DNA from: Edaphobacter lichenicola
Lineage (GTDB): Bacteria > Acidobacteriota > Terriglobia > Terriglobales > Acidobacteriaceae
Direction: 5' to 3'
Assembly: GCF_014201315.1 (NCBI RefSeq)
Contig: NZ_JACHDY010000001.1
Location: 248,001 to 312,000, forward strand
Length of the DNA stretch: 64,000 nucleotides
Under the pieces are notes generated by a model. The model did no database searches. It had not been told where the DNA came from and saw nothing but the letters and a program-made list of their open reading frames with translations. Of this stretch, positions 1-64,000 are shown one piece after another; positions within the stretch are counted from its first letter, which is position 1, and every line of letters starts with the position of its first letter. The translations under genes were made by a program, and so were the position numbers.

Positions 1-124
1 CGAGGTTGCCGTCAACGATCTCGTACTCTTCACGCCCCTCCAAAACGGCGGCAAGGGCGAGCACCGCCAAAGGCAGCCGACAGTTGCGCGGTCTTGTAGC
101 TCGTGGATGAAAAAGAAGAATCAT
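1..124 (-). CDS. Cobalamin-binding radical SAM protein, N-terminal fragment (cut by left edge)
   Basis: The reverse strand from the ATG at 124-122 stays open to the window edge, giving 41 codons beginning MILLFHPRATRP, followed by LPLAVLALAAVLEG and EYEIVDGNL. This is the usual first beta-alpha-beta unit of the B12-binding domain in class B radical SAM proteins, where a P-L-x-x-L-A-L-A stretch precedes a Y-E-(V/I)-x-(I/V)-D strand. The start overlaps the stop of the upstream methyltransferase gene by ATGA, so it continues the same operon. The radical SAM CxxxCxxC motif would lie beyond the edge and cannot be seen, so the radical SAM part of the call is inference from this N-terminus and from the three neighbours. 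Confidence 0.7.
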   Translation of the reverse strand, partial: MILLFHPRATRPRNCRLPLAVLALAAVLEGREEYEIVDGNL

Positions 125-1113
125 GCGGATTTCCTGGCTGTATAAATCTGGAAACGTGACGGCTCGCGGCGACGATTCCAACGTGCAATCCACGGTCGCA
201 TCGTCCAGCGGAATCCATAGAACGGATTGTGGCGTTCCCAGCGGATGCCGAGCTTTTCTTCCAGATCTCTAAGCCGCTCGTCTGTCAAAAACTCGAGGCT
301 TCGAATTGAGTTCGAAGATGTGCCAAACCGCTTAAGAAACGCTGCCTGCCGTTCCGCAATCATCTGCTCACCGCTACTCTCGTTGGAGTACCACGGCGAG
401 TCTGCCACGACGATTGTTCCACCGCTCCTAAGGCAGCGCAGCGCTTCCTGCAGGCTTGCCTCGTAACTCTCTGCATAGTGGAAGGAGGCGTTGAAGAAGA
501 CCGCATCGAACTGGGCAGAGGCAAATGGCAGGGCCGTACTTTCGGCCTGTACACGCGGAAACATCTCCTGTAGGTGTTCGTGATAATGTTTTGCGGCACC
601 GAGTCCGTCCTGATCATTGACCAGCAAGTCCACCGCAACAGGTCGAAGCCCCATCTGCGAAAACCGATAGCTCATCCATCCGTTACCGGCGCCCACATCC
701 AGAACGCGTGCATTCACTCCCGCTTCTGTCTGAACCTTCGGAAGAATCTGCTTAGCAAGATAGGAATAAGTACGCGCACGGATTGTCCATTGCGCCTGAT
801 TCTTGCCTGAAAGATCCTTGTATGGGAGTGCCAGATAGTAAGCCGCGTTTTGACCGCCACGCCCCTCGGCAGCGCGAATCATCTCATAATCTGTAATGAA
901 CTGGGAATAGTGCGCCGTGCGATCTTCGCTGAGTGCAATCCAGATCCCTTCGCGAAGAACCACGGAATGGCGACATCCATTGCAGATGAGGCCGTTCTCT
1001 TCCCGCTGATTCTGTCTGACCTTGAGCGAGTCATCGCATCGTGGGCACCTCGATATCAGATCTGTAGCGCTTCTATCGCAACTCGCATTTGGGTGTTCCA
1101 TCACACTTGGCAT
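121..1113 (-). CDS. Class I SAM-dependent methyltransferase with N-terminal zinc ribbon
   Basis: The protein has 330 aa. Residues 20-50 carry two Cys pairs, CPRC and CNGC, forming a small zinc-ribbon-like unit. A class I methyltransferase fold follows, with motif I VLDVGAGNGWMSYRF and an acidic strand end (VAVDLL), then the post-motif DAVFFNASFHYAE segment typical of the Methyltransf_11 group. The ATG at 1113 overlaps the upstream methyltransferase by 13 bp; an ATG four codons later is an alternative. It sits between B12 radical SAM genes, so its substrate is probably an intermediate of that pathway. The substrate itself cannot be read from the sequence. Confidence 0.85.
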   Translation of the reverse strand: MPSVMEHPNASCDRSATDLISRCPRCDDSLKVRQNQREENGLICNGCRHSVVLREGIWIALSEDRTAHYSQFITDYEMIRAAEGRGGQNAAYYLALPYKDLSGKNQAQWTIRARTYSYLAKQILPKVQTEAGVNARVLDVGAGNGWMSYRFSQMGLRPVAVDLLVNDQDGLGAAKHYHEHLQEMFPRVQAESTALPFASAQFDAVFFNASFHYAESYEASLQEALRCLRSGGTIVVADSPWYSNESSGEQMIAERQAAFLKRFGTSSNSIRSLEFLTDERLRDLEEKLGIRWERHNPFYGFRWTMRPWIARWNRRREPSRFQIYTARKSA

Positions 1114-1925
1114 GGCCGCACTTTCTCCAGATGTAACAGCATGTGGTCTCCCAAAGTACGCAATCCTGGCCAGGTGCGTGCGGTCTCATCGATGACCTCG
1201 AGAAACTTCAAAAGACGTGGGCGAGACGTCACCCAGGATTCGACATAGGATGGGGGCACGGCGAGACCGACAGCAGTCGTTGAGACAAGGCGAAACTCAG
1301 GCGCGAAAGCGCTACGCAACTGTGCAATCGTCGGATAGTACACAGGGAACTCCAGACCATCGAGGCGTGCCTCTGATACGCCCTTCCATCGGCGAAGCGC
1401 CTTGCGCGGATCCCCACGCAGCAGAAAGTAAACGATCTCCCACAAGCAGTACCGAGTAGAAAAGCACAGCAGAAGCGGCGCGCCTGATGGCAGCCGCTCG
1501 GATAACTGTTGTGCGAGGCTAGTCAGATTCCCAACACAGTTCAGCCCAGAGAAGTTGGAGAATACGCCGTCAAAGCACTGTGTTTGTGGCAGAGTGCGGA
1601 TCTCTTCCGTACGAAGAGGGATAAACTCCACAGTGGCACTCGGGGCCTCTGCAGCCATTTTGTAGCGCGCTTGTTCGATCATGCCCAGCGAGGCATCGCA
1701 TGCAGTGACCGTCATGCCTGCCTTGGCGAGAAACAAGGCATCCTGCCCAGTCCCACAGTTTAGTTCGAGGATGTGGCTGCCTCTTGCGAATGCTTTTAGC
1801 GCAAGTTTCCAGACAACCTTTCGTTGTGATCTGCCGATCGCCGAAAATGTGAAGAGCGAGTCATAAGTAGTCGCCAGACGGTCAAATGCCAGTCCGGCTG
1901 TGGAGGTTTCGAAAGTATTCATCAC
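1101..1925 (-). CDS. Class I SAM-dependent methyltransferase
   Basis: The protein has 274 aa, close to the normal size for this fold. Motif I is ILELNCGTGQDALFLAKAG and is followed by the acidic residue of strand beta-2 (VTACDASLGM). The C-terminal half is rich in aromatic and proline residues and may form the substrate cap. The start codon overlaps the stop of the upstream radical SAM gene by 4 bp (ATGA), and the gene overlaps the next methyltransferase by 13 bp, so the set is almost certainly translationally coupled. The sequence is only distantly like the neighbouring 330-aa methyltransferase and lacks its zinc ribbon. Confidence 0.85.
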   Translation of the reverse strand: MMNTFETSTAGLAFDRLATTYDSLFTFSAIGRSQRKVVWKLALKAFARGSHILELNCGTGQDALFLAKAGMTVTACDASLGMIEQARYKMAAEAPSATVEFIPLRTEEIRTLPQTQCFDGVFSNFSGLNCVGNLTSLAQQLSERLPSGAPLLLCFSTRYCLWEIVYFLLRGDPRKALRRWKGVSEARLDGLEFPVYYPTIAQLRSAFAPEFRLVSTTAVGLAVPPSYVESWVTSRPRLLKFLEVIDETARTWPGLRTLGDHMLLHLEKVRPCQV

Positions 1926-3331
1926 CGCTCCACCTCGGCGTAGGTCGCTAGCAGAGCGGCGCGCTCGCTTGCAATGGCCTGCCGCAGCAAGGCTGCCTGT
2001 CTCGGATCGATCGTCTGGTCGGCGCCTTGTGAGTTATCCAACATTCGGGCTAGAGCGACCTCATCTCGCAGCACTCTGTCTGCATGCGTATAAAAGGCGC
2101 GCGAGTGCCTCCCTTTGATTTCGAGTTCACGGTCTGAGGTTTTTCCCCAGGGAGAAATCTGAACGATCCGAGAAGCAATGCGGTTATAGTATGGCGTTCC
2201 CTTTATTGGGTACGAGACGGTTGTAAAGAAGATGTCTGGCTTCGAGGTGCTAACGTGCTTAATTGTTGCCTCGATATCTTCCATTTCTTCTCCTTCGTAG
2301 CCCCACATAAGGAACATGCCGCTTTGGATACCGCGCTCGCGGCACATTTCCACGGCCTTGTGCACCTGCTCGATCTTGACGCCGCGATCCATCGCGTCAA
2401 GAATGCGCTGCGATCCGCTCTCCGATCCTATCCACATGCGGAAGCAGCCCAACTCTGCCAGAAGGTCCATCATCTCGGGACTCAACCGGTCTGCACGCGA
2501 GATGCACTCAAAAGGAATGCGGATTCGACGTTGTTTCATCTCAGCAGCATAGGTGCGCAACCATGCGTGATTGATCGTGAACACATCATCGGAGACCCAC
2601 ACCATGTCTGGTTGGTACTCGTCCAACAGCCATGCCACCTCATCGACGACCTTTATGGGATCACGTCGCCGATGGGACTGCCCAAAGACCTGGTGGCTAC
2701 ACCAGTTGCAACGAAAGGGACATCCACGTGCCGTGATGAAGTTTATCGACCCAGTGCCGTGATGAGTCCGCCAGGTCTCAACATACCGACGGATATCGAT
2801 TGCGCCACGTGCAGGCCACGGCTGTAGATCAAGATTCTGAATCTGTCCACGTGGTTGGTTCTGGCATAGGTTCCCATCGATGTCAAGATACGATAGGCCG
2901 GCAATTTTGGAAAAATCCTTTTCTCCGCATCGAATCGCAAGGAGCAGATCCTCCATCGTTAGCTCACCTTCACCGGCAACTACAAAGTGGGCTCCAGCCT
3001 GGAGATATTCCAGCGAATAAGCGCCTGGCTCAGGCCCGCCCACCACGGTCGTCCAACCGGCTTCTCGAGCCACAGAAAGAATCTCAACGACATTGCTTCG
3101 AGTCATCAGGTTTGCGTACACGCCGAGCACCGAAGGCTTTTCTGTGCGCAGGTGGTTGAATAGTTGCCCACGACTTGAAAAGGTCGTGTCGAATACATCG
3201 ACGTCAAAACCCCGGCTACGCAAGTGCGAGCAGAGATACAGAATTCCCAAGGGGGCATAAGGCTTCATGATCTGCCGTTCCTTTGGGTCTTCGAATAGGA
3301 AGTATCCATGAGTGAGTAGAAGATCGAGCAT
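1922..3331 (-). CDS. Cobalamin-binding radical SAM protein (class B type)
   Basis: The protein has 469 aa. Residues 1-135 form the N-terminal B12-binding Rossmann-like domain (PYAPLGILYL, then VVGGPEPGA and VVAGEGE). The radical SAM core starts at about residue 195 with GCPFRCNWC, whose Cys204, Cys208 and Cys211 form the CxxxCxxC [4Fe-4S] ligand set. WIGSESGSQ and a GMFLMWGYEGE segment are core motifs of BchE-like enzymes. Family members do methylations or cyclisations at unreactive carbons. The next upstream protein starts in the same style, with M-[LV]-D-[LI]-L-L-T-H and a PLG-x-LY strand, so the two look like diverged paralogues. The gene abuts that neighbour with no spacer. Confidence 0.88.
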   Translation of the reverse strand: MLDLLLTHGYFLFEDPKERQIMKPYAPLGILYLCSHLRSRGFDVDVFDTTFSSRGQLFNHLRTEKPSVLGVYANLMTRSNVVEILSVAREAGWTTVVGGPEPGAYSLEYLQAGAHFVVAGEGELTMEDLLLAIRCGEKDFSKIAGLSYLDIDGNLCQNQPRGQIQNLDLQPWPARGAIDIRRYVETWRTHHGTGSINFITARGCPFRCNWCSHQVFGQSHRRRDPIKVVDEVAWLLDEYQPDMVWVSDDVFTINHAWLRTYAAEMKQRRIRIPFECISRADRLSPEMMDLLAELGCFRMWIGSESGSQRILDAMDRGVKIEQVHKAVEMCRERGIQSGMFLMWGYEGEEMEDIEATIKHVSTSKPDIFFTTVSYPIKGTPYYNRIASRIVQISPWGKTSDRELEIKGRHSRAFYTHADRVLRDEVALARMLDNSQGADQTIDPRQAALLRQAIASERAALLATYAEVER

Positions 3332-4834
3332 CTATGCCCCCGTTGCTCCAGTGAGCTGATGAATGGGAACCAGGTTCACCCGAGTCTTCCCACTCGCGTT
3401 CGTCGCGATAAGTTCGATTGCATTTGGATTTTTACTAATCGGCTCCAGAAGAGATACCTCGTTCCACAGTCGTTCGACGGAAGCCTGGGCCACCTCGAAG
3501 CCCTGACCATCGAGAGTCCAGGCGTCGACTTCTGCGTGAAGAGCATTGCGGACAGCACGATAAAACCCGCTCGTATACTCTGCTTGAAACATGATGCACA
3601 AGTCATCGCTATCGGCCCAGTTGCGTTTCGACCCAAGTTGTGTCCGCACGCGCTCATAGAAAACGGTGCCAGGAAGGGGGTATGAGAATGAGATCCCAAT
3701 GTCATCAGGACGTGTATTGCGGACGAAAGCGATGGTCTCTTGCAGATCAGACCAATGTTCTCCTGGATAGCCAAATTGTAGGAAATAACCTGCACGAATC
3801 CCGAACTCTTTCAACCTTTGTCGTGCCGCTCGGACCGAGGATATATTCAGACCTTTGTCCATCGCGTCCAGAATTCTCTGCGAACCGGATTCAACACCCA
3901 TCCATACTTCCGCGCAACCGGCCGACCTCAGCGCTGCCACCGTTTCCTCAGTCATCAGATCTGCGCGAGACTGAATCTTGAATGGCAGCGCGGCCGCTCT
4001 TTGAGAGACTTCTGAAACAAACTCCTGGACCCAATGACGATTCAACGCGAACACGTCATCACTGAACCAGATGTGCTCAGCTCCCGCTTCATGTTTAAGC
4101 TGCCTCATCTCTTCCGCAACAACAGATGCAGCACGCAGTTGAAATTTGTTGCCTGAAATCGGTTTTGCGCACCAATTGCACTGATATGGACATCCACGGC
4201 TCGAGACCATGTTCACCGAGAAGTATCCGTGCGCTTTCTTCCATGCATGGCGGTACGAGCTGAAGTCTGTCAAATCGGTGGGCGGCTGATGCAAGGTGGT
4301 CCAATCAGGATTTCTCGAGAGCGCTCGATCACCAGAGGTCGCGTCACCGCTGTCTCCAATACATACGAGTCCGCCAATCTCGGTGGGCGTTCTTCCCTTA
4401 ATCAGGTCTGTGCAAAGGGCTACGAGAGTCTGTTCCGCCTCGCCACGCAGTACATAGTCGATTCCATGACTCAAGAAGAGTTCGGGGTGGTCAGTGGCAT
4501 CTGAGCCATGCGCGATCACCGGAATTTCTCTTTCTTTTGCGGCGTCCGTGAGGTGCCAAGCCACTTCTCGCATTCGTGTTAGGCACATCTTCGTCAGAAA
4601 ATTGAAGTCGTCTTCATAAATCACCACAATCTTTGGGTCGTGGTGCGCCAAAGACCTTCTGAACTCCATATCCGGATCCGACAGCATGGTATCGAACAGA
4701 GCCACAGAAAAACCTGCATCGCGAAGAGCTGCCGCTGCGTATAAGGTGCCGAGCGGACGGTAAGGCTGCATCTTTCGCACTTGCTTCTGATCGTAGGCAA
4801 GGTGATACGAATGTGTGAGCAGAATGTCTACCAA
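3332..4834 (-). CDS. Cobalamin-binding radical SAM protein (class B type)
   Basis: The protein has 500 aa. The B12-binding domain covers roughly residues 1-140 (QPYRPLGTLYAAAAL, YVLRGEAEQTL). The radical SAM cluster motif GCPYQCNWC supplies Cys215, Cys219 and Cys222. WMGVESGSQRILDAMDKG matches the substrate- and SAM-binding core of the family. The downstream 469-aa protein shares the N-terminal pattern and the xHG[TY]xSxN approach to the cluster motif, which suggests duplication within the operon. The 73-bp gap on its upstream side is the largest inside this operon. The chemistry (methylation, methylthiolation or ring formation) cannot be chosen from sequence alone. Confidence 0.88.
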   Translation of the reverse strand: MVDILLTHSYHLAYDQKQVRKMQPYRPLGTLYAAAALRDAGFSVALFDTMLSDPDMEFRRSLAHHDPKIVVIYEDDFNFLTKMCLTRMREVAWHLTDAAKEREIPVIAHGSDATDHPELFLSHGIDYVLRGEAEQTLVALCTDLIKGRTPTEIGGLVCIGDSGDATSGDRALSRNPDWTTLHQPPTDLTDFSSYRHAWKKAHGYFSVNMVSSRGCPYQCNWCAKPISGNKFQLRAASVVAEEMRQLKHEAGAEHIWFSDDVFALNRHWVQEFVSEVSQRAAALPFKIQSRADLMTEETVAALRSAGCAEVWMGVESGSQRILDAMDKGLNISSVRAARQRLKEFGIRAGYFLQFGYPGEHWSDLQETIAFVRNTRPDDIGISFSYPLPGTVFYERVRTQLGSKRNWADSDDLCIMFQAEYTSGFYRAVRNALHAEVDAWTLDGQGFEVAQASVERLWNEVSLLEPISKNPNAIELIATNASGKTRVNLVPIHQLTGATGA

Positions 4835-4907
4835 GAATCACCTCTGCGCATCAAGTTGGCGTGCCGGCAAGCCCCACTGAACCTGGACTTGACGATGCAG
4901 CGCCGGC

Positions 4908-6416
4908 CTAGCACGCGGCCTCCGCTGGTGTGTTCGCAAGTCGTTTAGCATCTACGGCAGGTTTCATTGCCGTGTATTGCTTTAGCTTGTTGTTGAGCCA
5001 GAGCTCTACTGGCATGCGATACATATCGTGGTCCAATCGCCAACGTGCGGGGAGCGAAATGCACTTCTGCATCAGTCGGGTGATCTTACCGCGCTTGTCG
5101 GCTCCGATTGGTATGCGGTCGAATGCAACGCGCAGATAATCCCGGGTCACCTGAAGTCTGTCGTGTTCCCTTCCATTAAGCCAGGGAAGCCGTGTGTACC
5201 GCGGGAAGTAATCTGCCCATGCCTCAAGTGAAGCCGGCAACTCGATGCCGAGCTCCGTGGCCTTTGAAAAGATCGGTGAGCCGGGATAGGGGGTGAAGAT
5301 GTTCGTCCAGAATTCGGCGCCTGGAAACCTTCGGCAGACGTTCATCATGAAATCAATAGTTTCGCGCCGTTCGTTCCTGCCTTCACCCGGAAATGCGAAG
5401 ATGATATTAAAGGACGGCCGTATTCCGGCTTCCAGACAGCGTGCCGCGCTTTCGTAGATGGAGTCAAAATCCTGCCAATCCTTATTCATTGCCTTCAACA
5501 CTGTAGGTGAGCCAGAATCCACACCTTGGCAGATCTGCTGCAAGCCCGCTCGACGCAGCATGCGCAGATCCTCTGGTGTAAGCCGTGCGACCACATTGCT
5601 GGTTGCCTGAATGCTCCACTGGAAATGAGAGTCTTCGCGCACCAGACCGTCTGCGATTCCTCGGGCTCGGTCCATGTCAACGAGGAAGTTGTCGTCAACC
5701 ACCCAGATCATATCGAGTGCATACCTGCGGCTCAGATCTACCGTCTCTTCAACAAACTGTTCCGGAGGCAGCGCGTTCCACTTGCGTCCGTAGACGCCGG
5801 CGTTGGTGCAGTAAGCGCAGTTGAATGGGCAGGCGAGGCTAGACGTGTACATTGCCCAACGCCGTCCGCACTTGCGCTCATAGGCATCGAAATCCGCGAT
5901 GTGGTATGCCTTCGGAGGCATTTCGGCCAGCGGACGCAGTGGACGTTCCGGTGTCATGACTAACCTGCCATCGCGTTTAAATCCGATACCTGGAACGAAG
6001 TCCGGAGCGGAACCTGATTGCAGATGCTGCACCAATTCCAGAAAGCTCTCTTCGCCTTGTCCTCGCACAATGTAGTCGAGGTAGGGTGCCTCAAGCGTCT
6101 GCTTTGGAAGCAATGAAGGATGCCATCCTCCTAACACTATCGGGAAGTCCGGGCTCCATGCTTTCACAGCCTTCGCGATCTCCACGGTTTCGCGGATCAT
6201 CGGGCCGGTCACTAGAGAAACGCCCAGACACAGTGCATTCTTGACTTCTTCCAAGACACGGTTCTTGAAGTCGGGCGTGATAGTCGAATCGATCAGTACG
6301 ATTTCGAAGCCGGCACGGATCAGCGGAGTCGCTACCGCCAAAATGCCGAGTGGCGCCGTCGCCTCAGAACTGGCAAACGATGGAAAGAAAAAGACGATCT
6401 TTCGAGATGTACGCAC
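4908..6416 (-). CDS. Cobalamin-binding radical SAM protein, first gene of the operon
   Basis: From the GTG at 6416 the protein has 502 aa. A longer reading from an ATG at 6446 is possible, but the predicted -10 box at 6447-6442 would overlap it, so the GTG is preferred. The B12-binding domain (TAPLGILAVATPLIRAG, VLGGWHPSLLP, IVRGQGEESF) precedes the cluster motif ACPFNCAYC. VVDDNFLVD and GVDSGSPTVLKAMNKDW are core motifs shared with the oxygen-independent cyclase and methylase group. It is the most divergent of the three complete radical SAM proteins here. It probably opens a leftward transcript of at least six genes. Confidence 0.87.
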   Translation of the reverse strand: MRTSRKIVFFFPSFASSEATAPLGILAVATPLIRAGFEIVLIDSTITPDFKNRVLEEVKNALCLGVSLVTGPMIRETVEIAKAVKAWSPDFPIVLGGWHPSLLPKQTLEAPYLDYIVRGQGEESFLELVQHLQSGSAPDFVPGIGFKRDGRLVMTPERPLRPLAEMPPKAYHIADFDAYERKCGRRWAMYTSSLACPFNCAYCTNAGVYGRKWNALPPEQFVEETVDLSRRYALDMIWVVDDNFLVDMDRARGIADGLVREDSHFQWSIQATSNVVARLTPEDLRMLRRAGLQQICQGVDSGSPTVLKAMNKDWQDFDSIYESAARCLEAGIRPSFNIIFAFPGEGRNERRETIDFMMNVCRRFPGAEFWTNIFTPYPGSPIFSKATELGIELPASLEAWADYFPRYTRLPWLNGREHDRLQVTRDYLRVAFDRIPIGADKRGKITRLMQKCISLPARWRLDHDMYRMPVELWLNNKLKQYTAMKPAVDAKRLANTPAEAAC

Positions 6417-6441
6417 GCTATGCCCGCCGTTTCTTTGGAAA

Positions 6442-6495
6442 AGCATAGCGAGTTGGTGCGGCGGAGCTTGTCACCAGGTTGTCAACGGACTGTCA
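6442..6495 (-). promoter_or_regulatory. NGACAN operator and promoter for the radical SAM operon
   Basis: On the reverse strand three half-sites, TGACAG (6495-6490), TGACAA (6484-6479) and TGACAA (6473-6468), lie at an exact 11-bp pitch. A -10-like TATGCT occupies 6447-6442, its start 26 bp after the start of the last half-site, against 25 bp in most sister sites. The start of transcription would fall near 6435, just ahead of the GTG at 6416. It is one of eleven copies of the same arrangement in this window. Confidence 0.7.
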
Positions 6496-6627
6496 TCTTG
6501 TTACCTGCCAAGAAAACGCGCTCTGCCAGACACGCAACTTAAAACTGACAAGGCACAAGAATTATCGGCGATGGAACGGCACTTAACGGTATAGCTACTC
6601 GTTCAAATGCACCTCCGTTAAGAATGG

Positions 6628-6666
6628 CAACAATCGAATGACCCCGAAATGACGGCGGGGTGACAA
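6628..6666 (+). promoter_or_regulatory. NGACAN operator upstream of the GT87 fusion gene
   Basis: Four units at 11-bp pitch read CAACAA (6628), TGACCC (6639), TGACGG (6650) and TGACAA (6661). The order closely resembles the array at 21931. At the expected distance the -10 position holds only a poor match (AAGCAT, 6687-6692). If it is used, transcription would begin almost at the GTG at 6698, implying a leaderless mRNA. The half-sites are clear; the promoter is uncertain. Confidence 0.55.
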
Positions 6667-6697
6667 TCACAGAGCGGCTATTGAGCAAGCATGAGAT

Positions 6698-8803
6698 GTG
6701 ACCGCACTTTCGGACGATCGTATTCTGCACTGGCTTGAGAGGGGTCTCCTCGTCATCCTATTGCTCTATCTGGGAGCACACACCCTGCCACGTGCATGGG
6801 GAAAGCTGAATACCGATTTCCCAAACTACTACCTGTCTGCGAAACTGGCGCATGAGGGGTACGATACTAGCCGCATGTATGAGTGGGCCTGGCTACAGCG
6901 CGAAAAGGATCATCGTGCTCTGGACGTTCGTGTAATTGGGATGTTGCCCATAACGCCGATATCTACTTTGACTATGTGGCCACTGACGCGGTTCTCACCG
7001 CTTACGGCAAAACGTTTGTGGGTGCTGCTGAATCTTGGGTTGCTAGTCCCCCTCTGCTGGCTGTTGCGCTCTCTAACCGGCTTGTCCTATCAGCGGATCG
7101 CACTTGTCTTCACACTAAGCTTCCCTTTGCATCGAAACCTGCTGTATGGCCAGTTCTATTTACTTTTGCTATTACTGATTGTGGCTGCATGCTGGGCATA
7201 CCTACACAAGAAAGATACGCTTGCCGGTTCCCTGATCGCAGTCGCAGCAGCCTGCAAAGTATTTCCGATCTTTTTCTTTGTCTTTTTCGTGCAGCGCAAG
7301 GCTTGGCGCGCCCTCACTGCGGGTGCGCTCACCGGGCTAGCAACTCTCGCGACATCTGTCTCGATCTTCGGCTGGAACGTACATCGCACCTATCTCCAGG
7401 AAATTCTTCCATGGACTCTGCATGGGGAAGGTCTGCCACCATATGCAACAGCCAGTGGTTCCATCTCGAGCGTTCTGCATTACCTCTTACTCGATGAACC
7501 GCAGTGGAATCCGCATCCTTGGCACCACTCCCCATTTTGGTATGCCATTCTGCAACCGACCTTGCAAATAGCACTGTTGGCGCCAGCGATTCTGCTCATG
7601 CGAGGGAAGGGTCGAGCCCCTCACCGGACACAACTGGAGTGGTCGGCGCTGCTGGTGGCTTCCCTTGCTATCTCCACCATACCGGCTTCATATAATTTCG
7701 TTCTCCTCGTTTTTCCTGTATGTGTGTTGACAGCAATATTGCTGGAGCGAAAGAGATATAGATGGCTTCTGGTTTTATCCATCGTCTACTTGGGTATTGG
7801 GCTACCCCTACCGGGCCCAGGCAGTGTGATAGGTCCAGCAGTCCTGCTGTATATCCCTCGGTTGCCATTGATGCTTGCGCTGCTACTGGGAACTTATATG
7901 CTGTTACGTTCCGAACGGTTGGTCCCGAGTTCATCACGCAGCAGCTGGACGCAATACGTGTGGGTCGCGGCGATGACCGCTGCGGTTATGTTCAGCGTGC
8001 ATTACACTCTCGAACGGGAACGGGCCGTCCGTCAAGAGTACGCTTACCGGCTACCGCTCCAGACTCAAGTTCTGCTTGCTGCCAGCCCTGAATTAGCAAG
8101 TAAGGGAATCAGATATCTGGCATTCACTTCGGCGGGATATCACCTTGAGGGCACGGCGGACGCGATAGGAAGCGATCCCACGATGAGCGATGAGCTCTCG
8201 TTTGCCACCAGTGCAAAGGGTCTATGGGCCGAGGAGGCTCTTAACCCAGAGTCACGAATCATCGAGCGAGGAGATTCTTCGCATGTGATAGTGGAGAACG
8301 CGCGTGAGCCAATGCTCTCAGCCGATCAAGCGAGCCTGGCTTTTGTTCGTGATTACCATGGTCGCGGCACTTTATTCGTTCGAAGAAACTTCCAGTCCCA
8401 GACGGCATCGGATGTGGTACTTACACCTCCGTCGCTCAACTTATATGAGGCATCTTTCCTTTCCGAGCACGAGTATGTGTTTTCTGCGGTGAAGGGACAT
8501 CACCCACCTGGAATCTACTTAAGCGACGCTTTACATAGCAACACGCCGCTCGATCTGGGTGAGGCGCGATATCCGGCGCTTTCTCCAGACGGGCGCTGGA
8601 TGGCATACAGCCACTTCGATCGAGGCGCTTGGAACCTATGGATTCGAAATCAACAAACCGGCGAAACGAGACGCATTGCGGATGTTCCCTGTAATCAAAT
8701 TGAGCCAAGTTGGGAGACCGACTCGAAGACTCTGCTTTACAGCACCGATTGCGGTCGCAGTCTATGGTTTACCGCGGTAGCACGTAGACGCGTCGTTCCA
8801 TGA
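6698..8803 (+). CDS. GT87-like polytopic glycosyltransferase fused to a beta-propeller domain
   Basis: The protein has 701 aa with a GTG start. The first 400 residues are a polytopic membrane region with an N-terminal FPNYYLSAKLAHEGYDTSRMYEW stretch split around an acidic loop, then LLYGQFYLLLLLLIVAACWA and many further hydrophobic segments. This resembles the GT-C/DUF2029 (GT87) mannosyltransferase family, which uses polyprenyl-phosphate sugars on the periplasmic side. After the last membrane segment (about 405-430), the rest is predicted periplasmic and contains PD40/TolB-like repeats such as YPALSPDGRWMAYSHFDRG and EPSWETDSKTLLYSTD. The fusion is unusual. The ribA gene follows 45 bp after its stop and is probably cotranscribed. 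Confidence 0.7.
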   Translation: MTALSDDRILHWLERGLLVILLLYLGAHTLPRAWGKLNTDFPNYYLSAKLAHEGYDTSRMYEWAWLQREKDHRALDVRVIGMLPITPISTLTMWPLTRFSPLTAKRLWVLLNLGLLVPLCWLLRSLTGLSYQRIALVFTLSFPLHRNLLYGQFYLLLLLLIVAACWAYLHKKDTLAGSLIAVAAACKVFPIFFFVFFVQRKAWRALTAGALTGLATLATSVSIFGWNVHRTYLQEILPWTLHGEGLPPYATASGSISSVLHYLLLDEPQWNPHPWHHSPFWYAILQPTLQIALLAPAILLMRGKGRAPHRTQLEWSALLVASLAISTIPASYNFVLLVFPVCVLTAILLERKRYRWLLVLSIVYLGIGLPLPGPGSVIGPAVLLYIPRLPLMLALLLGTYMLLRSERLVPSSSRSSWTQYVWVAAMTAAVMFSVHYTLERERAVRQEYAYRLPLQTQVLLAASPELASKGIRYLAFTSAGYHLEGTADAIGSDPTMSDELSFATSAKGLWAEEALNPESRIIERGDSSHVIVENAREPMLSADQASLAFVRDYHGRGTLFVRRNFQSQTASDVVLTPPSLNLYEASFLSEHEYVFSAVKGHHPPGIYLSDALHSNTPLDLGEARYPALSPDGRWMAYSHFDRGAWNLWIRNQQTGETRRIADVPCNQIEPSWETDSKTLLYSTDCGRSLWFTAVARRRVVP

Positions 8804-8835
8804 AGACGTCCACTAGTGGATCAGCCTTCAATAGC

Positions 8836-8842
8836 AAAGGAG
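8836..8842 (+). promoter_or_regulatory. Shine-Dalgarno AAAGGAG deciding the ribA start
   Basis: AAAGGAG lies 6 nt before an in-frame TTG at 8849. An upstream GTG at 8816 in the same frame has no ribosome-binding site of comparable quality, so the TTG is the more likely start. Confidence 0.6.
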
Positions 8843-8848
8843 ATCCCA

Positions 8849-9490
8849 TTGTCACTGATAGAGCTAAAGCAGATCGCCCAAGTGGAGTTCCCAACCCGGT
8901 GGACCGATTTCCATCTGCTAGCTTTCGAGGGAACGTACACGAGTCCAGGCAAAAAGGAGAAGCGTGTACAAACAGCGCTCGCCCTCATCGCGGGTAACCT
9001 TTACCACGATGCTCCTGTGGTCCGTATTCATTCTCAATGCGCCACAGGAGATGTTTTCCATTCTCTCCGGTGCGACTGCCACGACCAGCTTCATCTTGCG
9101 TTGCGCACGATTGCGGAGCTAGGTACAGGGATACTACTGTACGAGCACCAGGAAGGGCGGGGAATAGGCCTCATGGAGAAGTTGAAAGCCTATGAGCTAC
9201 AGGATCAGGGTCTCGACACAATTGAAGCAAATCTCCGTCTAGGCCACGCAATCGATCATCGTGACTATCAGCTACCGGTAGACATTCTCCGTTCGCTGAA
9301 CATTCGGAGGGTCCGTCTGATGACCAACAACCCAGAAAAGATCCGGGCAGTTACATTATCAGGAATCCATATTGTCGAACGTTTAAATGCTGAAGTTCCG
9401 ATCGATCCCCACTGTGCGGACTACGTTGCCACCAAACGAGAAAAGCTAGGTCATCTCTCGACGCACCCTGCTGCGAGCCTAATAAGCTAA
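8849..9490 (+). CDS. ribA: GTP cyclohydrolase II
   Basis: From the TTG start the protein has 213 aa, close to stand-alone RibA enzymes (about 200 aa). It converts GTP to 2,5-diamino-6-ribosylamino-pyrimidinone phosphate, formate and pyrophosphate in the first step of riboflavin synthesis. The zinc ligands are visible as C-x10-C-x-C in SQCATGDVFHSLRCDCHD. The EHQEGRGIGL motif and the LMTNNPEK C-terminal motif are intact. There is no fused RibB domain. Its place behind the GT87 fusion, away from other rib genes, suggests a second copy or recruitment to supply flavin or a pterin-like precursor to this locus; a flavin-reductase-like gene lies next to it. Confidence 0.92.
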   Translation: MSLIELKQIAQVEFPTRWTDFHLLAFEGTYTSPGKKEKRVQTALALIAGNLYHDAPVVRIHSQCATGDVFHSLRCDCHDQLHLALRTIAELGTGILLYEHQEGRGIGLMEKLKAYELQDQGLDTIEANLRLGHAIDHRDYQLPVDILRSLNIRRVRLMTNNPEKIRAVTLSGIHIVERLNAEVPIDPHCADYVATKREKLGHLSTHPAASLIS

Positions 9491-9617
9491 TCCTCCGCAT
9501 AACTCCACGTCGGCTAGAATATTCGCGGCCATGGAGGACCATTATTTTCTCTCCGTCCATAAATACATCTGTGACATACGGCCAAGCCTCGCATCTTTGG
9601 AATGTTTGATTGATTCG

Positions 9618-10766
9618 TTATTTCGCGGGATGGCGTTCTCGCTTATGAAATGTGTCCGCTGCAAGGGAGCGCGCCAGTTCTCTATCGCGCTGTTCAAATT
9701 TCTTGAGTCTCCAGGATTGGTAAAAACCGTGGATCGAGCAAAACGTCAATTCATTAGTGTATGTTTCTTCTTCCAGGATCTGCCCAATGAAGAAGCGGTG
9801 GCTGCCAACAGCGATGGAGTTCCAAATCTCAAGCTCCTTCACTCTCTGTGCGAACTCTGGAATGGGAATGCTGAGTGCCTTTGAGATCTTGGTTGCGAAA
9901 GGAAGCTCACTCCAATCGACGGATTCCTTTTTGTGCTGATTTGCCAGACGGTAAGCCAAATAGCCTGCCTGCTCAGGCAGGCTGCTGAGAGCCACGTAGC
10001 CAGTCCGCTGGACAACCGTACCGGCAACTCGTTCCGTTCTCAACGCAAAGCCGAAGTATCCGTTGCCGAGATATCCGCAGAGATTCATGGGGAAGAGGTT
10101 GCCTTCTTCGTGATTGCCAACACTAACCAACATGATAGGGTGAGGCCGGATGAACGTGACCATAGATGCACGTCTCTCGAGGAACGACATTTTAATACCT
10201 TGCGTGTTGTCTCTCCTCCATTGACGATATGCGTGAAGAATGTAATGGAGTCCGAGCTGCGCATTCGGCAAGCAGAAATTCTTTGAACTCCTCGGTTCGA
10301 AAAACATGAACTCCGTGCGTACGCCAGACAAAGTTTGCCTGTAGTCGAGACCGATTTCGCCCAGGACGCACTCTTGGCCGTTTCGCTCCGAAAATACCAA
10401 GGTCAGCTCAGAGAGCTCTCTGGGGCTTGGGCAGGTGCCCTCATCGAAGCCGATGCAGATTGTCAACGGCTCAGCACATGCCGTCGACAGGTGTTCCGTT
10501 ACGTCACGATTCACACCTGCGCCGCGCAGAAAGACAGTGATCTCGGTCTGCGGCTCCGGCAGCCCGAGAGTGAATTCCTGTGGAAGTAAGGTTTTTCCTA
10601 AGGCAACTGTCTTGATCCCTGCGCGGACTCTGGTCGCGATCGACATATAGAAGATTCTCCTTGAGTAGTTGTTTGGAATGGAGGGGACGTCGAACCTCAA
10701 AACGAGCAAATCTCTTGTTGAACTCCGGACGTCGACCAGTGATCTCATCATCGGGTTGACGCTCAT
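9618..10766 (-). CDS. Flavin-reductase-like split-barrel protein with an extra N-terminal domain
   Basis: From the ATG at 10766 the protein has 382 aa. A TTG at 10823 would add 19 residues but run into the preceding gene. The C-terminal half contains ITLVSV-like strands (HPIMLVSVGNHEEGN) and NLFPMNLCGYLGNGYFGFAL, resembling the FMN-binding split barrel of flavin reductases. The N-terminal 180 residues have no family I can name. They contain many beta-type strands and end with LGLHYILHAYRQWRRDN. It is the last gene of the leftward operon starting at 15.8 kb. A role in delivering electrons from reduced flavin is inference. Confidence 0.6.
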   Translation of the reverse strand: MSVNPMMRSLVDVRSSTRDLLVLRFDVPSIPNNYSRRIFYMSIATRVRAGIKTVALGKTLLPQEFTLGLPEPQTEITVFLRGAGVNRDVTEHLSTACAEPLTICIGFDEGTCPSPRELSELTLVFSERNGQECVLGEIGLDYRQTLSGVRTEFMFFEPRSSKNFCLPNAQLGLHYILHAYRQWRRDNTQGIKMSFLERRASMVTFIRPHPIMLVSVGNHEEGNLFPMNLCGYLGNGYFGFALRTERVAGTVVQRTGYVALSSLPEQAGYLAYRLANQHKKESVDWSELPFATKISKALSIPIPEFAQRVKELEIWNSIAVGSHRFFIGQILEEETYTNELTFCSIHGFYQSWRLKKFEQRDRELARSLAADTFHKRERHPAK

Positions 10767-10771
10767 TCGTT

Positions 10772-11551
10772 CTAGGCTTTTAGTACAACGGGTCGAGGGT
10801 GGTGTGTCGTCAGCTGTCGCCAATGGAAAGCAATATCTGGAATCAGAATGGCTAGAAATGTGATTATGATGATCTCGATAGCGAAACCGGCCTCGCTATG
10901 TCGGTTCCAGGCCGGAATCGGTTGAAGCACGCGAGTACCCACAAATGTAAGTGTCACGGCATAGGAACGGACCATCCATTCGCGATGCTGCTGAATGTGG
11001 CCATTACGAGCCGTGAGAAACGCCGCAAGTGTAGTAATCATCCATGTGCAGGCTTGAACAGAAGTGGCCACTACAAAATGGATAGCTCGGGGGTCGTGCC
11101 GGTGCTTTGACAACGTGATCGCGAGGGGAGCGGCTACAAATACGGCAGTCACATAAATTCTTCCAAGTGCCCGGTGAAATCGCGGATAACGTCTGCGCAA
11201 TCGGCTCGAAAACTGAATTGGCCCGATAAGAAGTGCGAGCACGCCCCCCGTTATGTGCGGGACTATGAGAAAAAGAATGGAGCCCAGGTACGCCCGTTCC
11301 GCTGCTTGACGGAGGAGCGGTACTTCGCTGTAGAGCGTAACCGAGAGTGTCATCGCGCCGATGAGCATCCAAAGCGCAACCTTCATAAAACGCGGCTGAG
11401 AAGAATGGAGAACCTGTTTTTCTGCCGCTGCTTCACCAAGTTGCGCGATCCCTCTGGATGGGTCTAAGGGAGCACCCACAGGGGACGACCCTATGCCCTC
11501 GTGTAGTCCTCTCAGCATCGCGTGATTGTCTCGATCACCGTTGAGCACCAT
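10772..11551 (-). CDS. DUF2306-type integral membrane protein
   Basis: From the ATG at 11551 the protein has 259 aa; a TTG at 11602 is the upstream alternative. An AAGGAG stands just before the chosen ATG. After a soluble 55-residue N-terminus there are at least six hydrophobic segments. The signature RRRYPRFHRALGRIYV, followed by HREWMVRSYAVTLTFVGTRV, is typical of DUF2306 proteins, with histidines placed as possible heme or metal ligands. The family has no firm function. It overlaps the sugar O-methyltransferase gene by 17 bp and ends 5 bp before the flavin-reductase-like gene, so the three are cotranslated. Confidence 0.72.
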   Translation of the reverse strand: MVLNGDRDNHAMLRGLHEGIGSSPVGAPLDPSRGIAQLGEAAAEKQVLHSSQPRFMKVALWMLIGAMTLSVTLYSEVPLLRQAAERAYLGSILFLIVPHITGGVLALLIGPIQFSSRLRRRYPRFHRALGRIYVTAVFVAAPLAITLSKHRHDPRAIHFVVATSVQACTWMITTLAAFLTARNGHIQQHREWMVRSYAVTLTFVGTRVLQPIPAWNRHSEAGFAIEIIIITFLAILIPDIAFHWRQLTTHHPRPVVLKA

Positions 11552-12857
11552 GCGCTCCTTCTCTTGCAGCAAGCACCGGCGCGTCGACGGCGGAATAGAC
11601 AACCGCGGGTTTGCGGCTGAAAGTCTGCTCGATCAAGGTAGAGTTGGCTAGGGCCGCTGCACCTCCCACACCGGCACCGGAAACCCTATGACTGTGCCAT
11701 CCCGACGTACGTCTATCCATCAGCGTTAACGCATTTGCTCCTTCGCCAAGCAACTCCCCGATCAATTCGCTGGACGACTGATTGGCGATATACAGCACCG
11801 AATGCCTGGTAATTGCCGCAATCCTTTGCAGGCACTCAGTCATCGCCCCTGCCGATAGATTTGAAACTCCATTGGAGCTAAAGGTGATGTCGATAGAAGC
11901 ATTCTGCATAGCCGCCAGCGCAGATATAGGCAACAGTGCTACGTCAACCTCTGAGAGAGCGTCTTGGGTCAGCGACTTCTCGCCATATAGTAGAAAAGTT
12001 AAATGGGGAAATGCCTTCATCAGATGGTATGAGCTCAGAGCAATTCGCTCCGGAACGTCAAAATCAAAATAGGTTAGAGGTCGATGATCACGGAGAAGAT
12101 AGTAGGCGACAGCGCCGAAGCCACCACCGATTTCCGCTACGGTCGAATGGGGTATGCAGAAGCGATCTACTAAGCCGGCTACCCGCTGCGCGCAATAGTG
12201 TGAGTACTCCGCTCCGACGGTGATATGCGTCCCGTCGATCACAACTCCGAACGGATTGCCGATTCCCGATCCTGCTAGGTCCTTCAGAGAGAAGCGGTTG
12301 CTGGTAAGAGATTTCCAGTAGTCGAGTCGATATAAAACGTGGCTTAGATAAAAATGACGGTAGATGTCTTTGATTTGCGGTCCAAAATAAGCTTTCGACA
12401 TTCCTTGAGGAGCTGCCAACAAGCCGGCAGAGCAAGGATCGCGGTAGAAGTTTCGGTACATCTCGCCTAAAGCAACAGTTTCATGCTTAATGAGCGCCCG
12501 GATTGATGGGCTCAAACTTCCTTGTCGCAGCCTTCGCACCGACTCCGACGCTATATAGGCGCCAAGTACGGAATGCGGTTCGCTTTCGGCTTTATTGTAG
12601 GCTGCACAGATGCGTTCAAGAAGAGGTGTATCGTCAGACGCTTCATCGATTCGATTGGCGAAGCCAGCCGTGACCTGTTGCAGATCATAGCGGGGATCTT
12701 TTTTAAAACGTCTTCGGCCGTGGTTGCCAAACCTCCACATGTGAACATGAGCGGCAAACCATGACTTCGCCTTTCTGGCGCTGCGAAGCGGATGACTTAT
12801 ATTGGTCAAACTCACGGAATCATATCCTCTGCACTCCTGAACAAATCTTGGGCACAT
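11535..12857 (-). CDS. Putative sugar O-methyltransferase (copy 1)
   Basis: The protein has 440 aa from the ATG at 12857; a GTG at 12815 is also plausible. It belongs to the group annotated as putative sugar O-methyltransferase. A central SAM-binding loop AEIGGGFGAVAYYLL is followed by DFDVPERIALSSYHLM. A substrate-side block, YFGPQIKDIYRHFYLSHV with LYRLDYWK, precedes it. The protein at 16181-17404 is a clear paralogue, with KGDPRYDL against KKDPRYDL, a matching GNPFGV segment and the same SAM loop. The likely job is methylation of a sugar in the polymer or in a glycosylated metabolite exported by the neighbouring ABC transporter. It lies 73 bp behind that transporter gene. Confidence 0.78.
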   Translation of the reverse strand: MCPRFVQECRGYDSVSLTNISHPLRSARKAKSWFAAHVHMWRFGNHGRRRFKKDPRYDLQQVTAGFANRIDEASDDTPLLERICAAYNKAESEPHSVLGAYIASESVRRLRQGSLSPSIRALIKHETVALGEMYRNFYRDPCSAGLLAAPQGMSKAYFGPQIKDIYRHFYLSHVLYRLDYWKSLTSNRFSLKDLAGSGIGNPFGVVIDGTHITVGAEYSHYCAQRVAGLVDRFCIPHSTVAEIGGGFGAVAYYLLRDHRPLTYFDFDVPERIALSSYHLMKAFPHLTFLLYGEKSLTQDALSEVDVALLPISALAAMQNASIDITFSSNGVSNLSAGAMTECLQRIAAITRHSVLYIANQSSSELIGELLGEGANALTLMDRRTSGWHSHRVSGAGVGGAAALANSTLIEQTFSRKPAVVYSAVDAPVLAAREGAHGAQR

Positions 12858-12930
12858 TCAACACCCGGCACAGTGATTCGCCATCTTCCTATAGCCACTT
12901 GGACTCGTAGTGCAACAGACATCTCAACCG

Positions 12931-14781
12931 TCAAACTGGAGTTGGGCATAGGTCTCCTTCGCCGGTTGCCAGAAACAGGTTGCTTTCAAGTCTGTGTTGT
13001 CTCGTGTAGAAGTCATAGTAATGTTGCTGGAGCGAATACAGAGATTCATGCGTTCCACGTTCGACGATCTTCCCGTGATCAAGCACAAGAATCTGGTCGG
13101 CGCTTTGGATCGTGGAAAGCCGATGAGCGATAACAAAAGTTGTTCTGCCCCTCATCAAAGAACTCAGACCTGCCTGGATCAGCGCTTCCGATTCCGAGTC
13201 AAGCGAACTTGTGGCCTCGTCGAGGATGAGAATGCGCGGATTCGCTAAAATGGCGCGGGCAATGGAGATCCGCTGGCGCTGTCCCCCCGACAGCCGGATT
13301 CCCCTTTCGCCCACGACTGTCTCATACTGATCCGGAAGTCGCTCTACGAATTCATCCACGCGGGCGATACGGCAAGCCTCGAGCCATTGTTCTCTATGTG
13401 CGCCAGGACGGCTAAATAGAACGTTTTCGCGAATGCTCCCATCGAACAAAAATGTATCCTGCAGCACCACGCCCAGTTGTTGGCGATAGCTGTCGAGCTG
13501 CACGGTTGACAAGTCGACGCCATCGATAAGGATCTGACCGTCAACTGGAATATAAAAACCGCAAATCAGCGAGATGATTGTAGATTTACCAGCACCAGAA
13601 GCACCGACCAGTGCGGTCACTGTACCTGGATCGGCCTCAAACTGAAGCCCATGCAATACAGCCTTCCCGGTTGTGTAAGTAAATGAAACATCCCTGAAAA
13701 CGACGCTACCTTGGATTGGGCCAATCATTCGGGTACGGCATATCTCACTGTCCTCCTTAGGTTCTCTAAGGAGGACCGCGGTACGGTGAAGCTTGGCGAT
13801 GGACTCTGTAAGTTGACTTCCAACACTAACGAGGAGTGCAATGGGAGCTACCATAAAAGCCAGCAGCATGATGAACTCCACATAACTGCCAATGTCTAAA
13901 CGGTGTTCCTTCACCTCCAGCGCACCGAGGTACATGATCAGGCCGCCAACTATGCCAAACAGGATAGTAGACGCCAGCGACATCCATGATTGTGCACCAA
14001 TGGAGCTCACATGGTTCTTAAGTATGCGCTCAGCGCCATTGGCGAACACATTGGCCTCGCTAGCTTCGGCACGGTAGCCCTTTACTACACGCACAGCTGC
14101 AAGCGATTCGGTTAAGCGCCCCGCTACCTCAGCAGTCAGCTTGGAGCGTTCATGAAAAATCGGGCGCGTGATGCCAAATGCAGTCTTAAGAAAGAACCCG
14201 AACCCGACCAGAATGCAGAAAGTCAACATTGTCATCAAGGTGCTGATGCGTAAGAGAAGGACAAGAGCGATGATCGCGGTCAGCATACCTCCTGCCAAAT
14301 CCACGAGGCCGGCGCCTACCAGGTCACGGACACCTTCCGCATCGTTCATAATGCGGGCTGTGAGATCTCCAGCGCGACTGCCATCGTAAAACGAGATGGG
14401 GAGGCGCCCAATATGTTTCTGAACTTGTTTCCGAAGGTCCGCGATCAAACGCTGACCAGTGATGGAGAGCTTTTGAGAAAGGAAAAAAGTAGTAACACCC
14501 TGAATGCATGTCGCCCCAGCGACGGCACTAACGATCAAAGCTAACTTATCGAAACGACGTCCGTACATTACATCGTTGACTAAGTAACGGAAAGCGACGG
14601 GAACTGCAAGGCCACATATGCGGTTAACTATCATCAACGCAAAACAACCAAAGATGAGCCAGCGAAATGGCTTGACGAGCATCCAGACTTCAGGGATTGC
14701 CGCGACAAGCTTCGGCTTCCATACGCGTTCCGATGCACATACAGTGCCTCTGTCGCTGGATGATCTGGAAGAAGAATTCAT
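12931..14781 (-). CDS. ABC transporter, fused permease and ATPase (MsbA-like exporter)
   Basis: The protein has 616 aa, the standard half-transporter size. About 330 residues of six membrane helices precede the nucleotide-binding domain. Walker A is GASGAGKST, the signature is LSGGQRQR, Walker B is ILILDEATSSLD and the switch histidine is in FVIAHRLST, all intact. There is no N-terminal peptidase C39 domain, so it does not cleave a leader peptide itself. It would act as a homodimer in the inner membrane exporting a lipid-linked glycan, lipid or secondary metabolite. The start overlaps the stop of the PhyH gene by ATGA. Confidence 0.93.
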   Translation of the reverse strand: MNSSSRSSSDRGTVCASERVWKPKLVAAIPEVWMLVKPFRWLIFGCFALMIVNRICGLAVPVAFRYLVNDVMYGRRFDKLALIVSAVAGATCIQGVTTFFLSQKLSITGQRLIADLRKQVQKHIGRLPISFYDGSRAGDLTARIMNDAEGVRDLVGAGLVDLAGGMLTAIIALVLLLRISTLMTMLTFCILVGFGFFLKTAFGITRPIFHERSKLTAEVAGRLTESLAAVRVVKGYRAEASEANVFANGAERILKNHVSSIGAQSWMSLASTILFGIVGGLIMYLGALEVKEHRLDIGSYVEFIMLLAFMVAPIALLVSVGSQLTESIAKLHRTAVLLREPKEDSEICRTRMIGPIQGSVVFRDVSFTYTTGKAVLHGLQFEADPGTVTALVGASGAGKSTIISLICGFYIPVDGQILIDGVDLSTVQLDSYRQQLGVVLQDTFLFDGSIRENVLFSRPGAHREQWLEACRIARVDEFVERLPDQYETVVGERGIRLSGGQRQRISIARAILANPRILILDEATSSLDSESEALIQAGLSSLMRGRTTFVIAHRLSTIQSADQILVLDHGKIVERGTHESLYSLQQHYYDFYTRQHRLESNLFLATGEGDLCPTPV

Positions 14782-15803
14782 AAGCGCTCGTGTCCCGGTC
14801 GATTCTGCGGCAGCGCAAGCCGGCTGGATAGAGAGACCTGATCGACTTCTGAGATGACATCGAGTGGCATCTGCAGCTTGATCTGGCTCAGAATCCTGTT
14901 GTAACGTACTCGCATCCGCTCAGAATCGGCGGTATTGACAAGGGTCGTCAGTTCGTCAATCGATGGCTTGAATTTCAGAGGCAGGTGCTTCCAGAAGTAC
15001 TTAAGATCCTCCGACAGCCAATGGGCATAGGTGCTTTCCCATGAGCGATCGTTCGAGCCGGGGAATACGAAGTTCGCAGGATTTGAGACATGGGAGTAAT
15101 CCTGAAACCTGCAATCCATAGAAATTCGGAGTTGACTGGAAGTGTTTGGAGAGGCGGAGTGAACTGTTAAGCCATGGAAGATCAGCGCATCTCCAGCATT
15201 GATCGCTCCGCTCACCCATTCTCTGCCTCGCGCATTATCTCTTGAGATCACCCCGGTGTCGGGATCGGCGTCTTGCAGGCCGAAATGATGGGAACCCTCC
15301 AGGACCTGCAGCGGACCAAGTTCAGCCGGACAGTCGTGAAGTGGCAACCATGCTGTAAAGCAGTCCGTATCGCCTCCAACAGCTAAGTGGTCCTGATGCG
15401 CATGAATCACGAATCGATCGCAATTAGGAAAGATCAATCGACCGATCGGTTTCGGGTGAACAAGCAGCTTGGGGCCTACCAGCAAACGCATCACCTCGCG
15501 AAGTTTCGGGTGATGAGCAAAAGAGTGAAAAGCTTCAAGATTGAAGACTTTTTCGTAGACTCGCTTAAATGCAGGATCAGATTCGCCGCAGGCTGCCTTT
15601 GGGTTGGCCGCTCGCACCATGGGGTGCTGATTTGGCAGCAGCCAGCCTTCGTCAGAGAGAATCTGCACGATCTGGCGCAGCAAATTCTCAATGTCTTCAA
15701 ATGGCAGGAACTGCCTGATGAGCACGTAGCCGCGCGAATCCAACTCACTCTTTACGTAAGCTGAATCCACGTGACTAGCGTCGATATCGCGGAATGACTC
15801 CAT
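14778..15803 (-). CDS. Phytanoyl-CoA dioxygenase (PhyH) family 2OG-Fe(II) oxygenase
   Basis: The protein has 341 aa. The Fe(II) triad is visible as His136-x-Asp138 in HAHQDHLAVGG and His215 in TVHSASPN. Arg226 in QLRISMD is the expected 2-oxoglutarate anchor. The family hydroxylates or halogenates small molecules. It is the first gene of a leftward operon that continues with the ABC exporter, sugar O-methyltransferase, DUF2306 protein and flavin-reductase-like protein, so it probably tailors the exported product. The ATG at 15803 lies about 85 nt after the predicted transcription start. Confidence 0.85.
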   Translation of the reverse strand: MESFRDIDASHVDSAYVKSELDSRGYVLIRQFLPFEDIENLLRQIVQILSDEGWLLPNQHPMVRAANPKAACGESDPAFKRVYEKVFNLEAFHSFAHHPKLREVMRLLVGPKLLVHPKPIGRLIFPNCDRFVIHAHQDHLAVGGDTDCFTAWLPLHDCPAELGPLQVLEGSHHFGLQDADPDTGVISRDNARGREWVSGAINAGDALIFHGLTVHSASPNTSSQLRISMDCRFQDYSHVSNPANFVFPGSNDRSWESTYAHWLSEDLKYFWKHLPLKFKPSIDELTTLVNTADSERMRVRYNRILSQIKLQMPLDVISEVDQVSLSSRLALPQNRPGHERL

Positions 15804-15894
15804 CTAATGACCTCTAGCTCGTTGTCCTCTGGATCACGACAAACATACTAGCGCTCGTAGTTCATCGGCGTACCAACAGACCTCAGACCTCCAA

Positions 15895-15947
15895 AGGATA
15901 TGGTCGGTGCTGCTATCGTTTGTCATCGAGTTGTCACTTCATTGTCT
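15895..15947 (-). promoter_or_regulatory. NGACAN operator and promoter for the PhyH-ABC operon
   Basis: On the reverse strand the half-sites AGACAA (15947), TGACAA (15936) and TGACAA (15925) are spaced exactly 11 bp apart. The -10-like TATCCT starts at 15900, 25 bp after the start of the last half-site. Transcription would start near 15888, leaving an 85-nt leader before the PhyH gene. Confidence 0.75.
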
Positions 15948-16023
15948 CTTTGGATCTACATGCATCGTGAGGTATGCCAGCCTGCCGATCGAATCGGATC
16001 CCAACTTGCCCATGCATAAGCCT

Positions 16024-16088
16024 CGACAATGCAATGAAGACATTTAGACAATCTCGCGACAAGTAGAAAATACCCAGACGTATACCTT
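16024..16088 (+). promoter_or_regulatory. NGACAN operator and promoter for the second sugar O-methyltransferase
   Basis: Four units at 11-bp pitch read CGACAA (16024), TGAAGA (16035), AGACAA (16046) and CGACAA (16057). The -10 region is TATACCTT at 16081-16088, where the hexamer could start 24 to 26 bp after the last half-site. The predicted transcription start near 16094 agrees with use of the ATG at 16181. Confidence 0.6.
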
Positions 16089-16180
16089 GGGAAAGAGGCT
16101 GCGAATTGAGAATCGACCAGGGGATAAAGGAAGCTGTGAGCGTCTGCCCATCATCTCGAGCCTGCCGACCAATCTGCTAC

Positions 16181-17404
16181 ATGAATGTCAATATGAAATT
16201 AGCTTCGAAGTATCTACGAAATCCGGTTCAAACGCTGAGATCCGCCGGCCTCAGGTGGCGGACGGCGTGGGCAAATCGCGAGCTTCTATACCGGGGCGGT
16301 CATCACTTCAAAGGTGATCCGCGATACGATCTTGATGGCGTCACTCGCGGGTTTAGGGATCGCATCGGCGACAACAGCTCCGATCGGCCATTGCTGCAAA
16401 GGATTTGCAGGGCCTACTCCCTGGCAATGAGCCGAGAACAGGCCGCATCGACGAAATACGATCCAACCCCTTGGTGGCAGCAACACCGCGATCTCACACT
16501 TGAGCCTGTCATGCGGGCTTTGGCTTCGCACGACCTCGATACATTGCAGAAGATGTACGAGAACTTCTTCCGCGATGATTGTTCAACGGGGCTGCTCCCC
16601 GTGCAAAGGGTGAAAAACAACTATTTCGGTCATGTCATTGCCGACTTCTACCGCCGTCTGTATTTAGTCGATGCCCTCTATCGCCTGGACTATTGGAAGG
16701 CGGAGACAAGCGGCTGTTATACGGTTGGCGATCTGGCTGGCCCGGCGACCGGAAACCCCTTCGGCGTTGCTCTGGGGGATACCCTTGTCAGAGTAGGCTC
16801 CGAGTACCAGCACTACTGTGCGCAGAGAATTGCCCAGCTTCTGCACGGTCACGCCACGATCGCCGAGATCGGCGGGGGGTTCGGTGGAATGGCATATTAT
16901 CTTCTTCGCGATCGCCCAGGAACAACTTACATTGATTTCGATGTGCCAGAAAGCATATCTCTCACATCGTATTACCTGCTGAAAAACTTTCCGCATCTCA
17001 AGATTGTTTTGTACGGAGAGGCAGAGTTGACCTCCGATACGATCCGGCAGGCCGACATCGTCCTAATGCCATTAGTCGAGCTTGCGCATCTGCCGAACGA
17101 CATAGTCGACCTTAGCTTCAGCTCACATGCCATGTCAGATCTCGCACCGGAAGTCATGCCCGAGTACTTATGCGACATCGCCCGGATCACACGAAATCAT
17201 TTTCTCTATGTAGGAACCGAAATCTCCGCAGCGAGAATTGTGGATTTCTCCGAAGCTATGCCTAGCCAATTCATATTGTTGGAGTCGCGTCAGTCCGGCT
17301 GGAATCGTCATATCGCGCCCAACGCTGGTCATGTGGAATGTATCTACCAAGTTAGTTGTTCAACTTCACCCATATGTTGGGACAAAGAAGTGACAAATCG
17401 GTAA
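16181..17404 (+). CDS. Putative sugar O-methyltransferase (copy 2)
   Basis: From the ATG at 16181 the protein has 407 aa. It parallels copy 1 along its whole length: the FKGDPRYDLDGV N-terminal motif, NNYFGHVIADFYRRLYLV with LYRLDYWK, TGNPFGVALG, and the SAM loop AEIGGGFGGMAYYLL followed by DFDVPESISLTSYYLL. Both copies keep the SAM-binding glycine run, so both are probably active. They are transcribed divergently from neighbouring operators, which suggests duplication followed by split expression or different methylation positions. The last half-site of the next operator overlaps its stop codon. Confidence 0.78.
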   Translation: MNVNMKLASKYLRNPVQTLRSAGLRWRTAWANRELLYRGGHHFKGDPRYDLDGVTRGFRDRIGDNSSDRPLLQRICRAYSLAMSREQAASTKYDPTPWWQQHRDLTLEPVMRALASHDLDTLQKMYENFFRDDCSTGLLPVQRVKNNYFGHVIADFYRRLYLVDALYRLDYWKAETSGCYTVGDLAGPATGNPFGVALGDTLVRVGSEYQHYCAQRIAQLLHGHATIAEIGGGFGGMAYYLLRDRPGTTYIDFDVPESISLTSYYLLKNFPHLKIVLYGEAELTSDTIRQADIVLMPLVELAHLPNDIVDLSFSSHAMSDLAPEVMPEYLCDIARITRNHFLYVGTEISAARIVDFSEAMPSQFILLESRQSGWNRHIAPNAGHVECIYQVSCSTSPICWDKEVTNR

Positions 17405-17432
17405 CAACACGCAAAAAGACTCTGTTCATAAT
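17380..17432 (+). promoter_or_regulatory. NGACAN operator and promoter for the micro-ORF/HprK-like kinase operon
   Basis: Half-sites GGACAA (17380), TGACAA (17391) and TAACAA (17402) are at 11-bp pitch, the last overlapping the TAA stop of the upstream gene. The -10-like CATAAT sits at 17427-17432, exactly 25 bp after the start of the last half-site. The predicted start near 17439 lies 17 nt before a micro-ORF and about 118 nt before the kinase gene. Confidence 0.75.
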
Positions 17433-17455
17433 CAGCTTTGATGCAGCACGAGCAT

Positions 17456-17560
17456 ATGACAAAGCAATTTCATAAATCCGACATGAGCTTCTCCTGTGCG
17501 CAACTCTTCGGAGCGCCGGATACTTCTCGGCCTCACGAAGATAAAGGAATCCAAATATGA
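17456..17560 (+). CDS. Candidate 34-aa micro-ORF coupled to the HprK-like kinase
   Basis: An ATG at 17456 opens a 34-codon frame that begins MTKQFHKSDMSF, has a single Cys near residue 14 and ends in DKGIQI. Its TGA stop (17558-17560) overlaps the kinase ATG (17557) as ATGA, and it would be the first reading frame on the mRNA predicted from the operator at 17380-17432. No strong Shine-Dalgarno precedes it. It could be a leader peptide that couples translation, or a substrate peptide for the kinase. It matches no family I know and may be chance. Confidence 0.35.
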   Translation: MTKQFHKSDMSFSCAQLFGAPDTSRPHEDKGIQI

Positions 17561-18561
17561 CGATCCAGGAGATTGAACGGGCGTGTGACAACTTACAGCC
17601 ACTGGACTTTTCCAGGCCCGAGCTCCCGAAATCCAAGCTCTCATTGACCAGAAGGTTCTATCCATATGGATTTCCCGTCGAAGTGAGGACAAACTCAGTC
17701 GACGTGTTAGAGGTGCTGGAGGGTATTTGGGGCAAATTCGAGCAGCGATACAACACAACTCCCATCTCTTCCGAAGTGCATTTGGTGACGAGCGATTCTC
17801 TCGACTGTCCGCCCCTGCCGGTGTACCGCCTTATGTCGTCGTTGTTTATAAGTATCGCGGACAAAGATAACTACAGCATCGTCGATATGGAGCGGAATAC
17901 CGCGCAGATATGTCTATCGGATGCAGCCCTCCGTCACAAACTATACGCAGGATATTACTTCCTCGGAACCCCGGTCTCCTGCATTGCGTCTTGTCACACA
18001 ACACCGGTACATGCAGGATGCGTGGCCCTGAACGGGCGCGGTGTGCTGCTTTGTGGAGACTCAGGAGCGGGCAAATCTACATTGTCCTACGCATGCGCGC
18101 GAAACGGATGGACGTACGTCTCCGACGACGGAAGTTATTTGTTGAGCTCCGGCAAAGATCGCGTGGTTACAGGCAACTGCCATCAGGTAAGGTTCCGGCC
18201 GACCGCAGCGGAACTGTTTCCGGAGATCGGAGAGCTCAAGATGATGCCACGAGCGGCCGGGAAACCATCCGTAGAGATGCAGACATCAATGATCCCGGGG
18301 TTGACCTGTGCTCAGGCAACCAAGGTCGACTTCATCGTGTTCTTGAATCGTCATTCGGAGGGTAGGCAGGGTCTTGTACCCTATCGCAAGGACGTGACGC
18401 GCAACTTTATGCGCCAGATGCTATTCGGACCACCAAATACGCGCGATCGGCAACATGCGGCTATTGAACAATTGTTGACCGCCGAAGTCTTCGAGCTGCG
18501 GTACAAGGATCTGAACTGGGCAGTTCATCGGCTGGAGAAGCTGGTTCACGACGGACGGTAG
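17557..18561 (+). CDS. HprK-like kinase domain protein
   Basis: The protein has 334 aa. The C-terminal half carries a P-loop GDSGAGKS (residues 167-174) followed by YVSDDGSYLL, resembling the HPr kinase/phosphorylase C-terminal domain, with VHAG upstream as in that family. The N-terminal 150 residues do not match the usual HprK N-domain. Such stand-alone HprK-like kinases occur near peptide-modification and polysaccharide genes; in some lasso peptide clusters they phosphorylate the peptide. Here there are no lasso synthetase genes, so the substrate is unknown. AAAGGA 8 nt before the ATG supports the start. Confidence 0.75.
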   Translation: MTIQEIERACDNLQPLDFSRPELPKSKLSLTRRFYPYGFPVEVRTNSVDVLEVLEGIWGKFEQRYNTTPISSEVHLVTSDSLDCPPLPVYRLMSSLFISIADKDNYSIVDMERNTAQICLSDAALRHKLYAGYYFLGTPVSCIASCHTTPVHAGCVALNGRGVLLCGDSGAGKSTLSYACARNGWTYVSDDGSYLLSSGKDRVVTGNCHQVRFRPTAAELFPEIGELKMMPRAAGKPSVEMQTSMIPGLTCAQATKVDFIVFLNRHSEGRQGLVPYRKDVTRNFMRQMLFGPPNTRDRQHAAIEQLLTAEVFELRYKDLNWAVHRLEKLVHDGR

Positions 18562-18705
18562 TGGATTTTGCTCCCACATCTGGCATATTAGTCGGCAAAA
18601 ACAGAGACGCCATCCCTGACCCTAACGATCTCACAAAGCATAAACAACCGGGCAATCCACCTTGCCGAAGATTTGAAGTACGCAATCCCACCCAGGAGGA
18701 AAGGT

Positions 18706-18768
18706 ATGTTGCAAGCTAATCAGGCATTTCAATCGACGCGGAGAATTCACTTTTCGAAGTCAGGATAG
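18706..18768 (+). CDS. Candidate 20-aa micro-ORF with a strong Shine-Dalgarno
   Basis: AGGAGG at 18694-18699 lies 6 nt before an ATG that opens a 20-codon frame (MLQANQAFQSTRR and a basic C-terminus). This is among the best ribosome-binding sites in the window, yet nothing longer follows it. A 52-codon GTG frame (18561-18719) starting on the kinase stop codon overlaps it in another frame. It may be a short peptide gene of the kinase operon or a decayed gene start. No homologue comes to mind. Confidence 0.35.
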   Translation: MLQANQAFQSTRRIHFSKSG

Positions 18769-18798
18769 ATCCAAGCGCCATTGAGACAGGTCAGCTTG

Positions 18799-19113
18799 TT
18801 AGGGATTCAGAAAACGTAGGAGCTCTTGTGCCTCGTGCTGACTGAGCGATGCTCGCACACGCATGTGGCGCACCACCGTGCCCGATATATTGGGCGAGAA
18901 CCCATCAGGAGCCGCATGGCACCGCGAGCAGTTCTGTGCGAAGATGCGATCGCCCTCACTATGGGGAGCCTGTGAGTTTTGTTTCGTGGATACTTTCTGC
19001 TCAACGTGCGCGGAGGCTTGCTGATTCGATTGAGGTTGAGTTTGCGCCGCTAGAAACGGCGTAAGGAGCGCACTTAGACCAAAAGCATAAGCGAGAAGAT
19101 GTGTCTGGCTCAT
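18799..19113 (-). CDS. Small periplasmic monoheme c-type cytochrome
   Basis: The protein has 104 aa. A signal peptide (LLAYAFGLSALLTPFLAAQ) is followed by a low-complexity Gln/Ser linker. A single heme-binding motif CSRCH is followed by AAPDGFSPN and a short helical tail. Two methionines are missing from the usual distal position; the only candidate ligand region is VRHMRVRAS. It would act in the periplasm as an electron carrier. Its ATG overlaps the stop of the upstream porin gene by one base (TAATG), so the two are coupled. It is smaller than class I cytochromes and is probably a minimal cytochrome domain. Confidence 0.75.
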   Translation of the reverse strand: MSQTHLLAYAFGLSALLTPFLAAQTQPQSNQQASAHVEQKVSTKQNSQAPHSEGDRIFAQNCSRCHAAPDGFSPNISGTVVRHMRVRASLSQHEAQELLRFLNP

Positions 19114-20177
19114 TATTGTTTTCCTTTCCAGGCCGGGAAGAGGAACCGATATACGATTCCGGTCTCCCAGATGTTGACATTTCCGCTGGACGAGAACTGT
19201 CGCGAATAGCTTGTGAGAATTCTCGTATTGTGCGGTAGGTTATAGTCCAGGCCGAAGTCTGCACGCTGTGTGTTGACGGCTGGCAAACTATCGCTCGCTA
19301 CGCTGTCGATTCGAAACGTCTGCTGAATACGAAAGATAGGCTCCAGTCGGCCGATCCAGCTATTAAGTCCCCCGAAGTTTGTGGGTCGATAATCAGCTTC
19401 CACCCAATAGCCCTGTGCGTGCTGACCCCGAGCCCACTCTGAACGCAAACGAAAAGCACTATCCTTGGGTTCCCACCAGACATGCGTTCCGTAGAAGTTC
19501 TCTTGAGTGCCTTGCAAAAGCCGACCATAAGAAAAACCTACTTCCAGACGTTTCTCCGGCAGATAAAGGCTCACCCGTCCACCGGAGGAGCGTTTTGAAT
19601 TAAACTGTTCGTTCCCACTGCGCGTAGAGAAGTATGCAGCATAGTCAATGGAGAAGTTATGCCGTGAGATTGCGGATCCTCGCAACTGACCGCCGAGACC
19701 AACTCCTGTGGTCATAACTCCTAGCGTCTGGATCAATGGTCCGTCCTGAAGATTATTGATCCAGATTGGAGATAGGCGTTCGTTGTAGGTTCCGAATGGG
19801 GTCAAGAAACTCCCGCCCACAACGGTCACATGCGGAGAAACAATGTAATCGCCCTGAAGATAGGTCAACCCAATGAAATGACTGTGGTCGTAGCCGGACT
19901 GACCGTCAGCTTTCGGTGTAAAGTCCTCGAGCAGCGTCGCTCGAGACTCGATAAGAAAGTGATCTCCGATTGGTGCGGCTAACACGGGCGAAATGATCGG
20001 CAAATAGCTTGTACGGCCCGCAGTGGTATTCGTAAAGAAACCAACGCCACCGGAGATTAACGGCGTGTCCTGGGCATTCCCGTACTGTGTAGCGAAGAGT
20101 ACGGCCACACTAAATAGGAGCGGTCTCGCAGACCATAGTGATTTGAAAAAACGGAAATCTCGTCGGGGGCACGGCAT
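19113..20177 (-). CDS. Outer-membrane beta-barrel (porin-like) protein
   Basis: From the ATG at 20177 the protein has 354 aa with a signal peptide ending near QYGNAQ. The mature part is rich in alternating polar and aromatic strands (FSIDYAAYFSTRSG, VSLYLPEKRLEVGFSYGR, WVEADYRPTNFGG) and loops typical of a 14- to 18-strand barrel. No named porin family is recognised. A GTG at 20195 would extend it, but the predicted -10 box lies at 20190-20185, so translation probably starts at 20177 on a nearly leaderless transcript. It is coupled to the small cytochrome c gene downstream. Confidence 0.7.
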   Translation of the reverse strand: MPCPRRDFRFFKSLWSARPLLFSVAVLFATQYGNAQDTPLISGGVGFFTNTTAGRTSYLPIISPVLAAPIGDHFLIESRATLLEDFTPKADGQSGYDHSHFIGLTYLQGDYIVSPHVTVVGGSFLTPFGTYNERLSPIWINNLQDGPLIQTLGVMTTGVGLGGQLRGSAISRHNFSIDYAAYFSTRSGNEQFNSKRSSGGRVSLYLPEKRLEVGFSYGRLLQGTQENFYGTHVWWEPKDSAFRLRSEWARGQHAQGYWVEADYRPTNFGGLNSWIGRLEPIFRIQQTFRIDSVASDSLPAVNTQRADFGLDYNLPHNTRILTSYSRQFSSSGNVNIWETGIVYRFLFPAWKGKQ

Positions 20178-20184
20178 AGATGCA

Positions 20185-20248
20185 ACTGTAGTCACGTCTC
20201 CAACCGGATGTGTCTCATGCTCGTATGTCCTTTGTCAAAGGTTTGTCA
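20185..20248 (-). promoter_or_regulatory. NGACAN operator and promoter for the porin-cytochrome operon
   Basis: Reverse-strand half-sites are TGACAA (20248), TGACAA (20237), ATACGA (20226) and AGACAC (20215), all at 11-bp pitch. The -10-like TACAGT begins at 20190, exactly 25 bp after the start of the last unit, and is identical to the hexamer used by the opposing promoter. The start of transcription would be near 20178, at the ATG itself. Confidence 0.7.
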
Positions 20249-20376
20249 CGCAACATCAAGCGAAATCTTCTGACGTACCCACCGGTGTATAGGCCCAACG
20301 GGCTCGACCTTGGACGTGTTCGTATTCACTGATCTGTATGTCCGGCAATCGAAGCCAATTGGCACGATGCAAAAAG

Positions 20377-20429
20377 TGACAATTGGTTTACAGCCTTATG
20401 ACAAACGTCCACAGAATCTTTCCTACAGT
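20377..20429 (+). promoter_or_regulatory. NGACAN operator and promoter for the nucleotidyltransferase gene
   Basis: Half-sites TGACAA (20377), TTACAG (20388) and TGACAA (20399) are at 11-bp pitch, and the -10-like TACAGT lies at 20424-20429, 25 bp from the last unit's start. Transcription would start near 20436, five bases before one candidate ATG (20441) and 65 before the one preferred here (20501). Confidence 0.75.
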
Positions 20430-20500
20430 TGAAGTCACCAATGCAGGTTGGCGAACAGTGTCGCGGAACAGCTTGGTATTTGTCTTGGTTACTGGTTCGC

Positions 20501-21763
20501 ATGAAATTTGAAGCGATAAAAGAATCCCTGAGCGCCGAACAACAGATCAGGCACGCTGTGCTGCTGACCTTCTGCGACCCGCTTCCTGCCCAGTGTTCGC
20601 TACTGCGACATATCTCCTCTAAGGATTGGAAGAAGCTACTGCATTGGCTGGATACCAGTGGTCTTGCATTGTATTTTCTCGACCGGATGCTGGAGCTGCA
20701 ACGATCCGAAATGCTACCGCCATCGGTACTGGAACGTCTGCAGCAGAATCTCAACGACAACATTGCCCGCACTCAGCGCATGGCGGCCGAATCAAATACG
20801 ATTCACCGTGAGTTTCAGCACTCACACCTCTCTTATGCAACCCTGAAAGGATTTTCGCTCTGGCCACTTTCGGCGCCAAAGCCGTGGCTGCGATCGCAAC
20901 TAGACCTGGATTTCTTAGTAGCGGAGGATCATGTACCCGAGGCGCGCCGGATCTTGGAACAGCGAGGCTATTACCTGCACGCGGTCAGCGACAAGAGCTG
21001 GGAATTCAAGACGATCCACGCTCCGGGCAGGTCTGTGAAGGATTTATACAAACCTCTTCCGTTGCGTTGCGTAGAGCTACACGGTGAAACAAGCGATCAG
21101 AGCCGTCCCTCAGTGCTCGCACGAAAACATGAACTCGACTTCAATGATGTCTCCATTCCGGTGCTTTCTCGCAGCGATCTTTTCGTAGGGCAGGGGTTGC
21201 ACCTGTTTAAACATGTAGCCAGCGAGTTTTCACGGACTGCACACCTCGTCGAATTCTATCGGCACGTGCTCGCTCGTTATCACGATGACCTCTTCTGGAA
21301 GGAAGTCCAGGCTGCGGCTGAGGAGAATCCAAAAGCGGCTGTGGCACTCGGGGTCATTACAATGTTGACTACTCAGGTTATGGGTAATTTCGCTCCTGAA
21401 GCACTGACAAACTGGACGGTTCATCACGTCCCCGCTCGCGTACGGTCCTGGGTAAGACTGTACGGATGCAAGTCTGTTCTTGCTAGCTTTCCCGGCAGCA
21501 AGCTTTACTTGTTGCTCCAGACAGAGCTTGAACGCGAAGGTATGCCCTCGAAGCGGTCGCTCCGACAATCACTGCTGCCGCGGAGTTTGCCGCCGGCAAT
21601 TGCCCATACGCCTCCGCACGAGACAGTTCCTGAGCGGATCCGTCGATACTTTATGCAAGTGCGTTTCGTATGTTTCCGCCTGCGGTTTCACTTATTTGAA
21701 GGTCTTCGCTACCTCTGCGAGTCGGTCAAATGGCGTCAGCGAACACGTCGGCTTGCACTTTGA
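20501..21763 (+). CDS. Nucleotidyltransferase family protein (PF14907-like)
   Basis: From the ATG at 20501 the protein has 420 aa. The core is ATLKGFSLWP, then SQLDLDFLV with the Asp-x-Asp pair expected for metal binding, and ARRILEQRGYYLH, as in the uncharacterised nucleotidyltransferase_5 family. A helical C-terminal half follows (LFVGQGLHLFKHVASEF). These proteins appear in bacterial peptide and glycan biosynthetic loci, sometimes next to HprK-like kinases as here; their reaction is not established. An earlier ATG at 20441 would add 20 residues. It is transcribed alone and is followed by a long non-coding stretch. Confidence 0.75.
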   Translation: MKFEAIKESLSAEQQIRHAVLLTFCDPLPAQCSLLRHISSKDWKKLLHWLDTSGLALYFLDRMLELQRSEMLPPSVLERLQQNLNDNIARTQRMAAESNTIHREFQHSHLSYATLKGFSLWPLSAPKPWLRSQLDLDFLVAEDHVPEARRILEQRGYYLHAVSDKSWEFKTIHAPGRSVKDLYKPLPLRCVELHGETSDQSRPSVLARKHELDFNDVSIPVLSRSDLFVGQGLHLFKHVASEFSRTAHLVEFYRHVLARYHDDLFWKEVQAAAEENPKAAVALGVITMLTTQVMGNFAPEALTNWTVHHVPARVRSWVRLYGCKSVLASFPGSKLYLLLQTELEREGMPSKRSLRQSLLPRSLPPAIAHTPPHETVPERIRRYFMQVRFVCFRLRFHLFEGLRYLCESVKWRQRTRRLAL

Positions 21764-21930
21764 ATTGACGTCCCAGCTCACTCCATATTGGCGGCGGCTC
21801 ATTTGTATTCAAACAAGCCCGACAGGGCGGGGTAGGCGATCTATGCCAATTCCTATTTGTCTGAAGCACCGCTTTGCTGTTGGTGTGAAGACGCAGGGCG
21901 CGTGCTCAACTTCCTTGAGTTCAATCACGA

Positions 21931-21994
21931 CAACAAAAGAGTGACAATTCACTGACGCACGCATGACATCGCAGTTGTGTTACTTCGCTAGGGT
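21931..21994 (+). promoter_or_regulatory. Distal NGACAN operator and promoter of the EPS export operon
   Basis: Units CAACAA (21931), TGACAA (21942), TGACGC (21953) and TGACAT (21964) are at 11-bp pitch. The -10-like TAGGGT occupies 21989-21994, 25 bp from the last unit's start. The predicted start near 22001 is about 300 nt from the first gene. Confidence 0.7.
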
Positions 21995-22213
21995 AAATGG
22001 TGCACATCGGGACCAATTCAGTGAGCCGGTATTCATTGGTCTAAGCCACAACTCTGAGGCAACGCACGTATGTGACCGTCATTATCCGTCTCTCCGTCCG
22101 CTTTCTGTTGCAAAGCCCGCATCTTGAACAGCGAGTCTGATCGGCCATCGAGTCGTAAGCGGCGACGAGTGTCAACCGGCGCAAGGATAGACACTGCAAC
22201 CCTCATCTCACGC

Positions 22214-22277
22214 AGACAAGAGATTGACATTTGCCTTACGAAGGCATGACACCGCACCGGTTCGAGTTCTTTACGTT
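22214..22277 (+). promoter_or_regulatory. Proximal NGACAN operator and promoter of the EPS export operon
   Basis: Units AGACAA (22214), TGACAT (22225), TTACGA (22236) and TGACAC (22247) are at 11-bp pitch. The -10-like TACGTT lies at 22272-22277, 25 bp from the last unit's start. Transcription would start near 22284, 14 nt before the ATG at 22298. Confidence 0.7.
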
Positions 22278-22297
22278 GAAAGACGAAGAGAAAACCT

Positions 22298-25200
22298 ATG
22301 CTGATATCTTCCAGGCCATTCCGCATTCTCAAGCTAATTCGAATCACACCCTCGCTTGAGACTGCCTACCGCGGTCGTATGTCGCGTTCGCACGCGGTTG
22401 CGGCAAGCGGCTTATTGGCACTTACGGTGATGCTGGGTCAGTCTTCACAGGCGCAAGGAGTGTTCTCACCTCCGCAGAGTACGACCCAATCTCCCTCAAC
22501 TCCAGGCCCAGGTCTAGGAGCTCCGGAGCAATCCCAAAGTGACGGATCGCAGGACGATAAAAGCAGCTCCTCAAGCAGCCTCGCCGTTCCGGCTACTCTT
22601 TCCTCGAACCAAATCATCCATATCCTGCAGCAGAATCCCGATCTGGTTGTGGAGTTGAAGTCGCAAGTAGCCGATCGCCTCCAACAGCAGGGGACGCCGA
22701 TCGATGCCAACGATATCTCCGACCAGATGCTCTATAGCCAGATCGCAACAAACAGCGATCTGCGCGCGAACATCACGATGTTTCTTCGCGCAAGAGGGTA
22801 CGTTTCACAGGACGATCTCCAAAGTTTGGGCTCCAATTCAAATATTGAAACCACGGAAGGCAGTGACCTGACCGGACAAGAAGGCAGTGGACTAGCAGGT
22901 CAATCTCCTGTGTCGGCTGGACTTGATACTGCCAGGCTTGCTGCAGCTGGTCTCTCTTCGCCCGATCAAATCGATGCTACGGACCGCGCAACTCAGTTGA
23001 TAGGCCCGGCCGCCAATCAGTCCTCCAGCGAACAGAAGCGTGGCCATGAACCGGTGAATGCCTCCACTGACCCACCGAAGGTTCTACGCCAGCCTGCTCC
23101 TTATAACCTGCAATCGATGCGTGATTTATATACGCAGATCCCCGAACAGACTGTCCCACTCAAGCGCTTCGGTTCAGATGTATTTGTCAATCGCAACGTC
23201 TCCGCGATGGCTCGTGGCGGGGCTGGTCGGGACACCCCTCTGGATGTGCCACTGGGTCCCGACTACGTGATCGGCGCGGGTGACACACTCACGATCAACA
23301 TGTGGGGTGGCATGACACAGAGTGTGAATCGAGTCATCGACCGCGACGGTCGCATCTTGTTGCCTGAGGCGGGCTCGCTGGACTTGGCCGGGCTTTCGCT
23401 CGATCGTGCGGAGAGCCTGATTGACAACGCACTTAAGAAACAATATCGAGATGTTAAGGTTACCGTGACCGTGTCGCGCCTTCGCTCCGTGCGAGTGTAC
23501 GTTGTGGGCGATGTGCAGCGGCCCGGCGGGTATGACATCAGTTCTCTGGCAACTCCGTTAAGTGCACTCTATCTCGCGGGTGGCCCGACCGCGGCCGGGT
23601 CGCTTCGGATGGTGCGTCATCTACGCGGAGAGCAGCTCGTTGAGAATATAGATCTCTACGACTTTCTGCTGCATGGAATCCGCGCCAAGGGCGCCCGTTT
23701 CGAGAGTGGTGACACCTTGCTGATACCGCCTGTAGGACCACAGGTTGCGGTCTCAGGCGCGGTCAAGCGGCCCGCGATCTATGAATTGAAGCCGGACGAA
23801 TCGACGTTGGACCTGGCCATCAGCGATGCAGGCGGTCTTACTGCGGCAGCCTCTCTTGGGAACATCACGATCGAAAGAATCGATATCAATCGACAACGCG
23901 AGACTGTCACGCTTAAGACTTCTGCGGCCGGAACTGCTGACGCCGACCGTGCCACCATTGCCGCGTTCCAGATCCGGGATGGTGATCGCATTCGGATTGC
24001 GCCTATTCTGCCCTATAGTCAGCGAGCGATTTATCTTGAGGGGCACGTCGTTCGCCCAGGAAGGCGTTCGTACAGTGACGGCATGCGTCTCAGTGACGTT
24101 TTGCACAGTTACCAGGACTTGTTGCCGGAGCCGTCGCCTGTAGGGGAGATTATCCGCCTCGTACCACCCGATCTCCACGCAGAGACCATCAACTTCAATG
24201 TGCCGGATGTGCTCATCGGGAACAGCAATCTCGAGCTTCAGACATTCGATACGATTCGCATTCTGGGTCGATACCAAGCGGATGCCCCAAAGGTGACGAT
24301 TCAGGGCGAGGTACTGCGACCATCTACTTACCCATTGTCCGATGGCATGACGGCTGCACAACTCGTCCGTATGGCCGGTGGATTCAAACGCGACGCCATG
24401 CTCGATGAGGCGGATCTTACAAGCTACGGCGTGGCGAATGGAACTCGAGTCACGGGAAATCTTGTTAACGTTCACATCGGCGCGGCTGTGGCGGGGACTG
24501 AGCCGGGCGCAGACGTTCCGCTTAAACCAGGAGACATCCTCACCATTCACCAGATCACGGGATGGAATGACATCGGTCAGTCGGTACAGATCGAAGGGCA
24601 GGTCGCTTATCCCGGTACGTACGGCTTTCGGGAGGGAGAGCGTCTCAGCTCAGTGCTGCGTCGCGCTGGCGGATTCCGCGAGACGGCATATCCAGCGGGC
24701 GCAGTCCTTGTTCGTGAACAGGTGCGCGAACTCGAACAGAAGAGCCGCGAGGAACTGATTCGACAGATTGAGACGAGCTCGGCTTCGGCACGTCTTTCAC
24801 CGAATCTAGGCGCTGGCGACTCCGGAGCAACGCTGAAGTTGATCCAGGCGCAACAAGATCAGGTGCTGGCCCGCTTGAAGAGCGAGCCCCCGACAGGTCG
24901 TCTTGTGGTCCATATCACCGCGGACATCGATAGCTGGGCGAACACCGCTGTTGACATCGAAATGCGCCGCGGCGATGTGTTGACGATTCCTAAACGTCCC
25001 GGATTTGTTCTGATTACCGGTCAGGTATATAACGCCACGGCACTGACCTTCGCACCAGGAAAGACTGCGAGCTGGTATCTGCAGCATGCCGGTGGCACGA
25101 GTGATACGGCGAACCGAAAAGAGATCCTCGTGATCCGTGCCAATGGCTCAGTCATTGGTCGGCATTCGGGCGGTCTGTTCGATCCTTCTGTCCTCTCCAC

Positions 25201-25333
25201 ACGGCTTGGCCCTGGTGACGTGGTGGTCGTACCGCAGAAAGTGCTTGGGGCCTCTCTCTTCTGGAAAAATCTCCTCACTGCTGCACAACTCGCGTCGTCG
25301 ATTGCCATCACCGCAGCCGTAGCGAATATCTAA
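22298..25333 (+). CDS. Large polysaccharide export protein with multiple SLBB domains (Wza-like)
   Basis: The protein has 1011 aa, more than twice the length of classical Wza. A long N-terminal signal region contains AVAASGLLALTVMLGQSSQAQ; an internal ATG at 22379 is an alternative start. About 270 residues of Gln/Ser-rich low-complexity sequence precede the poly-export domain (DYVIGAGDTLTINMWG, RDGRILLPEAG). SLBB units follow, for example VYVVGDVQRPGGYDISSLA, VAVSGAVKRPAIYELKPDES, IYLEGHVVRPGRRSY, VTIQGEVLRPSTYPLSDG and VQIEGQVAYPGTYGFREGE. The protein ends with a hydrophobic segment (AAQLASSIAITAAVANI). It would form the outer-membrane exit channel for the polymer made by this locus. Confidence 0.9.
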   Translation: MLISSRPFRILKLIRITPSLETAYRGRMSRSHAVAASGLLALTVMLGQSSQAQGVFSPPQSTTQSPSTPGPGLGAPEQSQSDGSQDDKSSSSSSLAVPATLSSNQIIHILQQNPDLVVELKSQVADRLQQQGTPIDANDISDQMLYSQIATNSDLRANITMFLRARGYVSQDDLQSLGSNSNIETTEGSDLTGQEGSGLAGQSPVSAGLDTARLAAAGLSSPDQIDATDRATQLIGPAANQSSSEQKRGHEPVNASTDPPKVLRQPAPYNLQSMRDLYTQIPEQTVPLKRFGSDVFVNRNVSAMARGGAGRDTPLDVPLGPDYVIGAGDTLTINMWGGMTQSVNRVIDRDGRILLPEAGSLDLAGLSLDRAESLIDNALKKQYRDVKVTVTVSRLRSVRVYVVGDVQRPGGYDISSLATPLSALYLAGGPTAAGSLRMVRHLRGEQLVENIDLYDFLLHGIRAKGARFESGDTLLIPPVGPQVAVSGAVKRPAIYELKPDESTLDLAISDAGGLTAAASLGNITIERIDINRQRETVTLKTSAAGTADADRATIAAFQIRDGDRIRIAPILPYSQRAIYLEGHVVRPGRRSYSDGMRLSDVLHSYQDLLPEPSPVGEIIRLVPPDLHAETINFNVPDVLIGNSNLELQTFDTIRILGRYQADAPKVTIQGEVLRPSTYPLSDGMTAAQLVRMAGGFKRDAMLDEADLTSYGVANGTRVTGNLVNVHIGAAVAGTEPGADVPLKPGDILTIHQITGWNDIGQSVQIEGQVAYPGTYGFREGERLSSVLRRAGGFRETAYPAGAVLVREQVRELEQKSREELIRQIETSSASARLSPNLGAGDSGATLKLIQAQQDQVLARLKSEPPTGRLVVHITADIDSWANTAVDIEMRRGDVLTIPKRPGFVLITGQVYNATALTFAPGKTASWYLQHAGGTSDTANRKEILVIRANGSVIGRHSGGLFDPSVLSTRLGPGDVVVVPQKVLGASLFWKNLLTAAQLASSIAITAAVANI

Positions 25334-25456
25334 GGTCGCTATGGTCGCACCACTCAGCGTACTGGACCCTGACACTTCTATGCCGAACGGGACACTTCAA
25401 GGCACAACCAATCCGGGCAGTAAGCAACAACACCGCTCCCTGCCGAGGGCAAGGAC

Positions 25457-26788
25457 ATGAGCGAAAGTGTCATGACACCATACGTGGAATCCGCTCCGGA
25501 GTTAGCAGCTTCAGCGCCTATGGATTGGCTTAGCCGCGCAAGACTGCTTTGGCAATACCGCCAGACGCTTGCGCGTGTCACGGCCGTTGCGCTCGTAGCA
25601 AGCCTCACGATCGCATTCCTGATTCCTAAGCGTTACAAGTCCATTGCGAGCATAATGCCTCCCGACCAACAGGGCTCAGGTGCGATGCTGCTGGCTGCGT
25701 TGGCCGGACACTCTGGTAGTTTGGGCAGTCTCGGTAGTCTGGGAAGCCTTGCCGGCGGCTTGCTCGGTGGGCACACCAACACTGCACTCTACGAGAGCCT
25801 GCTGGAAAGTGGGACTGTCCGGGGACGTCTCATCGATCGCTTCGACCTGCAAAAAGTCTACTGGTCGCGCTACCGCTTTACCGCTGCGAAACACCTGGCG
25901 AATATGACGAAGATCACGGACGACAAGAAGAGTGGCGTGATCACCATTGCGGTGCAAGACACCGACCCGGTACGGGCGCGTGATATGGCACAAGCCTATC
26001 TGGATGAATTGAATAATTTACTGACGCGGACGAGCTCGTCCTCCGCCCGGCAGGAACGCATCTTCATCGAGAGCCGCCTTCACTCGGTAGGGGCGGATCT
26101 CGAACAAGCCCAGCTTGAGTTGAGCGAGTTCTCTAGCAAGAACAGCACGATCGATATCAAAGAGCAGACACGTGGACTGGTCGAAGCAGGAGCAAGAGTG
26201 CAAGGTGAGTTGCTGGTTGAGCAATCAGGCCTTCAATCACTGCGTCAGATCTACGGTGATGGAAACGTGCGGGTTCGTGAGACCGAAGCGCGAATCGCAT
26301 CGCTGCAGCGCGATCTCCAGAAGATGACCGGGACTTCTGCTCCTCTGACTAAAGGCGACGCGACCGGCAGCCACGCGTCGGCGAACCCCAGCGATCAAGG
26401 CGAACTGTATCCGCCACTGAGACAGCTTCCCCGTCTCGCGGTTCCGTATGCCAACCTGTACCGCCGCGTACGAGTGCAGGAGGCCGTATTCGAACTGCTC
26501 ACACAGCAGTACGAGCTGGCTCGCATCGAAGAGGCGAAAACCATTCCAGTCGTCACAGTCATTGACTCTCCGGGAATACCAGAGAAGAAGTATTTTCCGC
26601 CTCGTCTCTTGCTGACCCTGTTGTGTACCTTCCTCGCGTTTGCGGCCACTTCAGCAATGATCGTGGTTCGTGAACATTGGCGTGCAGCCGACAGCCGCGA
26701 CCCGCGTAAAGAACTGGCGATTGAGGTTCTTTCGGTTATACGCAAACGCCTTTTCCGGATGTCCCGACGGGGGCACATTGTCGAATGA
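25457..26788 (+). CDS. Wzz-type chain-length determinant / polysaccharide co-polymerase
   Basis: The protein has 443 aa. An N-terminal membrane helix (VTAVALVASLTIAFLIP) is followed by KRYKSIASIMPP, the standard Wzz domain entry. A long coiled periplasmic region (about 180-330) and a C-terminal helix (LLLTLLCTFLAFAATSAMIVV) with the preceding PGIPEKKYFPPR proline motif complete the fold. There is no kinase domain, unlike the Wzc-type protein at 55.8 kb. It carries a GSLGSLGSLGSL repeat. It would control chain length in the inner membrane. Its stop overlaps the start of the flippase gene by 4 bp. Confidence 0.88.
   Translation: MSESVMTPYVESAPELAASAPMDWLSRARLLWQYRQTLARVTAVALVASLTIAFLIPKRYKSIASIMPPDQQGSGAMLLAALAGHSGSLGSLGSLGSLAGGLLGGHTNTALYESLLESGTVRGRLIDRFDLQKVYWSRYRFTAAKHLANMTKITDDKKSGVITIAVQDTDPVRARDMAQAYLDELNNLLTRTSSSSARQERIFIESRLHSVGADLEQAQLELSEFSSKNSTIDIKEQTRGLVEAGARVQGELLVEQSGLQSLRQIYGDGNVRVRETEARIASLQRDLQKMTGTSAPLTKGDATGSHASANPSDQGELYPPLRQLPRLAVPYANLYRRVRVQEAVFELLTQQYELARIEEAKTIPVVTVIDSPGIPEKKYFPPRLLLTLLCTFLAFAATSAMIVVREHWRAADSRDPRKELAIEVLSVIRKRLFRMSRRGHIVE
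25715..25750 (+). repeat. Four tandem Gly-Ser-Leu codon triplets
   Basis: Twelve codons encode four copies of Gly-Ser-Leu within the Wzz-like protein, just before a Gly-rich stretch ending LLGGHTN. The codons differ between units, so the repeat is kept at protein level and is not a recent slippage product. Confidence 0.7.
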
Positions 26789-28125
26789 AAAAACACCTCG
26801 TTAACGCCGTCTATGGAGTTCTCGACTACGGCTCATATCCGTTCGGGATGTTGCTGGTTGCACCCATCGTGCTGCACAAACTTGGTGCGGCAGAGTATGG
26901 GGTTTGGATGATCTCAACGGCGGTCGTCAGCGCTGGAGGCATCATCGCCTCGGGATTCTGTGACGCCAACATTCAGCGGGTTGCCATACTTCGAGGAATT
27001 GGCGCAACCGATTCGATGGTGAACTCTGTGCGTAGCATGCTGGGCATCAATCTAGTGCTTGGCATTGCGTTAGCGATTGCCTCCTGGATTGCGGCGCCGT
27101 ACGCTGCGCGTCATATCACGGTCGCATCTTTCACTCCGGTTCGGGAGTGTCTGATTTGCCTCCGCATAGCGAGCCTGCTGATCCTGGTGCGCGCTATCGA
27201 AAGCGTAAGTGTAAGCACGCAGCGCGCCTTTGAACAATATCGCGATGCAGTGCAGGTAAGCGTCGCGGTTAGACTCTTGACGCTTGCTGCAGCAGCTCTA
27301 CTCGTCCAATCTGGCCACAGTGTCATCTCCATTCTGACAGGCACCGCTGCATTCCTGATCTCGGGTACGTACCTTCAGTTTCGTCAACTCTGGCGCCTAC
27401 TCGGCAGGCCCTCCTTGTTGCCCGCCTTTCATTCCGGTGAGACGCGATCGCTGCTGCGGTTCGGCATCTTCGCTTGGGTGCAGGCTCTGGGTGGCATTAT
27501 CTTTGGACAGCTCGACCGACTGTTGCTTGGTGTCTATTTGGGTGCCGTGGCCCTCGCCCCTTACGCTTTGTGCATACAGTTTGCGCAGCCCATCTTTGGG
27601 CTAACTGCATCAGGACTCCACTTTCTGTTCCCCTATATCTCTGGACGGGCGGCTACAGTCTCCCGCGAAGAGTTGAAGCGAACAGTGTTGAAGGCATTCG
27701 CGTGCAATTTGCTGCTCGTTTCCGGTAGTGCGGCCATGCTACTTAGCTTCGGACCCAGGTTGATCAGGATCTGGGCGGGAGTGAGAGTGGCACAAAGTGC
27801 CGCCGCTATCCTTCCTCCGATTGTGATCGGTTCGGCCCTCATGGGCCTGGGTGTGACTGGCATCTACGCCATGCAGGCTCTGAGCCTATTCCGCATGGCG
27901 GCCTGCATCAGCCTTGGAGGCAGGGCAGTCATGTTGGTTGTGATGATCTACCTACTGCGCCATATGGGGATTGAAGGATTGGCGATTGCGCGAGTCGGGT
28001 ATGGCGCAATTGCTCTACTGGTGTATCTGCCTCTTGGCTACCAGCTAGGGATAGTACGCAAGAAGACGGTAGGGGCTTCATCTCTCGCAACAGCCTGCGA
28101 ACTTCATGAAGGGCCCCGTCTATGA
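26785..28125 (+). CDS. Wzx-type polysaccharide flippase
   Basis: The protein has 446 aa with about twelve hydrophobic segments. It starts with VYGVLDYGSYPFGMLLVAPIV and continues with KLGAAEYGVWMI, typical of the oligosaccharide flippase (MOP) family. It would move undecaprenyl-linked repeat units across the inner membrane. The ATGA overlaps on both sides (with the Wzz-like gene upstream and the glycosyltransferase downstream) show tight coupling in one operon. The internal segment FGIFAWVQALGGIIFGQLDRLLLG is the usual second-half repeat of such flippases. Confidence 0.88.
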   Translation: MKKHLVNAVYGVLDYGSYPFGMLLVAPIVLHKLGAAEYGVWMISTAVVSAGGIIASGFCDANIQRVAILRGIGATDSMVNSVRSMLGINLVLGIALAIASWIAAPYAARHITVASFTPVRECLICLRIASLLILVRAIESVSVSTQRAFEQYRDAVQVSVAVRLLTLAAAALLVQSGHSVISILTGTAAFLISGTYLQFRQLWRLLGRPSLLPAFHSGETRSLLRFGIFAWVQALGGIIFGQLDRLLLGVYLGAVALAPYALCIQFAQPIFGLTASGLHFLFPYISGRAATVSREELKRTVLKAFACNLLLVSGSAAMLLSFGPRLIRIWAGVRVAQSAAAILPPIVIGSALMGLGVTGIYAMQALSLFRMAACISLGGRAVMLVVMIYLLRHMGIEGLAIARVGYGAIALLVYLPLGYQLGIVRKKTVGASSLATACELHEGPRL

Positions 28126-29312
28126 AAATTCTCGTCGTCGCCGCCTCCTACTCGGCTAACATCTCTGGCCTTCAACGCCATGCCTTCAATATGGTGCGCT
28201 GTCTATTGCTTAATCCGGATATCACGGCGGTACACCTGGTTCTGGCCCCATGGCAGCGCAAGATGGCCGTGTCGGCCGGACTGGGTTCGGACCAGCGCCT
28301 TGCAATCCATTTTGAAGAGATGGACCGAGGGACCGTTGCTCGAAACCTGTGGTATTACAGAAAGCTTCCACAGCTTGTCTCCCGATTGAAACCCGATCTG
28401 GTTCATCTCACTTATCCGATGCCGGTCGATGCAGAGGCGATCGGATGTCCGACGGTGCTGACCTTGCACGATCTTTATCCGTACGAGATACCGAGAAACT
28501 TTGGACTGCATAAGGTCCTTTTCAACCGAGTGATTTTGCAGCACTGCCTCAATTCCGTCGATGCGATTGCCTGCGTGTCCGAGACGACGATGAATCGGCT
28601 GAAGCAGTATGCTTCGAGCAAGACCTATCAAAAGGCGACCCGTCTTTATAACTGCGTTGAGCCAGAACCCTTTTGTGCAACGCAATCTCCGCTTCCAGGA
28701 TGGCGGGGTGAACCATTTCTGCTTAGCGTTGCTCAGCATAGGCGGAACAAGAACATTCCTCTGCTCATCCGTGCATTCGATCGCTTGTTGCAGCAGAAGC
28801 AAATACAACCCTCGACGAAGCTGGTTGTGATCGGAATCAAAGGACCGGAAACCCATCTCATCGAAACGTTGGTGTCTCGGCGTGGTCTGCACAAAAGTGT
28901 GATCTTCCTGGAAGGGCTGGAAGAGATGGAGTTGCAATGGTGCTACTCGCGTTCTGAGGCCGTCGTGCTGCCGTCAGTGACAGAAGGTTTCGGTCTGCCT
29001 GTCGTGGAGGCGCTTCTCGCAGGCTGCCGCGTGGTCTGTTCAGACATCCCTGCGTTCCGCGAGGTCGGCGACCGGCATTGCGAGTTCATCGAGCTGCGAG
29101 AAGATGCCGAGGAAACTCTCGCGAGGGGGATCAGGGCGACATTAGATAATCCAGCCAAAGAGCCCGTGTCGCTTCCGCACCTCTCCGCAGAAGTTCTTGC
29201 GAACGAGTACGCGAGACTTTATCGCGGCTTGATACCCGCCGCCTCGATAGCAAAAAGCATGACCCGCAACTCTTCAATCCAACTGGCGGCCCCAGAAAGA
29301 CAGTCCCTATGA
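28122..29312 (+). CDS. Glycosyltransferase, GT4-like
   Basis: The protein has 396 aa with a GT-B fold. The N-terminal domain contains NISGLQRHAFNMVRCL and HLTYPMPVDAEAIGCPTVLTLHDLYPYEIP. The C-terminal nucleotide-sugar domain has FLLSVAQHRRNKNIPLLIRAF and the E-x7-E motif EGFGLPVVEALLAG. It would add a sugar to the lipid-linked repeat unit on the cytoplasmic face. It is the last gene of the SLBB-Wzz-Wzx-GT operon; a new promoter follows about 75 bp after its stop. There is only one glycosyltransferase of this type in the operon, so the repeat unit must also depend on others. Confidence 0.9.
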   Translation: MKILVVAASYSANISGLQRHAFNMVRCLLLNPDITAVHLVLAPWQRKMAVSAGLGSDQRLAIHFEEMDRGTVARNLWYYRKLPQLVSRLKPDLVHLTYPMPVDAEAIGCPTVLTLHDLYPYEIPRNFGLHKVLFNRVILQHCLNSVDAIACVSETTMNRLKQYASSKTYQKATRLYNCVEPEPFCATQSPLPGWRGEPFLLSVAQHRRNKNIPLLIRAFDRLLQQKQIQPSTKLVVIGIKGPETHLIETLVSRRGLHKSVIFLEGLEEMELQWCYSRSEAVVLPSVTEGFGLPVVEALLAGCRVVCSDIPAFREVGDRHCEFIELREDAEETLARGIRATLDNPAKEPVSLPHLSAEVLANEYARLYRGLIPAASIAKSMTRNSSIQLAAPERQSL

Positions 29313-29386
29313 CAGAAGAAGACACGCCCGGCCCTGGTTGGTCGAAGACGTGGACTGACGACGCGCGATTGGAGTCTGATGAGACT

Positions 29387-29450
29387 AGACAGAATTTTGA
29401 CAATTGACTAACCGACACATGACAACTCGAGGCGATGAAATATCTACGGT
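29387..29450 (+). promoter_or_regulatory. NGACAN operator and promoter for the cupredoxin-cytochrome-ligase operon
   Basis: Units AGACAG (29387), TGACAA (29398), TAACCG (29409) and TGACAA (29420) are at 11-bp pitch. The -10-like TACGGT is at 29445-29450, 25 bp after the last unit's start. The leader to the cupredoxin ATG is about 96 nt. Confidence 0.75.
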
Positions 29451-29552
29451 ACGAAGAGAGCTGAGATATTCCGAACAAGCAAGTCCAGATACGTTGTGCG
29501 ATTGACAATTGCGCCCGGCTTCCACCAAACGGACGTAGCTAAAGGAGAGTAT

Positions 29553-29918
29553 ATGAAGAGAAATGTAACGTTGATGGGCACGTTGATCGCAGGTTTAATC
29601 GCAAGCGGCTTCCCGGGCCACGTGGTCAAAGCGCAGGGAGCACCGCGTCAGGTGGAAGTTACCGCCAAGCGTTTTGCTTATGCTCCGGGTGAGATCACTC
29701 TAAAAAAGGGACAGCCTGTTGTACTAGTCATTAAGAGCGAAGATGTAGCTCATGGCCTCCGCTTTCGTGAACTAAACCTGAATGCTAAGGTCGACAAAGG
29801 TGGATCGGCCCAGTTGAGTTTCACCCCGGATAGAACCGGTGACTTCGTGGGGCATTGCTCTGTGTTTTGCGGCTCCGGTCATGGCGCGATGACCTTGACA
29901 TTGCATGTGGTGGAGTAG
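29553..29918 (+). CDS. Secreted CuA-type cupredoxin (COX2-like)
   Basis: From the ATG at 29553, preceded by AAAGGAG at 29541-29547, the protein has 121 aa. A signal peptide ending near VVKAQG precedes one cupredoxin domain. The ligand set matches the binuclear CuA site of cytochrome oxidase subunit II: His67 (DVAHGLRF), Cys102, Cys106, His110 and Met113 in HCSVFCGSGHGAM. There is no transmembrane hairpin and no oxidase subunit I nearby, so this is a free soluble CuA protein. The next gene encodes a cytochrome c lipoprotein 2 bp downstream, a likely electron partner. Confidence 0.85.
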   Translation: MKRNVTLMGTLIAGLIASGFPGHVVKAQGAPRQVEVTAKRFAYAPGEITLKKGQPVVLVIKSEDVAHGLRFRELNLNAKVDKGGSAQLSFTPDRTGDFVGHCSVFCGSGHGAMTLTLHVVE

Positions 29919-29920
29919 TC

Positions 29921-30391
29921 ATGCGGCCGCCTGCCGGAGTAATTGTCGCAGCGTTCGCGGCAGCGTTGACTGGATGTAAGGCGAGCCCTCCAGGCAAGAT
30001 CGAGATGGTGACTGTCACCTTCGCCAAGCACCACATCTTCATCCGCAACAGGAGTCAAAAGAATCCACTGGAGCCTAACGCTGCAACCTGGGCGGATGGC
30101 AAAGAGGCGTTCTCGCATTATTGCGTCGCTTGCCACGGTATGGATGGACAGAACACTGGAGTTCCATTCGCGAATCACATCTCACCACCCATCCCCTCCT
30201 TGGCTTCTGATGAGGTCCAGCGATACTCGGATGGTCAACTCAAAGAGGTTCTCGACAATGGAATCTGGCCGTCAGGCATGCCTGGTTCTAAGGGAACACT
30301 TAGCGATGATGAGCTCTGGGCAATCGTAGTGTTCATTCGCCATCTACCGCCAGCCGGGAGCCAAGGCATTCCAGAGATGTACAACCACTAA
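29921..30391 (+). CDS. Cytochrome c lipoprotein
   Basis: From the ATG at 29921 the protein has 156 aa. The lipobox LTGC places the lipidated Cys at residue 19. One heme motif CVACH (68-72) is followed by the class I distal ligand region SGMPGSKGTLSD (Met120) and a C-terminal helix DDELWAIVVFIRHLP. It would be anchored to a membrane in the periplasm and exchange electrons with the CuA protein encoded directly upstream. It is a normal-length cytochrome_CBB3-like domain. The O-antigen ligase gene follows 23 bp downstream. Confidence 0.87.
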   Translation: MRPPAGVIVAAFAAALTGCKASPPGKIEMVTVTFAKHHIFIRNRSQKNPLEPNAATWADGKEAFSHYCVACHGMDGQNTGVPFANHISPPIPSLASDEVQRYSDGQLKEVLDNGIWPSGMPGSKGTLSDDELWAIVVFIRHLPPAGSQGIPEMYNH

Positions 30392-30414
30392 GTCTTCAAC
30401 GAGACAAGTGAACA

Positions 30415-31734
30415 ATGGCAACCGCCGACAACTCGACCATCGCAGCACAACCACAGGTGTCGAAGTATTCAGCTTCGGCATTTTGCGTTGGGTTCTATTT
30501 TGCAATCCGCGTTGTTACGACTGTCTTCTTTGTCCGTATCCTGGGTACTGATCCCCAGGTGGGTGCCGCAACAAACTTGACTTTCAACTTCCTGCTGTTG
30601 GGCTTCATCTGGCTATCGACGCTGGGAACATCAAGTCGCGATTCCGCCTCCGTGCTGACGTTTGCGCAGATTCGATGGGTTCTCATCTTTCTCGGGTTTT
30701 CAGGTTGCAGTCTTCTGTGGAGTGAAACGGCGTCGCCATTGGCATCGGCTGCATACTGGTGTGGCACCGTATCTGATGTCGCGATTATTATCTTGCTGCT
30801 GCGCAATCGATCTGGAGTTGAGGCAGCGGATTCGTTGATGACGGGTTTCGTATGGGGCGGCTGCTCCATTGCCTTAGTAGCTTGGGTCATGCCGACGCAA
30901 TTTGATATGCGTCTTGGAGATGAAGACTATCTCAACGCAAATACAATCGGAAATCTCTGTGCGTTTGCCATCTTTTTCGCTCAATATCTCAGGACGTCTA
31001 AAAAAGCCCGTTGGGGACTTGCGATATTCTTCCTTGCAATTACAATTGTCCGGAGTCTCAGTAAGACGGCGATTGTCGCGTTCTTAATCAGCGAAGGCTA
31101 CCTCATCATCCACGACCGGGTCATGAATCGCCGAACCAAGACATACCTGACAATCGGCGTAGCCGTCGTTGTCCTTGTCTTCTGGGGCTTGTTCGAGGCG
31201 TATTACGACTTCTACACAACCTATGGCAATCAGTCTGAGACCCTGACGGGGCGCACCGCGATTTGGGCCTATGTAGTTGATGCGGCACTTGCAAAGCCTT
31301 GGATCGGTTATGGCTTCGATTCTATGTGGAAAGTAGTTCCTGCCTTCGGAGCCTTTGAAGCGCGGCACGCCGAGAATGAACTATTAGAACAACTCTACTC
31401 TTACGGAATCGCAGGCCTGGTTATACTCTGCGGCGTCTACGGGAGCCTCTATCGGAAGGTTCGCAAACTCGACGAAAGCCCGCTCCGGATCATCTTCGTC
31501 GGGATGCTGATGTTCGTCATCATCCGCGGCTTGGCTGAGGCCGAACCCTTTGATCTCTTGTTTCCACTGTGGGCTATCGTCTTAGTCACCTCACTCGTTA
31601 CTCGGAATGCCGTGGCCGGGCATCACATACATCCTCATCCACCCCAATCGGAACCGGTGTACGACTTTGGATCTAGATCAATCGCGGCCTGCGCAATCCA
31701 AATGAAGAGGGGAACGGCAGATTCATGCTCTTAA
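30415..31734 (+). CDS. O-antigen ligase / polymerase (Wzy-like) membrane protein
   Basis: The protein has 439 aa with about eleven hydrophobic segments. The characteristic region TLTGRTAIWAYVVDA followed by KPWIGYGFDS and a large periplasmic loop with RHAENELLEQLYSYG matches O-antigen ligase family proteins (Wzy_C), in which an Arg and a His act on the undecaprenyl-linked donor. It would polymerise or transfer the glycan in the periplasm. Its position behind a CuA protein and a cytochrome c under one promoter is unexpected and ties polymer formation to these redox proteins. Confidence 0.87.
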   Translation: MATADNSTIAAQPQVSKYSASAFCVGFYFAIRVVTTVFFVRILGTDPQVGAATNLTFNFLLLGFIWLSTLGTSSRDSASVLTFAQIRWVLIFLGFSGCSLLWSETASPLASAAYWCGTVSDVAIIILLLRNRSGVEAADSLMTGFVWGGCSIALVAWVMPTQFDMRLGDEDYLNANTIGNLCAFAIFFAQYLRTSKKARWGLAIFFLAITIVRSLSKTAIVAFLISEGYLIIHDRVMNRRTKTYLTIGVAVVVLVFWGLFEAYYDFYTTYGNQSETLTGRTAIWAYVVDAALAKPWIGYGFDSMWKVVPAFGAFEARHAENELLEQLYSYGIAGLVILCGVYGSLYRKVRKLDESPLRIIFVGMLMFVIIRGLAEAEPFDLLFPLWAIVLVTSLVTRNAVAGHHIHPHPPQSEPVYDFGSRSIAACAIQMKRGTADSCS

Positions 31735-31769
31735 CTCACTCATTACAGAGCGAGAATCTTCTGCCGGAA

Positions 31770-31786
31770 TTGTCATCTGATTGTCA
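31770..31786. promoter_or_regulatory. Reversed-orientation NGACAN site upstream of the response regulator
   Basis: Two half-sites TTGTCA (31770-31775 and 31781-31786) are at 11-bp pitch. Read on the plus strand the site resembles a two-repeat Pho box. Its orientation relative to the downstream gene is opposite to all other sites here, and no -10 box stands at the usual distance in either direction. It may serve autoregulation, for example repression or weak activation. Confidence 0.55.
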
Positions 31787-31854
31787 TTTGTGCCGCCTGG
31801 CGCTTCAGTTCTCGGTGCCGGTCGACGAGAATAAACTAGAGAGGTCCAAAAATC

Positions 31855-32595
31855 ATGATCATGGAAGCGGATTTTGTGAAAGACAGCATCGAACTCGAAT
31901 CGGCGCACTCAGTCAGTCTCGGAACAATCCTGATCATTGAAGATGACCCGCGCATGCAAAAGGTGCTCCGCCGAATCTTCACCGAAGAGCATTACGCTGT
32001 GCTCGTTGCAGGCGATGGACAAACCGGGCTGGATTTGTTTCGCACAGAGCGACCCTTGGCTGTAGTCCTTGATTTAATCCTGCCTGGGATTCCTGGCCGC
32101 GAACTTTGCCAGAAGTTCAAGTCAATCTCCAGCGAAACTCCGATCATCGTGCTCAGCGCGATCAGCGAAGTCGTCGACAAGGTTTTATTGCTGGAGCTGG
32201 GAGCTGACGACTATGTTACAAAACCATTTAGCCCGCGCGAACTAACGGCCCGTATTCAAGCGGCCATTCGAAGGCAACGCAAGCCCGCTCGCGCTGAGAT
32301 CTTTCGCTTTGCCGACTGCGAAATCGACTTCAAGAGTATGAGCGCCCGGCGCAACAAAGTGCCTGTCAGCCTCACTGCACACGAGTTCAAGCTGCTGAAG
32401 TACTTTACTGACAACATTGACCGTGTACTCACGCGAGAACTCCTATTGAATGAGGTGTGGGGTTACAATTCCTATCCCACCACGCGCACAGTAGATAATC
32501 AAATACTGAAACTGCGTCAAAAGCTGGAAACAAACCCTGCCGATCCAAAACATATTCTCACTATCTATGGAGCAGGATATAAATTTGTTCCATGA
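31855..32595 (+). CDS. OmpR/PhoB-family response regulator
   Basis: The protein has 246 aa. The receiver domain has the acidic pair in ILIIEDDP, the phospho-acceptor Asp73 in VVLDLILPG, and the Lys of YVTKPFSPRE. The C-terminal winged-helix domain has LTAHEFKLLKYF, RTVDNQILKLRQKLE as the recognition helix, and GAGYKF at the wing. An ATG two codons downstream is an equivalent start. It is followed by its sensor kinase. Regulators of this family bind direct repeats at 10-11 bp pitch, the spacing seen in the eleven operators in this window, so it is the leading candidate to bind them. Confidence 0.93.
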   Translation: MIMEADFVKDSIELESAHSVSLGTILIIEDDPRMQKVLRRIFTEEHYAVLVAGDGQTGLDLFRTERPLAVVLDLILPGIPGRELCQKFKSISSETPIIVLSAISEVVDKVLLLELGADDYVTKPFSPRELTARIQAAIRRQRKPARAEIFRFADCEIDFKSMSARRNKVPVSLTAHEFKLLKYFTDNIDRVLTRELLLNEVWGYNSYPTTRTVDNQILKLRQKLETNPADPKHILTIYGAGYKFVP

Positions 32596-32623
32596 GTATC
32601 CCCGGTCAAGGCCGGCTGACCAA

Positions 32624-34459
32624 ATGACCAACGAGTTAGTGGGCATCAACGAGAAGCGGGGAATTCGGACACATATCCTGTTGGTCGTTGCCATGGCGTT
32701 GGTAATTGCAGTTGTCACAGGTTCGTCCCTGTTGCTCATCCGCCATCGTCTGCGCGCCGAAGTTACAGAGGAGTTGTCTCAGGACCTGACTCACTCTGTC
32801 ACTACCTTCCAAAACCTGCAGGCAGAGCGCGTAGCCGCGTTAGAGCGTGAGAACTCGCTCCTCGCCCAACTGCCTACCCTGAAGGCGTTGATGACCAGCG
32901 GTGACGACCTCACCATTCAGGACGGCGCCACCGAATTCTGGCAGCTTAGCGGAAACGATCTGTTCGCGTTGATAGACCCCAGCGGACGTGTGGTCGTCGT
33001 CTATAGGAAGAACGCGCCTCCTGATGCCACCCTGGTTCGCGGGCTGCAGACCCTGGCCGCTTCACCAGACAAGCGTTACCTGATTGACGGCCGAGGACTT
33101 TACGTCTGCTCACTGCAGCCTCTTTACTTTGGTAGCGACGGCGATGGCACACTGCTAGGCTATGTTGTAAGCGGTGTTTCCATCGAACCGACCGTGCGTC
33201 AAATCAGCCGGCCCACCGGCGCTGAGGCTACATTCTTGAGCGGTGACGAAGTGGTTGCCAGTACGCTGAGTTCATCAGCACAGGCTAGCCTCGCGGCCGA
33301 GCCGCTCTTGTCGTCCAACGCGACGCGGACGCCTTCCACGTTGAACCTCGGAGGTACCCGTTTTCTCGCCGATACCGAAGATCTCTCAGCTGCGGCGACT
33401 GCTCCGCTCCAACTGGTCGTATTGAGATCCTTCGAGCAAGCGGACCGGTCGATCAACCGGATCGATCGGATTGTGTTGAGTGCGGGGCTTCTAGCGCTTC
33501 TCTTAGGCACCGCGTTGATGATTGCGCTCTCACGCTTCGTGACTCGTCCTCTCGAAGAGCTTTCGCGAAGTGTGATCGCATTCGGTGTCGGTGATGGAGC
33601 ATATCGTATCCCTAAATATGGGACGCAGGAGGTTCGCCAGCTGAGTACGGCCTTCTCAGGCATGCGGGACGAGATTCAGCAGAAGAGCAGGGCATTGCTT
33701 GAATCTGAGCGTCTGGCGACGATAGGCCGCATGGCGAGTTCGGTCTCTCACGACCTTCGGCATTATCTGGCCGCGATCTATGCCAACTCAGAGTTCCTGG
33801 CCTCACGTCAGCTTTCCGAGCGGGAACGTGCGGAGATATTCGCAGACGTTAGTGCGGCGGTGCACGGTACCACCGATATGATCGAGTCGCTTCTCATCTT
33901 CAGCCGTAACGGTGCTGGCATGAGACGCTCGCCGGAGCTAATGGCTACCCTGCTCGAACGAGCAGTCGCGGTGGTCCGTGCACATCCTGATGCGGAGCGC
34001 GTCTCATTGAAGGTGCAGTACGGTGATCCGGCGGAGACCGCGATTGTGGCCGATGGAAAGCAGATCGAGCGTGCACTCTGCAACCTCTTACTCAACGCCT
34101 GCCAGGCCACGCGCCCAGCCGAGCGAGAGCGTAAAGTGAGGTTGACACTCGAGGTCAGGGAAACTCAGATGATTATCTGCGTTATCGATAATGGAGAGGG
34201 AATCCCCGACGCCATTCGTAACAGCTTGTTCGAGCCCTTTGTCAGCGAGGGAAAACAGAAGGGCACAGGTCTAGGTCTCACGCTTGCTAACTGCATTGCT
34301 ATTGAGCACGGAGGAGAGGTCGTTCTTCTCAAAAGCCATCCTGGTGAAACTGTATTTCAGATGAGGTTGTCGCGTGGGCTCCTGACCCCTGACGCGGCGG
34401 TTCTTCCGGAAGCGAATCCGCAAAATCAGGTTATCGAACATGAGAATATACGGTCCTAG
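32624..34459 (+). CDS. Membrane sensor histidine kinase
   Basis: From the ATG at 32624 the protein has 611 aa; an ATG at 32567 inside the regulator gene would add 19. Two membrane helices (about residues 17-40 and 282-304) enclose a 240-residue periplasmic sensor domain of CACHE-like pattern (DLFALIDPSGRVVVVYRK, LLGYVVSGVSIEP). A HAMP region follows (ALSRFVTRPLEELSRSV), then the dimerisation/phosphorylation domain with SSVSHDLRHYLAAI and the ATPase domain with LCNLLLNACQAT, VIDNGEGIPD and GTGLGLTLANCI. It would phosphorylate the adjacent regulator. The signal is unknown; the periplasmic copper and barrel genes in the same operon hint at an envelope cue. Confidence 0.9.
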   Translation: MTNELVGINEKRGIRTHILLVVAMALVIAVVTGSSLLLIRHRLRAEVTEELSQDLTHSVTTFQNLQAERVAALERENSLLAQLPTLKALMTSGDDLTIQDGATEFWQLSGNDLFALIDPSGRVVVVYRKNAPPDATLVRGLQTLAASPDKRYLIDGRGLYVCSLQPLYFGSDGDGTLLGYVVSGVSIEPTVRQISRPTGAEATFLSGDEVVASTLSSSAQASLAAEPLLSSNATRTPSTLNLGGTRFLADTEDLSAAATAPLQLVVLRSFEQADRSINRIDRIVLSAGLLALLLGTALMIALSRFVTRPLEELSRSVIAFGVGDGAYRIPKYGTQEVRQLSTAFSGMRDEIQQKSRALLESERLATIGRMASSVSHDLRHYLAAIYANSEFLASRQLSERERAEIFADVSAAVHGTTDMIESLLIFSRNGAGMRRSPELMATLLERAVAVVRAHPDAERVSLKVQYGDPAETAIVADGKQIERALCNLLLNACQATRPAERERKVRLTLEVRETQMIICVIDNGEGIPDAIRNSLFEPFVSEGKQKGTGLGLTLANCIAIEHGGEVVLLKSHPGETVFQMRLSRGLLTPDAAVLPEANPQNQVIEHENIRS

Positions 34460-36032
34460 AAGAACTTGTCGTTTCCTGGGTTCTCTTCGTAACCCATGGT
34501 GGATGATGTCGATACTTACCGTATCCTGCGGACTCTTCGCCTCTGGTACGTATGCCCAGAACGCAACGTCGCCGGATTTGTCGGAGCAGCTCCTGAGGCT
34601 GACGGAAGCGATGGCGCGAACCCAGGCTCAGGTCGAGCAGTCGCAACACGAACTGGACGAGATGCGCCGGCAGGTGAGTGCATTGCAGGCACTCGTGGCA
34701 CAGTTCGGTTCGTCCGCGCAGGTTACGCCTCCGTTTGCGGCTACCCCGGCGTCTTCTCCCATTCCACAACCGCCATCAACGACTACCAGCGCCGATATTG
34801 ATGAAATTCACGAACGTCAAGCATTAGACGAGGCGCAGATCAGAACTCAAGACCAGACAAAGGTAGAGAGCGAATCGAAGTATCCCGTAAAGGTAACTGG
34901 ACTGTTGCTGATCAACGGATTCGTCAATACCAAGCAAGTGGACACGGCGCCTACGCCTACACTCGCGGTTCCTGGACCAGGCAGCAGTGGCGCGTCTTTA
35001 CGTCAGACTGTTCTCGGTATCGATGCACGTGGCCCGCATCTCTTCGGAGCTCGCAGCTATGCAGATCTAAGCGTGGACTTTGACGGCAATCCGCCGTCCC
35101 TCAGCACAACCAATTACACAGGTTACGACACGTCCAACGCTACACTGCTGCGGCTGCGTACCGCTCATGCGGGTCTACAGTGGCAACACACCCAGGCGTA
35201 CTTCTCGTTGGATCGCCCTATCTTCAGCCCGGATACGCCAACGTCGTTGACCGCTGTAGCTGAGCCTTCGCTCGCCTGGTCCGGCAACCTTTGGACGTGG
35301 AATCCGCAGCTCGGCGTCACGCAGGACCTTCCCGTCGGTTCTCACGCAATTCGTCTGCAGGGCGCTCTGGTCGATGTCGGCGATGCCCCATGGCCTGCCC
35401 CTCCTATCTCTGCGGTCACCGGCGGGACCTTCGCCACCACCGCACAGCAGAGCCGTTGGCCGGGCGTGGAGGCTCGTGTCGCGCTGCTTGGATCGAAGCT
35501 CGACGAGGGAAGTCATCTCGGCTTCGGCGGATACTTCGCCCCTCATCTCAGTCCCTTGGGAAATCGCTTCGACGCCTGGGCCGGGACGCTCGATGCGAAG
35601 CTGCTTCTGCCATACCGCCTCGCATTCAGCGGTAGCTTCTACCGCGGAGAGGCACTGGGCGGCCTAGGGGGTGGAGGCTTCAAAGACTTTACGTACATCG
35701 CCGGTCCGTTGCCCGGTGAATACTACTTCCGCCCGCTCGATGATGTCGGAGGCTGGGCACAATTGAAAGAGAAGCTCAGTGAACGGCTGGAGTTCAACGC
35801 CGCGTTCGGGCTCGACAACGTCTTCTCGAAAGAGCTGCGGCCATACGCCATCCCCGGCGGAACGATCTATCGGAACCTCGCAAGAAACCGGACATACACC
35901 GGCAACATCATCTACAGCCCAAGCGCTTACCTGCTCTTCTCCCTCGAGTATCGTCGTCTTGAGAGTGCACCTGTCAACGGCGTGGCCGCAGGGAGCAACG
36001 TCATCGGCGTCGGCGCGGGATATAGGTTCTGA
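34440..36032 (+). CDS. Outer-membrane porin-like beta-barrel with N-terminal coiled coil
   Basis: The protein has 530 aa. A signal peptide (MMSILTVSCGLFASGTYAQN) is followed by a predicted coiled coil (residues 45-90, EQLLRLTEAMARTQAQVEQ) and a Pro/Thr linker. The barrel begins near residue 150. Strands end in the outer-membrane C-terminal pattern NVIGVGAGYRF with a terminal Phe, recognised by BamA. The gene overlaps the kinase gene by 20 bp and the next gene by one base, so regulator, kinase, barrel and copper protein form one operon. Coiled coil plus barrel resembles OprP/DcaP-like porins, but I cannot assign a substrate. Confidence 0.75.
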   Translation: MRIYGPRRTCRFLGSLRNPWWMMSILTVSCGLFASGTYAQNATSPDLSEQLLRLTEAMARTQAQVEQSQHELDEMRRQVSALQALVAQFGSSAQVTPPFAATPASSPIPQPPSTTTSADIDEIHERQALDEAQIRTQDQTKVESESKYPVKVTGLLLINGFVNTKQVDTAPTPTLAVPGPGSSGASLRQTVLGIDARGPHLFGARSYADLSVDFDGNPPSLSTTNYTGYDTSNATLLRLRTAHAGLQWQHTQAYFSLDRPIFSPDTPTSLTAVAEPSLAWSGNLWTWNPQLGVTQDLPVGSHAIRLQGALVDVGDAPWPAPPISAVTGGTFATTAQQSRWPGVEARVALLGSKLDEGSHLGFGGYFAPHLSPLGNRFDAWAGTLDAKLLLPYRLAFSGSFYRGEALGGLGGGGFKDFTYIAGPLPGEYYFRPLDDVGGWAQLKEKLSERLEFNAAFGLDNVFSKELRPYAIPGGTIYRNLARNRTYTGNIIYSPSAYLLFSLEYRRLESAPVNGVAAGSNVIGVGAGYRF

Positions 36033-36757
36033 TGGCGAGAACACATCTCCGAAAATGGCTGGTCTGCGGCGTGAGTCTGGCATCGAGCCTGACCTGCGCC
36101 CAATCCAACTCCTCGCCGAATCCTATAGGCGAGTTGCGACTTCGCGCCGTATCGCCTCAATCCACTAAGCATCACCCCGCGCCCGCGGTCATCTGGCTAG
36201 AGCCGCTCGGTGCTACACCAGCCCTTAGCTTCCGACCCCATGGTCGCTCCACCTTACTTCAAAAGAATCGGACCTTCATCCCGCATTTGCAGGTCATTCC
36301 AGTTGGCACTGTAGTTCAGTTCCCCAACGCCGATCCCTTCTTTCATAACGTCTTCTCGCTATTCGATGGAAAACGTTTTGATCTGGGTCTCTACGAAGCG
36401 GGCTCAAGCAAAACCGTGACCTTCTCACGAGAGGGGGTGTCCTACATCTTCTGCAACATCCATCCGGAGATGAGCGCAGTGGTGCTGGTGCTATCAACAC
36501 CCCTGTATGCGATCGCCGACGCGAACGATGCGTTCGTTTTATCCAACATTCCCCCTGGCGACTACATCCTGCACTTGTGGGTGGAGGGCTTGCCGCAAAC
36601 TGTCGCAGATCGGTTGACGCAACATTTACATCTGACGGGACAAAATGTCGATTTGGGCGTGATAACTATCCCTGCCACATCTGGCGCCAGCGATGCCCAT
36701 TCAAATAAGTATGGCAACCCTTACGATCCCATCCCTAAGTCGCCCTACGAGCACTAA
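36032..36757 (+). CDS. Periplasmic type-1 cupredoxin-like protein
   Basis: The protein has 241 aa with an N-terminal signal peptide (LVCGVSLASSLTCAQ). The copper ligands are His105 (NADPFFHNVFS), Cys141, His144 and Met147 (IFCNIHPEMSAV), in the order H...C-x2-H-x2-M of plastocyanin-like proteins. Residues 155-190 form a small Ig- or CNA-B-like unit (NDAFVLSNIPPGDYILHLWV). The protein resembles methylamine-utilisation-type cupredoxins. Its ATG overlaps the barrel stop (TGATG). It is the third copper or heme electron carrier in this regulon and ends the operon of the two-component system. Confidence 0.8.
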   Translation: MARTHLRKWLVCGVSLASSLTCAQSNSSPNPIGELRLRAVSPQSTKHHPAPAVIWLEPLGATPALSFRPHGRSTLLQKNRTFIPHLQVIPVGTVVQFPNADPFFHNVFSLFDGKRFDLGLYEAGSSKTVTFSREGVSYIFCNIHPEMSAVVLVLSTPLYAIADANDAFVLSNIPPGDYILHLWVEGLPQTVADRLTQHLHLTGQNVDLGVITIPATSGASDAHSNKYGNPYDPIPKSPYEH

Positions 36758-36778
36758 ACCCAATCCCTTCCGGGGCGA

Positions 36779-36815
36779 CCTGCTCATTCTATTTATGGGT
36801 TCTAATCAGAGCAGG
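36779..36815 (+). terminator. Possible weak terminator or inverted repeat between convergent genes
   Basis: CCTGCTC (36779-36785) and GAGCAGG (36809-36815) form a perfect 7-bp stem with a 23-nt loop, in the gap between the cupredoxin gene and the convergent toxin gene. There is no T tract, so intrinsic termination is doubtful. Confidence 0.25.
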
Positions 36816-36901
36816 CTTGCGTCATCCCTTCTCCGAAAGATCAATGAGTGCTTTGCCCTGTTGGCCACAGAGAAGACCATCTACTCAATAAAATGCCAGC
36901 A

Positions 36902-37354
36902 CTAGCGAAATAGGCGTTGGTCCCACAGTACGAGCTCCGGCTCTTGAATGCTAATCAATGCAAATTGATCATGTTGGGGATTGAAGACAATATTGTTCTC
37001 TCGTCCCTGTGTGATCACGCTCGGTACTCTTAAGACGGCGGTCCGGTTCTCTCGAATCCATGTATTACCAAATGACCTGGAAGCTGTCATATCTTCCCAA
37101 TCCCATCCGGGTACGTCTGTGATCTTGACCGTTTCGATCAAGACGTCATCTGGAATCGAGACTCGAACCACACGATGATTCTTAGGCGGCTGCGAAAGAT
37201 TGGAGTGAACCAGAACTTCCAAGAGAGCCCCCGCGTAAGTCTCGGCAGCGTATATCGCGCGAAGGCCGATTGAGTTCCAACGTCCTCCGTGAAGCATGGC
37301 TCCAGTCGCGTCGAAGATGGGATGCCGCGAGTCGGCGATTCGATAGGCGAACAT
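36902..37354 (-). CDS. RES-domain toxin (NAD-degrading family)
   Basis: The protein has 150 aa. The RES-domain residues are in place: Arg of GGRWNSIG, Glu of YAAETYAGALLEVLVH and Ser of VLRVPSV. The family degrades NAD+ in the cytoplasm as the toxin of type II systems paired with Xre/MbcA/ParS antitoxins. The gene starts one base after the antitoxin stop codon, in the usual antitoxin-first order. Its length is normal for the family and there is no sign of truncation. Confidence 0.9.
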   Translation of the reverse strand: MFAYRIADSRHPIFDATGAMLHGGRWNSIGLRAIYAAETYAGALLEVLVHSNLSQPPKNHRVVRVSIPDDVLIETVKITDVPGWDWEDMTASRSFGNTWIRENRTAVLRVPSVITQGRENNIVFNPQHDQFALISIQEPELVLWDQRLFR

Positions 37355-37777
37355 TTATAGCGGAAGACCGTAGAAGAGTTTGTCCAGAAGATCTTCCACC
37401 CTGCGAGCTCCGAGTTCTGTACGTGCAACCTCCAATGGAGTTTCACCATGCAATTCCCGGTGGGGTTTACTCATCCACTCTCGCGCCTGCTCGCGATCAT
37501 CCCAGATATACTCCGCTGCAGCGAGCACACGGGCCAGCCTTTCCGTCTTCTCGCTTTCGTGAACTGAAAGCCGCTTCGTACGGCGCTTCCAAGTTGCCTG
37601 CGGGACCACCTTGAACTTGTAGGCACTCGCTACTCGACGGTCTTCATAGAGCCGTGAAGAGAGTCGCTCCAAGGCGCGTTTGGGCAATCCGGCTGATACG
37701 GCATCTTCAAGTTCGCCTACTGTGCGAACCGATGCTCCCAAACCAAGAATTTCGGCGATGGATTCCGGTGCGATCAT
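37355..37777 (-). CDS. Xre/MbcA/ParS-type antitoxin (DUF2384)
   Basis: The protein has 140 aa. An N-terminal helical DNA-binding part (VRTVGELEDAVSAGLPKRALERL) precedes the DUF2384 toxin-binding domain with ARVLAAAEYIWDDREQAREWMSKPHRELHGETPLEVART. The A-R-x-W-M-x-x-P and G-x-x-P-L-E motifs are diagnostic of RES-partner antitoxins. It neutralises the adjacent RES toxin and probably represses its own promoter at the palindrome upstream. AGAGGA 8 nt before the ATG is a good ribosome-binding site. Confidence 0.9.
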   Translation of the reverse strand: MIAPESIAEILGLGASVRTVGELEDAVSAGLPKRALERLSSRLYEDRRVASAYKFKVVPQATWKRRTKRLSVHESEKTERLARVLAAAEYIWDDREQAREWMSKPHRELHGETPLEVARTELGARRVEDLLDKLFYGLPL

Positions 37778-37796
37778 GGAGAAGTCCTCTTGGCTC

Positions 37797-37817
37797 AGTA
37801 TAGCCTAATATTAGGCT
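37797..37817 (-). promoter_or_regulatory. Antitoxin promoter and palindromic operator
   Basis: A perfect 16-bp palindrome, AGCCTAATATTAGGCT, lies at 37802-37817, 25 bp upstream of the antitoxin ATG. On the reverse strand its edge overlaps a -10-like TATACT (37802-37797). An operator between -35 and -10 is the usual arrangement for autorepression by the antitoxin or the antitoxin-toxin complex. Confidence 0.7.
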
Positions 37818-38117
37818 CATGTGAGCTTGATGTCGAAAGTCGAGATATATACTGACTTCTTCGCTCGTCGAAAAACAGGCACTGGATTTCATGGGTATGT
37901 GCCTGTTCTACAATGGTTTGGCTCATCGCTAAAAGGTCTCGGGTCGTCCAAGATATGGAATGGCAGAGCGTGGGTCCACAAATTTGATGCTTGGGATACC
38001 ATATAGAAATCCTCCGAGGGCTTGGTGCCGGTTTGAACGGGAATTTTGGTGCGATTTCTTGCGACCCGTTGCAAGTTCCGCATGACTCGTAACCGTACAC
38101 CAACGAACGTCGCACCG
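37818..38117. other. Intergenic stretch with a 9-bp inverted repeat
   Basis: No gene is supported in this 300-bp gap between the toxin-antitoxin operon and the binding-protein gene. AACAGGCAC (37874-37882) and GTGCCTGTT (37899-37907) form a perfect 9-bp stem with a 16-nt loop. There is no T tract. The short frames around it show no family signal, so this may be a remnant at the junction of two differently composed regions. Confidence 0.4.
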
Positions 38118-39752
38118 CTACCTAACCCACGCCTCCCGCAAAAAATCAAAACTCCCCGCCCCGCGAGGCACAACTCCCTCAACTCGCCGGGTATGAATCA
38201 CCTCATTATTCGGATACCAAAGTGGTATCCCCGGCAGCTCCTCCGACAAAATCTTCTGCACCTCAACATAATCCGCTCTTCTCGCCGCCCGATCCGAGCT
38301 GGCTGCAGCCTCTGTCAGCAAAGCATCGACCCGCGCATTCGAATACCGCCCTCGATTGCCACCCTTCGGCGGAAAGCTTCCCGACCCGTATGCATAACGA
38401 AAGATATCCGGGTCTTCATTGCTCCCGATCCACCGCAGCGCGTACATCTGGAACGCTCCCTTGGTCACATCCGCATAGAACGTCCCAAACTCCGCCGACC
38501 GAATCTCAAGACGAATCCCCGCAGCCCGCAACTGCTGTTGCAACACCGTCACCATCAGCCGAGTCGTCTCGTCCGTACTCGTCTTCATCGTTAGCCGCAG
38601 TCGCACTCCATCCTTGCCGGCAGAGAAACCAGCCTCGTCCAGCAGTCTCTGCGCCCGCGCCACATCATGCGGATACTGGGCCAACTCCGCTTTCCCTGCC
38701 GCCGCCCAATGTTCCGCCGGCAGCAACGTATCAGCCAGCCGAGCCTGCCCCCTCCATATCGCATCCACGATAGCCTGCCGATCCATCGCACAAGCAATCG
38801 CCTGTCGCACCCGTTTATCCTTCAGCAACGGATATGTAACGTTGAAGGTCACATAAACCACCGGCGACCCAGTCCCGGACTCCACCTTCAGGTTCGGCGC
38901 ACTCTCCAGCGCATGCACCATATCCAGCGTCACGACATTGCTGGCCAGATCCGCCGATCCCTTCTTCAACTCCAGCGCACTGGTAATCGCATCCGGCACC
39001 ACCTCAAACCGAACGCGCTCGATTCTCCGTGCACCCTCCGAAACCACCTGCATCGGTTCAATCTTCGATGCCCAATAGTCGTCAATTCGTACAACGATCA
39101 CCTCTTTATCCTGAACTGCACTCACAAACCGGAACGGCCCCGAACCCACTGGGTGCAACCCAAAGTCCTTCCCACTTCCACGCGGCACCACGCCAAACAA
39201 TCCATCACTGACGTTGAACAACAGCCCCGCATCCGGCCGCTTCATATGCACTACCACCGTCCGCCGATCCTTCGCTTCCACCTTATCCACCGCGGCAAAC
39301 CCGCCGCCCTTTGCCGTCACCAGCGAGCCATCAATCAAACTCCGAATAGTGTAAGCAACGTCCTCTGCCTCCAACGGCCTGCCGTCATGAAACCGCACCC
39401 CATCGCGCAGATGAAACACCCAGGTCAACGGATCGGGCTGCTCCCAGCTCTCCGCGAGCCACGGTTGCAGCTCATAGTGCTCATCCTTCTTCACGAGAGC
39501 ATCGAAGATCAACCCTCCAACTCGCTCCGATTGAGCATCCGCCCCCACCCGCAAGTCCAAATTATTCGGACTACTCTCAATAATCACCACCACAGAACCC
39601 GGCTCCTCCACCCGCCCCCGGCATCCGGTGATGAAAAGCAAAACGACAAAAACCGCCAGCCAGTCCAACCCACGCAGAACATCAGCAAATAGCTTCACTC
39701 TACAAAAGAGAGACCATCTCGGAAGCACGGCACAACCCAGCCTAAAGATCAT
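38118..39752 (-). CDS. ABC transporter substrate-binding lipoprotein, oligopeptide type (SBP family 5)
   Basis: From the ATG at 39752 the protein has 544 aa; longer readings overlap anmK. A lipobox FITGC places the lipidated Cys at residue 44. The fold is that of DppA/OppA: LAESWEQPDPLTWVFHLRDGVRFHDGRPLEAEDV is the hallmark of the family (read in two parts), then PVGSGPFRF and ACAMDRQAIVDAIW. It would bind peptides or related ligands in the periplasm. No permease or ATPase genes are adjacent, so the transporter must be elsewhere or the protein has another role. The next gene upstream is anmK, a cell-wall recycling enzyme, which makes a muropeptide ligand conceivable. Confidence 0.88.
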   Translation of the reverse strand: MIFRLGCAVLPRWSLFCRVKLFADVLRGLDWLAVFVVLLFITGCRGRVEEPGSVVVIIESSPNNLDLRVGADAQSERVGGLIFDALVKKDEHYELQPWLAESWEQPDPLTWVFHLRDGVRFHDGRPLEAEDVAYTIRSLIDGSLVTAKGGGFAAVDKVEAKDRRTVVVHMKRPDAGLLFNVSDGLFGVVPRGSGKDFGLHPVGSGPFRFVSAVQDKEVIVVRIDDYWASKIEPMQVVSEGARRIERVRFEVVPDAITSALELKKGSADLASNVVTLDMVHALESAPNLKVESGTGSPVVYVTFNVTYPLLKDKRVRQAIACAMDRQAIVDAIWRGQARLADTLLPAEHWAAAGKAELAQYPHDVARAQRLLDEAGFSAGKDGVRLRLTMKTSTDETTRLMVTVLQQQLRAAGIRLEIRSAEFGTFYADVTKGAFQMYALRWIGSNEDPDIFRYAYGSGSFPPKGGNRGRYSNARVDALLTEAAASSDRAARRADYVEVQKILSEELPGIPLWYPNNEVIHTRRVEGVVPRGAGSFDFLREAWVR

Positions 39753-39784
39753 GGATCCCGCCAGCGGCCATTCTTTTCGGCGAC

Positions 39785-40978
39785 CTACCCATGCGTTATC
39801 TTCCCCAGCACGACCGCCCTCGGTGCGCCAGTCGCAGCGGGAACATTCCCCGGCAGTCCGCTCCAGCTCAACCATGCCAGCAGCGCAAACGCTATAGCTT
39901 CTTTCGCCTGCGCCGGAACCCCCAGCTCCTCTATCAATCTCACCTTTACTCCCATCGGTTCCAGCTCAGCACCAAGCATTCTCATCAAACAAGCGTTCTT
40001 CGTCCCACCGCCTGCAACCACAAACTCCACCCGCGACAAAGGCGCTGCCTGTCCCACATGCCCCAACACAAATCTCCGGTAAGCCTGTGCAATCGAGGCT
40101 GCCGTCAACGCGGTTGCTGTGGCGACCACATCTTTATCGCGACCTTCCCGCCCGCCCGCTTTTCTGCACATCGCAACAAAACGCGAAACAAACGTCTCCC
40201 CAAACTGCTCTCGCCCGCAAGACTTTGGTGGCAGGGCAGAGAAGTACGTTTCCTCCAAAATCTTCTCCACCACATCTCGCAACACGGTTCCCGTCCGGGC
40301 TACAGCGCCACCGCGGTCAAACTCCCGTTCGTACAGTCTCTTCATGCAGGTGTCGATCACCATATTCCCCGGCCCCGTATCGAACGCCATCAGCCCATTT
40401 GCATCAGCCTTCGCAGGGATAGCGGTCAGATTTCCAATCCCACCAAGATTCAGCAGCACACGGCTCACCTTCGCCGAACGAAACATGCAGTAGTCCAGCA
40501 TCGGCACCAGCGGAGCCCCCTGCCCGCCGGCAGCCAGATCTCCCGGCCTGAAATCACTCACCACCGGAACCCTCAGCCGCTCCGCAATCACCGCGGCCTC
40601 CCCCGTCTGCCACGTAACCCGCAGCGCTCGCCCTAGGTACTTCTCCGAAGCCCCCTGGTGATAGATCGTCTGTCCATGACAACCCACCAGCTGCACCGTC
40701 ACGCCGAACTTCTCCTGAGCTCTCGCCACAGCCTCTGCATACAACTCACCCAATCGCCAGTTCAATCGTGCAAGCTCCGCCACCGAGATCGCCTCGGCGT
40801 CCATCGCACCCAGCACTGCCGCTCGCAGCGTCTTCGGATAGGCCAATCCCAAATGTCCCAGCAGCTTGATTCGCGGCGTCCCACCAGCACGAAGCGCCGG
40901 CGATACTCTGCAGATCGCGACGTCCACACCGTCCGCCGAGGTCCCACTCATCACTCCAGCCACTACCAAGCTCTTCAC
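39785..40978 (-). CDS. anmK: Anhydro-N-acetylmuramic acid kinase
   Basis: From the GTG at 40978 the protein has 397 aa. GGGAGG about 5 nt upstream supports this start over the ATG at 41014, which has none. The N-terminal ATP-binding loop GVMSGTSADGVDVAI is diagnostic. GCHGQTIYHQG, FDTGPGNMVID and VAGGGTKNACLM are further family motifs. It phosphorylates and opens 1,6-anhydro-MurNAc in cell-wall recycling. A 7-bp hairpin (40989-41005, ACCGGGC-AAC-GCCCGGT) stands just before the ribosome-binding site. Confidence 0.93.
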   Translation of the reverse strand: MKSLVVAGVMSGTSADGVDVAICRVSPALRAGGTPRIKLLGHLGLAYPKTLRAAVLGAMDAEAISVAELARLNWRLGELYAEAVARAQEKFGVTVQLVGCHGQTIYHQGASEKYLGRALRVTWQTGEAAVIAERLRVPVVSDFRPGDLAAGGQGAPLVPMLDYCMFRSAKVSRVLLNLGGIGNLTAIPAKADANGLMAFDTGPGNMVIDTCMKRLYEREFDRGGAVARTGTVLRDVVEKILEETYFSALPPKSCGREQFGETFVSRFVAMCRKAGGREGRDKDVVATATALTAASIAQAYRRFVLGHVGQAAPLSRVEFVVAGGGTKNACLMRMLGAELEPMGVKVRLIEELGVPAQAKEAIAFALLAWLSWSGLPGNVPAATGAPRAVVLGKITHG

Positions 40979-41032
40979 GAAGCCTCCCACCGGGCAACGC
41001 CCGGTCCCATGCAACAGACATCACCACAAAAA

Positions 41033-41057
41033 GGTACACAAGTCACGAAGTGACCGC
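41033..41057. repeat. 25-nt extragenic palindromic repeat, copy 1
   Basis: The element GGTA-C-AC-AA-GTCACGA-A-GTGACCGC matches the one at 47288-47312 at 21 of 25 positions. The core GTCAC-GAA-GTGAC is a small hairpin. Both copies are intergenic, which fits a REP-like family spread over the chromosome. Confidence 0.5.
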
Positions 41058-41067
41058 GAATCGGGGT

Positions 41068-41095
41068 CCCCACAAACAGGTCTTCGTTTGTGGGG
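41068..41095. other. Perfect 10-bp stem hairpin downstream of mutS
   Basis: CCCCACAAAC (41068-41077) pairs with GTTTGTGGGG (41086-41095) across an 8-nt loop. It lies 34 bp after the mutS stop, where a terminator is expected, but no T tract follows on the reverse strand. It could be an mRNA 3'-end stabiliser or part of a longer extragenic repeat with the neighbouring 25-nt element. Confidence 0.45.
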
Positions 41096-41128
41096 TGACA
41101 AAGCGAAGTGGGCCCGTCCGGCAGGACA

Positions 41129-43810
41129 TCATCCCTTCAACTCCCGCTGCAACTCCGCCAGCAGGTTCAACGCCTCGCGCGGAGTCAGCCCATCCACATC
41201 CGCCTCCGCCAACCGATCCACAATCCTCTGCGACAGCGGTGTAAACATAGTCATCTGCATCTGCGCCCCCTGCGCAGGCGAAGCCTCTCTCACCTGCTGC
41301 GTCTCCGCCCGTTCATGCACCTTCAACACCTCACGAGCCCTCGCGATCACAACACTCGGCAAACCAGCCAGCCGCGCAACCTCAATCCCATAGCTCTTAC
41401 TCGCAGGCCCCGCCTCCACCGTGTGTAGAAACACAATCCCCCCCGCAGTCTCTTTCACCGTCACACGCAGATTCGTCAGCCGCGCCAGCCGATCCGCAAG
41501 CAGCGTCAGCTCATGATAGTGCGTCGCAAACAGAGTTCTCGCTCCAATCCGGTCATGCAAATATTCCACCGTCGCCCAGGCCAGGCTCAATCCGTCATAA
41601 GTAGCCGTACCGCGTCCCATCTCGTCCAGCAGCACCAGCGAGCGGTTCGTCGCCGTATTCAGGATCGCAGCCGTCTCCGTCATCTCGACCATAAACGTCG
41701 ATCGCCCCCGCGCCACATTATCGCTCGCCCCGATGCGCGTATAAATCCTATCCACCAATCCCAGCCGCATTCCTTCGGCCGGAACGAAGCTTCCCATCTG
41801 CGCCATCACCACCAGCAGCGCGGCCATGCGCAGATACGTACTCTTTCCTCCCATATTCGGTCCTGTAATCAGCAGTACCGCAGGCCCAGCGTCGGCATCC
41901 AGATGAACGGAGTTCGGCACAAACCTCCCGCCACCCGACTCCTCCATCCGTCTCTCCACCACAGGATGCCGCGCCTGCACAAACTCCAGCACGCCCGACA
42001 CTTCAATCTGCGGCCGCACCCATCCGCGCAGCGCAGCCAGATGAGCAAAGCAACCCAGCAGGTCGATCTCCGCAATCTTCCTCGCAGTCTCCCGCATCCG
42101 CCCCGCGGCCTCCAGCAACTGTCTTCGCAACTCCGCAAAGATCCTTCGCTCAATCTCTCCGCTTCGTTCCTGAGCGGTCAAGATCTTCGTCTCATACTCC
42201 TTCAACTCAGGAGTCGTAAATCGTTCCGCATTCACCAGCGTCTGCTTCCGCTCATAATCAGCCGGCACCGCCTTGGCATTTGCCTTGGTCACCTCAAGGT
42301 AGTACCCGAACACATTATTGAACCGCACCTTCAACGACCCAATCCCCGTCCGTCCGCGCTCTCGTTCTTCAATCGCCGCCAGCGCCTGTCGTCCACTGCG
42401 GCTCAACTCGCGCAGCTCATCCAGATCCGGATCGACGCCCACGCGAATCGCTCCGCCATCGCCAATCGACACTGGTGGCTCCTCTGCAATCGTTCGCACA
42501 ATCATCTCGTGCAGATCTTCCAAAGGATCGACACTCTCCCCGAGCTCTCGCCATCGCAGCGCAGAGAACGCCTTCACCGCCCCCACCACTCCAGGCAAGC
42601 ACCCCAGCGTCTTCGCCAGCGCCACCACCTCCCTTGGCCCAGCCGAATCCAACGCCACTCGCCCCAGCAACCTCTCCAGATCGAGCACTCCATCCATCGA
42701 CCGCCGCAGATCTTCACGCCGACGCAGATCTCCAGCAGCCTCACCCACCGCCTCCAGCCGAGCCTCAATCTCTCCCATCCCACTCGCAGGCCGCAGCAGC
42801 GACGCACGCAGCAACCGCTTCCCCATCGGAGTACAGCAAGCATCCATCGTGTAGAAGAGCGTAGTCTGCGCCGACTCGCCAGAGAACAGCGGCTCCACCA
42901 GCTCCAGGTTCCGCACACTCACCGCGTCAAGCTCGAGGCAAGTAGACCGCTCATAAAACCGCAGCCCATCCACATGCTCCAACCCACCCTGCTTAGTCGC
43001 TCGCATATAGTGCAGCAGGGCCCCAGCCGCCACCGCCGCCGCCTCATGTCCTCCCAGCCCCATCCCGTCCAGCGAATGCACTTTGAAGTGATTCCGCACC
43101 AGAGGCACCGCATACTCCGCCGTAAAGACCCACTCCTCCACCGCCGTCTTTGTCCGAATGGCATCCAGACCCGCCGCCGTCTCGCTCTCCCCGGCCAGAT
43201 TGACACCGCCCAACAAACCCGACCCATACAGCAGCTCCACCGGCCGCACACGCCCCAACTCGTCCACCAGCGCCGCCCATCCGCCAGCCCCTGAAAACTC
43301 AGTAGCCCGAAACTCCCCCGTCGAAAGATCCAGCAGCGCCAACCCACAACTCTGTATCGCTCCCGCACCCAAGACCGCCACACTCGCCAGGTAGTTGCTC
43401 TGCTCCGCCCCCAACGCCGGATCGAGCGCCGTCCCCGGCGTCAGCACCCGCGTCACCTCCCGCCGCACAACCGACTTCGTCTGCTTCGGATCCTCCATCT
43501 GCTCCAGCAGCGCAATCTTGTATCCCATGCGCAGCAGCTTCTGCAGATACACCTCCGCCGCATGGTAGGGAACCCCGCACATCGGCTGCTTCTTTTCGCG
43601 ATCACGTGCCGTCAGCGTAAGCTGCAGCAAACGCGACACAAGAATCGCATCCTCATAGAACAACTCATAGAAGTCCCCGATCCTGCAGAACAACAGGCAG
43701 TCGGGATACTGCTCCTTCGCCGCGAAGTACTGCCGCATCGCCGGCGTTGCCCCAGCCGCCTCACCCGCCAAATTCGCTACTGTTTCATTCGTCATCCCGG
43801 TCTCGATCAC
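41129..43810 (-). CDS. mutS: DNA mismatch repair protein MutS
   Basis: The protein has 893 aa, normal for MutS. The mismatch-reading Phe-x-Glu is in RIGDFYELFYED near residue 45. The ATPase domain carries Walker A GPNMGGKSTYLR, the STFMVEMTETA motif, Walker B LLDEMGRGTATYDG and the switch histidine region LFATHYHELT. An ATG at 43795 could shorten it by 5 residues. It recognises base mismatches as a dimer and recruits MutL. mutL is not in the window. The gene is codon-biased to C-ending triplets like its neighbours. Confidence 0.97.
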   Translation of the reverse strand: MIETGMTNETVANLAGEAAGATPAMRQYFAAKEQYPDCLLFCRIGDFYELFYEDAILVSRLLQLTLTARDREKKQPMCGVPYHAAEVYLQKLLRMGYKIALLEQMEDPKQTKSVVRREVTRVLTPGTALDPALGAEQSNYLASVAVLGAGAIQSCGLALLDLSTGEFRATEFSGAGGWAALVDELGRVRPVELLYGSGLLGGVNLAGESETAAGLDAIRTKTAVEEWVFTAEYAVPLVRNHFKVHSLDGMGLGGHEAAAVAAGALLHYMRATKQGGLEHVDGLRFYERSTCLELDAVSVRNLELVEPLFSGESAQTTLFYTMDACCTPMGKRLLRASLLRPASGMGEIEARLEAVGEAAGDLRRREDLRRSMDGVLDLERLLGRVALDSAGPREVVALAKTLGCLPGVVGAVKAFSALRWRELGESVDPLEDLHEMIVRTIAEEPPVSIGDGGAIRVGVDPDLDELRELSRSGRQALAAIEERERGRTGIGSLKVRFNNVFGYYLEVTKANAKAVPADYERKQTLVNAERFTTPELKEYETKILTAQERSGEIERRIFAELRRQLLEAAGRMRETARKIAEIDLLGCFAHLAALRGWVRPQIEVSGVLEFVQARHPVVERRMEESGGGRFVPNSVHLDADAGPAVLLITGPNMGGKSTYLRMAALLVVMAQMGSFVPAEGMRLGLVDRIYTRIGASDNVARGRSTFMVEMTETAAILNTATNRSLVLLDEMGRGTATYDGLSLAWATVEYLHDRIGARTLFATHYHELTLLADRLARLTNLRVTVKETAGGIVFLHTVEAGPASKSYGIEVARLAGLPSVVIARAREVLKVHERAETQQVREASPAQGAQMQMTMFTPLSQRIVDRLAEADVDGLTPREALNLLAELQRELKG

Positions 43811-43931
43811 AGAACCGCAGAATACCGTACCGGCGCCATCGCCCGTTTAACCACTCCGCGGAGGCACTTAGCGCGTAACCGCTGATTCGAAACTAGGTGG
43901 AATCCATCCCAGAGCGTGGAGCGCATCACGC

Positions 43932-43937
43932 TATAAT
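43932..43937 (+). promoter_or_regulatory. Consensus TATAAT -10 box upstream of the acyltransferase gene
   Basis: A perfect TATAAT stands 42 bp before the TTG start of the acyltransferase gene. No clear -35 hexamer is found 16-18 bp upstream, so promoter activity is probable but unproven. Confidence 0.4.
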
Positions 43938-43978
43938 TATGAGGCGCGAGTTAGGGGTTAGCGCGACCTCCACTGACA

Positions 43979-45079
43979 TTGCACCCAATCAAAAAAATAA
44001 CGTCGGCCAACCTAGATCTCCTCCGCGCAGTGGCGGTTTCCTGCGTGTATTTCGGTCATCTCGTGAGCACTATCGGCAATCCCAGCTTCCTGAGCCTGGC
44101 GCGCTTCGGCGTTCTTATTTTCTTCGTTCACACCAGTCTCGTGCTCATGGAATCCCTCGATAGACTCGACCCAACCGCAGGCAGTAACTCCCGGTTGTTC
44201 GGTGGCTTCTGGGTTCGCCGTATCTTTCGCATCTACCCTTTGGCGATGCTTACCGTCGTTCTGGTCGTCCTCTTCCACGTTCCGTACATCCCGGGACAAG
44301 TCTACGGCTGGATCGGAGCCAAGGCGTTTCTGTCGAACCTTTTCCTGGTGCAAAACCTGACTCTCACCACCGATATCATCGGACCGCTCTGGAGCCTTCC
44401 GCTTGAAGTGCAGATGTATATCCTTCTGCCCTTTGCCTACCTGGCGATACGAGGCCGCAGATACCGTTCTCTCTTCCTGTGGGTACTCTCTGTCATCCTG
44501 GCCATGACGTTGCCGCGACTCTCTCCGCGCCTCAACGTCTTCTACTTCGCACCCTGCTTCACCTCAGGTATCGTGGCTTACGATCTCGTCCGTAGTCGGC
44601 TAGGACGGTGGAAGCTGCCCTCCTGGACGTGGCCCCTTGGCATCTGTATTTTTATCCTTCTCTTCGGCCCCCACGACAACGAACTCTTTTCCAGCAAGTT
44701 TCACCGTGCATGGGCAACTTCACTCCTTTTAGGGATCCTGTACGCAAACGTCAGGGAACTTCCTGCCGGCGTTATCCAGCGTCTCACCCACTGGATAGCA
44801 GAACACTCCTACGGAATCTATCTCAGTCACATGATCATCATGTGGGTCGCGGTCGACCGGATGCACGCCAAACCTCTTTGGTTCAGGGTTCTTTTCTTAG
44901 TCACAACTTCTATAGCAGTTCCAGCACTGCTCTACGTCTCTATCGAAAAACCCTTCATCCTAATAGGGCAACACGTAGCAAGAGGCTTGTTGCGCACCAG
45001 ACCAAAGGACAGCGCAACATCTGTCGTGCTCCCGGTACTGGCACCAGATTCGCGCTTCGACTTGCCCGACTCGCAGTGA
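43979..45079 (+). CDS. Acyltransferase 3 family membrane protein (OafA/YrhL-like)
   Basis: The protein has 366 aa, beginning at a TTG, the first possible start in frame. NLDLLRAVAVSCVYFGHL with the catalytic-type His is the family signature, followed by FWVRRIFRIYPLAML with the Arg-rich membrane-edge motif. About ten hydrophobic segments follow, and EHSYGIYLSHM near the end is also typical. These proteins move acetyl or other acyl groups from the cytoplasm onto surface glycans or lipids. It stands alone between mutS and the pqq operon. No ribosome-binding site is evident. Confidence 0.82.
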   Translation: MHPIKKITSANLDLLRAVAVSCVYFGHLVSTIGNPSFLSLARFGVLIFFVHTSLVLMESLDRLDPTAGSNSRLFGGFWVRRIFRIYPLAMLTVVLVVLFHVPYIPGQVYGWIGAKAFLSNLFLVQNLTLTTDIIGPLWSLPLEVQMYILLPFAYLAIRGRRYRSLFLWVLSVILAMTLPRLSPRLNVFYFAPCFTSGIVAYDLVRSRLGRWKLPSWTWPLGICIFILLFGPHDNELFSSKFHRAWATSLLLGILYANVRELPAGVIQRLTHWIAEHSYGIYLSHMIIMWVAVDRMHAKPLWFRVLFLVTTSIAVPALLYVSIEKPFILIGQHVARGLLRTRPKDSATSVVLPVLAPDSRFDLPDSQ

Positions 45080-45197
45080 ACATGGCGAGTTCGAGACAGC
45101 GGAACGTCTTTGCAGGGTTTTGCTCAACCACTTGGCTGGGGAGGGGAGCATGAACTACACTTGAAGCAGCTATTTAAATCGTCCGCGAGAGGTTCTC

Positions 45198-45284
45198 ATG
45201 ACACAGTCGACCTGGGCTACGCCCGACTTTGAAGAAGTTACCCTTAACTGCGAGATCAACTCCTACGCTCCCGTAGAACTCTAA
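45198..45284 (+). CDS. pqqA: PQQ precursor peptide PqqA
   Basis: This 28-codon gene begins at an ATG preceded by GAGAGG (45187-45192). The peptide MTQSTWATPDFEEVTLNCE continues INSYAPVEL. The Glu and Tyr that become PQQ are separated by three residues in the conserved E-x3-Y block (EINSY, Glu19 and Tyr23). The size is normal (PqqA peptides have about 23-30 residues). It is the first gene of the pqq operon, 11 bp before pqqB. PqqE joins the two side chains while PqqD presents the peptide. Confidence 0.93.
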   Translation: MTQSTWATPDFEEVTLNCEINSYAPVEL

Positions 45285-45295
45285 GCAGAGTTTCC

Positions 45296-46210
45296 GTGAG
45301 GATTAAAGTCCTGGGGGCCGCCGCAGGTGGCGGCCTTCCGCAATGGAACTGTACCTGCGCGAACTGTTCCGCTCTGCGCCAAAACCAGCCGAACATTCAA
45401 TCCAGAACTCAGTCTCAACTAGCCGTGACGGCTGACGGAGACGCGTGGCTCCTTGTCAACGCCTCCCCCGACCTTCGCCAACAACTCATCAACAATCCTG
45501 AAATTCATCCAGACCCCGCAAAGGGCCTGCGCAACACTCCTGTCGTCGGAATCATCCTGACCAGCGCCGATCTCGACCACATCCTCGGTCTTCTCCTCCT
45601 GCGCGAGTTCACCCCGGTTCGCATCTACGCCACCCGCCCGGTCATCAGCATTCTGAAAAAAAACAGCTTCTTCCAGATGCTCGATCGCCTCCCCGGACAA
45701 AGCCGCTGGACAGAGATCGAGCCCGACGTAAGCTTTCACGCCGGCAACGGCCTCGTCTGCACTCCAATCGCACTCTCAAGCAGTCTCCCCTCGTATATCG
45801 GCGAACAAGAGCGCGCCGCCCTCGACCCAACCGGCGCGACGATCGGGCTGATCCTCGAAGATACTCAAAGAACCCGAGCAGCCTATCTCCCAGCTCTCCC
45901 CGCGATAACCGATCCCTTGAAGGAGCGTCTCTCTACATGTTCCACTATCTTCATAGACGGAACATTTTGGAGCGATGACGAACTGCAGAAGATCCAACCC
46001 GGAACACCATTAGCCCGCTCCATGGGCCACCTGCCGATAGATGGCCCGGACGGCTCTCTCGCAGGCCTCCAAGATCTCATCAACACACGCAAAATCTACA
46101 CACACATCAACAACACCAACCCGATCTTGCAGGAACAAAGTTCAGAGCGTCGCACCGTCGAGGACGCAGGCTGGGAAGTGGCATGGGACGGACTAGAGAT
46201 AACGTCGTAG
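45296..46210 (+). CDS. pqqB: PQQ biosynthesis protein PqqB
   Basis: The protein has 304 aa with a GTG start. It is a metallo-beta-lactamase-fold protein: MRIKVLGAAAGGGLPQWNC is the family N-terminus and CANCSALRQ supplies the small zinc-binding site, while TSADLDHILGLLLLRE occupies the place of the active-site motif. PqqB is thought to act as a hydroxylase on the tyrosine part of the cross-linked intermediate. It overlaps pqqC by 28 bp. Confidence 0.95.
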   Translation: MRIKVLGAAAGGGLPQWNCTCANCSALRQNQPNIQSRTQSQLAVTADGDAWLLVNASPDLRQQLINNPEIHPDPAKGLRNTPVVGIILTSADLDHILGLLLLREFTPVRIYATRPVISILKKNSFFQMLDRLPGQSRWTEIEPDVSFHAGNGLVCTPIALSSSLPSYIGEQERAALDPTGATIGLILEDTQRTRAAYLPALPAITDPLKERLSTCSTIFIDGTFWSDDELQKIQPGTPLARSMGHLPIDGPDGSLAGLQDLINTRKIYTHINNTNPILQEQSSERRTVEDAGWEVAWDGLEITS

Positions 46211-46953
46211 ATCAGGAAGAGCCGGTTTTGCTCGACAAACCAGCTCTGCGCCAACGTCTCCAGCAAGTGGGCGAGGCGATGTATCACCACAAACATCCCT
46301 TCCATCTACACATGCACGCAGGCGAGCTCACACGCGGCCAGATGCAGGCCTGGGTGCTCAACCGCTACTACTACCAGAGCCGCATCCCCATCAAGGACGC
46401 CATCATCCTCTCCAAATCCGAAGATGTCGCCTTCCGCCGAGCCTGGCGAAAACGCATCATCGACCACGACGGCGACGCCGGAGCAGGTGGTATCGAAAAA
46501 TGGCTCCAACTCGCAGAGGCCGCCGGTCTCAACCGCAGCTACGTCACCAGCAACCACGCCATTCTCCCCGGCGTTCGCTACGCCGTGGACGCCTATATCG
46601 AGCTGGTTACCCACAGCACTCTGCTCGAAGCCGTCTCCTCCTCACTCACCGAGTTATTCGCCGGTCAACTGATCGCCTTACGCATGGACGCTCTCGCGAA
46701 GCACTACCCCTGGCTTCAAGATGGCCTCGCCTACTTCCAGGGCCGTCTCACCCAGGCCCCCGAAGACGCCGCATTTGCCTTCGACTACGCCGCCGAACAC
46801 GCCGACACACCTCATCTGCAATCATTAGTAGTCCGCTCCCTCGAACGAAAGTGCGCGCTACTCTGGGCCCAACTCGACGCGCTTCACTACTGCTACGTCG
46901 AGCCGGGATCCCTCCCCCCACAGCCCAACATCTTTCGCCCCGAGGCGTCATGA
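46183..46953 (+). CDS. pqqC: Pyrroloquinoline-quinone synthase PqqC
   Basis: The protein has 256 aa, near the 251 of well-known PqqC. The all-helical oxidase fold shows YHHKHPFHLHMHAGELTRGQ, AWVLNRYYYQSRIPIKDA and RRAWRKRIIDHDG. It performs the final ring closure and eight-electron oxidation to PQQ without a metal cofactor. The start lies within pqqB and the stop overlaps the pqqD start (ATGA), so the operon is tightly coupled. Confidence 0.95.
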   Translation: MGRTRDNVVDQEEPVLLDKPALRQRLQQVGEAMYHHKHPFHLHMHAGELTRGQMQAWVLNRYYYQSRIPIKDAIILSKSEDVAFRRAWRKRIIDHDGDAGAGGIEKWLQLAEAAGLNRSYVTSNHAILPGVRYAVDAYIELVTHSTLLEAVSSSLTELFAGQLIALRMDALAKHYPWLQDGLAYFQGRLTQAPEDAAFAFDYAAEHADTPHLQSLVVRSLERKCALLWAQLDALHYCYVEPGSLPPQPNIFRPEAS

Positions 46954-47258
46954 GCGAGACCCCCGAGACCCCCGACACGAGAGTTCCGCGCCTCGCAGTA
47001 GGCTGTCGCGTTCGCACTGTCTCGCCCGACGAAGCAATGCTTTTAGTCCCCGAAGGTGCATTGAAACTCAAAGGCGCAGCCAGCGAGATCATCAGCCTCA
47101 TCGACGGACAGCGCTCAGTCGAAGCAATCACAATCGAACTCCAACAGAAACACGCCACAACCGACTCATCGCAAATCGCCACCGAGGTAAAACAGTTCCT
47201 GGACAAGCTCCACGCAAGAAGCGTCCTACTCTACAGCGACCAGGCAGAAGATTCCTAA
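46950..47258 (+). CDS. pqqD: PqqD peptide chaperone
   Basis: The protein has 102 aa from the ATG overlapping the pqqC stop; its reading frame is open far upstream but only this start fits. The winged helix-turn-helix RRE fold is recognisable by DEAMLLVPEGALKLKGAASEI, ISLIDGQRSVEAI and VKQFLDKLHARSVLL. PqqD binds PqqA and delivers it to PqqE. PqqE follows after 72 bp, a larger gap than elsewhere in this operon, in which an extragenic palindromic repeat has settled. Confidence 0.93.
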   Translation: MSETPETPDTRVPRLAVGCRVRTVSPDEAMLLVPEGALKLKGAASEIISLIDGQRSVEAITIELQQKHATTDSSQIATEVKQFLDKLHARSVLLYSDQAEDS

Positions 47259-47287
47259 TCGCGACCAACGGGAGCGCCAACCGAAGG

Positions 47288-47312
47288 GGTATACGCGTCA
47301 CGATGTGACCGC
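47288..47312. repeat. 25-nt extragenic palindromic repeat, copy 2
   Basis: The element GGTA-T-AC-GC-GTCACGA-T-GTGACCGC matches the copy at 41033-41057 at 21 of 25 positions and keeps its GTCAC/GTGAC stem. It lies between pqqD and pqqE, 18 bp before the TTG start of pqqE. Confidence 0.5.
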
Positions 47313-47330
47313 CGCCCGCGCAGGGCGCAC

Positions 47331-48446
47331 TTGAGCATACAATCTTTTCAAGCCGTAACTATGTCGACACTTCCAGGCCCACTCTCCCTCGTAGCAGAAG
47401 TAACTCATCGCTGCCCCCTGCATTGCGTCTACTGTTCGAACCCGCTCCAGATGCAGTCCGCAGCAAACGAGCTATCAACCGACGATTGGACAAGAGTCTT
47501 TCATCAAGCGTCAGAGCTAGGCGTCCTTCATCTTCATCTCACCGGAGGCGAACCCCTCTCGCGACCCGACATCGCAAACCTAGTCGACGCGGGCAGGGAA
47601 GCGAACCTCTACGTCAACATGATCACCTCAGGCCTCGGCCTCACCGCCGACCGCATGCACGAATTAAAGGACGCTGGCCTCGAACACATTCAGCTAAGCC
47701 TCCAGGACGCAGATGAGGAGAAGGCAAACGAGTTCGCCGGTGCTCGCGCCCACGCTCACAAGCTGAAGCTGGCCGCACTCATCCGTCAACAGGACATAGC
47801 CTTCACCGTCAACGTAGTCGTGCACCGCGACAACCTCGATCGCCTCGAAGCAATCCTCGCTCTCGCCGAATCTCTCGAGCCGCAGAGAATCGAAGTAGCC
47901 CACGTGCAGTACTACGGCTGGGCTCTCAAAAATCGCGACAGACTCATGCCCACCCCCACTCAGGTTGAACGCTCCGTGCAACTGATCACCGAAGCCCAGT
48001 CCCGGCTGAGCGGCCGCATCCAGCTCCAGGCCGTCTTCCCGGACTACTACGCGCGCTATCCCAAAACCTGCGTCGGCGGTTGGGGTCGCCAGATGATGCT
48101 CATCGACCCCGCCGGACTGGCTCTCCCGTGCCACGCCGCCGCCATCATCCCCGGCATGAACTTCGACTCAGTCCGCGCTCACACCCTGGAGTGGTTGTGG
48201 AAGCACTCTCCAGCCTTCAATCGTTTTCGCGGCACCGACTGGATGAACCCGCCATGCAGCACCTGTGATCGCAGAGAGATAGACCTCGGAGGCTGCCGAT
48301 GCCAGGCATTTCAACTGACCGGCGACGCGGCCAACACCGACCCCGCATGTAGTCTCAGCGATCAACACGAAAGTCTGGTCGCAATCGCACAAGCCCGCCC
48401 AAGCAGCGATTCGCAGTGGGTCTATCGCATCCTCGCCAAGTCGTGA
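47331..48446 (+). CDS. pqqE: PqqE radical SAM PqqA cross-linking enzyme
   Basis: The protein has 371 aa from TTG 47331; an ATG at 47361 would give 361. VTHRCPLHCVYCSNP has the CxxxCxxC cluster ligands. LHLTGGEPLSRPDI is the SAM-binding GGEP-type motif. The C-terminal SPASM region has CVGGWGRQMMLIDPAG, then CHAA and CSTCDRREIDLGGCRCQAF, giving the auxiliary cluster cysteines. It forms the Glu-Tyr carbon-carbon bond in PqqA. It ends the pqqABCDE operon; pqqF-type peptidase genes are not in the window. Confidence 0.96.
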   Translation: MSIQSFQAVTMSTLPGPLSLVAEVTHRCPLHCVYCSNPLQMQSAANELSTDDWTRVFHQASELGVLHLHLTGGEPLSRPDIANLVDAGREANLYVNMITSGLGLTADRMHELKDAGLEHIQLSLQDADEEKANEFAGARAHAHKLKLAALIRQQDIAFTVNVVVHRDNLDRLEAILALAESLEPQRIEVAHVQYYGWALKNRDRLMPTPTQVERSVQLITEAQSRLSGRIQLQAVFPDYYARYPKTCVGGWGRQMMLIDPAGLALPCHAAAIIPGMNFDSVRAHTLEWLWKHSPAFNRFRGTDWMNPPCSTCDRREIDLGGCRCQAFQLTGDAANTDPACSLSDQHESLVAIAQARPSSDSQWVYRILAKS

Positions 48447-48585
48447 ATCCATAACCCCAGGAAAACAGACCACATCTTCCTCTCTCTCCTGGAGCAGTGT
48501 CAGAGCAGAACCCCTACATCCTTTGAGGGATGTCCTGTCGAACTCGCGTCACTGTAGTGTCGTCTTCGTTCCAAAGGACAGGATT

Positions 48586-48795
48586 ATGGCCAGAGCGACA
48601 ATGCCGGTAGGGATCAACCTGAATCTCACCTCTTCAACCCGAACCAAAACTCAAGATATCCCCGAAAGGGATCTCAACAAAGGTTCGAGCCCTGCCGCTG
48701 GAATCGTCTTCGGCCTTCTCTGTTCTCTGATCGCCTGGATGTTCCTCGCCTATGGAATCTATCGCCTCCACGCGATGTCCATCGCAATTCGATAA
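48586..48795 (+). CDS. Small single-span membrane protein
   Basis: From the ATG at 48586, preceded by AAAGGA, the protein has 69 aa. A polar N-terminus (about 35 residues, rich in Thr and Asn) leads into one hydrophobic segment, AGIVFGLLCSLIAWMFLAYG, and a short basic tail. No family is recognised. It stands alone between pqqE and the ccsA-like gene. A longer reading from 48523 exists but adds a non-conserved-looking Cys/His stretch. Confidence 0.5.
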   Translation: MARATMPVGINLNLTSSTRTKTQDIPERDLNKGSSPAAGIVFGLLCSLIAWMFLAYGIYRLHAMSIAIR

Positions 48796-48986
48796 GCCTG
48801 CAAATTGCCACGGTAGAACAAGTTCCGACGATCCTACACGCAAACCAAAAGATACTCACGCCCTGCCGCTCCACAGTCAGGCTTGCGTCCCGATGAGACC
48901 GTGCGAAACCGCCAGCACCCACGCAGAATCAAACTCATAAGCGATATACTCAATGTTTGCGGAAAACTCCGCGAAGTACGTCACTT

Positions 48987-49796
48987 ATGTCTCTTTTCTG
49001 GCTCAGAGTCGCGGTCTTACTCTACGGCATTGCCGCGCTTGCGGTCCTGCCGGCCGCCCTCTATGAGCGCCCCCGCTGGCGCCATATCGCCGTCCCCGCC
49101 ACCGTAGCCGCAGTTTTCTTCCACTTCGTCTCGCTGGCCGAGATGCTCAACGCGGCCCACCATCGCCTCCCCGTAGACACCCACGAAACCCAATCCTTCC
49201 TGGGCCTTCTCCTCGCCCTGGCCTTCCTCCTCGTCTACGCCCGCTACCACACCGTCTCGCTCGGCATCTTCCTCCTGCCTATCTGCTTCCTTCTCGGCCT
49301 GGTCCCAGCCTTCCATCCCGGCCAGGAGAGCACCACCTTCCCCATCCTCCACGCAGGCTGGATCTTCCTCCACGTCGCTCTTCTTCTTGCCGCCTACGCC
49401 GCGCTCTTCCTCTCCATGCTGGCCTCGCTTCTCTATCTGGTGCAGGAGCGCCGTCTCAAGCAGAAATCGCCAACCCTCTCCTGGCTGCCACCGCTAGAAA
49501 CCACCGACCAGATCGCCCTCAAAGCCCTCCTCTTTGGCCTGCCCTGCATGACCGCCGGCCTACTCATCGGTTCGCTCATCGCCCAGGCCACCGTCGGTGC
49601 CTCTTACTTCCGTGACCCCAAGATTCTTCTCGCCTTCGCCATGTGGTTGGTCTATGTTGCAATGATCCACATCCGCCGCATCTCTGGCCTCCGTGGCCGC
49701 CGAGCCGTCTACCTCTCCAGCTTCGTCTTCCTGGTCATACTCACCGTGTGGGTAGCAAACCAGTTCTCCGCGGTCCACAGGTTTACCGCCCCATGA
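48987..49796 (+). CDS. Cytochrome c assembly / HemX-like membrane protein (CcsA family)
   Basis: From the ATG at 48987 the protein has 269 aa; a TTG at 48957 is less likely. Eight or so hydrophobic segments are present, with AEMLNAAHHRLPVDTHETQSF and WIFLHVALLLAAYAALFLSM. The conserved histidines and the region before GLLIGSLIAQATVG match the CcsA/HemX/YpjD branch of heme-handling proteins. The WWD motif of true CcsA is not obvious, which favours a HemX-type role in modulating HemA. The stop overlaps the hemA ATG (ATGA), the classical hemX-hemA style of coupling. Confidence 0.8.
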   Translation: MSLFWLRVAVLLYGIAALAVLPAALYERPRWRHIAVPATVAAVFFHFVSLAEMLNAAHHRLPVDTHETQSFLGLLLALAFLLVYARYHTVSLGIFLLPICFLLGLVPAFHPGQESTTFPILHAGWIFLHVALLLAAYAALFLSMLASLLYLVQERRLKQKSPTLSWLPPLETTDQIALKALLFGLPCMTAGLLIGSLIAQATVGASYFRDPKILLAFAMWLVYVAMIHIRRISGLRGRRAVYLSSFVFLVILTVWVANQFSAVHRFTAP

Positions 49797-51061
49797 GCGC
49801 GACTACACAGGGGCGTCTCGTCCTCCTCGGCATCAATCACAACACCGCGCCCATCGAGGTACGCGAGCGCCTCGCCATCCCCGCCGAGCGCCTCGCCGAC
49901 GCCACCCGCACCCTTCTCCACCAGCCCGGCGTCCGCGAGGGCCTCATCCTCTCCACCTGTAACCGGGTCGAACTCCTCACCCTCCAGGACGACGCCGAAG
50001 CCGCACCGTCACAGGCCAAAACCGACCTCCTCCGCTTCCTGCACGAGTACTTCGCCGTTCCGCCGCACGACATTCAGCCCCACCTCTACGAGTTCCGCGA
50101 GCGCGAAGCCGTCCGCCATCTCTTCCGCGTCGCCAGCTCCCTCGACAGCATGGTCGTCGGCGAACCCCAGATTCTCGGCCAGGTAAAAGAGGCCTACACC
50201 GTAGCCCGCGACGCCGGTGCCGTCTCCACCCACCTCGAAGCCTTGATGCAGCGCACCTTCACCGTCGCAAAAAAAATCCGCACCGAAACTCAGATCGGTT
50301 CAAGCTCTGTCTCCATCGCCTCGGTAGCCGTCGATCTCGCGCGGAAGATCTTCGGCTCCCTCTACGGAAAGACCGTCCTCCTGGTGGGCGCCGGCAAAAT
50401 GTCCGAATTAGCCGCCCGTCACCTCATCCAACAGGGCGCATCCTCCATCCTCGTCACCAACCGCACCCAGTCCCGCGCTGAAAAAATAGCCTCCGACTTC
50501 AACAGCCTCACTGTTCACACCGAAGCCATTCCCTTTGAGGCCCTCTACGAGCAGGCCGATCGCGCCGACATCGTCATCACATCCACCGGCGCCCCCCAGA
50601 TGATCTTCGGTCGCTCCCACGGCCAGCACTTCCTCCATCGTCGCCGCAACCGTCCCATGTTCTTCATCGACATCGCCGTCCCCCGCGACGTCGACCCGCG
50701 CATGAATGAGGTCGAAGGCTGCTTCGTCTATGACATCGACGATCTCCAGCAGGTAGCCACCGCCAACCTGGCCGATCGCAGCCGCGAGGCCGCAGCAGCC
50801 GAGAATATCGTCAGCAGGGAAGTAGACAAGTATCAGGAGCGTCTCCAATCCCGCGACGCCGTCCCCGCCATCAAAGCCCTTCAGCAACAGGCCGAGCAAC
50901 TCCGCCAGGCCGAACTAGTCCGCTCCCAATCCAAGCTCGCCGATCTCACCGCCCAGCAGCGTGACGCCGTCGAAGCCCTGACCCGCTCGCTCACAGCCAA
51001 GCTTCTCCACCCCCAACTCACCGCGCTCCGCGAATCCACACGCAAAAAAGACTCCGAGTAA
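49793..51061 (+). CDS. hemA: Glutamyl-tRNA reductase
   Basis: From the ATG at 49793 the protein has 422 aa. The catalytic Cys lies in LILSTCNRVELL, near residue 50. The NADPH-binding domain is VLLVGAGKMSELAARHL followed by VTNRTQSRAEKIA, and FIDIAVPRDVDPRMNEVEGCFVYDIDDL is the family linker before the dimerisation helix. It makes glutamate-1-semialdehyde, the first step of the C5 tetrapyrrole route. An open extension upstream of 49793 is only the overlap with the preceding gene. Confidence 0.96.
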   Translation: MSATTQGRLVLLGINHNTAPIEVRERLAIPAERLADATRTLLHQPGVREGLILSTCNRVELLTLQDDAEAAPSQAKTDLLRFLHEYFAVPPHDIQPHLYEFREREAVRHLFRVASSLDSMVVGEPQILGQVKEAYTVARDAGAVSTHLEALMQRTFTVAKKIRTETQIGSSSVSIASVAVDLARKIFGSLYGKTVLLVGAGKMSELAARHLIQQGASSILVTNRTQSRAEKIASDFNSLTVHTEAIPFEALYEQADRADIVITSTGAPQMIFGRSHGQHFLHRRRNRPMFFIDIAVPRDVDPRMNEVEGCFVYDIDDLQQVATANLADRSREAAAAENIVSREVDKYQERLQSRDAVPAIKALQQQAEQLRQAELVRSQSKLADLTAQQRDAVEALTRSLTAKLLHPQLTALRESTRKKDSE

Positions 51062-51069
51062 GACTCGGA
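51044..51069 (-). terminator. Rho-independent terminator on the reverse strand
   Basis: TCCGAGT (51053-51059), a 3-nt loop and ACTCGGA (51063-51069) make a 7-bp hairpin spanning the hemA stop codon. Read on the reverse strand it is followed by GTC and six T (51049-51044). It therefore suits termination of the leftward glycosylphosphotransferase transcript, which converges on hemA. Confidence 0.6.
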
Positions 51070-51148
51070 AGGCGTTCTGCCTCATGTCTACTCGGAATCC
51101 TTCTCAGTCTCGTTCCGCCAATACCAGCCCGCTTTGCCGAAACTATAT

Positions 51149-52600
51149 CTACACTGCGCCTGAGCCACGAAAGACTGCAGGAATAGTTTGAAACAGGATC
51201 TTGATATCGAGCCACATCGACCACTGGTCGATGTAGCGCATATCCAAAGCCATCCATTCATCGAAGCTGATCGAGCTTCTCCCCATCACCTGCCACAGGC
51301 ACGTAATTCCAGGTTTGACGCTGAATCGTCTCCGGTGCCAGTCCTTCGAGAACCCTTCATAATCTCTAACGGGAAGTGGCCGCGGACCGACAAGACTCAT
51401 GTCGCCGAGGAACACATTGACGAGCTGAGGAATCTCATCCAGACTCGACTTCCGTAGAAACTTACCCAACGGAGTGATCCGAGGATCGTTCTTCAACTTG
51501 AAGGTCGGGCCCTTGGTCTCGTTCAAATGCTCCACCTGGGCCATCAGCTTCTCTGCATCGACCACCATGGTCCGAAACTTCAGAATCTCGAACGGCCGTT
51601 TCCCGTAGCCAATCCTGGTCTGACGAAAGAAGACGGGACCCTTCGAGGTCAACCTGATCAACGCCGCAACCAGGAGAAAGACCGGAGCCAGCCCCAGCAG
51701 CAGCACTGCCGACACAACCGCATCGGTGACTCGCTTGATCATGAAGCCCCATGCATTCCACGACTCGTCATGCAGAGTGATCGTGCCTACCCCTCTCTGC
51801 AGATACGCGGTTCGTTTCGTCTGTTCCTGATCGAAGAACGTTCCGATGCTTCGCACTGCAATCCCATGATCCCGGCACGAGGCAACAATCTCCGCTATCT
51901 GCTGATAGAACGAAGCCAGAGGCAACGCCACGATCACCTCGTCCACCGGAAGCGTCCGCAACAGAGAGGGAATCGAATCCAACCCGCCCAGCAAGGCCCC
52001 TGCATTGGACGCAGCCGTCTCTTCAGACCACCATTGATCGTCAACGAAACCCTGCAGGTGATAACCCCACTCCGGATGCAGTGCGACATCCTGCGAAAAC
52101 CCGTGGGCGCGTCGATTGGTCCCGACCACCAGAACATGGCGAAGGTTATAACCCTTGGAACGGAACACACGCGCCAAAGCTCGTCCCACCAGCCGAGTGG
52201 ATACAAAGATGGCAAAGCTCACTGCGCCGAAGACAGCGCTGATAAAACCAATCTCTGCGATGCTGTGCTTCGAGTGGGAGCACACCAGCCACAGCCAGGC
52301 ACAGGAGGAGAGAGCGCAAAGTACGCTCGCTATAAAAACATCCACGACCTCTCTGACAAACCCATCCACTCTTCGAGAGCGATAAAACTTATTTGACCGC
52401 AGAATTCCGTGCCATACTACCGCCAGCACCAGTGTCGCGAGGAAGACTTGTACGGGGTGCCGCGTCTCCAGGGAGTCAAGAATTCCAAAGAAGCGGTGGC
52501 CGGACGTGAAAGCATACGCGCCGCCCAAACTGCCGAATAATAGACAAAGGTCGCCGAACTCCACCAACTCTAAAAAGATTTTCCTGTTGGGTGGTGTCAT
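51149..52600 (-). CDS. Polyprenyl-phosphate sugar phosphotransferase (WcaJ/PssY-like)
   Basis: The protein has 483 aa. Four to five N-terminal membrane segments precede a CoA-binding-like Rossmann part (RHVLVVGTNRRAHGF). The C-terminal bacterial sugar transferase domain carries KFRTMVVDAEKL, LRKSSLDEIPQLVNVFLGDMSLVGPRP and KPGITCLWQVMGRSS. It transfers the first sugar phosphate to undecaprenyl phosphate and so begins the EPS repeat unit. It is transcribed away from the rest of the second EPS locus; a terminator lies 80 bp after its stop. Confidence 0.93.
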   Translation of the reverse strand: MTPPNRKIFLELVEFGDLCLLFGSLGGAYAFTSGHRFFGILDSLETRHPVQVFLATLVLAVVWHGILRSNKFYRSRRVDGFVREVVDVFIASVLCALSSCAWLWLVCSHSKHSIAEIGFISAVFGAVSFAIFVSTRLVGRALARVFRSKGYNLRHVLVVGTNRRAHGFSQDVALHPEWGYHLQGFVDDQWWSEETAASNAGALLGGLDSIPSLLRTLPVDEVIVALPLASFYQQIAEIVASCRDHGIAVRSIGTFFDQEQTKRTAYLQRGVGTITLHDESWNAWGFMIKRVTDAVVSAVLLLGLAPVFLLVAALIRLTSKGPVFFRQTRIGYGKRPFEILKFRTMVVDAEKLMAQVEHLNETKGPTFKLKNDPRITPLGKFLRKSSLDEIPQLVNVFLGDMSLVGPRPLPVRDYEGFSKDWHRRRFSVKPGITCLWQVMGRSSISFDEWMALDMRYIDQWSMWLDIKILFQTIPAVFRGSGAV

Positions 52601-53157
52601 AGATCTAGCCCCTTTTCATGAATGCTGTAACGCAAGTTATGATGCGAAGCCGACAAGGGAAAAGTTGATTACCACACATCACTAGAGTAACCAGGCACCC
52701 AAAACTCTGCAATGAAGCGGATGGTCCGAGAAGGCCTTCTCATATCTTCGGCAATTCGCTATCTCGACCTCTAGAAGCAATTCTGAGGCCGCACCGAGAA
52801 GGAGGACTCTAATCTGCCAAATAGACAAACAACCCTGGTAGAACTCCTCCCCAATCACCTCTTTCTAGAGAGTTATGGTCAGGTTTGGGGATTTACAGGA
52901 CACAGGCTTACGGCTTTGGACTCGAAAATGCTCACAACCCGGAGAGAAAGTATCCCATTCCCTGGGGAAGAGAGAGAAACTCCGAGGAGAAAAGCATGAA
53001 AAGAATGTGACATTGCTAAAAATTTGCCTACTACGTGGGAACTTTCGTTCCATTCGTACCTCGGATGGTGCACTTCAGCCGACTCCACCAACCACGGTAC
53101 GGAACTATAATGATCTATTGATCGAGCAAGCTCTGGCGTTCCGTGCAACGGAGAAAT
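52601..53157. other. 557-bp divergent intergenic region
   Basis: This stretch lies between the glycosylphosphotransferase and the 2OG oxygenase. Frames across it are short and show no recognisable protein. It carries no NGACAN array like those of the first region. GGAG at 53150-53153 serves the downstream gene. I see no other defined element. Confidence 0.5.
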
Positions 53158-53973
53158 ATGCAAAACCAACCGGGTATCCGCGATGTGTCTAGGCTCCTTG
53201 ACCAGCTCTCTCTCTCCGAGAGTTCCTCCAGCCTGGCCAACCGATATCAGAATAGTCGACCGTACCCCTATCTCACGATCGATAACTTGTTCAATTCAGA
53301 GCAGCTCACGGCCGTGCTTCAAGAGATGTCCCACACCAGAAAATCCGACTGGGTGCATCACAATACCCAAAATCTCGAAAAGCTTGGGCAGAAGTCTGCC
53401 GCCGGGCTTGGACCGGCTGGCTTTCAGCTCGTAGCTCTGCTTCACTCAGCTCCATTCCTCTATCTTCTTTCGGAGATTACGGGAATCTGGAATCTGCTGC
53501 CTGACCCCTATATGCATGGTGCGGGCTACAGCATCATCCCCCCAAAAGGAAAGTTCGACGTCCACATCGACTCCAACGCCGACCTGACCAGCGGACTGAT
53601 TCGCCGTCTCGCTTTGATCATTTATCTCAACCATGACTGGACCTCGGAGTATGGCGGCCAGCTCGAGCTGTGGAACGAAGATGCGAGTCGCAAAGAGGCC
53701 GAGATAGAGCCCATCTTCAACAGAACGTTGCTGATGAATATCTCGGAGACCTCCTACCATGGCATCAATCCGGTCGTCGAACCTACCGGAAGGTCGCGTT
53801 ATTCCTTCATGATCTACTACAACACCGTCGGCAACATCCTCGGCAAAGAGATGGGTGTGCACAGCTCTCTGTATGCACCTGACTGTTATAAGCCGAAGCC
53901 CACGGCACGTAGTCTGGTTCGCAAGTGGACGCCTCCTGTTTTCTACGACTTCGTTCGTCAGAGGATCCGGTAG
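53158..53973 (+). CDS. 2OG-Fe(II) oxygenase, prolyl-4-hydroxylase-like
   Basis: From the ATG at 53158, with GGAG 4 nt upstream, the protein has 271 aa. The iron ligands are the HxD of KFDVHIDSNAD and the distal His in SETSYHGINPV; Arg of GRSRYSFM anchors 2-oxoglutarate. LALIIYLNHDWTSEYGGQLELW is the double-stranded helix core of this group. It probably hydroxylates a sugar, lipid or protein side chain linked to the EPS locus. It is unrelated in detail to the PhyH oxygenase at 15 kb. Confidence 0.82.
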   Translation: MQNQPGIRDVSRLLDQLSLSESSSSLANRYQNSRPYPYLTIDNLFNSEQLTAVLQEMSHTRKSDWVHHNTQNLEKLGQKSAAGLGPAGFQLVALLHSAPFLYLLSEITGIWNLLPDPYMHGAGYSIIPPKGKFDVHIDSNADLTSGLIRRLALIIYLNHDWTSEYGGQLELWNEDASRKEAEIEPIFNRTLLMNISETSYHGINPVVEPTGRSRYSFMIYYNTVGNILGKEMGVHSSLYAPDCYKPKPTARSLVRKWTPPVFYDFVRQRIR

Positions 53974-54236
53974 CTCTCACTTCGATCCATTCGATAAACG
54001 GCTTCAGGGATAACATGACGGGTGAAGTAAGAACCTTCGTCTTAGATTTCAAGTCTGACGGTTTTAACTTAGGTTGACAGGTGACGCGTCTTACCACTGC
54101 ATCTCACTCAATATGCGTGTGCTATGCAGTCTCGATGAGAGTATCTTCCTATCCCACTTGCGATAACTTCTCTCCAATGCGAAAGCGCAGCGACTACGTT
54201 ACAGTGAAAAACACGGATAGATTTTTTTGAGGCCTG

Positions 54237-55415
54237 ATGCGGATTCTGTTTCTACACAATAGATACATCTATCGAGGTGGAGAAGATGAATCTCGAGAGC
54301 AGGAGATCGCGATGCTTCGCGCGCGCGGAGAAGATGTTCACGACTACACGCTCGACAACGCTGAAATAAAATCAGGGAACCTCATCACCATCGGTCTGCG
54401 TTCGGTCTGGAACACTAAAGAGGCCGACCGAGTGAAAGATCTGATCCGATCCACAAAGCCGGATCTCATGAAGGTAGATAATTTTTTTCCTCTCCTTTCG
54501 CCCTCCATCTTCGACGCTGCGAAGTCAATGGGAGTTCCGACCGTTCTCTCCGTACGAAACTATCGGCTTATCTGTCCGTCCGCCAATCTGTTTCGCGACG
54601 GCCACATATGCACCACATGCGTTGGGAGCAAAGTTGCACTCGCCGCCATTGAGCATCGTTGCTACCGGCAGAGCTATCTGCAATCGGCTGCAGTGGTTGC
54701 CAGCAATGCGTACGCTCATCTCCGCGGCATCTGGACCAACTCTGTCGACCGCTACATCGCAGTCAGCAGCTTTGTCAAGCAGCAGCTCGTCGAAGGTGGA
54801 TTTCCCGAGGAGAAGATTCTCGTAAAGCCAAATTTCATCTCGGACAGCGGAGTCGGCGACGGCTCCGGCGGATATGGCTTATATGTCGGACGTCTCACCG
54901 AAGAGAAGGGCGTTCGCTCGCTTCTCAATGCGTGGCCGGACGTGCCGTCATCAGCCTCTTTGAAGATCATCGGCGATGGCCCCCTCGAGTCCGTCGTTCG
55001 TCAGGCGGCGCAGGCTGATCCGAGGATCGAGTACCTGGGACGAAAGTCGCTGACCGAAGTCTGCGACTATCTCGGCAAAGCCGCCTTCCTCATCTTCCCG
55101 TCGCAGTGGTATGAGCCCTTCGGCCGCACGATCGTCGAGGCATACTCCAAAGGGACGCCGGTCATTGCCGCCCTGACCCCACCGATGAAGGCGATGGTCG
55201 ACGATGGCGTAACCGGCCTTTTATACAACCCCTCTGATAGTAAGGACCTTGCCGCCACCGTAAGCATCCTTATGGCAGATAAGGAGCGTCTGAACCTAAT
55301 GCGGGTTCAGGCTCGAGCGAAATATCTAGCTGCCTACACGGAAGATCAGAACTATCGACAGCTCATGGATATCTTTCAGCAATGTATCCATACGTATCAC
55401 GCCCAGCCCGCGTAG
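54237..55415 (+). CDS. Glycosyltransferase, GT4-like
   Basis: The protein has 392 aa with a GT-B fold. RGGEDESREQEIAMLRARG is the family N-terminus. VRNYRLICPSANLFRDGHIC followed by TTCVG is a cysteine-bearing loop found in a capsule and EPS subset. YVGRLTEEKGVRSLLNAW and YEPFGRTIVEAYSKGTPVIA, with the E-x7-E spacing, make the donor site. It would extend the undecaprenyl-linked repeat. It is preceded by 263 bp and followed by 418 bp without firm genes. Confidence 0.9.
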   Translation: MRILFLHNRYIYRGGEDESREQEIAMLRARGEDVHDYTLDNAEIKSGNLITIGLRSVWNTKEADRVKDLIRSTKPDLMKVDNFFPLLSPSIFDAAKSMGVPTVLSVRNYRLICPSANLFRDGHICTTCVGSKVALAAIEHRCYRQSYLQSAAVVASNAYAHLRGIWTNSVDRYIAVSSFVKQQLVEGGFPEEKILVKPNFISDSGVGDGSGGYGLYVGRLTEEKGVRSLLNAWPDVPSSASLKIIGDGPLESVVRQAAQADPRIEYLGRKSLTEVCDYLGKAAFLIFPSQWYEPFGRTIVEAYSKGTPVIAALTPPMKAMVDDGVTGLLYNPSDSKDLAATVSILMADKERLNLMRVQARAKYLAAYTEDQNYRQLMDIFQQCIHTYHAQPA

Positions 55416-55833
55416 CAAAAGGAGATACCTTCCTGCAGTAGAGTCAGTCTTACAACAGGACCAACCTATCTACGAGTAACAGGTCCTTCAAGAATGAAGA
55501 ATGCAGTTTGAAATTTGTTACATCGTTTGAACAGACTGAAGTTAGAAAGAGACGGAAACCCTGAGCGCTGCCGAACATTTATTGTTAGAGGACACCATAG
55601 GAATGACATTCAACTCATACTGCTGCAACGCTCTATGGGCGGTTATTCCGTCACAGATGTTCGAGGAGACCAGTAAAGGCTGTGGTAGTATTCATGAATA
55701 AATACCTGATCTGCACTGTAAGATTTTTAGCCCTCGAGTCTCAAGAGGGTGTTGCTCTTGAGCTAGCACAATTCATAGCATTCCCTCGATCAGTTACCTC
55801 CGGCCGGGGAGAATGCAAAAAAGGATTATTGCT
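55416..55833. other. Leader region of the wzc-like operon
   Basis: The 418-bp gap contains a perfect 8-bp hairpin, CTCAAGAG (55740-55747) and CTCTTGAG (55755-55762), with a 7-nt loop about 70 bp before the wzc-like start. A 32-codon ATG frame at 55603-55701 (starts MTFNSYCCNALWAV, three Cys) has a loose AGAGGA upstream but no recognised homologue. No promoter with both hexamers is obvious. Confidence 0.4.
55740..55762 (+). promoter_or_regulatory. 8-bp stem-loop in the wzc-like leader
   Basis: CTCAAGAG and CTCTTGAG pair perfectly over a 7-nt loop. No T tract follows, so it is not a simple terminator. Its place 70 bp before the first gene of the operon suggests a leader structure that affects transcription or translation. 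Confidence 0.35.
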
Positions 55834-58143
55834 ATGAGTGCACTTCAGCCACATCCCACTCTCTCTACAAAAAATCAGTCTGCCGCCTTGGGTACCTTGT
55901 CCGACGACGCTCTCTTCGCATCGGGACCTTCCGAGTACGAGACACTTTCAGGTGTCCTCCGGGTTCTGCGCCGGCGATGGAGGACTGTCGTTCTCGTCAC
56001 CCTCGGCATCTTTCTTCTGGGCCTGCTGGTCTGCCTCATCATGACCCCGAAGTATGCCTCCACGGCCATCATAGAGATCAACAAAGAAGATAACAGCGCG
56101 AATGTATCCACCGACACGGGAACCGCGTCGCCGACCGCTGATGAGCTGAAGGCCGAGATCGAAACCGACATCAGCGTCCTTCAAAGTGATGGGCTGGCGT
56201 TGGCCGTGATCCGCGATCTCAACCTCACCCACACCCGCCCCTTCAGTGGAGATATTGTCTCGTCCGAGAAGGACAAGCCCCTTGATCAGGCTCCGCTCAC
56301 CCGCGAGAAGCTGATCAAACGATTTGCGAAGAATCTCACCGTCGAGTCGCCGCCGGATACGCGCCTCATTACCGTCACCTTTCTAAATCCCGATCCCGCC
56401 GTAGCCGCCAATGTGGCCAATGCCATCTCGCAAAAATTTATCGATAGTGCGATGGATCGGCGCCACAAGTCGACGATCCAGTCGTCCTACTGGCTCCGGA
56501 AAGAACTCGACGATCTGAAGAAGCAGGTAGAAGACTCCGAACAGAAGCTGGCGGACTACCAGAGGGAGTCAGGGCTTGCGGGCGTTCAGATCTCCGCAAA
56601 TGGTGGCGGTGGCGACAACGCAGGTGGTGCCGCCGGCATCTCCCCGCATAGTACCGTCACGGATCGGCTCTACACGCTGAACCAGGAGCTCACCGCTGCT
56701 GAGTCCAACCGCATCTCCACCGAAACCGTCTTCCACCTCGTCCAATCCCAGGACCCCGAAGTAGTGCTGGGCCTGGGTTCCATGAGTGCCTCCGGAGGAA
56801 ACGGTGGCGGATCGCTCACACCCGATGGCGGCATTCAACTCATCCGATCTCTCCGGACCGAAGAAGCTGCGCTCGAACAGGAGTACGCAGGCGCCGCCGT
56901 CAAGTATGGCGCAAACAACCCGCGTCTCGCCCAGACCCAGCAGCAGCTCGATGCAGTCAAACAGCAGCTCCACGCCGAACTGCAGCGCATCAGCAAGCGC
57001 GCCGAAAACTCCTATCTCTACGCCAAGCAGAACGAAGACACCATCCGGCAACAGTTCGTCAAGCAGCAGTCGAATGCAAACGAGATGGCCGATGCCACTG
57101 TCCATCTTCAAGTGCTCGCGCAGGAGGCCTACTCCAATCGAGCTCTCTATGAGAGTCTCTTCTCCAAACTGCAGACGGCTAATCTCGCCTCCGGGGTTCG
57201 CGCCACCCGCATCGACATCGCCGACCAGGCTCGTCCCGCGGGCACACCGGCCATACCGAACTATCTGAAGTATCTGTCTCTGATCGCCGGCGTAGGAATC
57301 TTCTTCGGCATCTCCTCCGCCTTTCTGCGTGAGAGCCTCGATGAGACCGTGCGCAGACCACGTGATCTGCAGAGGATCGCAGGGCTTCGCATGCTGGGCT
57401 ATGTCCCTAGAATGCAGACCAAGAGCTTGCTTGCCTCAAGTGGCGGAGACAGCAAGTTGATCGACGCTCCAAAGGCTCCTTTCTCCGAGGCCTTTCGCGT
57501 CATCAGAACCTCCATCATGCGTGCTCTCCCATCGATTGGATCGAGGACCCTGCTCGTCACCAGCGCTGCAGGCCGTGACGGCAAGACGACTGCCGTCTAC
57601 AACCTCGGAGTGGCCTTCGCACAGCAGGGTGCTCGAGTTCTGCTGCTGGATTGCGATCTTCGCAACCCGGATCTGCACCGCCTCTTCGGGTGCGCGCTAT
57701 CGCCCGGTGTTAGCGATCTGCAGGATCCTGTCACGAAGGCCGAAGTTCTCGGCATCGTACGCCATACCTCGCTCTCCAACCTCTTCATGCTTCCCGCCGG
57801 GCCCCCCCCGGAGTTCCCAGCCGAATTCTTCGAATCGCAGACCTTCGATGCTCTCCTGCGGGTCTGTGCCGCCGACTACGACTATGTCCTGATCGACAGC
57901 CCACCCATTTTGTCCGTCACAGATACCTCCATCATCGCCAGTAAGGTTGGCGGCTCTATCGCCGTGGTTCGCTCACGCAGCACGACGCAGTCGGTTCTCT
58001 CCAGTCTGATCGAGAGCCTGCATCACGCCAATACTCCGGTACTCGGGGTCGTGCTCAACGACGTTCGCAATCCTGAGAACGATGGATTTCATGGCTACAG
58101 TTATTCCAGGCAAGAGGAGGGTCCTATCCATGCAGGAATTTAG
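55834..58143 (+). CDS. Polysaccharide co-polymerase with bacterial tyrosine kinase domain (Wzc-like)
   Basis: From the ATG at 55834 (AAAGGA 8 nt upstream) the protein has 769 aa; an ATG at 55813 would add 7. A Wzz domain with two membrane helices and a long coiled coil (residues 200-460, with a Gly-rich insert) leads to the BY-kinase domain. Walker A is SAAGRDGKTTAVYNL, Walker A' is VLLLDCDLRNPDLHRLFG and Walker B is YVLIDSPP. The C-terminal tail GFHGYSYSRQEEG has only two Tyr, a short version of the usual cluster. It controls chain length and export with the Wza-like protein encoded next, whose start it overlaps by 14 bp. Confidence 0.92.
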   Translation: MSALQPHPTLSTKNQSAALGTLSDDALFASGPSEYETLSGVLRVLRRRWRTVVLVTLGIFLLGLLVCLIMTPKYASTAIIEINKEDNSANVSTDTGTASPTADELKAEIETDISVLQSDGLALAVIRDLNLTHTRPFSGDIVSSEKDKPLDQAPLTREKLIKRFAKNLTVESPPDTRLITVTFLNPDPAVAANVANAISQKFIDSAMDRRHKSTIQSSYWLRKELDDLKKQVEDSEQKLADYQRESGLAGVQISANGGGGDNAGGAAGISPHSTVTDRLYTLNQELTAAESNRISTETVFHLVQSQDPEVVLGLGSMSASGGNGGGSLTPDGGIQLIRSLRTEEAALEQEYAGAAVKYGANNPRLAQTQQQLDAVKQQLHAELQRISKRAENSYLYAKQNEDTIRQQFVKQQSNANEMADATVHLQVLAQEAYSNRALYESLFSKLQTANLASGVRATRIDIADQARPAGTPAIPNYLKYLSLIAGVGIFFGISSAFLRESLDETVRRPRDLQRIAGLRMLGYVPRMQTKSLLASSGGDSKLIDAPKAPFSEAFRVIRTSIMRALPSIGSRTLLVTSAAGRDGKTTAVYNLGVAFAQQGARVLLLDCDLRNPDLHRLFGCALSPGVSDLQDPVTKAEVLGIVRHTSLSNLFMLPAGPPPEFPAEFFESQTFDALLRVCAADYDYVLIDSPPILSVTDTSIIASKVGGSIAVVRSRSTTQSVLSSLIESLHHANTPVLGVVLNDVRNPENDGFHGYSYSRQEEGPIHAGI

Positions 58144-59155
58144 GTTTGGAAGAAAAAACTGGGCGATTCCAGCATTGACGGGGTTGCTCGCACTCACGTC
58201 CTGGACTGCCCTGGCACAGGGGAACGCGGCTCCAAAGGTCGGCGGAACCAGCACCTTCGATAGTCCAGGGGCAAATGAAGGTCAGGGAGCCAACAACAGG
58301 AGAAGGCTTACCACCCTCACTCCGGTCCCGGAGGACTTCTCCAACCTGAAGCTCTCGCCCGGCTTTCTACTCAGTATGGACGTCTATGACGCGCCTGAGC
58401 TATCGACCGATCTCCGCATCGACACTCAGGGCAACGTCGTCGTTCCCATGGTCGGCTCCGTCCACATACAAGGCGAGACGATGACCGAGGCGGCGGCGTC
58501 GATCGGGCAACGTCTCAAAGACGGCAAGATCCTCAACAATCCGCAGGTCAACCTGAACATCACCCAGTATTCTGGACAGAATGTCAGCGTCCTCGGCGAG
58601 GTTCACACCCCCGGGCGTATCGAGTTGCTGGCCCCGCACAGTCTCGATGACGTCATCGCCCTCGCAGGCGGCGAGACCGAACTGGCAGGAAACACCATTG
58701 AGATCCGTCATGCCCCGGGCGTCACCCCGCAGAAAGAGACGATCCACTTCTCCCGCAGTTCGGATGATCCGACTATGAACGACGTCAGCGTTCGTCCTGG
58801 TGACACGGTCACAGTGCGCAGAGCAGGCGTCGTCTATGTCCTGGGCGGAGTCACCCGGCCCGGCGGCTATGTCATGCAGGAAGGCGGGGAGCTGGACGTA
58901 GCCCAGGCGTTATCCATGGCCTACGGAACCACGATGGGCGCTGCCGTCGGCTCTATGCGGATCATCCGTAAGCTGCCTGACGGGAAGGTGCAGGAGATCC
59001 CCGTAGCGTATCGCGATATTGAAAAAGGAAAAGCCCCCGCCCCGAGGCTTCAAGCGGAAGACCTTCTCTACGTCCCCATCAGCAAGGTCAAGACGGTCCT
59101 CACCACTTCACTGCTTTCCGCTACCTCTTCGGCTGCACTCTACGTGTACCACTAG
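58130..59155 (+). CDS. Polysaccharide export outer-membrane protein (Wza-like, SLBB)
   Basis: From the ATG at 58130 the protein has 341 aa. AGGAGG at 58115-58120, 9 nt upstream, decides this start against an earlier ATG at 58082. The signal peptide ends near SWTALAQG. The poly-export domain begins LSPGFLLSMDVYDAPELSTD with DTQGNVVVPMVGSVHIQG; SLBB units follow (VSVLGEVHTPGRIELLAPHS, VYVLGGVTRPGGYVMQEGG). It is of classical Wza size and pairs with the Wzc-like kinase, in contrast to the 1011-aa export protein of the first locus. Confidence 0.92.
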   Translation: MQEFRFGRKNWAIPALTGLLALTSWTALAQGNAAPKVGGTSTFDSPGANEGQGANNRRRLTTLTPVPEDFSNLKLSPGFLLSMDVYDAPELSTDLRIDTQGNVVVPMVGSVHIQGETMTEAAASIGQRLKDGKILNNPQVNLNITQYSGQNVSVLGEVHTPGRIELLAPHSLDDVIALAGGETELAGNTIEIRHAPGVTPQKETIHFSRSSDDPTMNDVSVRPGDTVTVRRAGVVYVLGGVTRPGGYVMQEGGELDVAQALSMAYGTTMGAAVGSMRIIRKLPDGKVQEIPVAYRDIEKGKAPAPRLQAEDLLYVPISKVKTVLTTSLLSATSSAALYVYH

Positions 59156-59238
59156 TCGATCGACGGCCCGATCCAGGTGTCGATCGCGAGACAAGCAACT
59201 GGACCGGGAGCGGACACCATGGACGACTCTAAGACTTT

Positions 59239-60579
59239 ATGACGCTTGATCGACCCTACTCAGCGCAGAATCCGCTCTTGTACTGGACCTCCCTGGTCTA
59301 CATCGTCGGCGCGCCCAACTTCCTTCACTTCGACACGACAGGGCGCACCCACGAGCTCGGTCTCTTCAATCTAACCTCCATCAGTCAGATCGTCATCGCG
59401 CTCGGCAGCGTCTATGTCCTCACAGCGGTTCTGTTCTTGAGCCATCGCCCGCTCTTGTGCCGCAAAGTAAACTTCGCGCAGTGGCTGTGGTTCCCCCTGC
59501 TGTTCCTGCTCGTCGTGGCCACCGTGCTGCACCCTCGCAGCCACCTCACCCCGTCTTCTGCAAAAGACGTCATCATCAGCCTCTATCGCCTCTTCGAATG
59601 GGTCCTGGCCTTCGCCCTTTTTCTGGCTCTTTACACCCGCACGCCACTCGAACACGCAACAGAGGTCGTCGTTCAACTGATCGGTCGCGCTTCCTGGATC
59701 TGGACCGCAATCGTCTGGATCGTGCTACCCGTCATGCCCGCACAAGTCTATGGCATCTCTGAAGAGTCCACCAAGGCAGTCGCCCAGCTCGGAGGTCAAC
59801 TCATCTCTCCGTCCTACTTCGCCACCCTCTCCGTTGCGGCATTCTTTTATGCTCTCTTCTATTTTCCGCGCGGCCTCGCCACGGTTGCAGGCTGCATGCT
59901 CGCATTTGTAGATATAGTCTTGGCACGAACCCGTATCGAACTGATCAGCTTCCTCTTTTTGCTGATCATCTATGCGATCTTCTTCTCGGGAAAATTCATC
60001 CTGCGCATGGGCACGATTATCGGACTCGCAGCTTCCGGAGTGTTGGGTATTCTCTTCCGGGATCTCATCTTCAAATTTCTCTCTCGCGGCCAGAGCCTCA
60101 AAACACTCTCCACTCTCGACGATCGCACTCGCGTATGGCAGGCGACCTATGAGGCCGCTCGTCTCAGACCCTTCATTGGATATGGCTTCATCGTAGGCGC
60201 TAAAAATGCGATTAAGGACCATTGGAAATATACCCACTGGACCCCGCCTCATGCGCACAACGAGTTGCTTCACGCATGGGTCAGTGGAGGAATCTTCACT
60301 GCCATCATAGTTCTCTGTCTTTATGGCCGGGCGCTTTGGACCGCATTGAAGACAGTCCGGCAAGGCACGCCGGAGGTGTTCCTGTTCCTCTTCTTCCTCC
60401 ACTTCGTCGTGAGATCAATTGGGGGACCAAATCTAATCGTGGCTTACGGCCGTGTCGGGGCAGTTTTTCTGCTGACTTTTATAGGCATCGTCGCAAATCC
60501 CCAATATGCTTCCCGCAAGCGGCTCAAACAGTCTAAAAAAACCTCAGTACATCTTCATCCCCAGGAAGTTGGAGCATAG
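59239..60579 (+). CDS. O-antigen ligase / polymerase (Wzy-like) membrane protein
   Basis: The protein has 446 aa with about ten hydrophobic segments. DDRTRVWQATYEAARLRPFI followed by GYGFIVG is the diagnostic Wzy_C/ligase block, with the large loop YTHWTPPHAHNELLHAWVSGG carrying the conserved His. It polymerises or ligates the glycan in the periplasm. It is analogous to the protein at 30.4 kb but not closely similar. It follows the Wza-like gene by 83 bp. Confidence 0.88.
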   Translation: MTLDRPYSAQNPLLYWTSLVYIVGAPNFLHFDTTGRTHELGLFNLTSISQIVIALGSVYVLTAVLFLSHRPLLCRKVNFAQWLWFPLLFLLVVATVLHPRSHLTPSSAKDVIISLYRLFEWVLAFALFLALYTRTPLEHATEVVVQLIGRASWIWTAIVWIVLPVMPAQVYGISEESTKAVAQLGGQLISPSYFATLSVAAFFYALFYFPRGLATVAGCMLAFVDIVLARTRIELISFLFLLIIYAIFFSGKFILRMGTIIGLAASGVLGILFRDLIFKFLSRGQSLKTLSTLDDRTRVWQATYEAARLRPFIGYGFIVGAKNAIKDHWKYTHWTPPHAHNELLHAWVSGGIFTAIIVLCLYGRALWTALKTVRQGTPEVFLFLFFLHFVVRSIGGPNLIVAYGRVGAVFLLTFIGIVANPQYASRKRLKQSKKTSVHLHPQEVGA

Positions 60580-60679
60580 CAATACCGGGCAAGAGATTGT
60601 ATGCAAGGCCACAATCAATAAGACGCTGCCATAGTCAGAAACTCGTTACACTGATATCGCTGGCTTCAACGAAGCAACC

Positions 60680-60709
60680 AAAAGACCTCCCATGCCGTCT
60701 TTTTAATTT
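60680..60709 (+). terminator. Possible weak intrinsic terminator after the Wzy-like gene
   Basis: AAAAGAC (60680-60686) and GTCTTTT (60697-60703) form a 7-bp, A/T-heavy stem with a 10-nt loop, followed by a T-rich tract. It would separate the polysaccharide genes from the FkbH-like gene, but the stem is weak. Confidence 0.35.
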
Positions 60710-60795
60710 TGAATAGGCAATCAGTCTTCGTAGAATGGAACTGCCCATCTGAATTTTCGACCAGCGCACAGCAACCAAAGGAGCTGATTCAGCCT

Positions 60796-62727
60796 ATGAG
60801 CAGTAGTATCTACGCCGATCTCTTCTGGCTCCCCAAATCTCCCGAAAACTTTTCCTCTCTCTGCCGGTCCGTTCTTGAAGACGATCATGGACTTGGCCGA
60901 AGACTGCAAGGGCTCGCCAAATATGCCCTCAACGGAAATCAGCTAGGTCGTCTGGCAAAGGTACTTGCAAAGGCACGCGCCGACGGAATGTCTCTGGCTC
61001 CCCTGACACCGTTTCGGCTCGGAGTTCTCAGTAACTCAACCCTGGACTTCATCGTGCCCGCGCTCGAAGCCACGGCTCTCCGTCACGGTATCGCGCTTGA
61101 GTGCATCAAGGCAGACTACGGCCAGGTCATCCAGGCGGCCCTTTCGCCAGACTCAGTCATCAATCGTGCTATGCCTGACGCAGTTCTCGTCGCGGTGGAC
61201 CTCCGTTATCTTCCTCTGCAATCGACTCTGGGAAATCAAGAGGCGGCCGCGGCCGCAGTGTCCGGTGTCCTCCAGCACTTTCAGGCCATCCGCGAAGGCG
61301 TCCGGAATAACAGTGGCGCCATCTCGATCCTTCAAACCCTCGCGCCTCTTCCCGAGAGTCTCTTCGGAAGTTTCGATCGCGTTCTTCCCGGTGCACCCCG
61401 TCAATTGATCGATGCAGTCAATCGTGGGCTCGCCGAAAGTGTCTACGGCACTGAAGACGTCCTGGTCGACGTCTCTGCGATCGCTGAAACTGTCGGCCTT
61501 GCGCAGTGGCACTCTCCCGCCCAGTGGAACATGGCCAAACTCCCCTTTGCGGACGAGCTGGTTCCGCTCTATGCCGACTACGTCGCTCGCACCATCGCCG
61601 CACTTCGAGGAAAGAGCAGGCGCTGCCTCGTCCTCGATCTGGACAACACCGTATGGGGTGGCGTCATCGGCGACGATGGCCTGGAAGGAATCAAAGTGGC
61701 ACAGGGAGACGCGGCCGGCGAGGCGCATCTGGCAGTGCAGAGAATGGCTCTGGCGCTTCGCGAACGCGGAGTCGTACTAGCCGTGTCGTCAAAGAACAAC
61801 GACGATGTTGCACGCAAACCCTTCCGCGAACATCCCGAGATGCTCCTCAAAGAAGACCACATCGCCGTCTTCCAGGCCAACTGGAACGATAAAGCGACCA
61901 ACATCAAAGCGATTGCAGAAGAACTCTCACTCGGCCTGGAGTCCTTCGTCTTCCTCGATGACAATCCCGTCGAGCGAGGACTCGTTCGAGAGATCCTTCC
62001 GCAGGTAGCGATACCCGAGCTTCCAGATGATCCCGCTCTCTTCTCTCGCACGCTGAGCGCGGCAGGTTACTTTGAGGCCGTTACATTTTCCTCTGAAGAC
62101 CTCAAGCGCGCAGACTACTACCAGGACAATGCGCGCAGAGTCACACTGCAAAATCAAGCGGGAGACATCGACGCCTACCTCGCCTCCCTCAAGATGGAGA
62201 TCACCTTTCAACCCTTCGACCGGACAGGCCGAAGCCGCATCGCCCAGCTGATCAACAAATCGAATCAGTACAACCTCACCACTCATCGGTACACCGAAGC
62301 CGAAGTCGCAGCGGCAGAGACCGATCCCCGTTGCTTCACCCTGCAGGTCCGCCTCGCCGACATCTTCGGAGACAACGGCATGATCAGCGTAGTCATCTGT
62401 CGCCGCACCGATCCCAAGGTATGGGAGATCGATACATGGCTGATGAGCTGTCGTGTCCTCGGTCGAAAGGTCCAGGAGGCGGTGCTTCGCGAGATACTGA
62501 AGCACGCAGAAGGAAACGGAATCGAAGAGCTGATCGGAATCTACAAGCCAACCGACCGCAACCAGATGGTCGAAGGGCACTACCGTTCCCTCGGATTCGA
62601 GCAGATTGGTTCAGAGCCCGACGGCTCAACAACGTGGAAGCTTCTGGTACAAGAAGCCAGTGTTGTGGAAACCGCGATGTTGGTCCGATCGACTGGCTTT
62701 GAAACTGTTGAAATAGGAAACATCTGA
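60796..62727 (+). CDS. FkbH-like HAD-IIIC family protein
   Basis: From the ATG at 60796 the protein has 643 aa; a TTG at 60709 would add 29. About 300 residues of an SGNH-like N-terminal domain (LTPFRLGVLSNSTLDFIVPAL) precede the HAD domain CLVLDLDNTVWGGVIGDDG with the DxDxT nucleophile motif. A GNAT-like C-terminal domain ends the protein (FGDNGMISVVICRR, LMSCRVLGRKVQEAVL). FkbH enzymes take 1,3-bisphosphoglycerate and load a glyceryl group onto an acyl carrier protein. The next gene encodes such a carrier, so a glyceryl or related acyl unit may be added to the polymer. Confidence 0.87.
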   Translation: MSSSIYADLFWLPKSPENFSSLCRSVLEDDHGLGRRLQGLAKYALNGNQLGRLAKVLAKARADGMSLAPLTPFRLGVLSNSTLDFIVPALEATALRHGIALECIKADYGQVIQAALSPDSVINRAMPDAVLVAVDLRYLPLQSTLGNQEAAAAAVSGVLQHFQAIREGVRNNSGAISILQTLAPLPESLFGSFDRVLPGAPRQLIDAVNRGLAESVYGTEDVLVDVSAIAETVGLAQWHSPAQWNMAKLPFADELVPLYADYVARTIAALRGKSRRCLVLDLDNTVWGGVIGDDGLEGIKVAQGDAAGEAHLAVQRMALALRERGVVLAVSSKNNDDVARKPFREHPEMLLKEDHIAVFQANWNDKATNIKAIAEELSLGLESFVFLDDNPVERGLVREILPQVAIPELPDDPALFSRTLSAAGYFEAVTFSSEDLKRADYYQDNARRVTLQNQAGDIDAYLASLKMEITFQPFDRTGRSRIAQLINKSNQYNLTTHRYTEAEVAAAETDPRCFTLQVRLADIFGDNGMISVVICRRTDPKVWEIDTWLMSCRVLGRKVQEAVLREILKHAEGNGIEELIGIYKPTDRNQMVEGHYRSLGFEQIGSEPDGSTTWKLLVQEASVVETAMLVRSTGFETVEIGNI

Positions 62728-62817
62728 AGCCCAGATTGCACCAGGCAAGCGCCGCTGATTCGCCCGATGTGATTCGTGCTACCAGGACAATTACAAATAA
62801 AGAGATGGAGTGTGTAA

Positions 62818-63057
62818 GTGGAATCAACTGAAATCTATGATCGTCTTACAAAAGTCTTCCGAGAAGTGTTCGATGACGATGAGATAGTCGCTCGTCCCGA
62901 CCTGACTGCTTCTGACGTCGAAGAGTGGGACAGCCTCAAGCATGTACGCCTCATCCTCTCCGTCGAAAATGCATTCAAAGTTCGCTTCTCTGCGTCTGAG
63001 GTCAGCAACCTCAAGAACGTCGCTGATCTCGCGAAGGTCATTCAGTCGAAGGTGTAG
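62818..63057 (+). CDS. Acyl carrier protein
   Basis: The protein has 79 aa with a GTG start and GGAG 7 nt upstream. The phosphopantetheine attachment Ser lies in VEEWDSLKHVRLIL. The four-helix pattern and the acidic helix 2 are as usual for a stand-alone carrier. It lies 90 bp behind the FkbH-like gene, so it is probably the dedicated carrier for that enzyme and not the fatty-acid AcpP. Confidence 0.9.
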   Translation: MESTEIYDRLTKVFREVFDDDEIVARPDLTASDVEEWDSLKHVRLILSVENAFKVRFSASEVSNLKNVADLAKVIQSKV

Positions 63058-63124
63058 CGCGTAAACTGGTTGTCAAATTGATAGCAATTTGCTCTAAGCC
63101 ATCCAGATCTCTTGAGCGACAATT

Positions 63125-64000
63125 ATGAGCACAATGGTGACCCTTCCAAAGGATCAACTTCCTCGCCGCGACCTCTTTGTTCTCCCGGCGCTCAGTATCT
63201 TGACCCTCCTCGTCCTTCTCATAGCATCCGAGGCGGCAGCAAGATTTTTCTTCCCCGAACAAAAGACCGATTACTGCGAAATCCCGAATGCGCGTCTCGG
63301 CTTCAGCTACAAGCCAGGCTGCATCACCCACGTCAAGGCCGCTGAGGGCCCCTGGGTCATCAATCAATATAACGACTGCGGCTATCGCTCTCGGGAGTCC
63401 TGTGGACCCAAGCCATCAGGAACAACGAGGATCGCCTTGATAGGGTCTTCGATCGCCGAAGGATGGCTCGTCGGTTACGACCAGAGCTTCAACGCTCGCA
63501 CCGCGAAAGATCTCACCGCCCGCTGTCATCGGCCCGTCGAGATCCAGAACCTCGGTCGCCAGGCATGCAGCCTTACCTGTATCTCCCGCCGCGCCGACGA
63601 GGCTCTCGCTCTCAAGCCCGACGTTCTCCTGATGACCATCAACGCAAGCGACATAGAGACTCTTACGGAAGCAGACATGGCCACCCGCTTTCAGCCAACC
63701 GTGCCCGCTCACAAGGACCCCGCAACCGAAAAGCGTAGTCCGGTCAGGCGGATCAAATCTCTATTCGCCGAAAGCCGGGCAATGATCGTGATAGAGCACT
63801 ATCTCTTTCAGGATGCTGCGACCTACCTTCGCCTGGCCCTCATCAATACGAATGCCACCGGCTTCCTGCATACTCCTTTCAACTCCGCATGGGAACAGCG
63901 CTTTCATAACTTGGATATCTTGCTCTCAGAGACTGCAGCGAAGGCTCACGAGGCCAACGTCCCGTTCGTTCTTGTTGAATTTCCAAGCGCCGCTCAGACC
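63125..64000 (+). CDS. SGNH/GDSL-like envelope protein, partial (cut by right edge)
   Basis: The ATG at 63125 opens a frame of 292 codons that runs off the window without a stop. A membrane anchor (LFVLPALSILTLLVLLIASE) is followed by about 60 residues that include PNARLGFSYKPGC. IALIGSSIAEGW is the block I Ser-type motif of SGNH hydrolases, and KPDVLLMTINASDIE resembles a later family block. In this place, after FkbH and its carrier, it may transfer or remove acyl groups on the polymer in the periplasm. The C-terminal Asp/His block is not in view. Confidence 0.7.
   Translation, partial: MSTMVTLPKDQLPRRDLFVLPALSILTLLVLLIASEAAARFFFPEQKTDYCEIPNARLGFSYKPGCITHVKAAEGPWVINQYNDCGYRSRESCGPKPSGTTRIALIGSSIAEGWLVGYDQSFNARTAKDLTARCHRPVEIQNLGRQACSLTCISRRADEALALKPDVLLMTINASDIETLTEADMATRFQPTVPAHKDPATEKRSPVRRIKSLFAESRAMIVIEHYLFQDAATYLRLALINTNATGFLHTPFNSAWEQRFHNLDILLSETAAKAHEANVPFVLVEFPSAAQT

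What the first reader, a model, noticed from the sequence alone, without database searches (positions are those of the whole stretch)
6442..31791. Eleven operators with NGACAN half-sites at exact 11-bp pitch across one accessory block
Intergenic arrays at 6468-6495, 6628-6666, 15920-15947, 16024-16062, 17380-17407, 20210-20248, 20377-20404, 21931-21969, 22214-22252, 29387-29425 and 31770-31786 all place TGACAA-like units 11 bp apart, usually three or four in a row. They stand upstream of nearly every operon from 1 to 36 kb and none was seen from 37 to 64 kb. This defines a regulon of radical SAM, methyltransferase, export, EPS and redox genes that annotation by gene name would not join.
Basis: partly seen in the sequence, partly recalled or inferred. 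Interest (0 to 1): 0.88.

Follow-up and report, generated by a model that had tools for sequence, protein, structure and literature searches.

The report
Two-component operator arrays mark polysaccharide regulon
In one block of an Edaphobacter-like soil bacterium, ten sites before nine predicted operons carry three or four TGACA-like words spaced exactly 11 bases apart; they are likely bound by the block's own response regulator, which would switch on genes for what is probably an exported, modified polysaccharide with periplasmic redox proteins.

Summary
TGACA triplets (at most 2 mismatches) occur 8 times at 11-bp pitch in the window and 0 times at pitches 8-10 and 12-15. A model of 47 sites finds 14 hits in the 4.88-Mb genome; 10 lie in this 25-kb block, including the best eight. 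A TANNNT -10 box begins 20 or 21 bp after the array in 8 of 10 window sites and in 20 of 20 top hits from 14 genomes not used for the model. In 200 family genomes arrays (E<=0.05) occur in 64 of 108 with the regulator and 8 of 92 without it. The regulator gene has its own inverted two-unit site in 24 of 28 further orthologs. In relatives the genes are reshuffled, in some about 0.7 Mb from the regulator, yet keep their arrays. The kind is known: OmpR/PhoB-type direct repeats; PhoB itself is excluded. I found no description of this regulon in the paper listings seen. Binding, activation and the product are inferred. The eleventh listed site (31771-31786) has two units and faces the other way.

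The parts
6468..6506 (-). Operator array (3 clear units plus a weak upstream one) before the B12-radical SAM/methyltransferase genes (6446 down to 121)
6442..6447 (-). -10 box TATGCT, offset 21 from the array; it overlaps the ATG that the ORF listing gives at 6446, so the true start is probably downstream
6628..6666 (+). Operator array before the GT87/propeller gene and the GTP cyclohydrolase II gene (6698-9490); no TANNNT at offset 20/21
15920..15958 (-). Operator array before PhyH, MsbA-like ABC transporter, NanM-like methyltransferase, DUF2306 and flavin-reductase-like (below cut-off) genes (15803 down to 9618); -10 TATCCT at 15895-15900
16024..16062 (+). Weakest operator array, before NanM-like methyltransferase gene 16106; -10 TACCTT at 16083-16088
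17369..17407 (+). Operator array before the HprK-like gene 17557; CATAAT (not TANNNT) at offset 20, 17427-17432
20210..20248 (-). Operator array (four units) before the porin-like gene and a cytochrome c-like gene (20195 down to 18799); -10 TACAGT at 20185-20190, ATG 7 nt later: predicted leaderless mRNA
20366..20404 (+). Operator array before the NTP_transf_5 gene 20429; -10 TACAGT at offset 20
21931..21969 (+). Best-scoring operator array; first of two before the Wza/SLBB gene 22298; -10 TAGGGT at offset 20
22214..22252 (+). Operator array (four units), second before the Wza-Wzz-Wzx-GT4 genes (22298-29312); -10 TACGTT at offset 20
29387..29425 (+). Operator array (four units) before the cupredoxin, cytochrome c and O-antigen-ligase-like genes (29496-31734); -10 TACGGT at offset 20
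31771..31786 (-). Inverted two-unit site (TGTCA-N6-TGTCA in gene direction) before the regulator gene; likely autoregulatory
31855..32595 (+). OmpR/PhoB-type response regulator (receiver plus Trans_reg_C), the likely binder of the arrays
32567..34459 (+). Sensor histidine kinase (dCache_3, HAMP, HisKA, HATPase_c), the likely partner
34440..36032 (+). Exported protein, porin-like by eye (no Pfam hit), beside the regulator and kinase genes
36032..36757 (+). Exported protein, cupredoxin-like by eye (no Pfam hit), beside the regulator and kinase genes

Best explanation
The arrays are operators likely bound by the OmpR/PhoB-type response regulator encoded at 31855, which would, once phosphorylated by the likely partner kinase at 32567, activate the nine predicted operons they precede. 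The sequence shows up to four half-sites of consensus nRACAA-N5-TGACAA-N5-TGACn-N5-TGACAA on the strand of the gene that follows, with a weak -10 box (TAnnnT) 19 or 20 bp further on. This puts the last half-site next to the -35 region. Inferred: two regulator dimers bind head to tail on one face of the DNA and recruit sigma70 RNA polymerase where the -35 contact is poor. The regulator gene carries a shorter, inverted site further upstream of its own predicted promoter, probably for autoregulation. The target genes suggest an exported, methylated and otherwise modified polysaccharide or glycoconjugate (Wza, Wzz, Wzx, Wzy-like, glycosyltransferases, B12 radical SAM enzymes, methyltransferases, PhyH) with periplasmic redox carriers (cytochromes c, cupredoxins). 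The product and the signal sensed are not known.
For: Pitch specificity 8 versus 0. 10 of 14 genome-wide hits at E<=10, and all 8 with E<0.1, in the block (150 of 408 first-look candidates scored). -10 box at offset 20 or 21 in 8 of 10 window sites, binomial P about 2e-13 against other offsets; in 74 of 91 arrays from 35 regions, other offsets from -5 to 59 at most 4 each; and in 20 of 20 top hits from 14 genomes not used for the model, 19 of 20 with a homolog of a window gene downstream. Arrays point at their gene: of 103, 51 agree unambiguously, 6 disagree, 34 lie between genes on both sides and 12 have no mapped gene; of the 6, 2 are regulator promoters and one faces a RibB-like gene that was not in the query set. 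Co-occurrence in 200 family genomes: 64 of 108 with the regulator versus 8 of 92 without (Fisher 1.9e-14); at E<=0.01, 42 of 108 versus 1 of 92. Inverted site before the regulator gene: 24 of 28 orthologs of a second set, same strand 2 of 28, shuffles 5 of 560, and 24 of 29, same strand 2 of 29, in the first set. Recognition-helix core TRTVDN in 24 of 25 same-genus orthologs printed (the other TRIVDN). Arrays far from the regulator on the same contig: G028 (3.34 versus 4.04-4.06 Mb), G250 (2.54 versus 3.19-3.21 Mb).
Against: No binding or expression data. 44 of 108 regulator-positive genomes show no array at E<=0.05 and 8 of 92 without it do (strict filters and a candidate limit make array counts lower bounds). 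One single-contig genome without the regulator (G023, best homolog 38%) has a good array with a -10 box. A paralog in the same genome (C4:362602, 45% identical) has a similar recognition helix (TRTVDTHLVRLRQKLE) and could share the sites. Array 6628 lacks the -10 box and 17369 has CATAAT instead. Five of 29 regulator homologs in the first set and 4 of 28 in the second lack the promoter site; one of those 4 (L117) is a truncated locus. Sites and genomes are related, so P values are optimistic; the 20 hold-out hits were the strongest ones.
Confidence: 0.85

Rival explanations
1. Another OmpR/PhoB-type regulator of the genome, for example the 45% identical one at C4:362602, is the main binder; the 31855 protein is only a neighbour.
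For: Its recognition helix is similar; regulators of this class recognise 11-nt direct repeat units (PMC4415409, passages).
Against: Co-occurrence was scored with E<=1e-70, which excludes that paralog (E 5e-59), and is strong. The inverted site stands before the 31855 orthologs but not before the two own-genome paralogs tested.
Confidence: 0.09
2. The repeats are ordinary sigma70 -35 words (TTGACA) or a chance enrichment of TGACA in promoters.
For: TGACA resembles the -35 hexamer (recalled); arrays lie just upstream of -10 boxes.
Against: Three or four copies at one pitch, with 10 of the 14 model hits of the genome in one block; the last TGACA is 20 bp from the -10 box, not the usual 17 (recalled).
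Confidence: 0.02
3. The arrays are repressor sites: the regulator shuts the block off by covering the promoter.
For: The array ends near the -35 region, where a bound protein could also block polymerase; the sign cannot be read from sequence.
Against: Weak -10 boxes at one fixed spacing and strand are typical of activator-dependent promoters (general knowledge, inference).
Confidence: 0.1

Closest known systems
PhoB / PHO box of Escherichia coli
   Same: OmpR/PhoB-type regulator; direct repeats in 11-nt units; core word TGTCA, the reverse complement of TGACA (PHO box as two 11-nt direct repeat units, E. coli motif CTGTCAT: PMC4415409, passages seen).
   Different: Up to four half-sites instead of two; target arrays read TGACA on the gene strand, whereas E. 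coli boxes read TGTCA there (orientation recalled). No model hit near either pstS gene of this genome, and a different regulator lies about 1.6 kb from one of them. Below the NCBIfam PhoB cut-off (187.2 of 296.2 bits).
PhoP of Bacillus subtilis / Streptomyces
   Same: Tandem direct repeats of the 11-nt kind (PMC4415409, passages); four-repeat operators and opposite-strand boxes in B. subtilis are recalled, not read.
   Different: Different half-site word (S. coelicolor GTTCACC, same passages) and different target genes.
MtrA (Mycobacterium), nearest solved structure 2gwr
   Same: Best sequence match among solved structures (E 1.2e-46); same domain order.
   Different: Below the NCBIfam MtrA cut-off (193 of 300 bits).
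XrtA/PEP-CTERM exopolysaccharide loci (PrsK/PrsR)
   Same: The export, chain-length, HprK-like and kinase proteins match that system's models weakly.
   Different: All of those matches are below the curated cut-offs; the regulator here is OmpR/PhoB-type. Presence of an exosortase was not tested.

Membership tests
OmpR/PhoB-type response regulator with tandem direct-repeat operators | Receiver domain plus C-terminal Trans_reg_C winged helix | tested here: met
   PF00072 92.5 bits, PF00486 86.5 bits, both over cut-off
OmpR/PhoB-type response regulator with tandem direct-repeat operators | Candidate operators are direct repeats about one helical turn apart | tested here: met
   Pitch 11 only, among pitches 8-15
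OmpR/PhoB-type response regulator with tandem direct-repeat operators | Protein binds these repeats | not testable with these tools
   Only indirect: co-occurrence and own-promoter site
PhoB / Pho regulon | Scores over the PhoB family cut-off | tested here: not met
   TIGR02154 187.2 bits, cut-off 296.2
PhoB / Pho regulon | Operators at the phosphate transporter genes | tested here: not met
   pstS at C1:789013 and C1:1430353; nearest model hit C1:835089, E 1.07; another regulator at C1:791538
MtrA | Scores over the MtrA family cut-off | tested here: not met
   NF040689 193 bits, cut-off 300
Wza/Wzx/Wzy-type polysaccharide export locus | Wza-like export protein, Wzz, flippase, polymerase/ligase and glycosyltransferase together | tested here: met
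   Poly_export, Wzz, Polysacc_synt_3, Glycos_transf_1 and Wzy_C over Pfam cut-offs

The most novel reading that the evidence does not exclude
A single two-component system defines a family-wide, previously undescribed pathway in Acidobacteriaceae. Each operon carries the same operator-plus-minus-10 cassette and keeps it through gene reshuffling, so the array alone identifies pathway members, including extra ones such as RibB, further radical SAM enzymes and methyltransferases. The regulator acts with opposite sign on its own inverted site, and the pathway makes a flavin-precursor-, radical-SAM- and methyl-modified exported glycan coupled to a cytochrome/cupredoxin chain.
Probability: 0.3. Interest if true: 0.78.

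Novelty: new member of a known kind. Interest (0 to 1): 0.62.

Why it matters
Acidobacteriota are widespread in soil and hard to cultivate (abstract starts of PMC7074687 and PMC7661733 as listed). Here one motif, readable in any genome, joins radical SAM enzymes, methyltransferases, polysaccharide export and redox proteins into one probable pathway that gene names would not join. It gives a testable regulator, exact operators and predicted transcription starts, and a way to find further members by sequence alone.

Tried and rejected
Chance or composition: rejected by pitch controls, the sampled background and the whole-genome model scan. Plain -35 boxes: rejected by copy number and spacing. 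Pho regulon: rejected.

An AlphaFold model of the porin-like protein 19113 had mean pLDDT 44.9; it shows beta hairpins but is too poor for a fold search, so none was run. One search names a homolog of it in Granulicella sp. WH15; two papers on that strain (PMC7074687, PMC7315648; passages only) gave no link to this cluster, and their supplements could not be read. One search scanned loci without turning those on the minus strand; its figures are not used and one search replaces it. One search was a script that failed and was redone. A fixed TANNNT was sought and not found in the regulator's own promoter; only an A-rich element about 41 bp downstream of the site is enriched.

Literature searches for this regulon: (0 papers), of which I saw only listings and starts of abstracts (12 of 1,239, 10 of 206 and 12 of 84 papers). 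None of those listed is about it by title or abstract start. The library holds open-licence papers only, so absence from print is not shown.
Full report
What was claimed. Eleven operators made of TGACAA-like half-sites at 11-bp pitch, all in one block (6.4-31.8 kb), defining a regulon under the regulator at 31855.

Check. I read every listed site. Ten are arrays of three or four units at exactly 11 bp; they precede nine predicted operons (two stand before the Wza gene). At a limit of 2 mismatches in 15 bases the window holds 8 TGACA triplets at pitch 11 and none at pitches 8-10 and 12-15. A matrix from the ten sites separates most of them from 400 kb of sampled genome: the best background score is 16.8, while leave-one-out scores of eight of ten sites are 19 or more; the other two score 11.8 and 7.4. 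The eleventh site is a two-unit site facing the other way.

Whole genome. The genome has 4,880,565 bases in 15 contigs. Exact TGACA-N6-TGACA occurs 18 times (3 for the pattern read backwards), 5 of them in the window. A 39-position sequence model made from 47 sites of the window and relatives gives 14 hits at E<=10, with 150 of 408 first-look candidates scored. Ten are the ten window arrays; 17369 is hit in a register shifted by one unit (E 0.36) and 16024 has E 0.98. The four outside (C7:150204, C1:657419, C5:335694, C1:835089) have E 0.34-1.07. So every hit below E 0.1 is in the block; the two weakest window arrays cannot be told from the background by the model alone.

Who else has them. 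Named relatives of the regulator are Edaphobacter, Granulicella and other Acidobacteriaceae. Gene maps of relatives show the same gene families in other orders and orientations, with arrays in front of many of them. In 35 regions, 20 of which were chosen around model hits, 103 arrays were found: 51 point only at a mapped gene within 400 bp, 34 lie between two diverging genes, 6 point away from the only mapped gene, and 12 have none. Of the 6, two are the regulator's own promoter (G028, G002) and one faces an unmapped RibB-like gene. Regions with the regulator but without the cluster beside it (G020, G028, G015) have 0 or 1 array above 17 there. In G028 and G250 arrays lie about 0.7 Mb from the regulator, so the link would be in trans.

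Co-occurrence. In 200 genomes of the family, 108 have the regulator (E<=1e-70) and 72 have an array at E<=0.05: 64 of 108 with and 8 of 92 without the regulator, Fisher P 1.9e-14; at E<=0.01, 42 of 108 and 1 of 92; at E<=0.001, 26 of 108 and 0 of 92. Genomes are related, so the P values are optimistic. Of 24 genomes from other families of the order and class, 3 have any hit at E<=1, the best 0.23.

Promoter geometry. Taking all arrays of score 20 or more in those regions except two in regulator promoters (91), a TANNNT hexamer begins 20 bp after the array end in 61, 21 bp in 13 and 19 bp in 3; no other offset from -5 to 59 has more than 4. In the window alone, where the ten sites precede different genes except for the pair at Wza, 8 of 10 have it at 20 or 21, one has CATAAT at 20, and one (6628) lacks it; P is about 2e-13 using the frequency at other offsets. 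As a hold-out I took the 20 best model hits outside G000 and G001 (14 genomes, none sharing a contig with the model's loci): 20 of 20 have TANNNT at 20 or 21 and 19 of 20 precede a homolog of a window gene. These were the strongest hits, so the rate for weak ones will be lower. If transcription starts about 7 bp after the -10 box, the array covers roughly -70 to -32.

The regulator. 31855 has receiver and Trans_reg_C domains, nearest solved structures MtrA and RegX3, and no NCBIfam model over cut-off among the 25 of 93 shown. It is followed by a kinase with a dCache_3 sensor domain, an exported porin-like protein and an exported cupredoxin-like protein (by eye), a gene group kept in most relatives mapped. 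Its own promoter carries TGTCA-N6-TGTCA in gene direction, the reverse of the target arrays: at least 9 of 10 bases in 24 of 29 homologs of the first set (same strand 2 of 29; one further locus ended too early) and in 24 of 28 of a second set, against 2 of 28 on the other strand and 5 of 560 shuffles. The site lies about 41 bp upstream of a conserved A-rich element, further from the likely -10 region than in the targets. This is the strongest indirect link between protein and motif.

What the regulon makes. Window targets are: three B12-binding radical SAM proteins and two methyltransferases; a GT87 protein with a propeller repeat and a GTP cyclohydrolase II (one of three in the genome); PhyH, MsbA-like exporter, NanM-like methyltransferase, DUF2306 and flavin-reductase-like proteins; a second NanM-like methyltransferase; an HprK-like protein; a porin-like protein with a cytochrome c-like protein; NTP_transf_5; Wza-Wzz-Wzx-GT4; cupredoxin, cytochrome c and a Wzy-like ligase. 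The flavin-reductase, HprK and first cytochrome matches are below their Pfam cut-offs. In two relatives a RibB-like gene also has an array (annotation by eye). The picture is an exported, modified glycan with redox partners; this is inference.

How it compares. Tandem 11-nt direct repeats are the known operators of this regulator class (PMC4415409, passages). The word TGTCA is shared with the E. coli PHO box. It is not the Pho system: PhoB cut-off not met, no model hit near either pstS, and another regulator lies close to one of them. So it is a new member of a known kind, with operators of up to four units, a fixed spacing to the -10 box and an inverted site at its own gene.

What is shown and what is inferred. 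Shown: arrays, pitch, orientation, spacing to a -10-like hexamer, conservation, co-occurrence and the regulator's own site. Inferred: binding by 31855, activation, phosphorylation by 32567, autoregulation, operon structure and the product.

Noticed in passing
20177-20190 (minus strand) and relatives: The porin-like/cytochrome gene pair is predicted to be leaderless: its ATG begins 6 or 7 nt after the -10 box in 13 of 17 sites examined, GTG at 6 nt in one, ATG at 9 nt in two, other in one. The ORF listing start at 20195 lies upstream of the -10 box.
   Followed up: yes
20210-20248; G003 22037; G001 28455 and others: Arrays seem to fall into two classes by eye: CAACAA-TGACAA-TnACn-TGACAA (often Wza, cupredoxin, NTP_transf_5 promoters) and TGACAA-TGACAA-AGACGA-AGACAC (often porin-like and PhyH promoters), possibly graded affinity.
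   Followed up: no
36902-37777 (minus strand): RES-domain and Xre/MbcA/ParS genes, a likely toxin-antitoxin pair, sit at the right edge of the block.
   Followed up: no
G023:C1:984866-984899 (L107): A single-contig genome without the regulator (best homolog 38% identical) has one good array with a -10 box at offset 21 before an exported protein resembling, by eye, one behind an array in G035 (L099).
   Followed up: partly
8816-9490; L091 5039; G003 22167: GTP cyclohydrolase II in the regulon is one of three copies in the genome, and two relatives add an array-bearing RibB-like gene (by eye), hinting at a flavin-type precursor in the pathway.
   Followed up: partly
6698-8803: A GT87 glycosyltransferase domain is joined to a TolB-like propeller repeat in one ORF.
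   Followed up: no
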